From positions 10,978,501 through 11,042,500 of the forward strand of contig OX485808.1 in the NCBI GenBank assembly GCA_950295325.1: a stretch of 64,000 nt of DNA, in the 5' to 3' direction. Shown piece after piece: positions 1 to 64,000 of this stretch. A program made the position numbers and the translations under genes. The notes beneath the pieces were generated by a model, which was not told the origin of the DNA, ran no database searches, and saw only the letters and a list, made by a program, of their open reading frames with translations. Each line of letters begins with the position of its first letter. The first letter of the stretch is position 1. The stretch is from Polytrichum commune. Lineage: Eukaryota; Streptophyta; Polytrichopsida; Polytrichales; Polytrichaceae.

Positions 1-1190
1 GAATGAATCAATATTAGACCAAGTATCTTTGGATAATGGGATGCTTTCATGTGTATACAATGCTTGCAAGAAATGAAAAGAAAAATAAACATATGTCTTA
101 AATTATCAATGTGAATTCAAGCTTGTTGGTCATATTTTGTATAAGAGTTTCCTTGATACAGGCTAGTGTAATAAGTTAACAAAATATAACTGAATTTGGT
201 TATTTATATGAAATGCTTTGTAACCAAATAAAAAATGTTATATTGAAATTTTTCTTCATTTATTTGTATTACTTACCTTGCAGTAGGTGGGCTATGTTTG
301 CATATAGAATATGGGTTTTTATGGTGGGAGGAGTATTGGTGTGTGTTTACTATCTAGTTCTTTTGTGTTCAATACGAGGCATGTGAGATATTTTATGGTT
401 GTTTGATGTATAATTATTTTTATTTTTTTCCAATATTATATGGGGGAATGTGAAGGCTTACAAAGTAAGTTGATACTCCTTGAGTGTATGGCTCCTCTCA
501 CCAAGCAGTATTACTATCAGTGGATTAACGTTCCACCCTTGGGCTTGGATTCCTTCAAAGAGTGGATCATGTTTGTCATGTTTTGTTTTGATGGTTTGTT
601 CCATGTATCTTTCATATATGGATGTGAATACAATCATTTGAATGGTAAGATTGAATGCAAGTATTAGTGGTCATGTTTGCTCAAACGCAGCTCCCTTTAT
701 GTATAAGATATTTGTTGGGTGCTTGCAAGAGGTACCTCTTCACAAATAGCCTCAAGAATAAAGACCCCTAGTGGTTGTAAACATTGACTATATAAATATA
801 TAATGCCTCCTATGAAAGATAGTGCCCATCCATTCTACAAATTAATTATACACCAAGTAGGTTTGGAATTTGAAAATAGCTTTTCTTCATGCTTTTTCAC
901 AACTCACAAATGCAAGGCCAATTGGTTTTGTCAACACCAGTGTTGCACAAAGATGCTCATATAAGTGCACAAATTTCCATCTTGGATACACAATCCTAAA
1001 TCATAAACACCATTGTGATATTTTGCATGACCAGTCAAGAAGACCACTGTAACCCCTAATTTCTCAAGAAACCTATTTTTGGGTTGATGGATGATTTCTT
1101 CCCTACATTAACCCCACCTAACTCATTCATCCACAACAAAAATAACTATAAACAAAAAGCCATCATAGATATTTACCCATAGACACATGA
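1..1190. other. Unannotated A+T-rich sequence
   Basis: No open frame here resembles a known protein family, and the ORFs present are short (75 codons or fewer). I saw no TIR pair, tandem array or RNA gene. The sequence runs into the first copy of repeat family G at about 1192. Confidence 0.5.
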
Positions 1191-1191
1191 G

Positions 1192-1905
1192 TCGTGCAAT
1201 TTGGAGATGATTAGAATGTGGGAAGAAATGTCAAAGTGGGAAGTGGTCATGATTTTGTTGTGTTGGGGGCTCATGTGAGGGTGTTGACTTTAATCCATGG
1301 TTGCCAATCCAATGCAAACTTCGCATGAACATCAATGATGTTTGTTTTGGTCAAAAAGAAATATTTAATTAATGTTCATGTACGAGCGGCCTTTGTGCTC
1401 ACATTGGCCATTCATTTTGACATTTGGTTACTCTCAAGTTTTTGGGGAATTCTTTGCATATATGTGGTTAGAAACATGGGATGATTTACATACTACAGAT
1501 GGAAGGTGGTTACCCTATTGTGATTTGCACATTTTGGCATGAGAATTTGTGGAGGTACTCAACTATGGAGTTGTACCCATCTAGTGGATCACATACACAA
1601 GCATTCCAATCATCTTCCAAGTGAATTTGATGGGTCAAAGGTCTTTTTTGGAGAATAATACATGGCATTTTCTCGTGCATCCCTTCCTTCAATTGTTAGA
1701 ATACACAAATCCAAATAGTTATTCATGCCCATTTGCCCCCTCGAAACAACTCATCTCCCATGTTTCAAGATCCTACAAGTAGATCTCATTTCACCTCAAA
1801 ACTTGTCCATGAAAATTTCACAACCAACTTCAATGAAATGCACTCAAAACAACCTTTCATAGGCTTGGGAAGTTAGGGGTTAATTAACATGGCACATCAC
1901 TTCTC
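1192..1905. repeat. Repeat family G, copy 1
   Basis: About 0.7 kb that aligns in the same orientation with 32225-33010. Shared blocks include the segment around 1628-1690 (compare 32428-32500), the run around 1740-1870 (compare 32830-32960), and the closing block near 1835-1875 (compare 32940-32990). Divergence is substantial, with indels. No coding capacity or terminal repeat was found, so the class is unknown; it could be a non-autonomous DNA element or part of a larger retroelement. Confidence 0.6.
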
Positions 1906-2794
1906 ATGCCACACTAAACTAGATAATTAGTGTATTATGCTTCGAACAAAGCATGTGGCAAAGTATACTAAGTTGAAAATTTCACGACCATTGTTCTCAA
2001 TTCTCCCATCAAGCAGTTTATGATGAAGTCAAAACTCCGACAGTAGTGACAAATAATACTGACCTGACAAATGCATCTAAGAGCTTATGAATTATCATAG
2101 TTCCTAAATTTCTTCAAGCTTCACATCATTTAACAAGATCACAATATCAATGAAGGTAGAGCCTTACAGAAACAAGGTTGTGAATAATTAAGAAAACTAA
2201 ACCCACGTGTTGACAAAATCATGGACCTGGACCTCACATTTCAACGCTGGAATCCTCTCTTACCCAAAAAGACTCTAGATTAAAAAAAAAAAGGATAATC
2301 TTCTTGCAAAACCAATGATGGGCCATTCCCAATTGTCCATGTCAATTGACAATATAAAAATCTTAGCTTGCCTATCTTGTGACAAGTAATGTTTTGAGAT
2401 GACGGTCCAAGTTGAAAAATCTTGATTTTCTACCGTTTTCTACCTTGTGATGGGTGCAAATTCCAAACCGGTTACCAAGTGACCATGACAATCCAATAAT
2501 TTACACTCAACAACTATAATATCATTTTTGGTACCCACAAAATGACACACATCCCACTCAAGGTTGATGCCGAATGAACACCATATAAAGCAGGCCACAT
2601 CTACACACAGCTACTAAGATATACGTACCCAAAACCAACACATAACTTAAAACTAACAACAAGTACCATCGTCATAGCCCCCCAATGACAATATGATAGT
2701 GGTACACATTGTCGGTTTTGGGTATATGTACCTTATACAAGGCAGTTGAGATGTCTGGTACCAGTGTGGACCCATGAACTGGCTATTAGTTCCA

Positions 2795-2985
2795 GAAGAA
2801 CTGGTTGAATTTGAGAAGTAACCGGTTGACTTCAGGAAAATTACCAATCATTCTAGAGGATTGTAGAGAATACACCTCAAATTAATAAAGAAAAACCAAA
2901 AGATGTCAACATGTAACTGGTTGGACTTGGAGTCACTGGGATCTCAACCAATTTTATGCCCAAAAATCTCCCTGGACACTGGTGT
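2795..2985. repeat. Repeat family H, copy 1
   Basis: About 190 bp sharing an ordered set of blocks with 50485-50695: a CCGGTTGA-type motif repeated within about 30 bp, a stretch ending ATACCTCAAATTA, and a stretch containing TTATGCCCAAAAAT. Both copies are in the same orientation. No ends or coding potential were found. Confidence 0.55.
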
Positions 2986-2989
2986 GGCC

Positions 2990-4285
2990 GGCCCCTCGGC
3001 CTCGCATGATGGCATGCTGCATTCTCATAGAACATGTAAAACGAGTTTGACAGTTTTACCCCAAAATTAGATGTTGAACCTGCTCAAGAGTGCCCCAAAT
3101 CTTCACTGTGAAATGTCACATGTCATACATTAAAAACGAATAAAAATAAAAATAAAAAGTCATGTCACAACAGTATAACACTTTCAGGTATACAGATTCA
3201 CAATCCGAAGTATAAATATGATACATTCCATCTCAACTTAAGACTACATGACATACATATATAGTACATGCACCTACCAGCACTGCAATAAGGAGCTCAA
3301 ATAAAATAACACAGAAGAGTCTTGCCACCAAGTAATCCAAATTGCAAAGTCACCTCAAAAGTAAAATACAAGGACACACTGGTCATGATGAAGATTTATA
3401 TATATACTTTACACAGAAGAACAGATCACTCAAGTCCTACTATTTCCTTCAAAATAGGCCAGCAAGTCATGCAAGGACACACTTCTATGTGCTAGAAGTG
3501 CATGGAGGGCTGCCAAGTAGACATCCTGCTTCCAAAACAATAATAGTTAAAAAATAGACTTATATAACGGACTTAACAATTTCCATTCGTCAAGTCCAAG
3601 AACATGGAAGAGGAAGCTCAAAAGTTAAGGGATTGATTTGAAGAAATGCAGTCGATGAAACAAAAATCCGCTCTGAAATCAAGAAACTATTGGCAAGACT
3701 TCAACCAAAGTTTGGGGATTACTCTTTGTGAAGTAGGATGATTGATACACCCTCGACAAGTTCCTCCATGCTGTACTTTTAGATTAGCTGAAGCGTAAAC
3801 TCCTTGAATCATAAGTGTTTTGATTGTAAAGTGCCCTAGTGTTAACATATATTTAATGAAAAACTACTTGACGATTGGAGATAGAACAATTTACATACAG
3901 CAATCAGCTCCATTTAGTTTTATGTACACCATGCCTCCATTTCTTTTACATTGATGATTCTTAATTTCTACCTACAATCTGTTACCAAGGATGCCTCCAT
4001 CAATTCTCGCGTTATTATCATACATATTATTGTTCCTCCTGTGTCAGACTGTGTCTACACTCTTCAAAAGGAAGTAGAGCCAGAAAATAAACAGATGTGA
4101 GATGGCTTACAAACTGCACAAGCTCAATACAAGATTACAACCGGGTTATATTTTAAATAATATCATTGGGTGCAGTGCCATCCCGCCTTATAAGCTGCTG
4201 AAGAACGGGTATAATAAAAAATGAAGTAAATAGACTCGAAATAGTCTACATATTATTAATGACCTAAAGTTACAGTTGGTGGATA
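2990..4285. other. Unannotated A+T-rich sequence downstream of the seryl-tRNA synthetase relic
   Basis: No recognisable gene. This is the 3' side of the minus-strand seryl-tRNA synthetase locus, so it may include former 3' UTR or flanking DNA. The ORF at 3342-3557 (71 codons) has no recognisable motif. Confidence 0.4.
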
Positions 4286-4405
4286 TCAGGTGCACTTATC
4301 AGGTGTACTGAGTGCAATACCTATGCTATTTTTCTTCACTTCAGCCACAGGTGCTGCCACCGGATTGTCAGCACCATCTTTATTCACTTCAATGGTTTCT
4401 GCAAC
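4286..4405 (-). other. Possible last coding exon of the seryl-tRNA synthetase relic
   Basis: On the minus strand a good acceptor (CATGCAG) at 4406 is followed by 39 open codons and a TGA. They encode a charged tail starting VAETIEVNKDGADNP and continuing through an APVAEVKKN stretch. Plant cytosolic seryl-tRNA synthetases end in variable Lys/Ala-rich tails, so this may be the original C-terminus, cut off from the rest by the transposon insertion beginning at 4535. I did not find the exon for the conserved motif 3 region. The link to the gene is inference from position, strand and reading frame. Confidence 0.3.
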
Positions 4406-4534
4406 CTGCATGGGAATAATCACAACGCTTCAGGAGACACGATTTTAGCGGCAGAGAAGCAAGTTAGAAATCGTCCTGCTAGAACCCCCGACAACAAATA
4501 TATGAAAACAACTCTGATTTACAAACTACTAGTA

Positions 4535-4945
4535 CAGTAATCTCCCGCTTAAGTACGCAACCTGAACATGCGCAGTTTGTGCGTACTTAGCTGGTAGGTG
4601 CGTACTTTAGGGTTTCCCAAATTGCTTGTGTTTCACTATAGTTGGTAGGTGCGTACTTTAGGATTTAGGGTTTCCCAAATCGCTATCACTTGTGTTTCGC
4701 TATAGCCAGTAGGTGTGTACTTTAGAGTTTAAGGTTTCCCAAATCGCTTGTGTTTCGCTACAATGTCGAAGAAACCAAACGGAAAGCGTCTCAATGAGCA
4801 TCAACGTTGCGAAATCATCTTGAAGCTTAGCAGAACGAATACTCCGAGTAAAAGGGCTCTAGCCCGAGAGTACATCACTAGTGAAGGCGATGTTAACACT
4901 CAGGAACTGAATGTTGGTTTAGAAAACGGAGTTATATTCTAGGGG
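4535..4945 (+). mobile_element. Truncated pogo/Tigger-type DNA transposon, 5' end and N-terminal transposase fragment
   Basis: The left end reads TA then CAGTAATCTCCCGCTTAAG at 4533-4553, the type of terminus used by Tigger/pogo elements, which duplicate TA on insertion. From 4763 an open frame encodes about 45 residues of a CENP-B-like N-terminal helix-turn-helix domain, including KRLNEHQRCEIILKLSR and PSKRALAREY. The frame then leaves the family and stops at 4940. No right TIR, DDE domain or C-terminus was found, so the element is truncated. It lies on the opposite strand inside the 3' part of the seryl-tRNA synthetase relic. The leader holds three degenerate direct repeats, listed separately. 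Confidence 0.75.
4593..4762 (+). repeat. Three degenerate ~55-65 bp direct repeats in a Tigger leader
   Basis: The unit GGTAGGTGCGTACTTTAGG plus a TTTCCCAAATCGCT block and TGTGTTTCGCTATAG recurs three times between the left TIR and the transposase start codon at 4763. The GTGCGTACTT core also occurs in the TIR region near 4580, so these are probably expanded subterminal repeats, which often serve as transposase binding sites. Confidence 0.7.
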
Positions 4946-5079
4946 TTTTGACTATTTCTATTACAAAAAGGCAATCAATTGCTCCATTTCCAGGTTCATA
5001 CAACTTGCAAATTAAACATTTTTTAAAAATGACTATTGAGTTCAATATGCATTCAAATAGAAGTCAAAATGATACAGAC

Positions 5080-8031
5080 CTTTTTTTAACCATAACAAAT
5101 CTCAAGATTTCTCGACTGAAAATCTGTGCAATTCGAGCATGATACAAGCCCTTTGTACTTCTGTGATGCTGGAAACCATGCCTCTAGAACATATTTCTTT
5201 GCAGCACTGTCATTCAGTGCTCCTGAAACCATGGACACCACTTGATATGGGAGGCCCAATTGAAAAAAACCCACAGATATAAATCACATGCGACTTCTAC
5301 ATGCAACAAACCCATACCAACATACCCTACTCTGGATAAAGCATCTACAGCAGATGAACTCCTGTTTCAGGTATCACCTACACCTTTAGTCTTGAAAACA
5401 ACAATGCCCATGATTGCTGATGGTTCTGACTGAGAAATCTACTTGAGTGATTGACCTCAAGAATGAAAGTCAAGACATCAAATTGGGCATAAAAGGATCA
5501 CAAATCTGCACAAGAAACAACCTGGGCTTTAAACTGGAGGGCAGATGACAAAGAGAATATGATACCTGTTGATAGAAATCTCCAGAGTCCTTCAGCATTT
5601 CCTCATGCATCTTCCAAGAATCATTGTCAAAAGGGCTAGTCATACACAACTGCTCCACTTTCTCAAACTGATGCACTTGGAAGATTCCAAGCATGTCCCT
5701 TCCACTTCCTTCCTAAAGCATGTTGAGTAACCAGCAGATATATATCACCAGAAAACAAAAATTGCACAATGCATATACCAACAAGTAAACAATCAAGGAA
5801 GAGAATTGCTATGCGAGAAAGTAACACTGGAGGGAAATGCAATCAGTCACCTGCTACTATTAAGGAAAGACAAATCAAACTGTACAATAAATGAGAGCCA
5901 AGATGTACAATCATGGCAGGAAAGACCACTTCCAACACAGTAAACTGATTGAGGACATGGATGTCTCGTTTTGTAGTTGCTCTAGGTGCTAACATTCAGC
6001 AGAACTGCTCTATATTGTGTCAAATGAAATGGGCATTGTGGATTTGTAGTTGATGGGCAAGGTCTTTGGATTCATCCAATTGTTCCGATGCAGAGCACAC
6101 AAAGGTTGTTCAACTGAGCACATGGTATGTTGCTTCAAGAATGCTACAGACTGCATTGAGAAGGAACAAAGTTTAAGAACGGGTACCATATTCCAAAAAA
6201 ATTCAATCCCTTCTATTCTAGACTGACATAAGATGGATCACAATCCTTACTCCTGTTTTGGAGTTTCTCTTCGGTTTCTTACTTTGTAAAGCTCCTCATC
6301 AAACTGTGCCAGCTGGGCACACTGGGCCATAACATCCTGTCGCATGAAAAAGGGGGTCTGCAACAGTGTATAACCTCGCTGGGCTAGGAAGGCTAAGCCA
6401 AAATTAATCAGAGCCTGGTTCAACAAAACTCCATAATGCATTAGAAAGTATCCCGGCAATATCTGCCCCTACATTATTGCAGCAAGCAGAAGCCCAAAAA
6501 TCAGGGCAAGATCTTCATCTCACTTCGAGGTAGACACAACTAGACAAAATCAACGCTCCACACTCCAAGCCAAACCTATTGATCAAATCACAGAGCACAC
6601 TCACCCCACAGCAAGTGATATATCTAATTTGACCTCCAGAAAAGAGCTTGGAACAGTCCAGTCCCAATTTACAGACACTCGCAGTCCAGAGGAACACTTC
6701 AAAGAGCCGTTGATTGTACCTGCTTCGAGCTCAACAATCCCCAAGTAATTGACAAGGTCTACATGGCCCAGTAGTCCTGCTTCTTCTCTAGGAGTTCCCC
6801 ATGTGCGCACAACCTTGTTATTGACCTATCCAGAAAAGTTCACATAATCAGATATTATCCGCATATTTGTTGCGACCCCAATCTAGATGTAAATCATTGG
6901 CACTAGTACCCCTCTCCCATGCCACCATGCCAAAGAGATTAGGCAAAGGAAAAATTAAACAAAAACAAGAGATCCACATCATGACAAAAGTGAAGAATTC
7001 CCTGGCCACATGACTCAAGTGCAAACTTGTGATTGCAGCGGTGCAAAGGAGAAGACCTCTTGAAGAAAGTTGCTCTTTTACATGTGTGCATACAAACCGC
7101 CTTCCATTTCTCAGGCATCTAAGTGTCACATTGACTAACCTACAGGCCGCCTCCGATTCTCAAGCATCACTTTGAGAATTGACTTACTCGGGAGTCATTT
7201 TCCCTACTCGCTATGGGGAACTATCCACTTTTCGGTTCAATTCTGCAAGTGGCACTTCCTCCTCATGGCTCCAATGGTAAAACATCCGACGACCAATAAG
7301 AGATTGTTTTTTCTTCCCTGCTTCTAGTGCCCCCATTTTTATTTTTATTTTAAAGTAAATAAAACCCATCTTACATTGGAACCCCACTATGGCCAATCAA
7401 GGCAAAAACGCACTACTTATTTGAGATGGAGCATAGAGCCTGAAACCCTGGAACTTCTCTCAACTGAGAGCCTCCACTGCTGCTAAAGCCTCAGCAACTT
7501 CCTTCTCCTTCACAATTTTGTCTTCCTCCAGTTTGCTCTTCTGAGCCATAAGCTCGGGAGCCTCTTCTTTGCCTGCAAGAAGAAAGTCCACAACACAATT
7601 ATCATCAATGTGTCCACATCATAAGTCCGGAAACCATACACATCCTCAAAATATACTGGAGTGAAGAACCAATTGAAGGAGACATAAAAAAAACTTACCA
7701 TACGCTCTCGCTTGATGGCATTGTTCACCTCCTTCCGTATATTGTCCAGGTCGTACTGACCTGCACACAATTCACCAACTCACCGATCCACACTCAAATC
7801 GACACATTTCATTTACCTGAGGTTATATCTCTCCGAATTGAGAATTGTAGAATCAACAAACAGGACTTTCACTTCTGAGCCAAGGATTTGGGCATTACGT
7901 GAGCGCCATTGTTTGTCAAGGACGATGATTTCGTCGACGAGCTCGACGCTCGCGAAGCGGCGACGCTGAGAGTCGCGGATGAGTTCAGAATCTTGGCCCT
8001 TCTCCTCGCGGAACATATTGATGTCCAACAT
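5080..8031 (-). pseudogene. Cytosolic seryl-tRNA synthetase, unprocessed pseudogene
   Basis: A class II seryl-tRNA synthetase charges tRNA-Ser in the cytosol. Exons recognised on the minus strand: 7899-8031 (N-terminus MLDINMFREEKG), 7699-7760 and about 7465-7572 (coiled-coil arm), 7188-7242 (badly eroded), 6720-6825 (VVRTWG to VELEAG), 6283-6468 ([29 protein letters not shown]), about 6010-6150 (eroded; EQPLCA and WMNPKTLPI survive), 5566-5712 (motif 2 side, MLGIFQVHQFEKVEQ), and 5080-5259 ([20 protein letters not shown]). Most junctions keep GT/AG. Lesions: a phase mismatch between exons 2 and 3; exon 4 out of frame throughout; an apparent 8-bp loss after ADIAG in exon 6; the acceptor before 5259 reads AA; the codon after CYG is TAA (5086-5088) where the family has a Gln codon; the motif 3 exon was not found. 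Retained introns indicate segmental duplication, not retrotransposition. An intact copy presumably exists elsewhere. Confidence 0.88.
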
Positions 8032-8242
8032 GATATCAACTCCAAATCTTCAATTCACACCCAACAATTCGGTTTGTACTCAACATACGGAAGAAAGTGA
8101 GTAATTTGGCATGCGAGCAACTTGGCTGCTCACTAGGGTTTAGGGTGGGTTTACACTTAGCTCCATGACAACAAAAAAACTCCAAATTTGAGCTTCAAAA
8201 TCCCCACCGAGAGCACAATTTTGGAGCCAAGGAGTTTACGCC

Positions 8243-8420
8243 AACGTAGATGGGTCTTAAATGGTTACTTTACCGATAAGTACACTTCTCCTGGATGTAA
8301 AACACACGATTAGTACAAGATGGTTAGTAAATATAAATCGAGGTCGTAGCCACATCGCTCATACTTGTTGGTAGGGTTCGTGGTTTAAGGTTGTTGCCCA
8401 TCATTATCTTCATCCAAGGT
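8243..8420. repeat. Repeat family C, copy 1 (short)
   Basis: Begins with GTAGATGGGTCTTAAATGG and continues through a TACAAGATGGTTAGTAAAT block and a GTCGTAGCCAC block. The same ordered blocks occur at 40597-40990, 44177-44560, about 55350-55700 and, weakly, 63395-63470. No coding capacity and no clear termini. Confidence 0.6.
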
Positions 8421-9239
8421 CAAAAAGGGTTATCATAATTTGTCACATTTTTCATCAATGAAGGTGCAATTTCATTCATAATTTTTAGATTTTGTTCATG
8501 AGTTGATTGGTTGTGTTTAAGAATCAATTCAAGTAGGTGGATGACACACTCTGCAAGACACACTCAACACTTAGTTTTGGTTAGAAGGTCCACCAATCCA
8601 CCAATCCACCACCATCACCTTTGCTTTCATTGCTAAGCTACTTTGGTAGTGACAACACTCGTGTTAGCCACGCCCTATCTTCGAGACGTTGTTTCATGTC
8701 GCATTATCTCATGCCAATACTTTGTTGTTTGGCCACAAATAATTTAGCCGTTAGGACCCAAGTCATAAAGTCATGTGTATATACCCAATTAATATATGCA
8801 AAAATGGCACACCGACTACATGGTGTTCTTTCTACCCTTCCACCCCTTCTCCCCTCACCCACAGCTGTTGCTCCCTCTCAACGTACTAGCTCTACTAGTT
8901 GTGACTTTGCTCCTCTTCATGAAGTGTCTTCGGCATTGTCCCCTCAAGAGCCTTCTCGTTCCTCCCCATCTACTAAGTCTGAACTCTTAGGCCCAAAAGA
9001 AATTTGAGTTACAGTACCTATAACAATATTATTCACGACATCCATGGAAAATGCAGAATTATGAAGGACTTATGCCTCATGGGCGAAATGGCCGGTTACA
9101 CCCCCGCCCCTCAAGGACCTACTTGGTTGGGCCAAAATACACCTCCTTTCTTCTTTCTCCAAACATGTCATGCAAGAAAAAGGTTTTTTTAGGTTCACTT
9201 CTCTCAGGTTGCTTGGAGAACACACACTTTGGCCACCAA

Positions 9240-9720
9240 GGATTTTGGGTACAATCACCAAGATTTGTGGTTTCGGCCATGGACTAAATACATCCATGAG
9301 TTGCAAGCACGGGATAGACCATCCCAAGTCCCAATTTTGGGCTCAAGTGGGTCTCCTCATGGACCATTTCCATAATCCAGCTTTCCTATAGACCATAGGT
9401 TCCCAACTTGGAGAAGTTATTAAGATTGACATGTCAAGGATTTATGCCTCGCGTACTTGGGGGCCTTGTTTAATTGTTGGTTAATTAAAACTTTGCCCCA
9501 TCATATCAAGCATCCAAGGATTGACGACATTGGTAAAGTCTGGCACCCAGTCTTCTTCTATGGGTTTCGGGACCACTACAACAAATGTAGGTCAAGGTTA
9601 CATCACATTCGAGATTGCCCTCACTGTCATTAGGGTGAAATGCTACCATCTAAAAATCTGCAGGATTTTCCCCCACCACCAGGGCGGTCGGAACCTTCAA
9701 CATCGGACTAACCTATCTCC
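9240..9720 (+). pseudogene. LINE ORF1-like (gag-like) fragment with zinc-knuckle remnant
   Basis: ORF1 proteins of plant LINEs bind RNA and carry a CCHC knuckle. In one frame the region around 9530-9630 reads GKVWHPVFFYGFRDHYNKC followed by RSRLHHIRDCP. This matches the usual layout of a hydrophobic W-x-P-V stretch followed by C-x2-C-x4-H-x4-C, but the second cysteine is lost. Upstream frames show matching pieces interrupted by stops. It precedes the endonuclease and RT relics and belongs to the same element. Confidence 0.6.
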
Positions 9721-10686
9721 ATTCTTGGGCCATAGTTGCCCCCTTTGCTGATGGGTAAGCAAGCCATGCGTCATAGATATTGTCATGCTCAACACACATG
9801 ACATGCATCATTACAACCTCACAGTCTACACCTCGGCTCACTTGCTCATCCGCCTCGTCCAACATCACCTCTGTTTTTCCCAATGTTGTGATCAACGGTA
9901 GTACCCATTGTGAGTTTGGAAACAACCCCAACCCATAATCAAGGTTCGGATGACGACGTTACCCCTCGCCGCCACCCCAACGCCAACCATCCTTTCTTTA
10001 GCAGCCTTTGGCAAGACCACATCTACAAGTCGTTTCTTGTCAAACATTCATGCTGCTCTTAGGATCTACTAGACAATTTATGAGTCTCATTGGCACCAAT
10101 GGTGATCCTCTATAGGGCATTGGCCATGCAATTTCTATCCCAATTATCCTTAAGCATGCACCAATCTCTAGAGCCATGCATTTTCTAGCTACTGATCTAT
10201 AAGATCCTAGAGGTCCTCTTGAGCGCTTCACGATAGAGGCCTAGATTTCACCATGGGAATGGACTTTGCAAGATGCGCGCCAACACTTGGTTATAGAGAA
10301 TGTTCTCATCCTTTGTTGCTTGTTCACAAAACAATACTCACACTTGCCTATGGATACCCCTTATAGTTGTCAATCCCTAACATTTGGTGCTCCATCCAAC
10401 TAAACAATTCCAATGGCAACCTTGTCCAACTCATACATAGCAAGACAACGGGTAGCATGGTCAAAATATCGACGGACATTGATAGGTGGGGCTCTTCCTT
10501 TGGATTTGATCTAGCACATTATTGCTCTCCGAGTGTTACACCACCCAGTGTTCGCCGTTATATGCCCCTCTTGATGAAGGACTCCATCGTCCCTTCCCCA
10601 TGATTACCCAGCCTTGCTTCTTTTCCTAGAACCTATAAAATGTAGGTCAAGGGGAGGAAGGCATTTGCAAACGCCGCGCCATAGTA

Positions 10687-12060
10687 CAATCTAACCTTGA
10701 TAATGTCACACCATCCGTTTCACCAAATAGAGTGATATAAACAAGGTGTGACATATTTGATAATGTCACATTTTGAAGATTTGTGCATAATGTGATATTA
10801 TCAAAAAAAATAGCTAGAAAATCAAACTAAAATTACAATGTAAAAAAGAAAATAACAAATACGAGACTTCAATGTTTTTGAATGTAAAATCTAATTCAAA
10901 ATTGTGAATAGCAACAAGAGCACATCATAATGTGTCGTTGGGATCAGGTAAAGACCTCTCACTAGAGACAAAGAAGCTTCTAATGTCACATTGTTTTGTT
11001 GATGTTAAATGTGCAACACCAATTCTAATGAGTTTGTCATGGATTTTTTCCATTCCTAACATCTCTAGAGTGTTGAAAATTTGAGAACCTTGGCTAGCCA
11101 TAAAATTCAAAACATCTTTAGCATATTTTTGTGCATCGCTTAGCTTCACTACTTTAGACTCATCATCACTGCTATCAACAATCAATGGGTCTACTTCCAT
11201 GGAATCAAGAACATGTTCGCCATCTTGCACTAATTACACAAGCTCCTCATTATAATATTCCACCTCAAAATCATCTCCACCTTCCATGTTTATGTACTCC
11301 AAAGGACAAAGCTTTTCTACAGGCTTGCCTTCGACATCCAAACCCAAATTCAATGCGGCAATGAGATTGCCCAATTCCAAAGTTGCTTCCTCCATTTTGG
11401 ACTTCATACGTTCATCAAAATTGTTGATATCTGCATTCCACTCTGTAGGCAATATGGCGGACTTTCTCCAACAATTTCTAATGGTTTGATCATCTAATCC
11501 ATGCCATGCCGCCACACACCAAACTAATTAACCAATGATAAACAACCCTCTAACTTAGTTTACAGATTTTGCTAAACAAAATTGGGGATCTCCCTTTACT
11601 TCCCAAATGTGAGTACCTTCTAAAAACCCCAATTCTAGCTCCGTGAAGCAAAATTCCTTGGTTTCTTCTTCTTGTGCCCACATGCGTGAACACCGTGAAA
11701 ACACCGTGAAAAGACACACAGTTGAACACATGTGACGGAAGGTGGGGTGCATAGAGGCCGAGAAGCTTGACAACGCCGTGAAAGGGTTGGTGCATGATCA
11801 AGTTCCAAGAATAGCATTGCATTTATCACAGGGGCGGCGCATGACCCTTTCGGCTACTACAATCTATCCATCCAACCATCACATACAATCCATCCATACT
11901 TGGTATTATCACATTTACACTACGGATTTTGGAAAAAAATAATGACATTACCAAGGGTGATAGGGATAATAACGAGGGAGTTTTACACTATGAAAATCGG
12001 TTTCAAACTTTTAGGTGACAATATCAATGTGTTCTATTAACAAGGGTGACATTATCAAAA
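10687..12060 (-). mobile_element. Tigger/pogo-type DNA transposon, internally deleted, 1374 bp
   Basis: The ends are inverted repeats: the left reads CAATCTAACCTTGATAATGT and the right, reverse-complemented, CAGTCTAATTTTGATAATGT. Each is flanked by TA (10685-10686 and 12061-12062), the target duplication of the Tc1/mariner superfamily. Inside, the minus strand encodes the C-terminal third of a transposase. The catalytic DDE core is missing, so the copy is non-autonomous. It sits between ORF1 and endonuclease remnants of the surrounding LINE, so it inserted later. Confidence 0.85.
10925..11515 (-). pseudogene. Tigger/pogo transposase C-terminal remnant with PIP-box
   Basis: Two consecutive minus-strand frames, 11234-11515 (93 codons) and 10925-11230 (101 codons), separated only by a TAA and one base. 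The first starts with AAWHGLDDQTIRNCWRKSAI, the segment after the DDE domain in pogo/Tigger proteins (W-x3-T-I-x-N-C-W). An acidic region follows. The second frame has DSSDDES, a VVKLSDAQKYAKDVLNFM helix, and near its end QCDIRSFF (10970-10993), which fits the PCNA-interacting consensus Q-x-x-[ILM]-x-x-[FY]-[FY]. Drosophila pogo transposase is known to bind PCNA through such a motif. The N-terminal DNA-binding domain and catalytic core are absent. Confidence 0.8.
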
Positions 12061-12149
12061 TTAGACTGTAGATTCTCTACATTGCACTCAACCTCAACTC
12101 AACAACATATTTTTCAGGAACTTCACATATCAAATAAGGATTGCCTCTC

Positions 12150-12720
12150 CAAGCTTGGCACTCTTGAATATCAACACATGTTGCATTTTGGAATGAGGGG
12201 ACGTATCACCCTCAAACAAATTGTTTGTGGGGTGGAACCAACATCATTTTGGGTGCACGGCTTGGCCCCTTGTGGTTGACCATAGTGTTCCGCTCACTTC
12301 AAGAGCATAATAAGTGGTTTTACAAATTTTCCTTTAATTTTGGCTAAGCATTCTAAACATTTACACACCAATCCTTCCCACCTCACATCCGGCCTTTTGG
12401 ACTTTCTTGGCCAACCTGCATCTCCTGGAGGGTGAATGGGTCATTGTAGGAATTTTAACAACGTTGAAATGGTGGAAGATCGTCTTGGCCAATATTGTGA
12501 CCCTCCCATTATCAACCATGAATTCTCCCCATGGAATGATTTTTTTGTTAGCATTTAACCATTTAGATGTTTTTCACCTCCCTCACATTTCTAGGATTAT
12601 TGCTAAGAAATTTACTTCGAATAATCGTCAACATGGAGGGTGTTATCGGGCCTTCAAGTTAGACAAAACTCTACATCTCACAACGAAGGGAGGAGAACAT
12701 GGTACATGAATGCATTCACT
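12150..12720 (+). pseudogene. LINE endonuclease (APE-type) fragment
   Basis: Around 12425-12475 one frame reads EWVIVG and the next reads NFNNVEMVEDRLGQ, so together they resemble the [G]DFN-x-V-E-x-x-x-D block of APE-like LINE endonucleases, with a frameshift between them. Downstream frames contain HEFSPWNDFF. Stops are common. Position between ORF1-like and RT relics supports the call. Confidence 0.6.
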
Positions 12721-13279
12721 CTCTAACCATTCACCTATTTTTCTCAAATTGTGTCTTCAGAATCATCATCCTCCTAGGCAACACATTTTCAACAAGACCT
12801 TATTGTATCATCCAGATGCCAAGCTAGCCATGGCTAAAGCTTGGCACAAAGTCATTACCTCTTTGGCTCACCAACATTGGCCAAATTAAATTCACCAAGC
12901 ATGGCAAATGGATTTGCACTACAGCATGGATCTTTCTTGCAAACAATGACAACAGTGATGGTCTACATATGTCATTTTGTTCCACTAACTCAAGGAGGCA
13001 AAAATGGCCCTACAAGAAAACTAGACTAACCCATAGGTGCGGCAGGCTTCGGATGAAGCACAATTCAAAATTCAGCATGTCAGACAACAAAAACTTGACA
13101 TTAAGTTTCATCACCGTGCGATGAATTGGATGCAAATGGCTGATAGATCGATGCAACTCTGAATTCATTGAGCATCTTTTCTTATGCTAAAACACCAGTG
13201 GCTATCATTGAACTTCAACATGAAGGGCATATTCTTCAGAACCCAAGGGATCTCATGCGTCATGACACCTTCTACTATT

Positions 13280-13505
13280 GTCAACTTTAATTTATTCAGT
13301 GCTATCTAAGAATCCCACCACTTACAACCTTCAATGTCAATGCCTTACATCAGTACCATGCAAGGTCACAGAGGAACCGAATGTGAGGCTCATGGCTCCT
13401 CTCACCATGTCCAAGCTAGACGAGGTCATCATGCATTTACCAATGGAGAAGGCATCATGCATGGAGTCTGTTCTTTATGAGTGCTCTAAGTGCTTGGAAG
13501 AACTT
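13280..13505 (+). pseudogene. LINE reverse transcriptase, N-terminal block
   Basis: The frame from 13390 reads LMAPLTMSKLDEVIMHLPME followed by KAS, matching the opening RT block of plant LINEs (L-T-x-x-E-L-x-x-x-x-x-x-L-P-x-x-K-A-P-G). It is cut by the MITE starting at 13507 and resumes on the far side near 14220. Confidence 0.6.
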
Positions 13506-13506
13506 A

Positions 13507-14091
13507 GGGCCACTTCACACACAAGGCTAAAGACCATGGCAATGTAAGAGCTCTCATTGGTTGAAAAGGCGGAGACCGTCCAAGTTCACTTCACACTAGG
13601 AGGTGAAGGTCTAAAGGCCCAAAGAAAAGTTTGTGGATGAAAAGTCTACATGGAGTCCTACATGGCAGGTTGTGGATAAGGGTGCATGGTCTACCGGAAT
13701 TTGCGTCAGACCCACCTCCAAGAGGTGGGCTTGACGCAAATTCCGGGAGACCATGACTTTTTTTAATATATTTTTCCAGCATGACAGATTTCAGGGCAGA
13801 CTACATGGCAGATTCTAGAATAGATCCCAAGATATACAAACACCACCAAGTAATTCTCTTAAATTGATAAAGTTTGAGATATATTATATTAAACCAAACC
13901 CTCCCCTCTTTTTCCGCCAACAAAATATGCAATGGTCTCACAACATGGTTCATTCTCACGTCACACTATGCTTGAGGGTCCAAGACTACATAATATGGCT
14001 TTGCCAACACCCATGGTATGGCCTTTGGATGAGAGGCAAGGGTCCTCACCTTTACAAAGTCACGGCTCTTAGCTCGTGTGTGAAGTGGCCC
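13507..14091. mobile_element. MITE family A, copy 1 (Harbinger/Tourist-like, TTA target duplication)
   Basis: Ends are inverted: GGGCCACTTCACACACAAGG on the left and, reverse-complemented, GGGCCACTTCACACACGAGC on the right. Each is flanked by TTA (13504-13506 and 14092-14094), typical of PIF/Harbinger elements. There is no transposase. The interior has a long hairpin at 13687-13754. It lies inside the RT region of the LINE. Other copies: 40091, 41525 and 48414. Confidence 0.85.
13687..13754. repeat. Inverted repeat (hairpin) inside MITE A copy 1
   Basis: Arms of about 31 nt, GGAATTTGCGTCA... and ...TGACGCAAATTCC, meet at a short loop within CCCACCTCCAAGAGGTGGG. A few mismatches and a 2-nt bulge occur. 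No equivalent was noted in the other A copies, so it is probably a secondary inserted or rearranged palindrome. Confidence 0.75.
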
Positions 14092-14219
14092 TTAGACTAG
14101 TATACAATCTAAGCTTCTTCCTTTCTTTTAGTTTGTCCTCAATTAGGGTCTTCTTCCCAAAAAATTGAATACTTGCATTGTGACAGTCATTTTGATCCTC
14201 AAATCGGGTGATTGACGAA

Positions 14220-15123
14220 TTCTTAAAGACATCAAGCCCATTACTTTGTTGTCCTCTATGGATAGGTCCTCGCTAAATTGCTCGCCAATCTCATGAAAAT
14301 CAACATCCAAAAGTGGATTTTGCCTTCACAAATGGGTTTCATCCTAGGCCGCTGTATTTTTTACAATGTATTCATGGTTAGTGAAGCAATGGATTACGTT
14401 TTAGATACCAAACAACCCCTAGTTATCGTATTTCTTGATTTCAATAAGGCTTATGATAGACTTTCATAGTCATTTTTGAAAGCAACTATGATTCATCTCG
14501 GTTTCTCTCCATTGTGGATATAATGGATTGAGGTCCTTTACTTAGTTGTCCAATTTAATAGTGTTTGTAGCAAAGCTTTTCCACTTCAATGGTTGGTGCA
14601 ACAGGATTGCCCCATCGCCCTGTACTTATTTTTGTTGATTGTAGATGTACTCTCCCATATGTTATAGGATTTTGCATATGGCATTCACGACCTTCTCCTT
14701 CCAAATGGTGCAAAATCAACTTCGCAGATGTTCGTTGATGACATTGCATTTTTTCTTCAAGGTATGTTGGATAATCTTCAATATACATTGGTGGTCTTGG
14801 ATAATTATTGCAATGGCACATGCGCTATACTTAATATGCATAAGTCCCATGCCTATTGGATAGCAAACAAAGCTCGTCACTAGACTCGGGACAAGGCAAA
14901 GGGATTGACATGGATGTGCTTGGGGTAGGCAGCCGGACAATTTGGCTTCCACTTACCTCAATCCATCAAGGATAATGAAGTTATCCTACATGTATGTAAA
15001 CACCTCACCAAATGAAGTCACCGTCGTTTGTCCCTTGTTGGTCGCATTCTCATTAGCAACCAGGTCCTCTTAGCTTCCATTTGATATCTTAGCTCTTGCA
15101 TGGATGTCTATGTTGTCCCCCTG
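14220..15123 (+). pseudogene. LINE reverse transcriptase, catalytic region
   Basis: From 14278 the frame reads ILPSQMGFILGRCIFYNVF then EAMDYVL, PLVIVFLDFNKAYDRLS (first catalytic Asp in LDFNKAYD), and later SQMFVDDIAFFLQG at about 14722-14763. That FVDD box (14731-14742) corresponds to the [YF]xDD active site. The following region contains LNMHKSHAYWI, fitting the block after the active site. Stops interrupt at 14467, 14520 and elsewhere, so it is inactive. Confidence 0.85.
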
Positions 15124-15128
15124 TGAGC

Positions 15129-16629
15129 CCAATGTTGCACTCACATGCAATTTTAACCTTTAAGTTCGTTAAAGCTTGGAACTTGGAAAAGGATCAAGCT
15201 AATGGAAAAGGATAAACAGAGTGTAAGTGAAGCTTGAAGTTAAATTAAGTTTAGATAAAAAGGTGCAAGCCAGGCGCTTGCTCACGTGTGTTTTATTTCT
15301 TCAAATTAATTGGACTAGACTGCGGGAAATGCCCTAGTCAGTCAAAAAGATAAAAAAGTGTGATGTTGGGTTGTGTTCATTGAGTGTTAGTTGAGTTGAT
15401 TTTATGGTGAGCTAGGCAATTTAGATTAATTAGACCAAGGCTGGGGTTGCGAGTTAGGTACGGGGTTTTAGAGTTACTATTGGGATCATTGCTACCCATT
15501 TTGGGGGGCTGGCCACTGGCCACCCTAGTGATTCTCGGAGGCAGGCAACGTGGTTCGGAGGGAGAGGTGTGCTGCAGCGAGTGTGTGTGTTCGAGCAGGG
15601 AGGATTGGAGGTCGCCGAGGGGCTGGAGAGACGTCAGCTAGGGAATTGCAGGGATGTGACAAGAAGGGGGCCCAACTGAGGGCAGCTAGCTCGAATGACT
15701 AAGAACCAGCTGAGATGAGGAGGAGAGGTTGTTGCGGCACAAGGATCAACAAGGAAGCTCCTCAGAGAGGAGTTGTGAGAATGTGTGCGAATTAGGAGGA
15801 GTAAGGGGCAGCGCGGGCCATCCGAGACACACCGAATTGTCAAAGTAAGGAGGAAGTAGCCTTTCGGACATGTTGCCAGGGAGAAGAAAACTTTCAGAGT
15901 CAAGATTGGGAGATTCAGTCCGAATCAAGAGGCGAGGGAGGTCGGCATGCTTGACTGACGAATTCTCAAATGTAGCCCTTGGGCTTGCTCCGATTCTACC
16001 TAGAATTTTGTATTGGGGGGTGTTTGTTTAGTGGCATCAGGCTAAGGCGGGCAACCTCGAAATTGGGATCTGGGCCTTGAGTTCGAATGAGGATCCCCAA
16101 CAGAATGGCTAAGAACCCAGTTGAGATGAGGAGGAGAGGCTGTTGCGGCACAAGGATCAGCAAGGAAGCTCCTCAGAGAGGAGCTGATGGCCTCGCCGAG
16201 GACTGTGGTCCCCTGACGGGCCAGTGACGGCCAGTTGACGGGTACTGACGGGTACCCCCGGCATCAAACAACGTAGAATCATTGGAAAATGGCAAGGACT
16301 GAAATCTCCTCAAGGGGCCCAGAAGGAGGGTTAAGGGAGTGCCTACCCATGGTTTAAAGTATTAGAGGCAAGGGGAAGCTCGTTAGGGGTTAGGGATGAA
16401 TATTAGGCTAGCTAGTTGCATTTTAGTGTGGAAGGGCATAGTGACTTAGTGTGAGGGTAGATCTACATGTTTTAGGGAATTGTTGGGGAGGGTAAATGCA
16501 AGTTACCAGGTGTTTTGTCAATACCGTGGACCTTGCATTACTTCAATAAAGAAGTGTGTGTTGGAATATTATCAGGGGACCACTAGTGGTTGGGTCAAGG
16601 CTGGATGGGTTATTGTTGGGTGTTAATCA
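15129..16629. mobile_element. 1.5-kb insertion in the LINE, possible degenerate LTR element
   Basis: LINE similarity stops at about 15123 and resumes at about 16635. The five bases TGAGC occur at both junctions (15124-15128 and 16630-16634), a plausible 5-bp target duplication. Composition is richer in G than the LINE. An approximately 80-bp segment is present twice in direct orientation at 15693-15772 and 16103-16183. No coding domain was recognised, and the ends are not a clean TG...CA, so the class is uncertain. Confidence 0.5.
15693..16183. repeat. Direct repeat pair (~80 bp, 410 bp apart)
   Basis: Copies at 15693-15772 and 16103-16183 share ATGAGGAGGAGAGG, TTGCGGCACAAGGATC and AAGGAAGCTCCTCAGAGAGG with only a few differences. 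The duplication is internal to the 15129-16629 insert and appears recent relative to the surrounding LINE decay. Confidence 0.8.
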
Positions 16630-16634
16630 TGAGC

Positions 16635-17620
16635 TTCCACTCAGACTAGGACGCTGAAGGGTGGGAGTTTATGGCTGACACGCCCTCAAAAAGTTCAAAC
16701 TCTTTTCCTAGATTTCTTTTGGTCGGGGATGATGCGCACAAGAGTTTAGGCTAAAGTCCATTGGACATCTTGCACACTTCCCATCATTTTGGGAGGGGTT
16801 CGAATTATAATTCCTTTGATGAAAAAAATTGTTCTCCACACCAAGATGCTAGGAAGCGGGATGCTTCCAGGTTATGCGCCCTAGAAGTCCTTCCACCAAT
16901 TTTATGTTTAGTCTCATCAACAACATCAAGTGGGTATTTGGCCCCCTTGCCCACATTTCTCTTTGAGGTCGCCAATTATGTTCATGCTAGCTTGCCATTC
17001 TGGCAAGTAATTTTATCTTCTTGGATTGTTACCTAGAAAGGAATTCACCCCGTGGACCTTAAATCATCGGTCTTAGTCTGGCGCCAACCTTTTGTGGCCA
17101 ATCCTCACCTCACCAATTTTGTGGGCCTTATTGGGACCATGTCGAACCCGCCATTTTTCATAATTGGATGATGTTGGGTCTGCAAAGGATTGACAATATT
17201 TGGGACGTTGCCTCTCATTGTTGGAAACCTCTTTCTTAGCTACCCCTTCCAAAGCATAGTATGCCAATTGGATTGTGTGAGCAATTATGCAAGTCAGAAC
17301 CTTTGGCACTCCACCCCCCCCCCCCCCAGCCACCCGGTTCCCAAGGTAGAGGATTGGAGAAATTGGTCTGTCAATTTAGGTCCACCTTCGGTGACCTGTG
17401 TACAACAACTTACTACCTCACATGCACACTTTCATTGGTTTTATAATTTCTACCATGCACCTCATGGAATTCCTAGACACTATTGACGTTCTTTTGCCGC
17501 AAATTAAGGAGGTTCGACTGATCCAAACCTCAAGCCCAAAGGGATGGTGGTGGCCTACAATCCCATTATCCCGATCAAACAGGGAACTTATCTCTAGTAT
17601 TATTTTCGTGCACCTGTAAA
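16635..17620 (+). pseudogene. LINE region downstream of RT (connection domain remnant)
   Basis: Plus-strand frames show KVQTLFLDFFWSG, AKVHWTSCTLPIILGG and IPLMKKIVLHTKMLGSGMLPGYAP in succession. These match the conserved post-RT stretch of plant LINEs (F-x-W-S-G, W-x-x-[LC]-x-x-P-x-x-x-G-G-L, L-L-x-K-x-x). Several frameshifts and stops are present, and a 14-nt C tract interrupts it at 17314. Confidence 0.7.
17314..17327. repeat. C14 homopolymer
   Basis: Uninterrupted run of 14 C inside the LINE region downstream of RT. Confidence 0.95.
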
Positions 17621-17859
17621 CGCATTACCATTCGAACCTCTCGATTGGCAATGGAAACGGTGTACTAATTTGCCCATTACACATTTTTTCAATTACACAA
17701 TGAGATGGGAATACCATACCACTTTTCTAGAGAATTTACCCCATGTCAAATGCACAAATATCTTAACTATCAAAGGTTTTTCTTTTGACTAGCGGGAGTT
17801 ATTTTATGTGAACATTTGGCATTCATTGATGCTCAAAATGGTATCTTCATTTCTCTAGC

Positions 17860-18120
17860 AATGTTTGGAGAACAACCTCCCAATTGGATGCTGGCGAATA
17901 AAGGTTCAAATGTATGAACCATGTTCGTTGTGCTCGCTCAATGTTGTTGAGACTCAAGAGTATGCATTTTATGACTGCCCGCATGTCCAACGTGCTTGGA
18001 TACTCTTTGGCAATTTACATTTGGCACATGGCCTTCGTGATGTGTATCATTCATGGGACTCGATCTTATTTGGGGCTCTAGATGACATTCTAGCCTTCTC
18101 TAAAATGGAGGACGGCCATT
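17860..18120 (+). pseudogene. LINE zf-RVT zinc-binding fragment
   Basis: The frame starting at 17865 reads NNLPIGCWRIKVQMYEPCSL then CSLNVVETQEYAFYDCPHVQ, giving C-x2-C-x15-C followed by QRAW. This is the zf-RVT domain at the end of plant LINE ORF2 (usual pattern C-x2-C-x3-E-x2-x-H-x-x-x-x-C). It fixes the orientation and the 3' end of the LINE near 18130. Confidence 0.75.
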
Positions 18121-18133
18121 GGGATTTAATCTC

Positions 18134-18148
18134 GGGGGGGGGGGGGGG
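18134..18148. repeat. G15 homopolymer
   Basis: Run of 15 G directly after the LINE zf-RVT frame. Confidence 0.95.
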
Positions 18149-18462
18149 CAGTGTGTTGAAAAGTTAAGGATATAGGTGCGAACAACCACTATTTTATAGG
18201 GGGGTATTACTTTCAATTCTCTTCTTTTTTCACATGCTATCATTATGGAATTTTCTACTTTGGGTTAATAGAAAAATGGCTTGCATTACTTATAATTCCA
18301 AATTACTTATTATTCCATACCCTATAGTACTTTAAAGATGTCCAGTGCCATTTTTGATACCCTATATTACTCTTAAGTCCATTTATAATTTTTTGCCACC
18401 ATGTTTTTAAAATACCCTATCATTTGTGCGCACGTATATTGCTACTCCAACCAATGACTACT

Positions 18463-18479
18463 CCCCCCCCCCCCCCCCC
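18463..18479. repeat. C17 homopolymer
   Basis: Run of 17 C followed by TGAGGATTTAATCTC; a GATTTAATCTC string also precedes the G15 tract at 18134. Confidence 0.95.
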
Positions 18480-19592
18480 TGAGGATTTAATCTCCAATTT
18501 CTAAGTTGCAGTCATAACTCCCTCGGACATACTCCGGTATCTTATTGTGTGGAATATTCGGTGCCTCGAGACTTCTAAGGATTTCAAAAGGGACTCAATT
18601 CATTTAGGGGTGGCTCTATTGAGAGCATAGCAATCCACTTTTCACATAGGCATGATTAACTAGAATGTGCTCCACTGATCCAATATGTGGCCCAAAAGAA
18701 TTTCACACGCCAGGCAACAATTGTGGACATTTGAACTCCTCGCCAATTGTTTGCTTCTTGGCATGGCAAACTACATTAGAGGTTGACGCCCCCACTCCCT
18801 TTATGTTGTGGGATCTTGCCACCTTTTTAATTTCCCCATTACAAGTCCTTGCCCCTCACTTTCACTTAAAGAGATAGTGTCGCCTACACCTCAACATGGC
18901 AACTTGCCATGTTGACAATTTCCTTCACGAAGTTGCCCATTCACTCTTTGCTCCCCCACTCCCTCCCCCACGCGACCTAGCTCTTGCTGCTTACGTCTGG
19001 AGGCACTGAACTTCCATACTTTCTGATCAACCTCCCACATCACCATCCCTTCTTCAGCCAACTTTCCAACTTCCTCTCAACTCTTCCTTGCATTCCCCTT
19101 TTGCTAATCCACCCTTTCACATCCAAACTTTCCTCCCCCCACAACACCTCTCCCCCTCTCCTCATTTCCTTTTTTGCAACAATCCTCATGGTAGAGGCAT
19201 GGACATGGAGGTCACTACTAAAATTTTACTAAACAATATGAGAAAAATATAGGGTACTTTCCATTCAATAGAGAAAAAAATTATACAAATTTTGGAATTA
19301 TTATAGCTTGGATGAAATGACCCATACAATATTATATCTAAAATAAGGCAAGTAAAAAGTATAGGCGGTATTCCATTTTTATTAGTAAAGTAGGGTTTAT
19401 AATATTTGAAGGAACGAAGAATTTATGTGAGGTTTAATAAATATCTTTGGATTGGATGAGGAATTGCCTTACTTGATTAATAGACATTGAATTTAGATGT
19501 TGGCTATGGATGAACCTTAGTTGTATTGAAGGTTGAATTATTTGGCTTCAAGGGAAGTTCTCTTTGACATTATTTGACCGATGAGATTTAAA

Positions 19593-19610
19593 CCCCCCCC
19601 CCCCCCCCCC
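19593..19610. repeat. C18 homopolymer
   Basis: Run of 18 C in A+T-rich flanks. Confidence 0.95.
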
Positions 19611-20199
19611 GACTTTTTATTTATGTCCTCATGAATTATAATAACGTGTAAAATTTGATTCTAATTTGTTATGATAAGGGCAACTTACAAGGGGACTTAG
19701 GGGAAGGCATACAAACTAGGGTTGGAGGGGAAGAGTTGAGATTATTAGAGAGAGTGAGATCAGAAGGTGTGAGAGATTCCAACATCACGGAGGATCACCA
19801 AGCAAATAATAATTGAAAGCATTAACTCAGTCATGATTTGGTCTTATGTGCGGGCTTGAGGTGGTCACTGAGGACTTCAAGATAGTGCTACAACCCAATA
19901 CCATTCAAAGTTATTTGCATGTATCAATAATGTATTGTTATCGTTTTGTTATGAATTAACGTTAAATTATGTCAAGAATCCAAGATTTGGATAAATGGTA
20001 CAATTTACAAACAAAATAGAATCTATAAAATATATTTACTTATAGGATCTTGAAAAGTACCTCAACGTACCATTTTATCTACTAATAGGATGCCAATTAT
20101 TCATGAAAATTACATAAATAGCCCATCTTTAATTAACCCCAACCGCACGTGGTTTTACAAGAATATATACCTTGTGATCTCCCCAGAGAAGCATGTTGT

Positions 20200-21250
20200 C
20201 CACAACTGGCCTTGCTGCCTTTCTTCGAAGCCCCCCAAAACCTTCCCCTTCCTATCCCGCATCTCTCTCGCCTCGGACTCCACCTTCTCCCACTTCCACT
20301 TCCCTTTATTTTCCAAATGCCTTCTTCACCAGTGCCCGGGAAGTTTCGGGCATAGTCGGTCAAGATCCTAGAGATTCTAAATCCAGCCGGTTACATGTTG
20401 ACATGCATCTTCCGGCTCTGCTTCAATTCATGTGAGGTACATTCTATAGATTCCTCTCAAATGATCGGTAATCCTCCTGAAGTCTCCAACTTCAACGTGT
20501 TCATTGTAACTAACCGCCGGTTCTCCCCGAGCAGTGTGAATCTTCACCTCCTACGTACCCCGCGACGTTCCTCATTTCGACCCACTCTTTCCAAAATCAG
20601 GTCGGCCTCATCATGGCCACAACCACAACGTCGACCAGGCTGAAAGGCTACAATTCTCACGCACCCCTCGTATGGCCTTCCCGGGCCTCCAACATCTGAC
20701 GTCTTCCAGCTCGATCCATCCGTTCATGCACACTTAATTAAAAACCCCGCGGAATCGATCGGTTCTGCCCGCCTTGGCTTCGCAGTTTCGAGTTGCATTG
20801 CACCACGAGTATTCGGCTTCCACTCTCCCTCAGGATTGCCTGAGTCAAATCATGAAAAGGATGCCGTCATTGCGATTTGTGGGTTCATGATGCTACCATC
20901 ACACGTACACATGCGACTCACACCACCACGACGACCCCTTTCCTTTGTCAGCTTCCTCGCCAGAACAATTCCCCTCGATCGTCTGCTAGGCTTCTGTCGC
21001 GTTTGTTACATATCGCTGACCTATTTCTGGAGAAAGCTAAGGTCGAGCGCCACGGCATCCTCTCCGCTGCTGATCAGGACTTCATTGCAGGCGCTCATGA
21101 CTTTGAGCTCCGAGGTTCTTCTGCCATGGCCTCATGGGCCTTGTACTGCGGGACCTGGTTCCATGCAGTGATTGTTCTGGAGCTTCTGAAGGCACGCACG
21201 CGCTGCAGTTTCCCACGCTATTACGGGTGACTTTCCATGCAGGCCGCTTG
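20200..21250 (+). other. GC-rich island with gene-like frames, unrecognised
   Basis: G+C is clearly higher than on both sides. Plus-strand frames of 80-117 codons overlap: 20193-20435 (Ser/Pro-rich, resembling an organelle transit peptide), 20395-20643, 20836-21171 and 20877-21230. The last contains SARLLSRLLHIADLFLEKAK and VERHGILSAADQDF, which look like genuine coding sequence in amino-acid composition. I do not recognise the family. The frames do not join into one ORF without frameshifts, so this may be a multi-exon gene, a pseudogene or a captured gene fragment. Confidence 0.35.
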
Positions 21251-21877
21251 CCCACCAGATTCTAGTGTGAATAAGCAGAAACCCGCTCAAATGTAGAGGG
21301 AATCTAGTGGGGTAGGGTTCGAATGTGTCAACTACCTACTCCCGTTTTCTCATATACGGGACCACCTACTAATCTCCTCCTCCTTCAGGTTAAAACATCC
21401 CCCTCCTCCTCCTAAAATCTGACTTTAATTCTTTAGTGACGAGCACTTGTAGATTAAATGTTCTTTAGTGGGCGCATGGAAGTCTTTGTAGCCCGGCGTG
21501 CCTATGGTCCTCCACATTTAAGGGGACTGCCAGAATGTGGTTGGATAGACTGTGGCTTCTCTTTAACTCCACGCGAACACCTCCGACCCACTATTATCTA
21601 GAATCTAGACCCACTATGTCAAGAAGGACAAGCCTATCTAAAATCAACTCATTCTTCAAGTGCACTTTATGAATAAGTTGGTTTTATATTGTGTGAATTT
21701 TGACATGATTAGCCAAATGTAAAGGTATGCAATCCAAAAAGATAATTTGGGCACTCCACGTTAATAAAAATAAAAGTATTACAGTTTGTGTGTGGAGAGG
21801 TTAGGGGTTTGAACTTAACATCAACAAGACATTGTTATGATAAGATTGGATTGTGTGCTCAGTAAACATAGAAACCC

Positions 21878-22595
21878 GGGGGATCGACTCTTCATACCAC
21901 ATACAAACTAGTTAATGTGAGTGTAAGAATGGGTATTATTTGAGGCATTACCATACATAGTATACATAAGGGAGAGGATTATTGTTCTCTAGTGTGTACA
22001 TCTAGAAAGGCTATTTTTACACCTTTTTGAAGTAAAGCAGATGTACAAAAGGGGGCCTAAGGTTTAGAGAACAATTGACAATAGATGTGTTAGTTTCATC
22101 CATTGTTGCCATGGTCATAGTCCTTAATGACTATCATGTATGTTCTTGTTAGGGTTTGCATTTAAGTTCTAGGTTTTTACAAACTAAACGCTCTTGGAGT
22201 GCTCATGGGCTTCTTTGAGTTTTTCTCTCCAAATTGTAACTAACTTATTGTGCTCTCCTCTTTTCGTTTTCTTTTTCTTTTCTGATACAATTGTTGAGTT
22301 ACATGGTCTGGATGAAAATTTGTTTAATGACTTTCTCATTGGAAAGTGATCATGGATTTCATATGTGATAAAGGCGTATTTAATTCATGATTATTTTATG
22401 AATGTAGTGGAGGCATCTATCACATTAAATTGAAAAGCTTAGTGTTATATACATGAGTCCATTTTCTAGTATCTCATTAGTACATTTACATTTGTTTTTC
22501 TCTATAAGCTTCTCATATATAGGGCATTTAATTCCATAGTGACCCACGCACATCATTTAAGTTTCCAATGAAGAGTCCAACCCCCCCCCCCCCCC
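21878..22595. mobile_element. MITE family F, copy 1 (C/G tract at the terminus)
   Basis: The left end is GGGGGATCGACTCTTCA and the right end is TGAAGAGTCCAA followed by 15 C, so the termini are inverted repeats whose outer part is oligo-G/oligo-C. The interior aligns in reverse orientation with 52038-52748 and 54194-54768. Shared blocks: AGTGCTCATGGGCTTCTTTG, TTTTTCTCTATAAGCTTCTC and GTGACCCACGCACATCATTT. No coding capacity; superfamily unknown. Confidence 0.7.
22581..22595. repeat. C15 homopolymer at a MITE end
   Basis: Run of 15 C forming the outer right end of MITE F copy 1. Confidence 0.95.
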
Positions 22596-22784
22596 AAGCA
22601 TAGAAACCGTTTCAAGTTCAATAATTAACACAATTGAGAGAGTCAATATGATCAATATAAATAAAAAATTAACTCTTAATTTAACCTCTTGTAACTTTTG
22701 CATTTGAACTCCGATTCTAAAGTTGAAATGACAATCTTCTTGATTTGCAATTACTTAGCTCATAACACAATTGCTCAAATACTA

Positions 22785-23093
22785 ATTGCAAACCACATTA
22801 CAATGTCACCAACACTATTTGTCATTCCTCGTAAATTTTTTGGAAGGATTATAGATTTACAGTGTTGCAATTACTGTGACTTACCAAGTGATTTTTCATC
22901 CAAATTTCAATCATCCATGACCAAATTTCATCACAAATGGTTGGCAAGAGAAGGTAGGTTTTTGGCCGATGGCTGAACTCATCCATCATCCATCACAGTA
23001 TTTGTTCACTGATTCATAAGAAGTGTCAACTAAAAAGTCACCATAGTGGCATTAAATACCACATGACACTAAATATCATATTTAATGTCCTAA
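22785..23093. mobile_element. MITE family E, copy 3 (truncated, inverted relative to copy 1)
   Basis: Matches 28736-29121 in reverse complement: GTGTTGCAATTACTGTGACTTACCAAG at 22860-22890, the ATGACCAAATTTCATCACAA block and the end CACTAAATATCATATTTAAT at 23066-23085. Only one terminus is present. Its sequence TTTTTTGGAAGGATTATAG is the counterpart of the C12/A9 tract in copy 1. Confidence 0.7.
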
Positions 23094-23169
23094 GGGACTG
23101 CCAAACATCACTTCGTAGCTGCCCAACCTTCCTTGCAAAGTAGCTGCCCAACCTCATTTATTAGTTACA

Positions 23170-23275
23170 TGCCTGCCACCGAACCTCACCAAGTAGCCCA
23201 CCGAACCTCACTGACAACTCATTACCCGTTGCCGAACCTCGCCACTGGCTACCGAACCTCATTACGAGCTACCAA
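23170..23275. repeat. Degenerate tandem repeat with CCGAACCTC core
   Basis: CCGAACCTC occurs at 23179, 23201, 23232 and 23252, each preceded by a CTGCCA/TGGCTA-like segment, giving a unit of about 20-31 bp. It falls within an 87-codon frame (23133-23396), but the repeat explains the openness of that frame. Confidence 0.65.
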
Positions 23276-23399
23276 ACCACAGATGACATCGAATTTCCGA
23301 CTCGTGTCCAGGGCCAACGCTGTTGAAGGTTTGGACTCCAACCCAGTTTCTGTCATCTGTGCCTGTCATGAAAATACCTCATATCTAACTTGCTAGTGT

Positions 23400-24771
23400 T
23401 GTAAAAGCTTGGATTCAGATACCCCTACGTCCACACAGGGTCAGCTCATGACATAGCTGTGTCTCTAATTACTGACAGTGCCAATCATGTGCCAAGCTGC
23501 TGTCTTTTACTAATCTTAACATAAAATAACCTTATATTTATGTAAGCATGCCTACCACATTGAAACGGGGAACACGGCACCTATATTGATGATTGTCCCT
23601 CCAGACTCCAGTACCTTTTGAAAGCAGCCTAAAGTTACATTTCCAGCATTAGCACCCACAATCATGTTCGCCAGGCATCAAACAGAGAAAATTTAGAACG
23701 GGAATATCGGATGCTCTGCAGTTACAGCACCTGCCAAGTAACATTTTTCTCGTAAAGAAAGGAATCCCCCCTCCTCGTCCCAAGAATAGCACACACATGT
23801 CCACAGAACAGAACGTAAAGAGCACGTTGGAAAAATGGAAAAACCCCCAACGGACTAATTGTTGAATTTACATCGTAATGTACCTACTTTACGCAACACT
23901 TCCATTTGATCGTAAAGCATTGAATGCGCTGCGGATTCTGCATATTACTACACACCATTCTCTTTCTGATCGGTTGTGGATACAGGTCAACAAGGATGCA
24001 TACCAAGCATTTCACACTTGAACGATTTCAATAATATATACAAGATGCAATCAAAACTCAGCATGAGCCCATGCACTTTGAAAACAATGAGATGAGCTTT
24101 CACAAGGCTTGCTCACACGTAACAGAGGCCGAGATGGAATTTCTTGACCGAATCTTGATGTACAGTAAGATAGCATAGAAGAGATGAGCAAAGCTGAAGT
24201 AAAGACTACTTCTGGATTGTTGTTCTGGAACTGGCATCACTAGCTGCAACTTTGCAGTATATTAAAGATGCTGCAGACTGAAACTTCCAGAAGAGTCCTC
24301 AGTCTCCTAATTACATTGACAACTTCAGCCAGTGCTTACTAGAGTAGGCAAACCTCTTCGAAGTTCTTCTGTCCCTCTCCAATCCTAACCCCTCAACGCC
24401 TTCAATTCTATGCGGCAGTATTGTCATTTGGCGCTATCCATGGATTTATCATGACCTCTGGCTCTGAACAAGACTACGAAATGAAATGGGGCCCTCCCCA
24501 GCTTTTATGTAAACTTTAGATTAGTTGTGATGGTAATCAGCAAAATTGAATGCTGGAGTTACCAGACAGTGTTGTTGCTCCTTAGCAATCTATCATCTTC
24601 ACTGCCAAAAAGGAAAGAGCCGCTGTCACCCATAAAAATATTCTTTGTTGAGATTGTCACGCTCAAGTGGAATTTCAGTCACCCTCGCATGAAGGGGTTG
24701 TGCTAGGTTAGTAGCTGTAGATAAACCCGACTGCACAAGGAGATGAACCTTGCCTCCATTACATGTTAATT
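23400..24771. other. Downstream flank of the DUF1685 gene
   Basis: No repeat or other gene was recognised. Directly 3' of the minus-strand DUF1685 stop codon, so the part near 24771 is probably 3' UTR. I could not fix a poly(A) site. Confidence 0.4.
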
Positions 24772-26344
24772 CTAGTAAGCCTGACGCACAGTGCACGCCA
24801 CAGCTTGTGCCCAATGCCTGAGCCTCGTCTTCACTTGCATGGAATTGTCACCTACACAATAGACATCATAATCTGTAAGCAAACTGTCATGGGAGGCCGA
24901 TCCAGAAAACTAATATTCCCATGCCACCCCCTCGTAGGTCGTATTTCTAATACACCTTGAACACTGTAGACAGAACAGAAGCAAAAGCAAGATACTACAC
25001 AAATTGGCACAATGCACATACATTTCAATTGCACAAGATAAACCACTTGCAATTTTTCTGCTTCGGAGGGGTGCACTAACAATAATCAGAGCAGATCCCA
25101 ATTGATGCTTTCTAATATCACTGGTGCATTGACCTTCACGTATTGGTAGAAAGAGAAATCTAAGCTTGGGTTTAGGAGTGAAAATTTCCGCATTCACATT
25201 GCGTTATTGGAAAAGACAGAACACGCACAGCATTATTCGTAACGGAGAGAGAGGTTCTGTATGCGTCTGTATACTCTCTATTGCACTTCTGAGTTTAGTG
25301 AACGACAAAGATATCAAGAAGGCAAGGATAGTTCGTGATGACGCAAGAGATTGAGTGGTTAGACTTACCAGGACTCGCAATCCTCCATGACTCCATCGGG
25401 GAGCTCTGGAAGCTTCTCCCACTACCAGATCGTTCCAGAGAATCACCACCATCCAGAATAGAAACAGGTGAGGATCTCCCAGGCACGTCATGATACTGCT
25501 TAGCTATGGCATAACAAAGCTCAAGAGCAGGTAAGGTGCTACACAGTTTAGGATCCTCATTGCTAAACCCAAACCCGAGGTCAATGCATCCTCGCAGTTC
25601 ATCCATATCCTCATCCGTCAAGCTCCTGGCTCGCTGCCTCCTCGTCGTAGGTGGCCTAGGCCAAGCCCGGTCTCCACAATCAGACACACTTCGTCCCACA
25701 ATTCTCGCTTTCTTATCTTCTTGCATCTCGTGCATCTCTTCCAACAATATGCGGTTGCTTCGCCGCTCCCACGCCTCCTCTCTCGCTTCATCCCTGGATT
25801 CCACACTGGACACCGACCGCTGCTTGTGCTTTCTTAGCGACCTTAACCCCTCCAGATCGAGGGCATCCTTTTGTGAAATATCTACAGCGGGTGAGAGACC
25901 GTATCCGTATCCCTCTCCATCGTAGCCCCATGCCATCTCCGGTTTCCAGTTGATCGGAGCGGATGAGACACGTGACACACCTGGACCAAGGGTGTCGACC
26001 TTCATCGTGGCATCGGGAGTAGTAACTCTTCGAGTGGTAACAGGGCTAGCCATTCGACTCCTGGCATAGGCGCCTCCATTCGTCTGGCGCTGCTGACGCG
26101 GACCCCCTCCTCCCAGGGCAGTAGTGTACCACTTCGGAAGCTGGAAAACGCGGGAAGATTCCTCGTCTTCGTGCTCTTGCTCATGCTCTTCTCCCTCTCC
26201 GAGGGAACATATTTCCGAAAGCTCCACCCATTCCTCTTGCGAAGGGATGTCGCTCATCGACGTGCTACGGCGTCGAGGAGCAAAGCTCTCGCGAATCATC
26301 TCCAGTCCCCGCCTCATCGGCGAATTCGTTCTGGTATCCCTCAT
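24772..26344 (-). CDS. DUF1685 family protein, two exons, 351 aa
   Basis: A plant-specific protein of unknown molecular function. Exon 1 is 26344-25369 and exon 2 is 24851-24772, with a 517-bp intron bounded by GTAAGT and TGTGTAG; the junction splits a Gly codon. The N-terminal two thirds (residues 1-235) are low-complexity, Arg/Ser/Glu-rich and probably disordered. The DUF1685 core begins with SLTDEDMDELRGCIDLGFGF at about residues 240-260, then LCSTLPALELCYAIAKQYHD, SWRIASPG at the splice site, and the C-terminal signature RLRHWAQAVACTVRQAY encoded by exon 2. Without splicing the frame would run to a stop in the intron and lose that signature, which supports the intron. No lesion seen. The start at 26344 gives the longest frame; later Met codons at residues 10 and 16 are possible. 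No transmembrane segment. Probably nuclear or cytosolic, but location is inference. Confidence 0.88.
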
Positions 26345-26595
26345 ATTCTGATGATCTTTTCACACACTGATGATGATGATGATCTGCCTCTTCTTCAACC
26401 TCCCCTTCACCACTCTTCGGGGCTCACTCCGACGGAACACACAACCTCGCCATTGATACATTCGTCGCCGAGCGCGCAGCATATACAGACTGAACTCCAC
26501 AACAAATCCAAACCGCAATCGCAATCGCAATAATCCCCGTTCCACCGTTGTCCGCAATCACCACCGATCCCTGTTATCGACCGATCGCTCACAAG
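26345..26595 (-). promoter_or_regulatory. Presumed 5' leader of the DUF1685 gene
   Basis: Between the start codon and the GC-rich block. It holds a short (GAT)n run at 26368-26382, copied as (ATC)n on the coding strand, and a (CAATCG)n-like stretch at 26512-26532. No TATA box could be assigned with confidence. Confidence 0.35.
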
Positions 26596-27366
26596 CTAAG
26601 CAAACTTTCCGTTCTCGCGACAAACACGGCTAAATGCAACTAACCTTCCTCTAACTTGACGGCACTTAACAGTGCTCTGGAGACCAGACGGAGACAATCT
26701 TGGCGCCTTTCTACGAGAAAAACGGAAATGCAAGTAGCAAGTATTCGGGGCTACAGCTTTGAAAGAGGAAAGAAGCGAAATCGGAAAGGAAAAGCTGCGA
26801 AACTGCAGGAAATCTAAATCGATACGAACTAATATTCCTACGAAGGGCTCTACTGAGAGCGAGCGCCCTATTGGCGAGAGAAGGGAAGAGAAAGTGACGG
26901 TAGAGAGCCCCGCCAGCCCCCCGCCTGGGCTATGGCGTGCGAGAAACTGAGGAGCGGAGCGCCATCGCCAGACTCTTACCTCATCGCTCGCTCCACGCGG
27001 CGACCCGAGCTCGGGTAGGTCACCCGTGCTCGGGTACCCTTGCAGAGCTGGCTGGGCGCCCGTGCCCAGTTTTCCGTTCTGACCGGGAGGGTAGGTTGGA
27101 GAACCGGTGAACCTAGTGTCGGAAGCCCGCGTTCCCGCGCGGGCGGTGACGGGTCCCGGACTACGTCGCCTGCTTGGCAGTCGCGAGTGGCTCTCAGAGC
27201 TACCCCCACGGGTGTTCCAGTGACGGGCAAGCCGGGCAGGGAGAAACTCACCCTGTAGGAGTTGGATGGATGAAATGATCCACGGTGATTGTAAATGCTT
27301 CTCCACGTCAGCGGCACCAATCGCAGGCTCTTGCTTCCCATCCTTTTGGCGCCTCCGGTGCGTCAT
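26596..27366 (-). other. GC-rich block with long overlapping minus-strand ORFs, possibly organelle-derived
   Basis: A 256-codon frame (26596-27366) overlaps a 121-codon frame in another phase (26976-27341). Compositions are Pro/Gly/Arg/Ser-rich with segments such as NGKLGTGAQPALQGYPSTGD and LPGLPVTGTPVGVALRATRD. I do not recognise a conserved domain. The ~60% G+C look, lack of stops in several frames and short GC palindromes resemble plant mitochondrial non-coding or intron DNA, so a nuclear mitochondrial insertion (NUMT) is one explanation. A GC-rich promoter or first exon of the DUF1685 gene is another. I could not match it to any rRNA or known organelle gene from memory. Confidence 0.35.
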
Positions 27367-27399
27367 TATTTTAAAGCACTTTTACCGAGGTAAAAGGGC

Positions 27400-28735
27400 C
27401 CTAGTAAAAAACATGAGCTCATAAGGTTATATATAGTTAATGTATCTCTCGTGGTGAAGCCATTTGGTTTTTTAACACTTACCCAAGGGATAATATTAAT
27501 TAATTAATTAATTAATTAATTAAAAATTGACTCATGTACATTGGTTTGCTTCATCTCAATTTAAGTTCATTAGACTGATTTAGGGATCTCAATCTTAAGT
27601 TAGGAGATCATTTAGGGAATTGTTATATTAACCACGTAATTTGTTAAGACGACCACAAAGATGCATCGCACGGTCACATGACATGTCATATTTTGATTCT
27701 CCATCGTACACATGTTAAAAAAATTAAACTTGGTCAACTTGGATGATAAGTCATAGCCTAGTCGACACTTACATGTTGTTTCTAGTTATTTTAACCAATT
27801 TGTGTGGTTGATTAAACAATCCCCTTCATTTAACTTTACATACTATTCCAATAGAAGCCAATGTTTGCACTCTCCCCTTCCCCAGTTCGCGCTCCTCTCA
27901 GTAGGAGTTGTGAACATTGATCTATGGTTCCCTATCTCTCATTCACACCGACCTTAGTTGACATCGTTTCTTTTTCTCTCATCTTAAGTGGGACCCTCTA
28001 GACTGATTGGGATTTCACAACCAATTCCAGGACCCAATTTTCTCTATGGATAAACCACCGTGGTTTTTAACATTATTTTTCCAGTGAGATGTCGCTTCTT
28101 GGATAGATTGGTTAAGTTGATGTTGGTAGATGCTATAAATAACAAGGGTAGATGCTAGACAATCGATGTGAATATGTATTATGCAGTGAGGGAGGACCAT
28201 CCTATAATGTCAACGTGGATTGAACAACGAACATGACTCAAAAATGTCATGCAAAAGACCAAATAAGATGATATCAACATTTGATTGAATATACACTTAT
28301 TTGGAAGGTTGGATGACTACCACAAAGCCATAACTAGGTGGATGACTGGCATCCATCCACATGACCCGACCCTCCTTTTTCAACATTTTGGTTATTTTTT
28401 CTTAATGAAATGAGTTTCATTAGTCTAAACTAGAGTTGTTGATATCTCTTACACTTTCACATTAGGTTAAAATAATTGTCTCCGAGCTACATTGTATGTG
28501 CATATATGTGATAAGGCCATTTTTGGGGGCTATACTTGGATTTTGGTTCAAAAGACCTAGACAAGTTGAGACCAACATGTTGATAGTCAAAGATTGAACA
28601 TGGAGTCCTAGCATGTTTTATGTATTTTCAACACATTGGACACTATTTGAAGATATTGAATTGTTCTTGAACATGACGAGCATGTGCTTTGATATATAGT
28701 GTATGATTTGTTAGAATACATGTTGATATTATAAA
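27400..28735. other. A+T-rich intergenic sequence
   Basis: No gene or element recognised apart from the (TTAA)n microsatellite at 27495. Confidence 0.45.
27495..27523. repeat. (TTAA)n microsatellite
   Basis: About seven units of the tetranucleotide, uninterrupted. Confidence 0.95.
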
Positions 28736-29121
28736 CTACACTAAATATGATATGTAGTGTCATATGGTATTTTATGTCACTGTGGTAACTTTTCATATGA
28801 CACTTCTTGTGACTAAATGAACAAATATTCTCATGGATGATGGATGAGTTCATCCATTGGCCAAAACCCCACCTTGTCTTGTCAGCAACTTGTGATGAAA
28901 TATTGTCATGGATGATTGAAATTTGGATGAAAAAACACTTGGTAAGTGACAGTAATTGCAACATTGTAAACCTACAACCCCCCCCCCCCAAAAAAAAATC
29001 ACAAGGAATGACCAATAATGTTGGGTTAACATTTAGTGTTGGTGACACTGTGCTACGGTTTACAATTAGTATTGAGCAAGCTAATTCAAATTGGTGACAC
29101 TAAATATCATATTTAGTGTAG
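28736..29121. mobile_element. MITE family E, copy 1
   Basis: 386 bp bounded by CTACACTAAATATGATAT on the left and its near inverse ATATCATATTTAGTGTAG on the right. The interior matches 57010-57368 (same orientation) and 22785-23093 (reverse). It is non-coding. An internal C12/A9 tract at 28978-28998 is not present in the other copies. A possible TA target duplication was not resolved. Confidence 0.8.
28978..28989. repeat. C12 homopolymer inside MITE E
   Basis: Run of 12 C followed by nine A. Sister copies have a mixed CCTTCCAAAAAA-type sequence at the same place. Confidence 0.95.
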
Positions 29122-29135
29122 TATTTTTTTTTACT

Positions 29136-29152
29136 CCCCCCCCCCCCCCCCC
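29136..29152. repeat. C17 homopolymer
   Basis: Run of 17 C beginning 15 bp outside the right end of MITE E copy 1. Confidence 0.95.
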
Positions 29153-29620
29153 AACCAAAACAAAAAACAAAAAACAAACTAGTATGACCCACTTATAAAA
29201 TGTTTCATCCATTGCATTTTCACCTTTTATGGATGACCCTTCCAAGGTGTCTATGTTTTTGTTCATGACTGGTCACTCGTCCAAGTAAAGGGCACTTCCA
29301 ACAATTGTCTTATGTTTTTTATCAACGCATACAACATTTCATCCATATCATGTAGATTACATCAACAAACTGACCGATTATAACCAATAACCAACTCAAG
29401 GAGTTGGATGCCTCGTCTTCCACGGCTCATTATCCACTCTCCTCTCAATAGTTACCTAGTCCATAATCAATGTCCATTAAATATAATTGGCTCCATTTCT
29501 CCCAAACAACTTTGATCACAAGTTTTGTCCCTTGTAGATTTGAGAAAATTAAATAACTACAAATATTCATCATAGTATTTTGCAATTTCGCCCTTCTCAG
29601 CAGCATCACCATGATGAAAA

Positions 29621-29840
29621 GAGGGAAGTATCATATACGTGCGTACCTCCCATTCATCCAACATAAAATTCTTGAAATAGTATGTAGCCAAAAGACTATT
29701 ACTTCTAGTTGAATTGACACCATAATTAGCTTTATAGGCCCCAAATTAGTATGCTCAAGGTCATCTAAGACGAATTGGCAACAAACTTGTAGGGGGGGTC
29801 AAGTTTTTATATCGGATGGATGAGAGGTTCACTCATATAC
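29621..29840. mobile_element. MITE family D, copy 1
   Basis: The left arm contains GTATCATATACGTGCGTACC and CATTCATCCAACATAAAA. The right arm, inverted, has GTATATGAGTGAACCTCTCA and CATCCGATATAAAA. It is a decayed copy of the element seen best at 41011-41240. Confidence 0.65.
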
Positions 29841-32224
29841 TAGAAGAAAACTTGTCCATTACAACCACCCGTTGTGACCTGGCCACTGCAACTCATGGCG
29901 AGAAAATGCACAAATAAATCATTTCACTTGTCAATCGGAGGTTTTCGATTACGGTTTTGGCTATGATTCCTGGACATCAAATAACAGAAACCCTCATATA
30001 CACAACCAAAACGATTCATTTATGCATTCTCTCAATACAAGTTGGGGTGGCCAAGCCGCAATCACCGTGAAGTTGGTTGGGCTCACTAATGTAACTTCGA
30101 AGCATTGTTTGCACACCCGACCGACTCTTACTACTACGAGCGTTTCTAGAGCATTTTTGGCTCCGTGTGTGTGTAGGGGGGGGGGGGGGGGGGGAATGGC
30201 CGGTGCTTTGCCTTTGGATAAAGAGATTTCATGGGGGACGTGGGGGGGCACCACCTTTGGATTTGGATGCCCAAAGATGCCTTTGAGGAGCCTTCCACCC
30301 CACTTCCATGTGTCAAATGATGCGTGGGTTCAAATTTTCATGTGTTCCCAATGGCGGCGCGCGTAGTAGGAGCACCATTATAGGGATTAGCAAATTTGGC
30401 TTGACTTGGGTGGGCGGGCGGACGCGTTCACATTGGCGAGAGCCATGTTGATCATGGAGTTTTGCCAAAGCTAGCTACCGTACCATTCGCATCTTATCGG
30501 GCACGTCTCCACCTACTAAGTTCCTTGTTTCACATCATCTCTTTAACGGGTCCCAACCAATCACACAAAGACACGTGGCGCTTTTTGAGAGCACGGGATT
30601 AATCTATGCCCTAATGTGATCCGCATGGTACTCGTCCAGATTCATAGATGTCGAGTACTTGTTTGAAGTTTTAGGTTATACCCGCCTCCTTTCGTGTAAC
30701 TTACCCCCGGTTGAATTTAGGCCGTGAAATAAGCTCTTGCGTGACTATTGTAATGTTGTGTGTGCATTTTTTCCATGGGAGCAACGAGCCTTGGGACGAG
30801 TGTCTATGTATAGGATCCCCCCTTTTCAACGAACACAATCATCTCATGTCGTGTTTGTAAATTTTATAACGTAGACGTGCCTATATTTGCTTCTCTCTCT
30901 TAGTTGGACACCTGTATTTGAGTGGTATGTGGTTAGGTGTAACTCCAAAAATGAATTCCAAAAAGACATGTGTTCAAAAGAGATTGTCAGACTACACGCT
31001 CAAAATGCGCTAACCGTTTTAGGTTTAATAGTCGACGAAATTTGAAGGAATCTATACAACCATTTAATGAGAATCTTCACTTTGATAATGGATAAGATAT
31101 TCATACGAGCTTCAAAAATTGTGAGGGAAGTGGCTACGCCCTCGATTTGGATATGCGGACTATCTTGTACTAGCTTAAATCGCGTGTTTCATATCCTAGG
31201 AAGAGTGAGCTAAGTTGGAAAAAAATAACCATTTAAGACCCACCCTACCTTTTAAAAGGGTTGAGGTGCAAGATACAAGGAACTGGAGGTTTTTGTTTCT
31301 AGATATTTCTCATCAGGCTCCGGCCCCGAGAGCATAACACACTAAAACCTAGATTGTATGCATCCGACACCTAGCACAGATAATTACTAATTCAATGACA
31401 CGCTGTCTTTTAACTTCAAATGCAAGGGCCAAGGACAAGAGCACATGCTTTGGGCATGTTTATACTAAGTGAAAAGGCATTAGATCATGGCACCCCACTT
31501 TTGGGACAAGAGCATAAAGAAGTCCATGGACTATAAGTTAGCCCAAAGTGTTTTGGAAGTCATAAGCTCTCAGTGTAAACCCAAATTGGAATCATAAAAA
31601 GAATCTTACAATATTTTAATGAAATATGAGAATGTATCATGGAGGAGAGAGAGAAAAAAATGAGTGTTCGTAGCTTTGTTTATGTACTGATGTTTGTATA
31701 TGTTAATTCAACAAGTTTTGAGCATTCAAGCTTTATTTATAGAGTACAAATTAGAAAAATGGTGTTGTTTATTACATAGTAGAAAAACTGTTGTATAGTA
31801 GTTACACATAAAGAAACCTTCTACAATAGATCCAACAATCACCAATTTGAATTAAACTTGAATAGTATATATAATATGTATTTATAGTAAGGTGTAATGG
31901 GTTGTACCTTGGGGCCCACCACACATTCCATTGGCCCTACCTTCAAGAGTTCTCTTGGAAAACTCCCTACCATCCCTGCCAACATTGCCCATACCTACCA
32001 TGTGGGATTCTATGTAGATTTTTATCCAATGCTCTCATGTTATGGGATGTTAGTCCAAAATTGTAGGGGTCCGTGACACTCTCAACCAATGAGAAGTCCA
32101 TATTTTTCATGAGCCATGGCTTAATGGTTTTTGTGTGAACATGCCCTTAACATCAAACTCATGTGTCCGCGATCAAAATTACTTTACAAATAAAGTCAAC
32201 GTGGATAGCTATCCATGAACACAT
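29841..32224. other. Unannotated sequence with one G19 tract
   Basis: The stretch 29990-30860 is richer in G+C and has overlapping open frames on both strands (114 codons at 30022-30366 plus; 86 codons at 29994-30254 minus), but no motif I know. It may be a gene fragment or retroelement piece. The rest to 32224 is A+T-rich with nothing recognised. Confidence 0.4.
30176..30194. repeat. G19 homopolymer
   Basis: The longest homopolymer in the window; preceded by a short GT run. Confidence 0.95.
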
Positions 32225-33010
32225 GATCCATTCTATTTGAAGATAATTAGAATGTGTATAAACATATGTTAAAATGAGAAGTTGCCCCATGTATTTGTTG
32301 TATTGGGAGCTCATGTGAAGGTGTTGATTATGATCAAGCTTAGCTTAACATTTGATGTAATAATGAAGACCATATTTACAAACATGAAAAATTACCTCAC
32401 ACGTAGCACTCAACTTATTTTCCAAGTGGATTCAATTGGTCAAAGGTCTTTTTTGGAAGGTAAAACATGGCATATTCATGTGCACCCCTTCCTTGAAACA
32501 ATATACTATAAAATCTTAGAGAATTAGTATCTAGATAATTTTGGGCTTTTTGGTCAAATCCGGACTCATTGCGTTGCGCACCCACTTTAATATCTCCACT
32601 CGGCTTTTTGGATTTCCATGCTTTAAAAGTCAATTAAACTTCATTTCACTAGGGTGCCAAATGTTCGTGCACATCATGTCCACAGTCTTTTAGTACAATC
32701 ATCTACATAATGGCTACATGGAGAGTGCAAATAACCACACTTGAAGCACTATTGTTCAAATTTCTAGAAATTACTTGCGAACTCATCAAAATCCGGAACT
32801 ACCTCACTACTAGTTCAAGGATGTGTCATGCCCATTCCCCCCGTAAAATAGCTCGTCTCCCATGTTTCAAGAACCCACATACACACACCCCACTTTAACC
32901 TCATAATTTGTCCATGAAATCTCCACATCCAACATTGAGTGAAATGCACTCAAAACAACCCTTTGATAGGCTCGGAAAGGTACGGGTTAACTTAAAATGC
33001 AAGGTGCCAT
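32225..33010. repeat. Repeat family G, copy 2
   Basis: Same orientation and block order as 1192-1905, including the CAAAGGTCTTTTTTGGA block near 32435 and the TCTCCCATGTTTCAAGA block near 32856. Non-coding. Confidence 0.6.
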
Positions 33011-33223
33011 GAAACAAACTTACAACAATATCTCACAACTCCAACCATTTTTAAACCTAAACATATTATTCATCTAAGCCTAATCGGTCCCCAAATCCAC
33101 ATCACCTCTAATACCATAGCCATACATGATGTTCTCTTGCCGGGCTTCCGGGTCCAACAAGTGAGGAGAAACACTATTGTAGGTGAGCTACCCAAACCAC
33201 GTGATCGTTCGGTGTGGTAAGCA

Positions 33224-33598
33224 CCAGAGCCCAACATTGGGCGCCCATGCCCATGCCCATACCCATACCCACCCATGCCCATGGGTTTTGGGTGGGCATG
33301 GGTGCAATATTATTGTTCATGGGCGGGCATGGGTGGGCATGGCTGAGCTATTATTGTTCATGGGTGGGCATGGGTGGGGCACAATTACACAATACACATT
33401 ACATAATTTTTGAATACATGGGCGCAATTTGAATAGCATGGGTGGGCATGGGTGGGCACATGTCATGCTATGTGTGGGCATGGGTGGGCATGGGTGCGCA
33501 CATGTTATGCTATGGGTGGGCATGGGTGGGCATAGGTCGCTGCTGATGGGCATGGTCTGGGTATGGGTGCAATTAGAAAGGAAAATGTTGGGCTCTGG
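33224..33598. mobile_element. 375-bp MITE with perfect 15-bp TIRs and an internal minisatellite
   Basis: Terminal inverted repeats CCAGAGCCCAACATT (33224-33238) and its exact inverse (33584-33598) are flanked by TAAGCA on both sides (33218-33223 and 33599-33604). The interior is dominated by repeats of GGGTGGGCAT, inverted at the left (CCCATGCCCA) and direct for the rest, so the single strand could fold back on itself. No transposase. The 6-bp duplication does not fit hAT (8 bp) or Harbinger (3 bp), so the class is open. Confidence 0.85.
33239..33560. repeat. GGGTGGGCAT-type minisatellite
   Basis: Many tandem or near-tandem copies of GGGTGGGCAT, with a group in inverse orientation at 33239-33283 and interruptions at 33385-33430. 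ORFs on both strands here are products of the repeat. Confidence 0.9.
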
Positions 33599-33702
33599 TA
33601 AGCACACCTCTTAAGAGACACAAAGTTGTGCATATATAAAATGTGTAGAGAGCTTCATATTAAACATTGTTGCTACAACCTAGATCGTTTGGCTAACTTA
33701 CT

Positions 33703-33738
33703 TGTATGTATGTATGCATGTATGTATGTATGTATCTA
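33703..33738. repeat. (TATG)n microsatellite
   Basis: About nine imperfect tetranucleotide units. Confidence 0.9.
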
Positions 33739-33739
33739 T

Positions 33740-34880
33740 GTACAATGTTACAAGTCTTTGTTGTATGGTGAAAATAATTCTTCTACAAACTTAACACCTG
33801 AGCATTTAAGAGGTCCATATTGGGCTAATCTAGGTTATAAAAATATGTATATGTTTGAGCTACATATTTTAGGTTTTAGTTAACTATGTCAGAAGTGACC
33901 CTATCTACATCAACTTATTCTTCAAGTGCATTGTTGGAATGAGTTAAACACTTTGATATTATTGGAAATTTACATTCAAATACACAACATGGGTGCTTCT
34001 GGATATATGTGTTGTATTATGATCATCAATGTCCATTATGAGTATATTGTTATCTTCTCCTTGGCATAAAACAACGTGCATGTTAAGGTTTCAAACACAT
34101 AGATTTATAAGATATAATTTATGAACTTGGTGAAGCCGATATAACATGTGTGTATGGTTGTATATTGAGACCCCACTTCCATTAAGGATTAAGCAAGAAA
34201 CAAGGGACGTGGTGATAAAACCATCATTTTAAGTGTTGAGCATAAATGTTAATACTATTATAAAAGTTTTTATAAGATCGTTGTCAGCAATTGACATGGA
34301 ATTCCAACGCACCAAAGCATGTCTTATTAATGCAATCTTGATTCTTTTATTTTAAGTGGGGTGATGGTTGGCTGAAGGTTCATCCAAACTACCCGGTGAC
34401 AAAAAGGCCTGACATAGTTCTTGAGCATCTATGATGATAAAGAAAATTTAAAAAAGAAAAGAAAAGAAAATGAGAGCCAACATTAATATCAAGAATCTCA
34501 ACACGTTGTTCTCCTCCTTTCCAACATGCAGTCAACCACTACAATGTGTATGTTCCAGCGTTTTGCAAAAACTTTAGCAACCAAAAAAAATTCAAACATT
34601 CCATTATGTCTTATGTTGGATGTCTTTATGAAATCAACATTGTTGAAGCCCTTCGATTTTTTTTCGGCCTTCTTACATGAATGACAACATCCGTATATGG
34701 CCACTGGCCATTAGAGGTAGAAAGGGTTGGGCACATGGTATGGGCTTTCATAACCTGAGCAGTCCTTGAAGAACCTAGGATGAAACAATAAATAGTTTTG
34801 GTTTATTTTCCGTAATAAATTCATACGCAACCTACAGAATGCGCAAAGTCTTATGAAGGAAAAAATCTTTTACCGTCTAC
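33740..34880. other. A+T-rich intergenic sequence
   Basis: Nothing recognised. A short purine run occurs at 34440-34470. Confidence 0.4.
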
Positions 34881-34882
34881 TA

Positions 34883-34893
34883 GGGGGGGGGGG
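34883..34893. repeat. G11 homopolymer
   Basis: Eleven G, one A, then five G. Confidence 0.95.
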
Positions 34894-34929
34894 AGGGGGT
34901 TTATTGATGTTGGATTGCTAGGTAAGAAT

Positions 34930-35190
34930 CATCACAAAATCAACCTTATTGCGTGAAGGTGTTGTCCCGCTTTTGTGGAGCACTCCTTACACTGCCTCAT
35001 TGAGTGGATACATTCGCTTCAAAACATGTGTCGGAATGGGGTGGCAGACATGGATGGTGACCTTGATCCACTCCAAATTATTCCGGATGCCTTTCAAGTC
35101 GCTGATGAAAGGAGGTGAACTTAATGGGGTGTTTCGAGGTGGATATATAGCAATCCCATCCGACACCAAGGAGGGCAATAAATGGTGCTA
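34930..35190 (-). other. Gene-like fragment between a G tract and a C tract, unrecognised
   Basis: The minus-strand frame 34987-35178 (63 codons) has a balanced, protein-like composition (PPFISDLKGIRNNLEWIKVT, HPIPTHVLKRMYPLNEAV) and ends close to the flanking homopolymers. I do not recognise it. An overlapping plus-strand frame (34949-35191) is equally long, so strand is uncertain. Confidence 0.25.
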
Positions 35191-35195
35191 AGCCA

Positions 35196-35211
35196 CCCCC
35201 CCCCCCCCCCC
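35196..35211. repeat. C16 homopolymer
   Basis: Run of 16 C, 302 bp from the G11 tract and in the inverse sense. Confidence 0.95.
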
Positions 35212-35405
35212 GGTGCGCAAAATCATGCTTCCGAAAACCACTCTATTGGCTTCCTCCATGCATGAAGAGCCTATTGAAGGCATTGACCTCACACGGTGAT
35301 GACCTCGTGGCCTAGGCACCTTATGTTTTTTCGTCAACGGTGTGAACCGGTTGTTGCAATCACCGGAAAGTTTTACACACTTTGTATGAGCTTGAGCAGG
35401 AGTAA

Positions 35406-36120
35406 GGGCCGCTTTACACCTACCTAGAGGCCGGGGCAATTCGTTGTGTAAAAGGCTTGAGATCCTCACTTGTGATTGGTCAGAAGGCTGAAATCAACCC
35501 CAACCCCTTTACACTTAGAGGCCGGGCCAATTCGTTGTGTAAGAGGCTTGAAATCCTCACTTGTCATTGGTCAAAAGGTTGAAATCAGCCCCAACCCCTT
35601 TACACCTAAGGCCGGGCCAATTCGTTGTGTAAGAGGCTTGAAATCCTCACTTGTCATTGGTCAAAAGGCTAAAATCAATCCCAATTCCTTTACACCTAGA
35701 GGCCGGGCTGATTTGGTGGTATGATTTTTTTAATCAAATAATTGCATGGTATGACACGGCCTGAGCTCATTGAATTGGGTGCACCCAAAATGGAAGGCCA
35801 ATTCTTGGCCTCGGGACCAATGTCAAATTTCATTCATTTTTTTAAAATAAAATATGATTTTTTAGCAAACCATATCCATTGGATTATGTGGAAATATGAA
35901 CGACTCTATGCTAAATTATGCTAGATCCGTTAGATTATGCTAGATATATTGAATTGGCCTAGCTTCTTGACCCTAAGGCCTTTACATATGAAAAAATCGG
36001 CCCCCATTATAATATTATTATAATGTGTAGTTGAGGCCGACCTCCAACCCAAAAGGGGCTGAAATTTCATGCAATCCGCCTCAAGGGGAATTGGCCCGGC
36101 CTCTAGGCGTAAAGCGGCCC
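35406..36120. mobile_element. MITE family B (Harbinger/Tourist-like, TAA target duplication)
   Basis: 715 bp with inverted ends GGGCCGCTTTACACCTACCT and, from the right, GGGCCGCTTTACGCCTAGAG, flanked by TAA on both sides (35403-35405, 36121-36123). The ends resemble family A (GGGCCACTTCACAC), so both probably used related transposases. Inside are three ~90-bp tandem units (about 35425-35710) that themselves repeat the subterminal GGCCGGGCCAATTCGTTGTG motif. Confidence 0.85.
35425..35710. repeat. Three ~90-bp tandem units inside MITE B
   Basis: The marker ATCCTCACTTGT falls at 35462, 35553 and 35643, giving periods of 91 and 90 bp. Each unit also carries CCCCTTTACAC and GGCCGGGC blocks with few differences. 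Confidence 0.85.
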
Positions 36121-36123
36121 TAA

Positions 36124-36780
36124 GATCAAGTGCCACCGACTTTTGTTTACGGGAGTGGACGCGTTGGAAGGTATTGGAGGCATTGAGAGACAAAATTTGC
36201 AAATCACACGAGTCCATGTCTACGTCGGGTGCCCATTTCGGAGTGAATGTTGAGGAGCATGCTTATGTAGTAACGTAACAAACGACAACACAATTGAAGA
36301 AGTTATCTCGGGAGCAAGTGTTGTGGATGCTCATTCTTCAGCAACAATTTGTGAAGTAGGGTTGGATTGGAATCCTAAGCAAGATTCCGGAATTGCAATT
36401 TTACAAGAAGGTCATATTGATGGTAGTAGGGTCACGGGTACGCAAAGGCACACCATGGGAGCCCAATTTACTTCAAGACCTTCACAAACTATGGTTGGCT
36501 GACATACAAGCTTGCCCTTGCGACAACTACAACAAACACATTCATCTTAGTATGGCCTTGCATGTAAAATGACCCTTTTGCAACATGTGTGCACCAATTG
36601 ACCGAGTAGTTGTTGGTAATGTTCATAGTAGTGAATGTTGTGTGGCGACTCGCGCTCACGTCAGATAATAAAATAAAATAATACGCTCGTATCAAGGTAC
36701 CGGCATGAATGTGAGCCCGTTGGTCTGGTGCTGATCACAATGTTATGTGATGCAACATAAGGAGTTTTGCCTCCTTTAGG
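36124..36780. other. Unannotated sequence
   Basis: No clear gene. The string GACTCGCGCTCACGTC near 36646 recurs at 37588, showing a repeat on either side of the LINE relic. Confidence 0.4.
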
Positions 36781-36799
36781 AGGTGGGCTCTACTGCTTT

Positions 36800-37600
36800 A
36801 AAAATTTTCCCTTTTTTTTTCTTAGGGTGGGGGGACATGTGTTTGTTTGTTGTCTAGTTTTCTTTTGTTGAGGACTAGGTATGTGAGATACTTGATGCCG
36901 TTTTGGTGTAGGCTTTTCATTAGGGATTTGATGTTGGTTTTAGGGATTTTTAGTTTGGTCAACTTATCTATAGAGTGTTCATGTATGGCTCCTCTAACTC
37001 TTGCCGTGATGGTAACGAGGGGGTTGGTCTTCCACCCATTGTTTTGTATGGTGTTAATTAGTGGATCATATTTGGCATGTTTGTGCACGAGGGCTTGTTC
37101 AGGAAATCTGTCATGGTAGTACGTGAATTCTATGAGTTGGACTGTGCGTGTGGCAGAGGGTTTGTCATAGGTGTTTGTGTTTGGTTTGGGGCTCCAAATA
37201 TGCATAGGATGTCTGGCCTAAGTTTGGCATGACATTTGCATTGCGTTTGTGGGCATGTGCATTTAAGTTACCAGTCTGGGATTGTGTTGGTCGGGTGTTT
37301 TATTGTTAATTTTTCATGCGTTGGCTAGTGTAAAGAACCTGGTGTTTTTATTGGTTCAGAGTGTTTGAGTGATAAGGTGTATTGCTTTGTTGTGTCGTGC
37401 AATTATTAGGCCTTTTAGGTATGGGTTCCCACATGTTGAAAGGAAGTGTGACCATGTGTCTCTCTCGTTTTTATGGCATAGTGTATAGTTGGGATTCTGG
37501 TGTGCAAGGGACCACATTATATGTTTCATGTGGTTACCCATGTATGCTTGCCTCAAATGAGTAGGGTGGTATGTTATATTTTAGAAGGACTCGCGCTCAC
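36800..37600 (-). pseudogene. LINE ORF2 C-terminus with restriction-like endonuclease signature
   Basis: On the minus strand, read from 37556 down: a zinc-binding-like stretch (YTLCHKNERDTWSHFLSTC, then GLIIARHNKAIH), then LKCTCPQTQCKCHAKLRPDI near 37210-37260, and finally a 127-codon frame (36822-37205) with ATRTVQLIEFTYYHDRFPEQ, a KHAKY box (residues 42-46), LVTITARVRGAIHEHS and LNKRKL. A C-rich finger followed by RPD and then K-x-x-K-Y is the signature of the restriction-like endonuclease of R2-type LINEs. Stops near 37300 and a frameshift between RPDILC and the following frame show that it is dead. Upstream RT sequence was not found, so this is a 5'-truncated copy. Confidence 0.72.
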
Positions 37601-39454
37601 GTCGGATAATGGACGGAGCACTAAACCCATTGATCGGAGTGTGGGAATTGGAGGGAGAACGTTCACTAGTATCAAAGTTGGTGCAAAGGATGAGGGAGCA
37701 TGTGTTGCACGTGCCTCCACTTGTGGACGCATTGCCTCAATTTGTGGCTACACCCATGATCCTCCATTGAATGCCGATATGAACCTAGTAGTGTAGCAAT
37801 TTTTGCCAGTATAGGTTTAAAACACATAGATAAACATAATGGATCAACCGAGCATGAATAACAACTAGCATCAACAATTCATAGTGGCTCCAAAAGAGGC
37901 AACAAGCACGTGGATGTGCTTTATGTGTAGTAGCCAACATTTGCAATAAGAAGATTGTTATGGCAATGACAACACCAATGTGTTTGAAGCATGCGACATG
38001 GCGGACAAGTGTAGACACATAATCCAAACGGCGTGTTTTGAGTTGTTTTTGGCCTCTGTATTTATTAAGGAGAATCACATCTCCCAAACACTTTAGGAGC
38101 CCTACAAACTATATTTTATCTATTAGAGATGCATTCCACAAAAATGTGTTAATATTGTTGTAGTAATACCTTGAAGGTAATGTTAGCGTTCACAACATTG
38201 TGCGGTATGTGATGCATTATACGTCTTCCCTCCGTTACCATGCATCTATGTGTTGTTGTGTAAATACAACGGGTAGTAATAACCCATGTGTGTGTGTGAA
38301 TGAAGTGATTTACGTTTTACACATTACCACAACTCACATTGGCGTCATGTAAATATTTAATGCAATGTGCAGTCATGAAGTATTTTACATCCTTCAAATT
38401 ACCAAACCTTACAATGTCATAGTGTATTTTTTTAGGGCAAGAACATCAACATACGCGGTAATTAAGATCCAAAAAATGGCCCTCGATAATGTAGGCCCAA
38501 AATGAAGCGACATTCCAGGGCCCACCTAGTCACGATCACCGAGGAGATGTTAGATTCAAATATTCATAGTTTAGACTCAATCACCCTAGCCACAATTGTT
38601 TGCATGATTTCTTGAGGTTCTTACAATTGTTCTAAATGAATGACTACTTGTTGTTGTCATCCTTGGGTGTATTGAAACCCCCATTTTCTTACTAATGAAA
38701 GTTGGTGCTCTTCTAAAAGTGTTCTTTCATCCTTCTTATACTAATGTAATGAATGGCTAAAGTGATGCTATTTTATACTTAATGCCACATATGATTTTTC
38801 ATTTTTAACACACAACTTACTCAATGGCATTGTTGCACTCACTTGTTGACAGCTTAAGGATTAAAAATAGGTGCCACCAAAAGGAATGTGTTACTTTAAG
38901 ACCTCGGTACCTTACAACACCACACGCTCTTTAAAATTTTGTGCAACTCGAATCAAAATTGGTAGCTTATTAGTTTTCCGTACCCAAGTGCAAGCAACCA
39001 TCAACCATGCCTTAACCTTTAACTACCAAAACCCTAGAATGTACATATATTTAAATGCTACCAACATGATATATGTTGATTAATAAGGTCCAAGTGGCAA
39101 CTAAAGTTGGACCATGGCTGCACATTGGGATGGTTGCATGTACGTTAGTTAGTGCCCACATAACCTTATGATTTTAGTATCATTAACTAGAAAAAGGTGG
39201 TATACATATACATGTGTGAACACGTGGAGCAAATTCAATCATGGTATGCAATAGGGGGTTAATGCACAACACCGTTTATGGTATGTAGTGTCATGTACAT
39301 TATTTGCAAAGGGCCTAAACTAGATGCCTAGAGGTTTCAAAGTGTCACGCCCACTAATTGCCTGTAAGATTCCATTCGACAACAAAAGCAACTTCTTTAA
39401 GTGAAAATATATTTTCATTATGATATTTAGAGTAGCACATTGGGATATGTTAGA
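37600..39454. other. Unannotated A+T-rich sequence
   Basis: The plus frame 37500-37796 (98 codons) has no known motif. Nothing else recognised. Confidence 0.4.
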
Positions 39455-39650
39455 TGATAGTCTTGCGTTTTAGTATGCGAGGGGAAGATATTTTTTAGCT
39501 CATTGATGGCAAGTGTCGTGCGTTTATATTTTAGTATGCAAGGGGAAGTTATTTGAACTTACTAATGCAAGTGTCATACGTTTACATCTTCGTATGCAAG
39601 AGGAAGATGTTCTTGGGCATAATAATGGTAAATGTCATATGTGTACACTT
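39455..39650. repeat. Three ~60-bp degenerate tandem units
   Basis: TAGTATGCGAGGGGAAG-like markers at about 39472, 39533 and 39591 are each followed by AAGTGTC(G/A)T(G/A)CGTTTA-like text. Non-coding minisatellite. Confidence 0.7.
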
Positions 39651-40090
39651 TAATCAACTTGTAGACCATTGAGGAACATAGACATCCACCTCATAACATT
39701 GTTGAACATATTCATGTCAAGATATAGATAAGCGCACTCACTGCCAAGTTTCATGAGACAACACTTATGGTGAAGTTGTTATTCATCAATGTAACCTAGC
39801 ATATGCTTCAAAATAGGATAAGTGACAGTATTTCGCATGTGACACTAAATACCATAATCAACGTAGTGATAGTGTCCTTTGACATGCAAATAACTCCTAA
39901 ACACATAAACCCAAAAAAACTCTTCCATGTGGAATGCACTAGGACCAATACATTACACCTCATAATGGTGTGACTAATATAGGGCCCCATCACATGGATG
40001 GAAAATAGTGTGTTGAGTTGGCATCAAGAATGGCTAGGTCAAAGCTATCATGAAGCCTAAACATGGGTTAAAAACTTTGCCCTTCCTTTA

Positions 40091-40505
40091 GGGCCACTTC
40101 ACACACGAGCCAAACGCCGTGACCATGGAATTGTGAGAGCCCAAAAGAAAGAGTCCAAAGGCCGTCCCAACACACCTCCAAAATCATGTAGTGTGGTCAC
40201 ATATCCTCAAGTGTAGTGCGAAGCCATATGTGACCGGTCCCCCAACCAAATGCTATTTCAATGAACTTCTATTCATGTGGATCCTCACACATGATAAAAT
40301 AGAATAAAACAATGGTTGTGAGCATTTTGAGCATTAGGAATGCCATGGTCTCCTAGTTTTGTGTTAGGCCTACCTCCAAGAAGTGGTTTTCGAAAATAAT
40401 CCAAGTGACCATGAAACATGTTCCATTCGATGCCATGTAGGAATCCATGTAGACTTTAACATCCACCTTACATTCACATACTCCATTGGTCCCTCATTGT
40501 GCCCA
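40091..40505. mobile_element. MITE family A, copy 2 (right end missing)
   Basis: Left end GGGCCACTTCACACACGAGC preceded by TTA (40088-40090). It follows copy 3 through GTAGACTTTA...CTCCATTGGTCCCTC and is then lost. Family C sequence begins soon after, at 40597. Confidence 0.75.
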
Positions 40506-40596
40506 AAAAAAAAATTCCCCAAACACTGCCCTAAAGGGGTTGCTTCGTCAACTCATGGGCCCACATGGAATTGTCAATGGGAAAGGACGTTGTGTT

Positions 40597-40990
40597 AACG
40601 TAGATGGGTCTTAAATGGTTACTTTTCTCCCCAAGCTAGCCCACTTCTCCAAGGATATGAGACACGCAATTGATACAAGATGGTTAGCAAATCCAAGTCG
40701 AGGCCGTAGTCACTTTCCTCATAATTTTTGAAGTTCACATGAATATCTTATTCATTATCAAAGTCATTTTTTTGTGCTCATTAGATGGTCGTGCACATCT
40801 CTCCAATCACGTTGATTATTGAGCTTAGAATGATTATCGTATTTCAAACACACGATCCAACCTCTTTTGAACACATGTTTTTTTGGTATCCGTTCTTAGA
40901 ATCATAACAAATTGCATGTCACCCAAATATAGGTGTCCAATTAAGAGAACTAATTGATTTAGGCACGTCAACCTCAAGATTGGTGACGAG
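40597..40990. repeat. Repeat family C, copy 2
   Basis: GTAGATGGGTCTTAAATGG, TACAAGATGGTTAGCAAAT, a CTCATAATTTTTGAAG block and ATATCTTATTCATTATCAAAG are shared with 44177-44560 and partly with 8243-8420 and 55350-55700. Confidence 0.65.
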
Positions 40991-41010
40991 TTCCTTCTTG
41001 TGAGCTATTA

Positions 41011-41240
41011 GAGAGATGGAATTATCATATACGAACGTACCTCTCATCCATCCAACATAAAACCTTGACCCCCTATAGGTTTGTTGCCAATTCATCTCTA
41101 ATATACTAATTTGAGATCTTTGAAGTTAATTATAGTATCAAATAAACTTTTAAAAAGTTAACCTCCAGACCACACACTATTTTAGGGCTTTTATGTTAGA
41201 TGAATGAGAGGTACGTTTGCATATGATAATTCCCTCTCTC
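41011..41240. mobile_element. MITE family D, copy 2 (best preserved)
   Basis: About 230 bp with inverted ends of roughly 45 bp. The left starts GAGAGATGGAATTATCATAT and the right, inverted, GAGAGAGGGAATTATCATAT; both continue with an ACGTACCTCTCAT stretch and AACATAAAA. Target duplication was not resolved. No coding region. Confidence 0.85.
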
Positions 41241-41280
41241 CCAAGCTGCTTGGTCTGTGTGCTCAAAGAAGATAAAATTT

Positions 41281-41295
41281 GGGGGGGGGGGGGGG
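41281..41295. repeat. G15 homopolymer
   Basis: Run of 15 G after GATAAAATTT. Confidence 0.95.
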
Positions 41296-41524
41296 TACCA
41301 AAACACCCACGTGAATGGTGCCTTGTTGCCAAGTTATCTAATCTTCATCCGTCTTTTTGTATGTGGATGGGGATGTTTAGAAGAAGTTAAGTGCTTACCG
41401 ACAAGGTCGATTTCAAGCCACTTGATATCCAAGAGAGAGAGGTCCCGAGCTCCAAGTTGGGTTGTGCCATGATTGGCCACATGGGGGCTCCTAATGGGAA
41501 GTGAAGTTCATTTGCACGGCATTA

Positions 41525-42015
41525 GGGCCACTTCACACGCAAGCCAAGAGCCGTGACCATGAAATTGTGAGAGCCCAAAAGAAAGTGTCCAAAGGCCGTC
41601 CCAAAGCACTTTTAAAATCATGTCGTGTGGGCGTGGGCCCTCTAGTGTAGTGTGAAGTCATATGTGACCGGGCCCTCAACCCAAATACTATTTCAATCAA
41701 CTTCTATTCACGAGGAGTCCTCACACATGGTAAGATATAATAAATCAACGGTTGTGAGATTTTAGAGTGCCACGGTATCCTAGTTTTGTGTTAGGCCTAC
41801 CTCCAAGAGGTGGTTCTTGAAAAATAGGCAAATTGATTGTGAAACATGACCCATTTGATGCCGTGTAGGAAGGTATCCATGTAGACTTTACATTCATCTT
41901 GCATTCACTTGCTCCGTTGGTCCCTTGAGCATAGTGTGAAGCGAACTTGGACCGGCTATGAGAGTGCTTGAAGTGCAATGGTCACGGGCCCTCAATCTCG
42001 TGTGTGAAGTGACCC
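41525..42015. mobile_element. MITE family A, copy 3
   Basis: 491 bp. Left end GGGCCACTTCACACGCAAGC and, from the right, GGGTCACTTCACACACGAGA, flanked by TTA (41522-41524 and 42016-42018). No transposase. Confidence 0.85.
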
Positions 42016-42018
42016 TTA

Positions 42019-44176
42019 GAAGTGAAGGGAAAATGGTCTCCTATTTGATCATTGGTTCAATTCACTGAGTTGTGTGAACCATGAGGAGGAAGCTCCACTT
42101 GCAAGTGAAATTGAACAGACATGCAGATAATTGAACGTAGCACTCACCATCTCATATCTCGCTGATGTGTCTTGTCTTCATAAAACAAGAACACAACGAA
42201 TATAGACCACAACATGCGTCATGGTGAGTGTTATGTACTATATCATACACATGTCGCCTTGCTACAGGTTGCAACAAGGTGTCCTCGTTTACCTACGCCA
42301 TTGCTCATGCAACTTAGCAGTCGCATGAGGAAGTCTTAATAAAGTCCGTAGTAGGGTTCCTCGCATACAATAATGGATAGAGATGTAGATATCACAACAT
42401 CTAGATGTGTTAAAGTGAAGGTAATTGTCAACACTTGAGAATTAAAAGGCGGTGGCGTGCATAAAATGCAAGAGAGCGACCTTTTAAGTTAGCTCAATCA
42501 CAAGTTTGAGCAATGTGATTGGGAATACTACATTGTGTCATGACGTGGTTTACTTTCCCTTGTTTTTGTTTTTGGTTTCGGTTCTTTTGAGGCCCCTTTA
42601 TTGCTAAAATATTTGTGGTATGAGAGAGGGGTACTAGTGCTATATTGATTATCTCAATTAGTGCATGTTATTATGCAGAGTTACATAATGCAATACCATC
42701 TTACTTAGGAATTTCAATTTTTACTAATAAGAATTCAATGGGTTGTTTGGACATTATAGAACATAAACAACTTTGCTTGGTAAAATATGTCATTCTCATT
42801 AAATTTTTATAGCACTTCATGACTCTAAATTATAACACACTCTAATTGGGATAATTAGTGTAATGATAAGGTTTGATAGGGGACCCAACAAAGTCAAGGG
42901 GGGTTTACCATTGTGGTCCAAGTTGGTTTTTCACTTAGGCTGAGGCCCATGCCATCCTTTGTGGATAAGAAATCCACATGGAATCTTATATGATAAAAAA
43001 TAAATTTTTTTTATAGTCTAGGAGAAGTAATTTTGGACACCTCTTTAACCCTTTATTGCATATGGGTGCATTCCAATGACCTTGGAACTTTTATACCACC
43101 TTTGAAGTCAAGGGCTATTCGACCCACTATCACCAACATATTTTATGACCAACCACTTGTAGGTGGAAACCAACTCCATTATGAAGATACGGAAAGTGAT
43201 GTTGGATCTTTCTAACGGACAACATTCATGAGCAAGAAAAATCACATCCATGTCCAAATCTTATTGAACATTTGTGAACTTCAAAATCGCTTAAGAGCAT
43301 TGCTCTCCTTCAAGTTAAAACTAAATCAAACATGATTTGCACATGTTGGTTCTTGAAATATATAAGAAACTACAGGCCAAGTGGGGAGTTGGATGAAGAC
43401 ATGACATGCCTCCGTGCTAGCTTCATATTTTGAAGGAGAGCATGTGGGACTCTAGTGGACAATAAAGGGTTAATATAAGCTTAACAAATACTCAGAGACC
43501 GTGATCCCTAAATCTCATAAGTGCCAATAAGGTCTATTATATTAAATGCATAACCCTATCTTTGTAGACCCAACCTAGGGCCTACATGCAAGTCTAAGAT
43601 CAATGATGAAGCATCTCTCATTCTAACCAACCTATGGTTGGCGTGATCTCTCTCTCTCGTTGTCATGTCTAATAATAAATCAACACAACTTCATGTACAA
43701 TCTCTCTTGCGTTTACATGAAGACCATGCAAAGGACTGTTCCCTTTTATTTTGTTTGCCTCGGGCCTTCATTCCCTATGGTCACATTCAACATGGGGTAT
43801 CATTGAATTCAATTAGTCCCTTGCTATGATCTCGGTGTAAACCACCCCTTAGTTCAAAAAATTCTCAAAATCCATTTAAGGTTTTGGGGAAATATTGAAT
43901 TTGTTCACAATAGGACCTCCATGACAATACTAGGTGTAGACCCAACATATTTCCTTTTATAATGAGCTCAAACATGGAAGAATGAGTGAACTTGCATCAC
44001 CCTCACATGCTAACCTAATCAGTTTTTCTAACTTATTGTAATCTTTCTAACAAAAAACCGTGTAAGTACGGCACACATATTCTTTAGGTCTTAGGTACAA
44101 AGTTAGTTGGCTTCGATGGGAACTTCGAAGGTGGGCCTCACTATGCTATGTTATCAAGTTGTAGTTCCAACCTAAA
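42019..44176. other. Unannotated A+T-rich sequence
   Basis: No gene found. The stretch 42722-42860 shares blocks with 63475-63600 (GGACATTATAGAACATAAA, then TATAGCAC and AACACGC/AACACAC), so it is another dispersed repeat. Confidence 0.45.
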
Positions 44177-44560
44177 GTAAGTGGGTCTTAAATGGACACT
44201 CTTTTTTTCTGCACCCACCTTCTATAGGATACACGCAACTAGTGTGAGATGATTAACAAATCTAAATCGTGTTTGTAGTCATTTTCCTCATAATTTTTGG
44301 AGCTTGTGTAAATATCTTATTCATTGTCAAAGAGAATATTCTCTAAGTTAATTAATGGTCATATAGGTTCCTCCAATTATACTCGTCGCTATGTTCAAAT
44401 TGGTGAGCACATAGTTTGATCTCTTTACAATACATGTTTTTTGCTGTATGTTCTTAGATTTACACCCAACTATACACCATTCAAATATGGGTGTATGTTT
44501 AAGATCAAAAATCAAATTAGACACATCTATCTTGCACCTTATTACAAGGAGAACCATTTA
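44177..44560. repeat. Repeat family C, copy 3
   Basis: Same block order as 40597-40990, with ATATCTTATTCATTGTCAAAG and a final part also found near 55440-55700. Confidence 0.65.
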
Positions 44561-44670
44561 ATTGTAGTTGTTATTCTCATGGGTGAAAAGAATAAACGTG
44601 AATTCATAAAACCATAATGAGCCACCCATTGGTCCATTCTTGAGTTAGGAGGCAATCATAAAGGGGTGTT

Positions 44671-44683
44671 GGGGGGGGGGGGG
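44671..44683. repeat. G13 homopolymer
   Basis: Run of 13 G after AAAGGGGTGTT. Confidence 0.95.
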
Positions 44684-44699
44684 TGTTAGCTTCCACTTA

Positions 44700-47270
44700 A
44701 GGTGAGAGAAGTTACCCTAACAAAACACGTTGCCAATGCACCAAATATTAATACACTCGGCTTCAAGAGCCGCTTGGGTTTTTTCACTTCACAAACTTCA
44801 TAATATAGCTTATATGAGCCTCATGAGCGTGAATAGTATCCCTTCAAGCCTTGTGACAAATTTTGTCAACTACCGCTTTATCGTTAGAGAAGACAAGTCT
44901 ATATCATATGGCATATCAAACGTGCCAAAGAGTAACTCCTCTAACTTAGCATGTCACATGTGTATTCAACATTTTTGGTGTTGGGACTATATGTATGACA
45001 ATGCTTGGTACCATGGATAATGTTGGTAATAATTTATTTCCAAAAATTTGGGGATTTTTTCTGAAATTCTTCATGATCTCCCCATAAAATTATTGAATTT
45101 CTTCGGAAGTTTGCAATCCACAAAGCGAAGCTTTTGGGATTCTACCACTTTGAACCAAAATTAAGACACTTGCCTACATGAACCACACAAGTGCTCCAAG
45201 CGCCAATAGAGACATCACTTGTGATGAGTTGTCAAAGAGAAACATGAATTTTCTTGCTTTTGGCGTTGTGCCACATGAGATCGGGGGCCTTTCCATTATC
45301 CTTAAATACCATATTCACTTTGTCTCAAAGTTGAAAGAGTTTGCTAGTTCTTTCCTTTGCTTTGAGACCAATATCATGCCCAATCTTAGTGTTGTAGTCG
45401 AGAAATAACTACCCTCACTGAGGGTCAATTTGCACCCAATTTCGTTTGGCAGGGTCTCGCTTACAGTTTCTAATCAAACCAAGGAGCCAAAGACTAGTCA
45501 ATTTCTTGCCATTGTTGATGAAGTTGCAACTTCATCTATTAAAAATTGTGCCATTAAATTATATCCATGGAGTTATCATATTCAACTCTTGGGGGCAAGA
45601 ACTTGGAGGATCTAGACAGAGGCACACGGGCACACACCCTAACTCATTGCCAAGCCCATCGAGTTTATAGTGAGGGTTAAATGTTTTTATGTCATTGAAT
45701 GCATATGATTAGGTTCAATGAAGTCCTTTTCCAAGTTGCAACCTTCAACACTCCAATTAGATAGCCTAGGAGTACAGTGCATGGAAGAAGCAAACAAAAA
45801 TACCACCTAGAGGTCAATTGCAAAGTGTTTGACATGTGTAATGCACCTTCGATAATGCTGTATGTTGTGGGAGCCACATTTTGTCCATATATAGCCCATC
45901 ACGTGTGGGGCAAAGCCACCTTGGCCAACAAGAAGGCAACTAACAAGTCTTCTTTATTCTAAAGGATATCGTGGATGAAAGTGCAAGGAAGTTTGTTCCC
46001 AAATGGGCCTCAATGACAAGGATGTTTGTTGCACCTCTCTCGGGGCCACGCGTTGAGTGGAAATCATCCTATCTTGCACCTCAAAGTGCAATTCCATATT
46101 TTTCCCAGCCCGAGTGTGTGGCTTTGGGTGCACATAAGTACGTACCAATGTTGGATTGGCATAAGTGTGCACAATAGTATCAATATTGGTATCACATAAT
46201 CTAATCAACTGGTATAAATGTATAAATCATTGTTTGGATCAACATCATCCTCACACGAAATTGATACTAGGGTAATTTAATAAAGTTTGAAGGTTCATGC
46301 ACGGTATTCAATTCAAAATTTCTAAAATATCCTAGAAAAAATTCATGGCATATGATATTTAAGAAAAACATAGAATTCTCATATTTCTACTTGCATGCTA
46401 GGAAAAAAACGTATTTGCCCAACATTAGTAGAGACCTCACACAAGCATACGAGTCTTGGACAACTACACGTGTCATTGAAAACTCATCCTACATCATTAA
46501 AAAAGAGTGCAAATCTCTCATAATAGTGGATTTGCATTGTTCTTTCACAAACACATAACAACTAGGACTCATACACTAATTGTGCCTTAAAATATGCTTT
46601 GTGCGACCTTGTAAAAAGTGCAGAATGAAGGATGTTGTAGTCGAAAGTTCATTCACAATGTGGGTCGAGTAAGAAGGCTAGAAAACTTTCTATCAACAAG
46701 AAAACCACCCAAATTACTACAAGTGTATAGACAAAGGTTAAAGAATGATGTCCAACAATTGACTCCATTGGTCGATTGATGGAGCATCGTGATTGACCTT
46801 GCTTGATTCCTCACAACAATCACCCAAAGGAACTAAATGGTTGAAAATAATTGCCAATGTTACGGAAACTTGCAATTAACAATTCGAACACCACTTGAAT
46901 ACTTTTCAAAAGAATACAACAATGAACAACATTTATACAACAACAATGATATACAATATGGGTTGTTTTTTTATTGTGTTTTGTGATGCATAGTATTTGT
47001 TGTGTTTTTATCCTCGAGTTGGTAGAATAGTGCACACCTTTGACGTGACAATGAGGCTCAAGACAGGCTGTTGCCAACTGTGCAAAAAGCCTTCCTGTCC
47101 AATCAACTTGCTTTGGACTCATGATCACACTAGCTTTTTAATCTCTTCCTCTTTCCGAGTATTTTTCTTCCTTCCCAATTTGCATACCCAAAAAGTCCAT
47201 GCGTGCTTTGTGCATCCATGAGTCTCCGGCCAAAAGCGACCACGACTCTTTTACAATAATTTTTTTTTGT
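44700..47270. other. Unannotated sequence with unremarkable short ORFs
   Basis: ORFs of 60-102 codons on both strands (for example 44730-45020 plus and 46820-47128 minus) show no family motif. Nothing convincingly coding. Confidence 0.4.
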
Positions 47271-47719
47271 GAGTACAGTCTAACCTCGTTAATAAAACAC
47301 TCGTTTATACAACACCTTGGACATTACAACACCTTTTTGCGAGACCAAACTTTTTAGTTCAAAACTCTTTCTTTTATACAACTATGACACTCGATAATGT
47401 GACATTTAGAATCTCCGTTTTGTAATTTCAAAGAGGTAGTTAATTTCATCTTTTTTAATCTATGTTATGTACATATGAAATACATCCATTTTCACTTGGG
47501 AACTTCACTTATCGTTGGTACTTAATGAGAATTAGGGTTACTAGTGTAGAATGGACATGGTTAGGGTTAGCGCGGCCTCCTACTTAGTATGTTGCCTTAT
47601 ACTCATGATGATATGGTATCACCAATCTCTTTGTGCACTCTCTTGCATGTATTGTTGGAGGATGGCGTGTATATAACCTGCAACATGGAATGTTGATGGA
47701 AGGGAGAAGAATAGAATGC

Positions 47720-47732
47720 AAAAAAAAAAAAA
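47720..47732. repeat. A13 homopolymer
   Basis: One of the few A/T runs of similar length to the C/G tracts. Confidence 0.95.
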
Positions 47733-47762
47733 TTAGATGAACTTGGTGCTCTGATTTCAAAG

Positions 47763-48140
47763 TTGCAATTGGGTGATGATGAGATGTCAATCGAGACTTA
47801 CATTCAGATGGAAGGGGAAGAGATTATTGAGCTAGAATTAAGTGTTGATGAGTTGGTGGATGTTGCTTTGGGAACCAATTATGCACAAGACTTTGATCTT
47901 AATTTTGATTTAGGTTCAATAGATGTGGATAATGTTGCTCCACCTACAGTCAAGCTTAGTGATGTTAAACGTCACGCATCATTGTTGTCTAGTTTCTTAT
48001 TAGAGAACTCTTTATATCTTGGTGTTAACAAAAATTATTAGTTTTCAAAAATTAGTAGAGAATTTTGATAAGATGACAGTTGCTAACTTGGGTAGGCAAC
48101 ATCAAAGATCTTTGGACTCTTATTTCAAGAGTTCTTGAGA
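47763..48140 (+). pseudogene. Tigger/pogo transposase C-terminal remnant with PIP-box
   Basis: The frame 47763-48041 encodes the acidic tail of the transposase (EGEEIIELELSVDELVDVAL, later VKLSDVKRHASLLSSFLLEN). A one-base shift near 48027 then continues as SFQKLVENFDKMTVANLG and RQHQRSLDSYFKSS and stops at TGA. QRSLDSYF (48103-48126) fits the PIP-box consensus. The VKLSDV block and the terminal PIP-box correspond in order to the relic at 10925-11515, although the two elements have different TIRs. The DDE core is absent. Confidence 0.78.
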
Positions 48141-48413
48141 ATATTTGTATTTGTTTGGAGTTAGAAGTTATTTTCACACCATCTATATTGCTTAAACTCG
48201 TTGTATATATTTTAAAACTCATATTGCTTATGTTTTTGTATTCCCTCAATAATACGACAACTATATGCCATTTGTCATGTTAATGAGAAGACGACACCTC
48301 AATAATACGACTTTTTTTGTGCTTCCCAAATGTGTCATACTAAATGAGGGAGAACAGTAGTAAGCTTAAGATTTGGCCAAGAGGGCGTTCCTGCTTTTGA
48401 GGGACTCCATTTA

Positions 48414-48914
48414 GGGCCACTTCACACACAAGACTGAGAGCCCGTGACCATTACACTTCAAGCACTCTCATTGGTGGAAAAGGCGGAGCCGGTCCGAGTT
48501 CGCTACTTCACACTATGCTTGAGGGACCAACGGAGTATGTGAATGCAAGATGGATGTAAAGTCTACATGGATTCCTACGTGGCATCAAATGGGTCATGTT
48601 TCATGGTCACTAGCAATATTTTCAAAATCCACCTCTTGGAGGTAGGCCTAACACAAAACCAGGAGATCATGGCACTCTGAACACTCACAACTGCTGGTTT
48701 ATTTTGTTTAATCATGTGTGAGGACTTGCATGAATAGAAGTTTGTTGAAACATCATTTGGTTGAGGGCCCAGTCACATATGGCTCACACTACACTTGAGG
48801 GTCTGTGACCACACTACATGATTTTGGAGGTGTCTTGGGACGGCCTTTGGATGCTTTCTTTTGGGCTCTCACCATTTCATGGTCATGGCCCTTGGCTCGT
48901 GTGTGAAGTGGCCC
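48414..48914. mobile_element. MITE family A, copy 4
   Basis: 501 bp with ends GGGCCACTTCACACACAAGA and, from the right, GGGCCACTTCACACACGAGC, flanked by TTA (48411-48413 and 48915-48917). The best-preserved full-length member. Confidence 0.88.
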
Positions 48915-49014
48915 TTATTCAAAGCAAGATGTGGATATCTTTGATAACTTGCCTCTTAGGTTGGTTTCTTTTTAAATAATACATTAATTAACTTAACCCT
49001 TCCTTTCCCCACAA

Positions 49015-49138
49015 GAGAGGGAATTATTGTATAGGAGCGCACCTCTCATTCATCCAACATAAAAGCCTTTAAATAGTATGAAACCCTTATGTACTTCGAT
49101 GGATGAGAAGTACGCTCGTATACGATAATTCCCTCTTT
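49015..49138. mobile_element. MITE family D, copy 3 (short)
   Basis: About 124 bp that is almost entirely inverted repeat: GAGAGGGAATTATTGTATAG on the left, GGGAATTATCGTATACGAGC from the right. It is an internally deleted form of the element at 41011. Confidence 0.82.
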
Positions 49139-49360
49139 CCCTTTCTCCTGGGCTTCCCCTTCGGAGTTAGGGTCAAGGTCAGGAGTTGTTGTTGTGGTTG
49201 TAATTTTGTAATTTTATATTAGAATTCAAGTAATTAATAAATACATGTTGCTCATTATACAAATAAATAAATAAAATTGATAAATGAAAATTGAAGTTGC
49301 AAACAACTATCTTGTCATTGATTAATTTCTTATTGCATGTATTTCAAGATAAGTGTTCAT

Positions 49361-49383
49361 TGTTGTTGTTGTTGTTGTTGTTG
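49361..49383. repeat. (TTG)n microsatellite
   Basis: About seven units. Confidence 0.95.
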
Positions 49384-49502
49384 GGGTGGAAGACTATGGG
49401 AAACTTGTTAACAAACTTGAATTTCATCTTGCTTACTACAGTCATGACCTAAGGATACAAAAAACTAAAGCTTGAGGGTACCCATCTATATGGTCACAAC
49501 GA

Positions 49503-49515
49503 CCCCCCCCCCCCC
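49503..49515. repeat. C13 homopolymer
   Basis: Run of 13 C. Confidence 0.95.
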
Positions 49516-49984
49516 AATATGTTGAGTGTTGAGTCTAGAATGGTTAGCAAAATTTCAATCACATTATTCGATCTTTATAGAACATGTGGCTTTTTTGGCA
49601 TCCTTTCTTAGTTCCACACCGCTCAAGTATATGTGATAGTTTAAATTCGATAACCAAATTAGGTTCGATTGCCTTAATAAGAGAGCAACCTTCTTCAAGC
49701 TTGATGACTTTCTTGGTTTGCACTAACTTAATACATAGTCACAAGCTTACACTTGACTCTTGTAGTTAAGGACATCTTTCCTTTTTTAACTTTTTTTTTA
49801 CTTTCCTTTCATTTTCTTTCTTTTTGTTGGCACATATCAAAAATTCAATTGTAGAAAGAACCCAAAATACAACCAACCCGGCCGAATCATCGCAACCCGA
49901 GTAGAAATCAAGAAATAATGCTCATTTGTGGCCTATCCTTTCATGTAACGACTAAGTTGCTCCAAATCACAATAAGGCCTTTGA

Positions 49985-49997
49985 CCCCCCCCCCCCA
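49985..49997. repeat. C13 homopolymer
   Basis: Run of 13 C. Confidence 0.95.
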
Positions 49998-50484
49998 GTC
50001 AAATCAAATTTGTTAAGAATGTAACATCTTTCTTTTGTCATGATGTGGCTTTTTTATGATTTATTTTTGGCTTTTCCCTTGCGCTAAATCTCTTTGACAT
50101 GGGAGAGGAGTACGACTATCTACCGCTAATAAAACGAGTTCTGTAAGGGGACCCAATAAACAAGACACGTTTGGAGGGACATAGAAAACACAAAAGGCAT
50201 CCCATGGAATCGAGACCAAAAGATAATCACTTAAGCTTTGTTTGGGCCTTTGGTTCAAAGAACGAGGAGAACCGAAGGTCGCATTTTTTTTTGACTAATT
50301 AGTGTGGGTTACCATTTGGAGTTACGCATTGCATTATCAATTAGTGTGCATAAGTAGTTAGTATGCACACCAAAGAATATGATACAACTTAGTTGGGAAA
50401 AAATGATAATGTTGGTGGTAAGAAGTTATAGCAACATGTAAATCCGAATGGTAACCCACTCTAATTAGACAAAAGAGTGGTTAC

Positions 50485-50695
50485 AAATGAACCGGTTGAG
50501 TTTGAGAAATAGCCGGTTGAAGTTTGAGACTTCAGGAGAATTACCTGTTGCTTAAAAGGACTATGTAAAATATACCTCAAATTAGTAAAAAAAATTGAAA
50601 GATCACAACATGTAACAAGTTGGACTTGGAAACACTAGGATTTTGATTAATTATGCCCAAAAATATCCCCGGGCAATGCTCCACTTAACAATGCT
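50485..50695. repeat. Repeat family H, copy 2
   Basis: Aligns with 2795-2985 in the same orientation; see that entry for shared blocks. Confidence 0.55.
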
Positions 50696-50699
50696 TCCC

Positions 50700-52030
50700 T
50701 ACCAAAGAGACCAATGCTTGTCAATCTTGTCAAGGAATGTCTCAAGGACTAAGTCAATTAAAGTGCGGCTTTCATTTGCACACAAAATTGCGTACCAAAA
50801 TCTAAAAGTGTCATGTTACCTCCAATGTTATAAGCATACCGAGCTTGCAATTCCCTATAAAAATGGTTGGGTGTGATGTCATGTAAATTTCTTATGAACA
50901 TTTAAGACACTTTGAATCAAATTTGGGATACCTACTCCAAGACTTATGCCGTGTTTCGATTGCATATAGTATCTTATTAGCAAAAAAGCTTGCCTATAAT
51001 AGTATTCTTTGGGGAGTGATCTTTGCATATAGGAACCTCCTTTCCTCCAAACAAGTTTAAGTTTCCGTTGCTTTTGACAAGTGAGAACCAACGATCAGTT
51101 GCATTTAGGGTTTCAATGCTTTTGTGATAAGTAAGGATGGTTTCTTATGAGGTTTTTGATTCCAATTCTAATCACAAATAGTTACACATGGCTAAGTTGC
51201 CACTACTTTTTAAGAATTTGTAGTTTCCTTTTTTGTATTCCCATCAACCTTTCCAGAAGTTATCATTTGCGTTTAAACTAGCAAAAACAAAATCCCAAAA
51301 AGTTGCCAAACAAAAAAACGCAGAAAAACACACACACACACACCAAAAAAAAAAAGGTGCCTTTATGGGTCAACTAATTGAAAATTTGTCCATCCGTCAA
51401 TGACCAATTCTAGATCTCATAAGTATTTATTATAATTCAATGAAAATGTGTGATTGACAATGTTTCATATTTTAAATCTTTGGCACAAAGGCTAGACATG
51501 ATATTTGACTTCCATGCATCTTTAAGCCAATTGAGAGCTTGAGAGCTGTAAACTCAAAGAGTTAAGCGTTGTTAGTGGTGGGGATCATCTTACACGTGAT
51601 TCGCCTTATTTCACACCACATAAAAGCTTCTCAATTGAGAGGCGGTTGCTGTTGTTGTTGTTGTTGTTGTTGGATGATTGAATGATTGAATGAGATTTTG
51701 ATGCTCCCATGCAACATGTTTAATGATGCAATTTTGACAATTTCACCCGAGGTGGTTGTGTTTTGGTTCCTTTCTTGCAATTGAAATCTTCAATTTGTGT
51801 CAAAAAAGAAAAGAAAAGAAAAAGAAACCTCATAGCTAGCATAACATGATCAGGATTACGAACAAGAACTTGTCACAAACATGTGAAGAGAATGTATAAA
51901 TCCCAAGCTTGAGAAATACTAAAATTTCCATTCTAAGATTCTTAATTTACACTACATATCTTAAGTTTTGTTTGATGGATAAACATCTCGATCCTTTGAA
52001 CTACAATATCATTGAGAGTTTATCAATGCT
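50700..52030. other. Unannotated A+T-rich sequence
   Basis: Contains an A-rich run near 51340 and a (GTT)n run at 51650-51672. No gene recognised. Confidence 0.45.
51650..51672. repeat. (GTT)n microsatellite
   Basis: About seven units. Confidence 0.95.
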
Positions 52031-52037
52031 CAATCTT

Positions 52038-52052
52038 GGGGGGGGGGGGGGG
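52038..52052. repeat. G15 homopolymer at a MITE end
   Basis: Outer left end of MITE F copy 2. Confidence 0.95.
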
Positions 52053-52748
52053 AGGGTGAGGGTGGACTCTTCACTAGAAACCTAAATGACTTGCGTGGGT
52101 CACTATGAAATTAAACCCCCTAAATGAGAGAAGTTTATAAAGAAAAACAAAATGCATACATACTAATGGCATGCTAGAAAATGGGCTCATTTGTTTATAC
52201 TAAGGTTTCCAATTGAATGTTATAAAAGCCTCCAATACATATACAAAATATAAATATGTCTTAATCACATAAAAAAACCCAGTTTCATTTTCCAATGAGA
52301 AAATTGTTGAACATTTTTTTATTTGTAGTATGAAACTAAACATTGCATCAAACAAACAAAGGCAAGAGCACAATTTGGAGAGAAAAGCTTAGGGGAGCCC
52401 ATGAGCACTCCCTAAGCACTCCAAGAGCCTCCAATTTGTAAAAACCTAGAACCCCAATCCAAACCTTAATAATAATGGACATAATAGTCATTGGAGACGC
52501 TTACCATATGACAACAATGGATGAAAACATGAATTGGATGAAACCGACACATTTGTTGTCAATTTTTCCTGTAAATGCTAAGATCCCCTTTTGTGCATCT
52601 ACCTTTACTTCAAAATTCTTAATAGCCTTTTCTAAATGTTATGACTAGAGTAAAATAAGACCTCTCCCTTATGTACAATATGTATGCCAATGCCTCGAAT
52701 AATACCCCATTCTTATACTCATGCTAGTTTGCATGTAGAGTCCACATT
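52038..52748. mobile_element. MITE family F, copy 2
   Basis: Starts with a G15 tract (52038-52052), then GAGGGTGGACTCTTCA, and ends near TAGAGTCCAC at 52736. The interior aligns with 54194-54768 directly and with 21878-22595 in reverse. Blocks: AACCTAAATGAC, GAGAAGTTTATAAAGA and AGGGGAGCCCATGAGCACTC. Confidence 0.75.
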
Positions 52749-52759
52749 TATCATGCCAA

Positions 52760-53475
52760 GGCTTCAAGATGCCAATGAAGAACCATAAAATAAACATGTT
52801 GCCTAGTAAGGGGCACAAATTGTGTGATGAAGTTGAATGTCACTACCGTAGGCCATCCACATGAGTTTCATGTTATTGTAAACGTGACCCTTGTGTAATT
52901 TGCTTTGACCACGGCAAAAAAAAGTGCATTCCAATTTGACCTAGGACTTTTCCTCTACAATGTAGGTTGATAGCAGGTTGAGCGGAATATAATTCAAAAT
53001 AATAAAACCTGTTTTTTTGGAACTTATTGGGCTAGATGGTCTAAATGAAAGAAAATCCAATCCTCAAAATGCCTAAATTTAGAAAAAATTGACAACTCAA
53101 CAAAACTCAACAACTCACAATTGACAACATAGTCTAACACATGTTAGGTACTGAACCTCTCAAATTCAAGTCAATAAAAAACTTAAGAGCACGCGAAGTC
53201 TACTAGAGAAATGTGTGTGTAACCAAATCTAAGGTGAAGTGTTGATGTGTGCATACCGTAGGATATGTTATGTGCATAGATGAATAAATATACATATACA
53301 TATTTTCCTAAATTTTTATAAATGTTTTTATGGATTATCTAAGCCTTTTTATAAATAAATAAAATTATTGGGCAAAATTTGCCAAACTTACTATCAACCT
53401 ACAGTACTTGCAAAAATGATTGATACGGTTCACAATTACCAAGCTATCAAATCTATTGTGACTCACGTGTCAAAA
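52760..53475. other. Unannotated A+T-rich sequence
   Basis: No gene or clear element. Confidence 0.4.
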
Positions 53476-53479
53476 TTAT

Positions 53480-53760
53480 TCACCTCATAATTTGCATCTA
53501 ATTTTCCAAATTTTTATCCACGAGACTAAATTGTAGTCCATTTCGACTCTTAGGCGTTGTTAACCCTTAAAGCTACCAAGTTTTGGAGACATTTCTACAA
53601 ATCCCCCACGATTCTTGAATTTGTTCTAAGTGGTCTATGACACTCATTGTAATTACATCTATCATACCATATTAGAGCAACATGTAAAGCAAACCATATG
53701 AAACCATGGAATTAGTGCCAATTCTTGAGTTTGTGATAATTGAGACAAAGCCACCCAAAG
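53480..53760. repeat. Dispersed repeat, copy 1 of 2
   Basis: Shares GTTGTTAA, TACCAAGTTTTG, ATTTCTACAAATCCC and GTCTATGA blocks with 54776-54960 in the same order. The two copies flank MITE F copy 3, suggesting that one repeat type is a common neighbour or target. Confidence 0.55.
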
Positions 53761-54193
53761 ACTATGATTTTTTGATGCTTAAATTATCATACATAAAGAA
53801 TGGTGTTAGACTCTGGAAGTTTGACTTTCTAGCGTGCTCTACTAGGATGGGTGGGCCAAGATAGCCTTGCATGGGCTGATCCGGGATTCATGACAATGAG
53901 CCCAATGCACATACCCAATTTTAGATTTTATAATTCTCTTAAAGTTTGAGAGGTGAAAAGAAGAAGTCCCAAAAGTTTCGCTGAACTTTCAAAACATGCT
54001 TTGATACATGACAAGCTAATGAGCTCTTAATAGAAAGCTTTCTCAAAGAAGAATCAAACCCATGGTTTCGTCCCTCTTTGAGAGATTTTACAGATAACTC
54101 CATAACATATTTTATTATATCCAAAAATATTAATAACGACCATGTATATATAAAGTGACTCGCATGTCAAGATTCTTCACCTAATAATTTTCA

Positions 54194-54768
54194 GGGGATG
54201 GACTCTTCATTGAAAACCTAAATGACATGTGGGTCACCGTAAGATTAAACCCCCTATATACGAGAAGTTTATAAAGAGAAACAAATGTATAAGTACTAAT
54301 GGCAAGGTAGAAAATGGATTTATGTAATTCTACCGAGCTTTTCAATCTAATGTGATAAATGCCTCGATTACATATACGACACATTAGTCATGAATTAATT
54401 ATTCCTTTATTACATGTAAATGCATGTTCATTTTCTAATGAGAAAGTCATGAACCATTTTTTCATTCATAGCATGTAACTTAATGAATGCATCAAACAAA
54501 CAAAGACAAGAGCACAATAACTTAGCCATAACGTGGAGAGCAAAACTCAAGGGAGCCCATGAGCACTCCAAGAACCTCTAGCTTGTCCTAGAACCTAAAT
54601 GCAAAGGCTAACAATAATGGACAAAGGGAGTCATTGAGAACTTTTACCATATAACAACAATGAATAAATGCGAATTGGATGAAACTAACACATTTAATGC
54701 CAAATTTTCTCTAAATATTAGAGTCCCCTTTTGTATGTCTATATGAAGAGTCCACAACCCCCCCCCCC
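54194..54768. mobile_element. MITE family F, copy 3
   Basis: Left end GGGGATGGACTCTTCA and right end TGAAGAGTCCACAA followed by C11. It is shorter than copy 2 through internal deletions. Only one end has a long homopolymer. Confidence 0.75.
54758..54768. repeat. C11 homopolymer at a MITE end
   Basis: Outer right end of MITE F copy 3. Confidence 0.95.
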
Positions 54769-54775
54769 AAGAATA

Positions 54776-54960
54776 ATTTACTATTCCAAATTATATCCAC
54801 AAGAAACCATATAGGCCATTCCAATTCTTAGGGGTTGTTAATCCTGAAAGGTACCAAGTTTTGAGAGATTTCTACAAATCCCTGACAATTTTTGAATTTC
54901 ATCTAGCTAGTCTATGAGACGAAACTACATAAACTACAACCAAATGTCATAATGATGACC
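54776..54960. repeat. Dispersed repeat, copy 2 of 2
   Basis: See 53480-53760. Confidence 0.55.
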
Positions 54961-54965
54961 AAATA

Positions 54966-54966
<1 letters not shown>

Positions 54967-54996
<30 letters not shown>
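54967..54996. repeat. (TA)n microsatellite
   Basis: About 15 units. Confidence 0.95.
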
Positions 54997-54997
<1 letters not shown>

Positions 54998-55349
54998 TAG
55001 TTTGGACCTAGACCATTTTGACCCATTGCACCTATGCATATGAATTGTAAATCACTTTAATGTGGTCTCCAGTGGTTCAAGCCTACCCTTTGCCACCTCA
55101 CCGTTTCTTCTGCTATTCTTTGAACGGCGAGGAAGTTCGGGGTGATGGCCTCACCACCACCACCATGTTGTCCACTCTATATAGACATGAACCTATGTCA
55201 TGTGTTTGACCTTTTCATGCGGCTAAAGCTTCAGACTCTTGCTTCATGGGGTCTAGGTAAACTTGTCCATTGTAATGAAGGGCTCTATTAAAATTTAGGC
55301 TTTAGATAAGGAAGACGTGTGTTTTTTTGGATGTGTTTCACTTTGCGCC

Positions 55350-55700
55350 TACTTTTTGTAGGAAATGTAACATTTAATTAGTGTGAGATGATTAGCAAAC
55401 CCATTTCGTCCTCATAGCCAAGTGCCTCATCATTTTGGAGCTCATACGAATATCTTAGTCTTTGTCAAAATGTAAATTCTTGTGTTCATTAAGTGATCAT
55501 ATTGGTTCTCCCAATCACACTAACTACCCAGCCTACAATGATCAATGTACTTTGAGCACATAGTCCAACCTCTTTTTAAACCCATGTATTTCTGGTGTCC
55601 ATACGTAGATTCACACCTAAGCATATGCCACTTCAATACAATTGCCCATATCATTGTTATGTCCACATTTACCTTAGGATGAAGGTTGAGTCATTCCAAT
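55350..55700. repeat. Repeat family C, copy 4
   Basis: GTGTGAGATGATTAGCAAA, CTCATCATTTTGGAGCTCAT and ATATCTTAGTCTTTGTCAAA match 44177-44560. Non-coding. Confidence 0.6.
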
Positions 55701-57009
55701 TGGCTCTTGCTAGACTAATTTGGGATATACAATGTCATTTTGAAATTCAATTCATTAAGGTAAAAAATGTTTAAACTATAGAGTTGCTTTATGCAATTTT
55801 ACAGTCCCGATGGATAAGTTTATGTTTATACCACAAAATTCTACCCATAGCTTTATGGTGTCTATGTAAACTTATCCATCGTGGATGAATGCATCCTAGT
55901 ATAAACATGTCCCCTATAATTTGGTTGAGGACCAAATTAAGGCCTATGAAGCCATTTCCAACTAAAATCCCCCAAGGACATTTTGTTCCTTGTTAGAGAT
56001 ATATAATTATATTTCACCTTTGTTATGGATGAGTTTAAAACAGACACCACAAAACTCTAGTCCCTATCACGGCCTGAACAAGTGTTTGCATTTCACACTG
56101 AATTTAACAAGAAATGCCAACTGCTCAATTCATTGCATATTGCAATGAAATAACCCCTAAAGGCCGAGGTAGACATTTTTGTCCAGGCAATCAACGTTGC
56201 CGACACTATCAACATACACATTTATGTTATAATCTTTTGATTTTGAGCATGTGAAAGGTTGCGGATTTGTGTGGAAAATTGTAGATAGGTTTCTGGGTTG
56301 GGTTCAATTGAACAATTTACACATGGAAGGCTATATAAGTGTCAGTTTGGGGTTTCAGGTGTCGTTATTAGGTTAATAGAAAGGTCACAATGAGTTTTAA
56401 GTAAGAATTGGGTACCAAAACCTATGTTAGACTTGGTTTTAGGGGATTTTTATGGGGTAATGTGACAAAAAAGGTGGATTACAAAGGTTTTTTAGCCAAA
56501 ACATACAATTGTGTAGTCCCTCCCTTATGCAACTTGAAACAATATGCAGTCTCTCCAAGCTGCACAATGCTCAAAGGAAAATTTGTGATTGCACAAGTGT
56601 CAAGGAGAAGTCCCTTTGAAGAAGGTTGTTGTTTTATAGGTGTGTACAACACCATGTATCAAGGGGAGCAATACAAGGGTTAACGGGCTCACATTTAAGT
56701 AGGTTGAAACACAAATGTTACTTTTTCTTTTCTTTTCCTTAATGTGCTTACAACCATCTTTCAGTTCTCAAGCCTCTAAGTGTTGTTGTGACTAATGTAC
56801 TTGGGAGTCATTTTCTTAATCACTAGCATATCTACCCACATGTCAATTCAAGTGCACCTATAGGTCACGCTTCCTCCCTATGATGATTCACATGATTAAA
56901 TGATCCAACAACCAAAAGGCAGGACATTGTTTTTCCTTCCACTACTACTACTAGTGGGCCTATGTTTTCATGAGTTCCAAAAACTTATCTCATCGCATTG
57001 AGACACGTA
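55701..57009. other. Unannotated A+T-rich sequence
   Basis: The plus frame 56408-56683 (91 codons) is not recognised; its flanks have no splice-like or promoter support. Confidence 0.4.
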
Positions 57010-57368
57010 CTACACTAAAAATTGTGTTTAGTGTCCATTGGTATTTTATGTCATTGTGATAACATTTTCAATGACGCTTCTTATGAATAAGTTTTCGATT
57101 ATTGTCATGGATGAGTTGAAACTTAGATGAAATCAATGCTAATTATTGAAACAAAGTTTGGTGAATTCTACATTATCACAATTCTATAATGAAAATATTT
57201 TCATGGATGATTGAACATTGGATGAAAATCACTTACCAAGTGAAAATAATTGCAACATTGTAAATATGTTATGCCCAAAAAAGTGTTGGTAACACTACAC
57301 GGGTGGTTTACAATTAGTATAGAGAAAACTGCATAGAATTGGTGACACCAATACAATATTTAGTGTAG
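57010..57368. mobile_element. MITE family E, copy 2
   Basis: 359 bp, ends CTACACTAAAAATTGTGTTTAG and, from the right, CTACACTAAATATTGTATTGG. The interior follows copy 1 (TTTATGTCATTGTGATAAC, then ATAATTGCAACATTGTAAAT) but lacks the C tract. Confidence 0.8.
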
Positions 57369-57710
57369 GTACCCCTATCCAAACCATTTCCTCTTCCTTT
57401 CACCTATAAAATACACTTTAGGTCAATTTTTATACACGGACTTGACATCAAGGCGACTTAGATGAGTGAGGCTCCCAGTTCATCTGCCACTTGGCAATGA
57501 TTCCATTTGAAGAAACACCAACACGAGTCTCGCAAGTGTCTATAAGTGTTATGGGGCTCTTTTGGCAACATGGAATTGTGAGGTGGCTTCTTATAGAGCT
57601 CCACCTCCAACCACTACGTGCATGAAGAATGATGGAAAAGCTTATTTGGAATTGGTAGACTAGATGGATGGGTCAAACAAAGACGTCAAGCTTCGATCTC
57701 TTCATGGAAA

Positions 57711-57958
57711 AGAGGAAAATTATTGCATGCGAGCGTACATGTCTCATCCATCCATCATAAAAGCTTGACCCCCATATGGCTTTTGGTGCCGATTCATCTC
57801 AAATGACTTGAGCTAGACTAGTTCGGGATCTTTGAAGCTACAGTAGTTCTGGTGTCAAATAGAGTAAATATAGGAACATCCAAGCTGCATGTTGTTTCAA
57901 GGTTTTTATGTTGGATGAATGAGATGTATGTTTATATGCGATAACTCCCTTCTCTCCT
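57711..57958. mobile_element. MITE family D, copy 4
   Basis: About 248 bp. Left arm GAGGAAAATTATTGCATGCG then CATCCATCCATCATAAAA; right arm, inverted, GAAGGGAGTTATCGCATAT then CATTCATCCAACATAAAA. Confidence 0.78.
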
Positions 57959-58285
57959 CTCTTTAGTGCATGGTCTGCTATAAAGTATTTAAATCACTTC
58001 CTACTTACCTCCTCTTGAAAGAAAAGAAAAAAGAAAAATTAACGCCCGTATCTTTATACCCACCTCCTCTTGAATACCTTATGATGTGTTCCCCCACTTG
58101 ATTTTTTAGTTCAAACAAACCGGCCACACTAGATGCTAGTGACGTTGCGTCCTACCGGTGTTAGTGGGGTTGAGGTAAACCAAGATAAATGAAAAGGTAC
58201 TCTTGCTTTGAAGGGAGTCCGTTTCTTTTTTATTTATTTGGAAGGATCCTACACATTGCGCCGTCTCTTGAATGTTGGGGGAAGC

Positions 58286-58614
58286 AGTGTTCAAGATTGA
58301 AGTCTTCAATGCCCTTCAAACGTGATTTGGCCCTTCAAAATATACCCCTCTCACAGCAACCCTTCAAAACGCAACCCCAAATTCAAAACAAAGACGTCAC
58401 TTGAAGTCCTCAGTATAATATGACCACCACGAGAACCAACAAGCGTAGGGCATTGTCACTACAAGAAATGAAGTTAGTACAATGTGAAGAAATGTATTTC
58501 ATTTCTATGTTCTTGGATTGACATCTTGGATTCAAACCAACTCTTCAACTGAAGGGCTGAGATTTGAGAGCCCTTCAAAATGAAACTCATATGAGGGCTT
58601 CAATCTTGAACACT
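58286..58614. mobile_element. 329-bp MITE with perfect 17-bp TIRs
   Basis: AGTGTTCAAGATTGAAG (58286-58302) and its exact inverse (58598-58614) bound a non-coding interior with repeated CCCTTCAAA motifs near both ends (about 58311, 58330, 58359 and 58571), resembling subterminal transposase-binding repeats. The flanks GGGGGAAGC and CGGGGGAGA are similar but not identical, so the target duplication is unclear. Confidence 0.8.
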
Positions 58615-58619
58615 CGGGG

Positions 58620-60014
58620 GAGATTTAGAAATCCAACATCTCCCACCAACATCGGTGCCGCAACTTGGGAAGACATTGTTGCAAAATAGGGTTGGGTTTT
58701 CACCAAGAAAGTAAATTCTCAACAATTCACAACTTACCTAGGCCCAGTGATGCCGGTGGCTTGAATGCTCGCTGGCGTTTGATGTGGCCGGGCCTTCACC
58801 ACTCGGTGGAGCGTCCACGAATATGCATGAGATGCTTTGTTCTATTTTTGTGTGTGTGAAAGTGTGTGTTTTGTTTTAATTTAAAAAAGAAAAAGAAAAA
58901 AAGAAAAAGATTCAACACAAACATTCAAAATTTTAATAGTTCTATCCAGCAACAAAGCTCTCTGTTTTATGTGCACTTGAGCCATGTGGTCAAGGAATAT
59001 TATTCTCATTTTCAAGGAGAGAAAATTCTTGTGGGCATTGGGAGAGGACTAGTGTTGCATTTTTTTAAATATAGAGGTCGGAGGCGGCATTATAAATTAT
59101 TTTTTTATTTTTGGTTGAAAATCATCGAAGACATCAATCCGTGAGGTCCTTTATGGCAAATCATTGTCGAAAACATTCCCCTTTTCTAAGATCAGTTCTT
59201 CGAGCTCTTCTCCGCTCAAGTATTGATCCAAGAATGAAGACATTGCGAATGCAAACCACCGTTCACAACTTCTCTGGTGTGCCATGTGGTGCGTTATGTA
59301 TCCAGTATTTGTCACTTCGTGTGGCAACACTCAAGGCTCAGACACTGCCATTGAGTTTGAATGTATTAATGCTATATGGTAGTATGGAACAAATGGCGAA
59401 GTTGAGCGTGTTTATATTTGCCCTATTGGCTTGGACTGACTGTAGTCATGAATTTATAATAATAAAACATAAAAAAATGCCTCAAAATTTCCCGAGTACT
59501 TTAAAATGCATTTTAATATGTGTGTATTTTAAATTAAATGAAAAAGAACATCACCACTAGAGGGGACCCGACAGATAGATGGGGGTAAAGGTTTTGGGGG
59601 GAGTATAAAAGCATCGCAGTCAGCTCACTCGGTGCACAGGTGGAAGTACACAACTTGGCTCTGTGCACACAACTTTAGGTTTCCTTTACTGCATGACTGT
59701 GTTAAATACGTGTTGTATATTTGCTGTCAAGTTCTTCAAAGAAGTGCCTAAGTACAATCACATGTCCTTATACTTTGGCAGTAGATTGACAATGCAGTTT
59801 ATTCTTCTTTCCTTCAATTCACCACCATAAACACAGAATCCGTAGACACTTTTAGGGCGCACTGTCCGTGAAGATATTTTTTCCGCCAAGTACCCGATGT
59901 TCGGTATTCACAAATCACCTCTAATTCAATTAACACCTTGTGTTCTATCAAATTTGCAGCCTGACTCAGCTATGGCATGCTTGTTGGAGTGCTTGGAATG
60001 GGAACATAACCACA
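58620..60014. other. Sequence with a 149-codon ORF, no recognised gene
   Basis: The plus frame 59111-59560 encodes a Leu/His-rich 149-residue product with no motif I know. A TATAAAA string occurs at 59605 with unrecognised sequence after it. Neither is enough for a gene call. Confidence 0.3.
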
Positions 60015-60015
60015 A

Positions 60016-60025
60016 TCTTCTTCTT

Positions 60026-60055
<30 letters not shown>
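60016..60055. repeat. (CTT)n microsatellite
   Basis: About 13 uninterrupted units, which cause the poly-Leu and poly-Phe ORFs here. Confidence 0.95.
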
Positions 60056-60056
<1 letters not shown>

Positions 60057-60486
60057 TATATATGTATGGTCCAAGATGATCCTAAACTACCGGGTAATAG
60101 TGGAGAGATATTCATTTTCAAATGGAGTGGTTGGCGGTTTGATTCCCGCTGTGAAATCTTCTCTATGTGTGACGGAAAAACTTAGCTACATAGGTAGGAA
60201 GCCAAGAGCCCACCCACCGCAAGGTAAGCAACAAGAAAACGGTAGAACCGTGAGGCTCTGTTCTTTATTATGAAAGACTACAATTGTAGTTGTCCACTTT
60301 GCTCATGCCAATTCATGGCTATTCACTATACCAAACCTTTCTTGGATTTTGTGCGCCTTATTCTCAAATACAGGTCAAGGATTGAAGCTACTCATTTATC
60401 ACCCAAATTTTTAAAAATAAATAATCAAGAACTGCCGAAATAACTATAGTTAACTAGATTTCTTTCAATGCATTTTAGGGAGCATA

Positions 60487-60488
60487 TA

Positions 60489-60523
<35 letters not shown>

Positions 60524-60525
60524 AT
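60487..60525. repeat. (AAAT)n microsatellite
   Basis: About nine units, followed by (AT)n. Confidence 0.95.
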
Positions 60526-60764
60526 ATATATATATAAACTATAGTTAACATCCACATTACATAAAGTGGACCAAAAATAACAAGAACAAGTAACGTCCAA
60601 GTGTGAACACAAAGTGGTTATGAAATTTGCTCTTGAAACAAAGAAGTTGATGCATAGTCTCTGTCCTACAGACAGAACCAATAAACTCCACCCTACATCA
60701 AGAGGATTTTTGGGCAAGGTAGAGCCAACATGCTCAAATTCACGTCAGATTACCCGATGTTGAT

Positions 60765-60794
60765 TATCTATCTATCTATCTATCTAGATCTATC
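60765..60794. repeat. (TCTA)n microsatellite
   Basis: About six to seven units. Confidence 0.95.
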
Positions 60795-61192
60795 CTTTTC
60801 CTTTTCTTGGAATGGAGACATGATGCAGTTCACTACAGGTCATGTCATGAGCGAATGCTCTTGAGACTCATGCATCTCGAGCTTGTTGATTATTACCCAG
60901 TTTCAAAGTGGTTTTCCTCTTTCCTTAATTGTTGACAATAAGTTTCATGAATGAAAGTGGATAGTGTTCCGAGGTTGTGCAACTACACTTAAAGTGGCAT
61001 GATCACTTCTTATATACTCAACATCAAAATTTGACAAATTTATGAACTTTGCTTAAACTCCAATTAAAGCCCAAAACAAACTAGTCAAATAAGATAATGA
61101 CCACATAAGGGCACACAAGAAGCACATACCAAGTAATCTTGTGATGACCATATGACATAATATTGCTAAATTTTTGTTCCACGTATATCATC

Positions 61193-61370
61193 CTGGGGGG
61201 TGGAATCTTTATACCATATACAAACTAATGTGAGTGTAAGGAGGAATATTATTCAAGACATGAGCGCACATAGTATTCATAAGGGAGATGTATTAATTCT
61301 ATCTACTATGTACTTATAAAGCGGCTATTAACTTTTTTTAAGTAAAGGTAGATGTACAGAATGGGGCTCT
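61193..61370. mobile_element. MITE family F, copy 4 (left part only)
   Basis: GGGGGGTGGAATCTTTATACC followed by ATACAAACTAATGTGAGTGTAAG and AAAGGTAGATGTACA matches the left 190 bp of copy 1 (21878-22060). Only six G at the end; the right half is absent. Confidence 0.65.
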
Positions 61371-62650
61371 ATAATGGGTTACATAGGGGGACACTCCAAC
61401 ATAAAGTGTGCCTCGTTTTCAATTGCATCATAAGAGCAAAAGTGACACAATCTATTATCTCTAGAGATAGGGACAATTGATCACCTTCCAATTTCAATTG
61501 CAAGTCTATGGTTTGCAGTTTAGGGTAAGCAAGGATGAACTTTCGTTGTGGTGGTCTCAATGGTTGCTTCAGGTACAATTTACATTCCGTATTTGAGAAA
61601 GTCTTTGAGTTTTTTCCCCTGAGAGATGGAAATAATTCCACTCTTTGGCAAGAAAAGGCTCCTTGATATCATCTAATGCAATTTGTGATATTGTTGGGTT
61701 GTCATGGGTTTCCCAACGAGATAAACCCCATGATGCCTTCCACATGGTTGTTGGTTTGTGCCAAGTGTTAAATCCTTGTCCAGCCATGTGTCAAGAAAAC
61801 GAAGTTGTTTGACTATGTAACCAAGAGGAGGGTACATGAGCAAGCCGTTGTTGAAAATCCATGGCAAGCTTAAGAGCGTATAACTCTATGGGGAGAGAGC
61901 TCTTCAAATTCAACCAACAAAACATGCTAGGATGTCAAAGAATGTACTTTGATGTGAGACATCATATGTGTCTTCATGCCCTTCTCAAAATCCTTCCGAC
62001 GAGAGTTTTGCAAGCCTCCTCCCCAAATTTTAGAATCATATGTGAAAGTTGGAATCGCCAAAGCCTTGACTGGCTGGGATTCGAGTCCCCAACACCTGAC
62101 TTTGCCTACAACTTCTTTCCTTAAAAGTGCCCATCAAGACTTTCATACTTGCCATTCTTCACTTTTTACTCGATGGCTCAAAGCAACCACGTGAAGAGAA
62201 ATCAACCCCAAAGTACTTATAGTCGTGGGTTATCCCAATTCAATCCTTGTTTAGGTAAAATGCCTCTTGGTTGAATTTCCTTCTGTTGCAGCCAAGGATC
62301 ATGATTTTGGTTTTAGATAAATTGACTCATGTGATGAGAACTCATGCCTAGGGTTGAGAGTTATGTTTATAGATGGATGTGGTGGGAGAAATTTGGCATT
62401 ACCATACGGGATGCCATCCACTCATAATGCATCAAACTAAGTTATGCATGAGTACAGGTGGTATATTTTGAGCAGCTTTGCAAACACACTGTCTGTTGCG
62501 ATCCTTCATTGCGGTGTCACGTGTGGCTATGTCGTATAAAATGATTATTATGTATTAGGTCTTGTGTCTCCTTCGGTCACCTGTCTGTACTGGTATAAAA
62601 GTTACTTTCATATGCCAGTGCATGAAAACTTTGTTAGTGTTATTAAGTTA
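61371..62650. other. Unannotated sequence
   Basis: Short frames on both strands, with no family recognised. Confidence 0.4.
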
Positions 62651-62666
62651 GGGCTGCTTTACATCA

Positions 62667-62726
62667 TGGACCATGAAGTCGGACCATGGAAGATGGCCTT
62701 TTCCCATGGTCCGACTTCATGGTCCA
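62667..62726. repeat. Perfect 23-bp stem hairpin
   Basis: Arms 62667-62689 and 62704-62726 are exact inverse copies around a 14-nt loop. Confidence 0.95.
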
Positions 62727-63182
62727 GCTTTCATGGTTCGATTTCTTAAGAAAAACCAATTTACAAAGCTTTCTTGTCTCTCACTGGGTGTACACCGAAT
62801 GTGGACTAAGAGGAATGACCATGCACCAAAACGTGAATGTGTTGATTTGTTTAATATATGTTCAAAAAGGGAATTTTTGAAAATAAAAACAAAATTCACG
62901 TTTGATCGTTCTTTTGTCTTCTCTTGTCGTCATCTTCTTTTCCCCGAAAATTATTTCACTCAAAACATATCATAAAAAATATTTCTCTGCCATGGGCCCT
63001 TGCCTTTTTTCTACCAAAGCACCTTTCTACCAAACCCGTTGGACATGTCAGTGGATAATGTAGGCCTTAAAATATGTCTTTGGGGGATCTCGAACTCCAT
63101 GGCCACTCTGACTTTTTTCCTTGGCGTAAACCGGAGTGGTCCCATGATGAGTTCAACAACCAATCATAGATTTTACAAGGCC

Positions 63183-63265
63183 TTGGGACGACTTCATGGT
63201 CCAATGTCCCTTAAATTCACTTAATGATAAGATTAAGTGAATCATGGACCATGAAGTCGTCCCAA
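63183..63265. repeat. Perfect 21-bp stem hairpin with nested hairpin
   Basis: Arms 63183-63203 and 63245-63265 are exact inverse copies. The loop holds a second inverted repeat (ATTCACTTAAT and ATTAAGTGAAT). Confidence 0.95.
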
Positions 63266-64000
63266 GTGAATCCTAATGGAAGAGTTTACACAAACATCAC
63301 GAATCCCTAGCCAAATTCTCTACACAACATACTCTTAGCTTATTCTCAAGGCCTTTCCACGGTACCGATGACAAAAGGCTGTAAAGCATAACTATGGTAG
63401 ATGGGTCGTAAGTGGTTATTTGTTCTAACTAGCCCAATTCGTACTAAGGAGTTCAATTTTCACTAGCGAAAGTTCCATAGGTTGTTCGGACATTATAGAA
63501 CATAAAAGACTTCGCATGGTAAGAAACTTACATCCTCATCAAATAGTTATAGCACGCCGTAACTCCAAATAGTAACACGCACCAAGGTTGAGGCATCTAT
63601 TACCGATAAAATAAGAGAATTTTGCACCTATTTAGGAGGACTGATAGCAGGGAATTATTTTTCTTGTGAAGAGAATGCACAAAAATCCTTCTTTTTTTTC
63701 GCGAATATGGAAACTGCCACAAATTTCGAAGCAGTAAAGTTAGGGGTAACACATAGTCGATCTATAGGTTCACCCATCCCCACTCATCTATATGCTAATG
63801 CTTGGCTACGATAGTCGTCAGAATTGTTACGAAGGTACCCAATCACAAGCCGCCAGCACATAAACCTGAACTCTGTTCGCTTAAAAAACATTGTAGATCT
63901 CATCCATGTCGGCATAACATGACCCTTGTGACCAGTTAAATGGACCGAACCGACTTTGGACTCCTAGCCTCCACCTTAATTGGGATGATGAGCATAGTGT
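63266..64000. other. Unannotated sequence to the window end
   Basis: Contains weak family C blocks at 63395-63470 and a dispersed repeat at 63475-63600 shared with 42722-42860. No gene. Confidence 0.45.

What the first reader, a model, noticed from the sequence alone, without database searches (positions are those of the whole stretch)
17314..54768. Sixteen long poly(C)/poly(G) tracts in an A+T-rich plant window
Uninterrupted C or G runs of 11-19 nt occur at 17314, 18134, 18463, 19593, 22581, 28978, 29136, 30176, 34883, 35196, 41281, 44671, 49503, 49985, 52038 and 54758. A/T runs of equal length are rarer (for example near 2281 and 47720) although the base composition would favour them. Poly(G) is usually the unstable, under-represented homopolymer in eukaryotes because it can form G4 structures. 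Such density suggests either lineage-specific C-slippage or tolerance of G-runs (FANCJ/DOG-1-type helicase biology is the known parallel), or elements that carry the tracts.
Basis: partly seen in the sequence, partly recalled or inferred. Interest (0 to 1): 0.7.

Follow-up and report, generated by a model that had tools for sequence, protein, structure and literature searches.

The report
Moss-like genome rich in G/C tracts
The long runs of C or G are real, occur throughout this plant genome (probably a moss) at least as densely as in the roundworm known for them, and look like short C runs, some of them at the ends of mobile elements, that grow long by copying slippage.

Summary
All 16 tracts are present at the stated coordinates, 11-19 long; no other C/G run in the window exceeds 7. 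The trait is genome-wide: in the 407.8-Mb assembly, C/G runs of 11 or more number 26,876 (65.9/Mb) against 12,608 A/T runs (30.9/Mb), although composition predicts about 18 and 821. Runs of 18 or more number 2,186 (5.4/Mb), against 396 in 100 Mb of C. elegans (PMC2211496). The window is 3.8-fold richer than the genome mean. The organism is a green plant, probably a moss (inferred). Some tracts are carried by transposons: a young MITE of about 340 bp with 8-bp target duplications has a tract at both ends (two window tracts; at least about 6% genome-wide), and a second repeat usually ends in C4-6 but in 8 of 40 copies read in C11 or more, with none at 8-10. MITE-internal G5 and C6 runs are nearly invariant while its terminal tracts range from 5 to 18. 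This supports threshold-dependent slippage seeded partly by transposon ends. Exons resembling FANCJ and mismatch-repair genes are present, so loss is not indicated. It is a plant counterpart of the Caenorhabditis G-tract condition, not a new kind of system.

The parts
17314..17327 (+). poly(C) 14
   Evidence: no relative among fetched sequences
18123..18130 (+). 8-bp target-site duplication GATTTAAT, left of the MITE
18131..18483 (-). MITE-A copy, 353 bp with its tracts: CTC-G15 ... C17-TGAG; non-autonomous DNA transposon, 96.5% identical to the query copy over 313 bp
   Evidence: 1,643 candidates genome-wide (40 scored)
18134..18148 (+). poly(G) 15, terminal tract of the MITE
18463..18479 (+). 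poly(C) 17, terminal tract of the MITE
18484..18491 (+). 8-bp target-site duplication GATTTAAT, right of the MITE
19593..19610 (+). poly(C) 18
   Evidence: no relative among fetched sequences
22446..22580 (+). end of a family-B repeat copy; 2,198 candidates genome-wide (40 scored), homology of the other listed copies stops in or just after the C run
22581..22595 (+). poly(C) 15 at the family-B end; most other copies read have C4-6 here
28978..28989 (+). poly(C) 12 followed by A9; diverged relatives have CCTTCC, CCC or CC at this place
29136..29152 (+). poly(C) 17; repeat homology only on the left, in three of the rows shown ending 13-14 bases before the tract, in others further away
30176..30194 (+). 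poly(G) 19 after GTGTGTGTA
   Evidence: no relative among fetched sequences
34883..34893 (+). poly(G) 11 followed by A and G5 (interrupted tract)
   Evidence: no relative among fetched sequences
35196..35211 (+). poly(C) 16; not MITE-A although 313 bp from the preceding G run
41281..41295 (+). poly(G) 15; repeat homology begins about 37 bases or more to one side
44671..44683 (+). poly(G) 13
   Evidence: no relative among fetched sequences
49503..49515 (+). poly(C) 13; repeat homology only on the right (L047, L040)
49985..49996 (+). poly(C) 12
52038..52052 (+). poly(G) 15 at the end of a second family-B copy (read on the minus strand: CCTCACCCT-C15)
52053..52300 (-). second family-B copy, aligned part (far end not determined)
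54758..54768 (+). poly(C) 11; family-B-like homology stops 22-23 bases before it

Best explanation
The tracts are the visible part of a genome-wide condition in which G/C homopolymers longer than about 8 bp tend to grow. Short G/C runs of up to about 6 are stable. Once a run passes about 8, replication slippage carries it to 11-18, where contraction and point interruptions hold it. Seeds come from ordinary sequence and also from transposons whose ends contain a G/C run: MITE-A (CTC-Gn...Cn-GAG with 8-bp target duplications) and family B (usually ending in C4-6). Shown: the genome-wide excess, the length differences between copies of one repeat, the near-invariance of short internal G/C runs in MITE-A, the two length classes at the end of family B in the copies read, and transposon carriage of a minority. 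Inferred: that slippage is the agent, that the threshold lies near 8, and that repair or helicase function tolerates the tracts.
For: Genome-wide: 26,876 C/G runs of 11 or more against about 18 expected; 64% of runs of 8 or more reach 11 (26,876 of 41,935), where composition predicts under 1%. MITE-A: in the 38 copies analysed, differing from their consensus by 0-2.9% (one by 5.6%), the 76 terminal tracts are 5-18 long (mean 12.0, SD 3.6) and uncorrelated between the two ends (r = -0.15), while internal G5 is kept in 35 of 38 and C6 in 37 of 38. Copies sharing one insertion site (L002 against L021-L023) have G16/C16 against G11-12/C11, so length changed after insertion. Family B: 40 copies read, 31 with terminal C1-6, one with C7, none with 8-10, eight with 11 or more. 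Family C (L015): 20 of 22 copies read keep an uninterrupted C10-18 at one internal place; point interruptions are seen in some.
Against: Intermediate lengths are not absent: 15,059 genome-wide runs are 8-10 (minus), 8 of 15 sampled C/G runs of 8 or more are 8-10, and 14 of 76 MITE ends are 8-10, so the gap in the window and in family B may be small numbers or local. Family-B copies come from the 40 best-scoring of 2,198 against a query with C15, which favours long tracts. Most MITE-A copies were the best-scoring ones, which favours low divergence. A runs inside MITE-A are not fixed either: the A7 run is 7 in 32 of 38 and 10 in 4, and a second A run is 5 in 21, 6 in 16 and 7 in 1, so variation is not peculiar to G/C, though none of these A runs is as long as the terminal tracts. 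No pedigree, population or read data show slippage directly, and assembled tract lengths may be off by a base or two.
Confidence: 0.7

Rival explanations
1. The tracts are mainly spread by transposons that carry them, and little new growth occurs in place.
For: MITE-A has a tract at both ends; pattern G11-HAGT occurs 2,086 times against 405 for the reversed control. Two of 16 window tracts are MITE-A ends and two are family-B ends. Of 28 tracts of 11 or more that I read on C1 93-849 kb, 14 belong to MITE-A copies, but five of those loci were chosen because they showed the paired spacing.
Against: The excess of 1,681 is only 6% of 26,876 (a lower bound, since it needs intact neighbouring bases). 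Five of the 13 window tracts tested had no relative among the fetched sequences, although that set is under 0.1% of the genome. In family B most copies read carry only C4-6, so there the long tract arises per copy.
Confidence: 0.17
2. The genome tolerates G tracts because of unusual FANCJ/DOG-1-type helicase or mismatch-repair function, and this sets the abundance (compatible with slippage as the source).
For: The Caenorhabditis parallel: about 400 tracts of 18 or more, maintained by DOG-1 (PMC2211496). A FANCJ-like exon is present at C1:31.03 Mb with FANCJ as best solved-structure hit.
Against: DEAD_2 matches lie at four places that resemble XPD, FANCJ, RTEL1 and DDX11 (labels largely recalled), and MutS_V matches at nine places include MSH2-, MSH3- and MSH6-like ones (labels recalled), which is what I would expect of any plant (recalled). 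Nothing unusual was seen, but gene integrity and activity were not tested.
Confidence: 0.3
3. Assembly or sequencing artefact.
For: Homopolymers are hard for long reads (recalled), and raw reads were not available.
Against: Tracts occur at fixed places in repeat copies, beside exact target-site duplications in 35 of 38 MITE copies, with unique flanks, and with C/G exceeding A/T; an error of a base or two cannot turn C4-6 into C11-19.
Confidence: 0.04

Closest known systems
Poly-G/poly-C tracts of Caenorhabditis elegans and C. briggsae (Zhao et al. 2007, PMC2211496)
   Same: G/C homopolymers hugely over-represented in an A+T-rich genome; that paper reports (citing Denver et al.) that A/T tracts decline with length while G/C tracts do not.
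   Different: Plant; density at 18 or more is 5.4/Mb here against 396 per 100 Mb; transposon ends contribute here; no helicase mutant tested.
Mononucleotide SSR patterns of plants (PMC4668000)
   Same: In monocots and Selaginella C/G runs overtake A/T runs at high repeat number, and Chlamydomonas is C/G-dominated.
   Different: In the one moss studied there, Physcomitrella patens, mononucleotide SSRs are 97.3% A/T and A/T exceeds C/G at every length, the opposite of this genome.
MITEs with 8-bp target-site duplications (hAT-type, or possibly MULE-type; superfamily recalled, not tested)
   Same: About 340 bp with tracts, imperfect terminal inverted repeats, 8-bp duplication, high candidate copy number (1,643), too short to encode a transposase.
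   Different: Terminal repeats contain a length-variable G/C homopolymer three bases from the element end; superfamily and partner element not established.

Membership tests
Caenorhabditis-type G/C-tract genome | G/C runs of 18 or more at several per Mb, far above expectation | tested here: met
   2,186 in 407.8 Mb = 5.4/Mb; expected 0.0003
Caenorhabditis-type G/C-tract genome | G/C runs do not decline with length as A/T runs do | tested here: met
   140-kb sample: C/G runs of 8 or more 15, of which 7 are 11 or more; A/T 35, of which 2. Genome-wide C/G: 64% of runs of 8 or more reach 11; A/T was counted genome-wide at 11 or more only
Caenorhabditis-type G/C-tract genome | maintenance depends on a FANCJ/DOG-1 helicase | not testable with these tools
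   A FANCJ-like exon is present; dependence needs a mutant
MITE / non-autonomous DNA transposon (MITE-A) | target-site duplication of fixed length | tested here: met
   a shared 8-mer within 22 bases of both tracts in 37 of 38 copies, exact in 35; four of the 38 share one insertion and two more (L070, L079) share an 8-mer
MITE / non-autonomous DNA transposon (MITE-A) | terminal inverted repeats | tested here: met
   CTC-Gn-YAGT ... ACTR-Cn-GAG plus subterminal GTGCGAACAA on both strands, imperfect
MITE / non-autonomous DNA transposon (MITE-A) | mobilising autonomous element (hAT or other) | not tested
Moss (organism) | closest protein relatives are moss proteins | tested here: inconclusive
   the two best single-domain LHCII hits are 8htu_U and 7xqp_a, which I recall as Physcomitrium structures; the listing shows no organism

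The most novel reading that the evidence does not exclude
One moss lineage has independently evolved a Caenorhabditis-like mutational regime in which G/C homopolymers behave as a two-state system (stable up to about 6, expanded at 11 or more), with transposon ends continually supplying seeds; some change in replication or repair since the split from Physcomitrella lets thousands of G4-prone tracts persist.
Probability: 0.33. Interest if true: 0.65.

Novelty: new variant of a known kind. Interest (0 to 1): 0.5.

Why it matters
Genomes with abundant long poly(G) seem uncommon, and Caenorhabditis has been a main place to study how they are kept (recalled, and PMC2211496). A plant with an even higher density of such tracts, some at known transposon ends with 8-bp duplications, offers many copies of one defined tract: a natural mutation-accumulation experiment on G-run slippage, and a way to ask what the FANCJ-type helicases of plants do. 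For users of the assembly it also warns that tract lengths need PCR-free accurate reads.

Tried and rejected
The G11 ... C16 pair at 34883/35196 (spacing 313) looked like a second MITE copy but its flanks do not match. The idea that tracts in general sit at repeat ends was tested by aligning the flanks of 26 runs of 8 or more to the fetched sequences. It holds for family B, but other tracts have no relatives, spanning relatives, or homology that stops well away from the tract, so it was not generalised. Loss of FANCJ or mismatch-repair genes was considered and not supported. The RTEL1-, XPD- and DDX11-like and the MSH labels rest on recalled motifs; for the RTEL1-like exon the best solved-structure hit is FANCJ, so that label is uncertain. 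Of ten stop-to-stop open frames of 130 residues or more in the window, six were scanned; one (25295-26359, minus) carries DUF1685 and five had no Pfam match. Paper searches for the species named no assembly that I could match; passages of PMC12454661 did not help. Paper searches for the trait in plants or mosses and for G-ended MITEs showed no report of a moss with such tracts or of a G-ended MITE among the titles and abstract starts listed; that covers open PubMed Central papers only.

Data set aside: L003, L004 and L005 duplicate L021-L023 and were dropped before counting. L006 is split by a nested element and is not among the 38 MITE copies. The 38 are 32 of the 40 scored (8 not fetched) plus six met in other fetched stretches or the window; where a MITE tract was interrupted (L066, L071, L076 on the G side) only the run nearest the interior was measured. 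Family-B rows are 38 of the 39 other copies scored (one, on C3 near 28.77 Mb, was not fetched) plus two in the window. Family-C rows are 20 fetched of 40 scored of 424 candidates, of which one is L015 itself, plus L015 and L037.
Full report
Observation. The lengths are 11-19, ten of C and six of G. The window holds no C/G run between 7 and 11, against three A runs and no T run of 11 or more. From base composition one expects 0.002 such C/G runs in 64 kb, and from a first-order model 0.013.

Genome-wide scale. The window lies in a 407.8-Mb assembly of 64 contigs, at C6:10978501-11042500. Seven contigs (77.9, 70.3, 59.2, 59.1, 52.9, 44.7 and 42.1 Mb) add up to 406.1 Mb. Counting runs on both strands gives: C/G of 8 or more 41,935, of 11 or more 26,876, of 18 or more 2,186; A/T of 11 or more 12,608. 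At GC 0.412 (from a 140-kb sample at round coordinates on C1-C6) composition predicts about 2,088, 18, 0.0003 and 821. So C/G runs of 11 or more exceed A/T runs twofold in an A+T-rich genome, and 64% of C/G runs that reach 8 also reach 11. In the sample, C/G runs of 8 or more number 15, of which 7 are 11 or more; A/T runs 35, of which 2. The window is 3.8 times the genome mean; this enrichment is noted but not explained.

Organism. Chlorophyll a/b-binding domains give 58 matches, so it is a green plant. The single-domain LHCII chains closest to one of these are 8htu_U and 7xqp_a, which I recall as Physcomitrium patens structures; a fused LHCI chain (9vfj_2) scored higher in total because two stretches match. 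With seven large contigs I lean to a moss, perhaps of the Polytrichales (seven chromosomes, recalled), but the species is not established.

Transposon ends that carry tracts. In the list, five G runs are followed by C runs 321-323 bp downstream. These are two ends of one element, MITE-A. Its anatomy is: 8-bp target duplication, CTC, Gn, YAGT, about 300 bp with subterminal GTGCGAACAA in both orientations, ACTR, Cn, GAG, duplication. A shared 8-mer flanks 37 of 38 copies, exactly in 35; four of the 38 descend from one insertion and L070 and L079 share an 8-mer. The window copy spans 18131-18483 with GATTTAAT on both sides. The genome search found 1,643 candidates (a rough count), of which 40 were scored, all 97-100% identical to the query. 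The pattern G11-HAGT occurs 2,086 times against 405 for its reversed control, an excess of 1,681 or about 6% of all tracts; this needs intact neighbouring bases and is a lower bound. A second family (B, 2,198 candidates) usually ends in GAAGAGTCCAC-CCCC; the window copies at 22581 and 52038 are its ends. A third (C, L015, 424 candidates) has an internal C tract, uninterrupted at 10-18 in 20 of 22 copies read.

How the tracts behave. In the 38 MITE-A copies, median divergence from the consensus is 0.6% (range 0-2.9%, one 5.6%); most were picked by score, which favours low divergence. Yet the 76 terminal tracts run from 5 to 18 (mean 12.0, SD 3.6; 11 at 7 or less, 14 at 8-10, 51 at 11 or more). 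The two ends of one element are uncorrelated (r = -0.15). Inside the same element a G5 run is unchanged in 35 of 38 and a C6 run is kept in 37 of 38. The internal A runs are not fixed: the A7 run is 7 in 32 of 38 and 10 in 4, another is 5 in 21, 6 in 16 and 7 in 1, which may reflect subfamilies as well as slippage. Four copies at one shared insertion site have G16/C16 in one and G11-12/C11 in three, so change continues after insertion. In family B, 40 copies read have a terminal C run of 1-6 in 31, 7 in one, 8-10 in none and 11 or more in eight, two of these being the window copies (some long runs may be under-measured by one or two bases because of where the script began counting). The family-B set comes from the best-scoring copies against a query with C15, which favours long tracts. 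In family C the interruptions seen are a T (four copies) or AA (one) in or near the end of the run. For the tract at 28978, diverged relatives have CCTTCC, CCC or CC at the same place.

Interpretation. These facts fit slippage with a length threshold near 8: runs up to about 6 are quiet, longer runs grow to 11-18 and are then held by contraction and point interruptions. Transposon ends act as one source of seeds, but most tracts have not been tied to a transposon. Slippage itself, the threshold and its cause are inferred. Against a sharp two-state picture stand the 15,059 genome-wide runs of 8-10, 8 of 15 in the sample and 14 of 76 MITE ends.

Helicases and repair. DEAD_2 matches fall at four places. 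The exon at C1:31.03 Mb has FANCJ as its best solved-structure hit, well ahead of CHL1 and XPD; the exon at C5:1.06 Mb also hits FANCJ best but looks RTEL1-like to me (recalled motif). The other two resemble XPD and DDX11 (recalled). MutS_V matches fall at nine places, among them MSH2-, MSH3- and MSH6-like exons (labels recalled). Nothing points to loss of these genes; integrity and activity are untested.

Comparison with what is known. C. elegans has 396 G/C tracts of 18 or more in 100 Mb, C. briggsae 216, human 200 in 3.3 Gb, yeast 1 in 12 Mb (PMC2211496; parts 1 and 2 of 5 read). The present genome has 5.4/Mb. The same paper reports, citing Denver et al., that A/T tracts decline with length while G/C tracts do not. 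Among 12 plants and algae, P. patens has 97.3% A/T mononucleotide repeats and A/T exceeds C/G at every length, whereas in monocots and Selaginella C/G overtakes A/T at high repeat number and Chlamydomonas is C/G-dominated (PMC4668000, passages). Mayer et al. found poly-A over poly-C in 12 genomes except a diatom and a green alga, with Daphnia pulex highest in poly-C (PMC3152781, passages). Passages of PMC3887541 gave no C/G figures for moss. So the trait is a known kind; its presence at this strength in what seems to be a moss, opposite to P. patens, and the transposon-end seeds, are the new parts as far as the searches made here show (listings of open PubMed Central papers only).

Verdict. 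Observation confirmed; interpretation partly supported; new variant of a known kind.

Noticed in passing
G000 C5:1751760-1846160: A tandem array of 14 LHCII-type chlorophyll-binding gene matches with the same top score, within 95 kb.
   Followed up: no
G000 C2:29388478-30911038 and C4:5552659-5568151: Clusters of partial chlorophyll-binding matches that look ELIP-like (recalled), possibly the ELIP expansion seen in desiccation-tolerant plants.
   Followed up: no
L006:501-1061: A MITE-A copy split by a 561-bp insert that begins CACGGGTAGGTCACT and ends AGTGACCTACCCGTGA: a nested element with its own inverted ends.
   Followed up: partly
window 33243-33537: Minisatellite of GGGTGGGCAT-like units, period about 41-42.
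   Followed up: no
window 35422-35708: Three copies of a 90-91-bp tandem unit, 91-93% alike, just after the tract at 35196.
   Followed up: no
window 25295-26359 minus: 354-residue open frame with a DUF1685 domain.
   Followed up: no
G000 C1:543-849 kb (L002-L005): Four copies of one MITE-A insertion with shared flanks, so the surrounding unit is itself duplicated near this contig end.
   Followed up: partly
L061 (G000 C6:1220742): A strong MutS domain in a single long open frame that does not look like the usual plant MSH proteins (recalled judgement).
   Followed up: no
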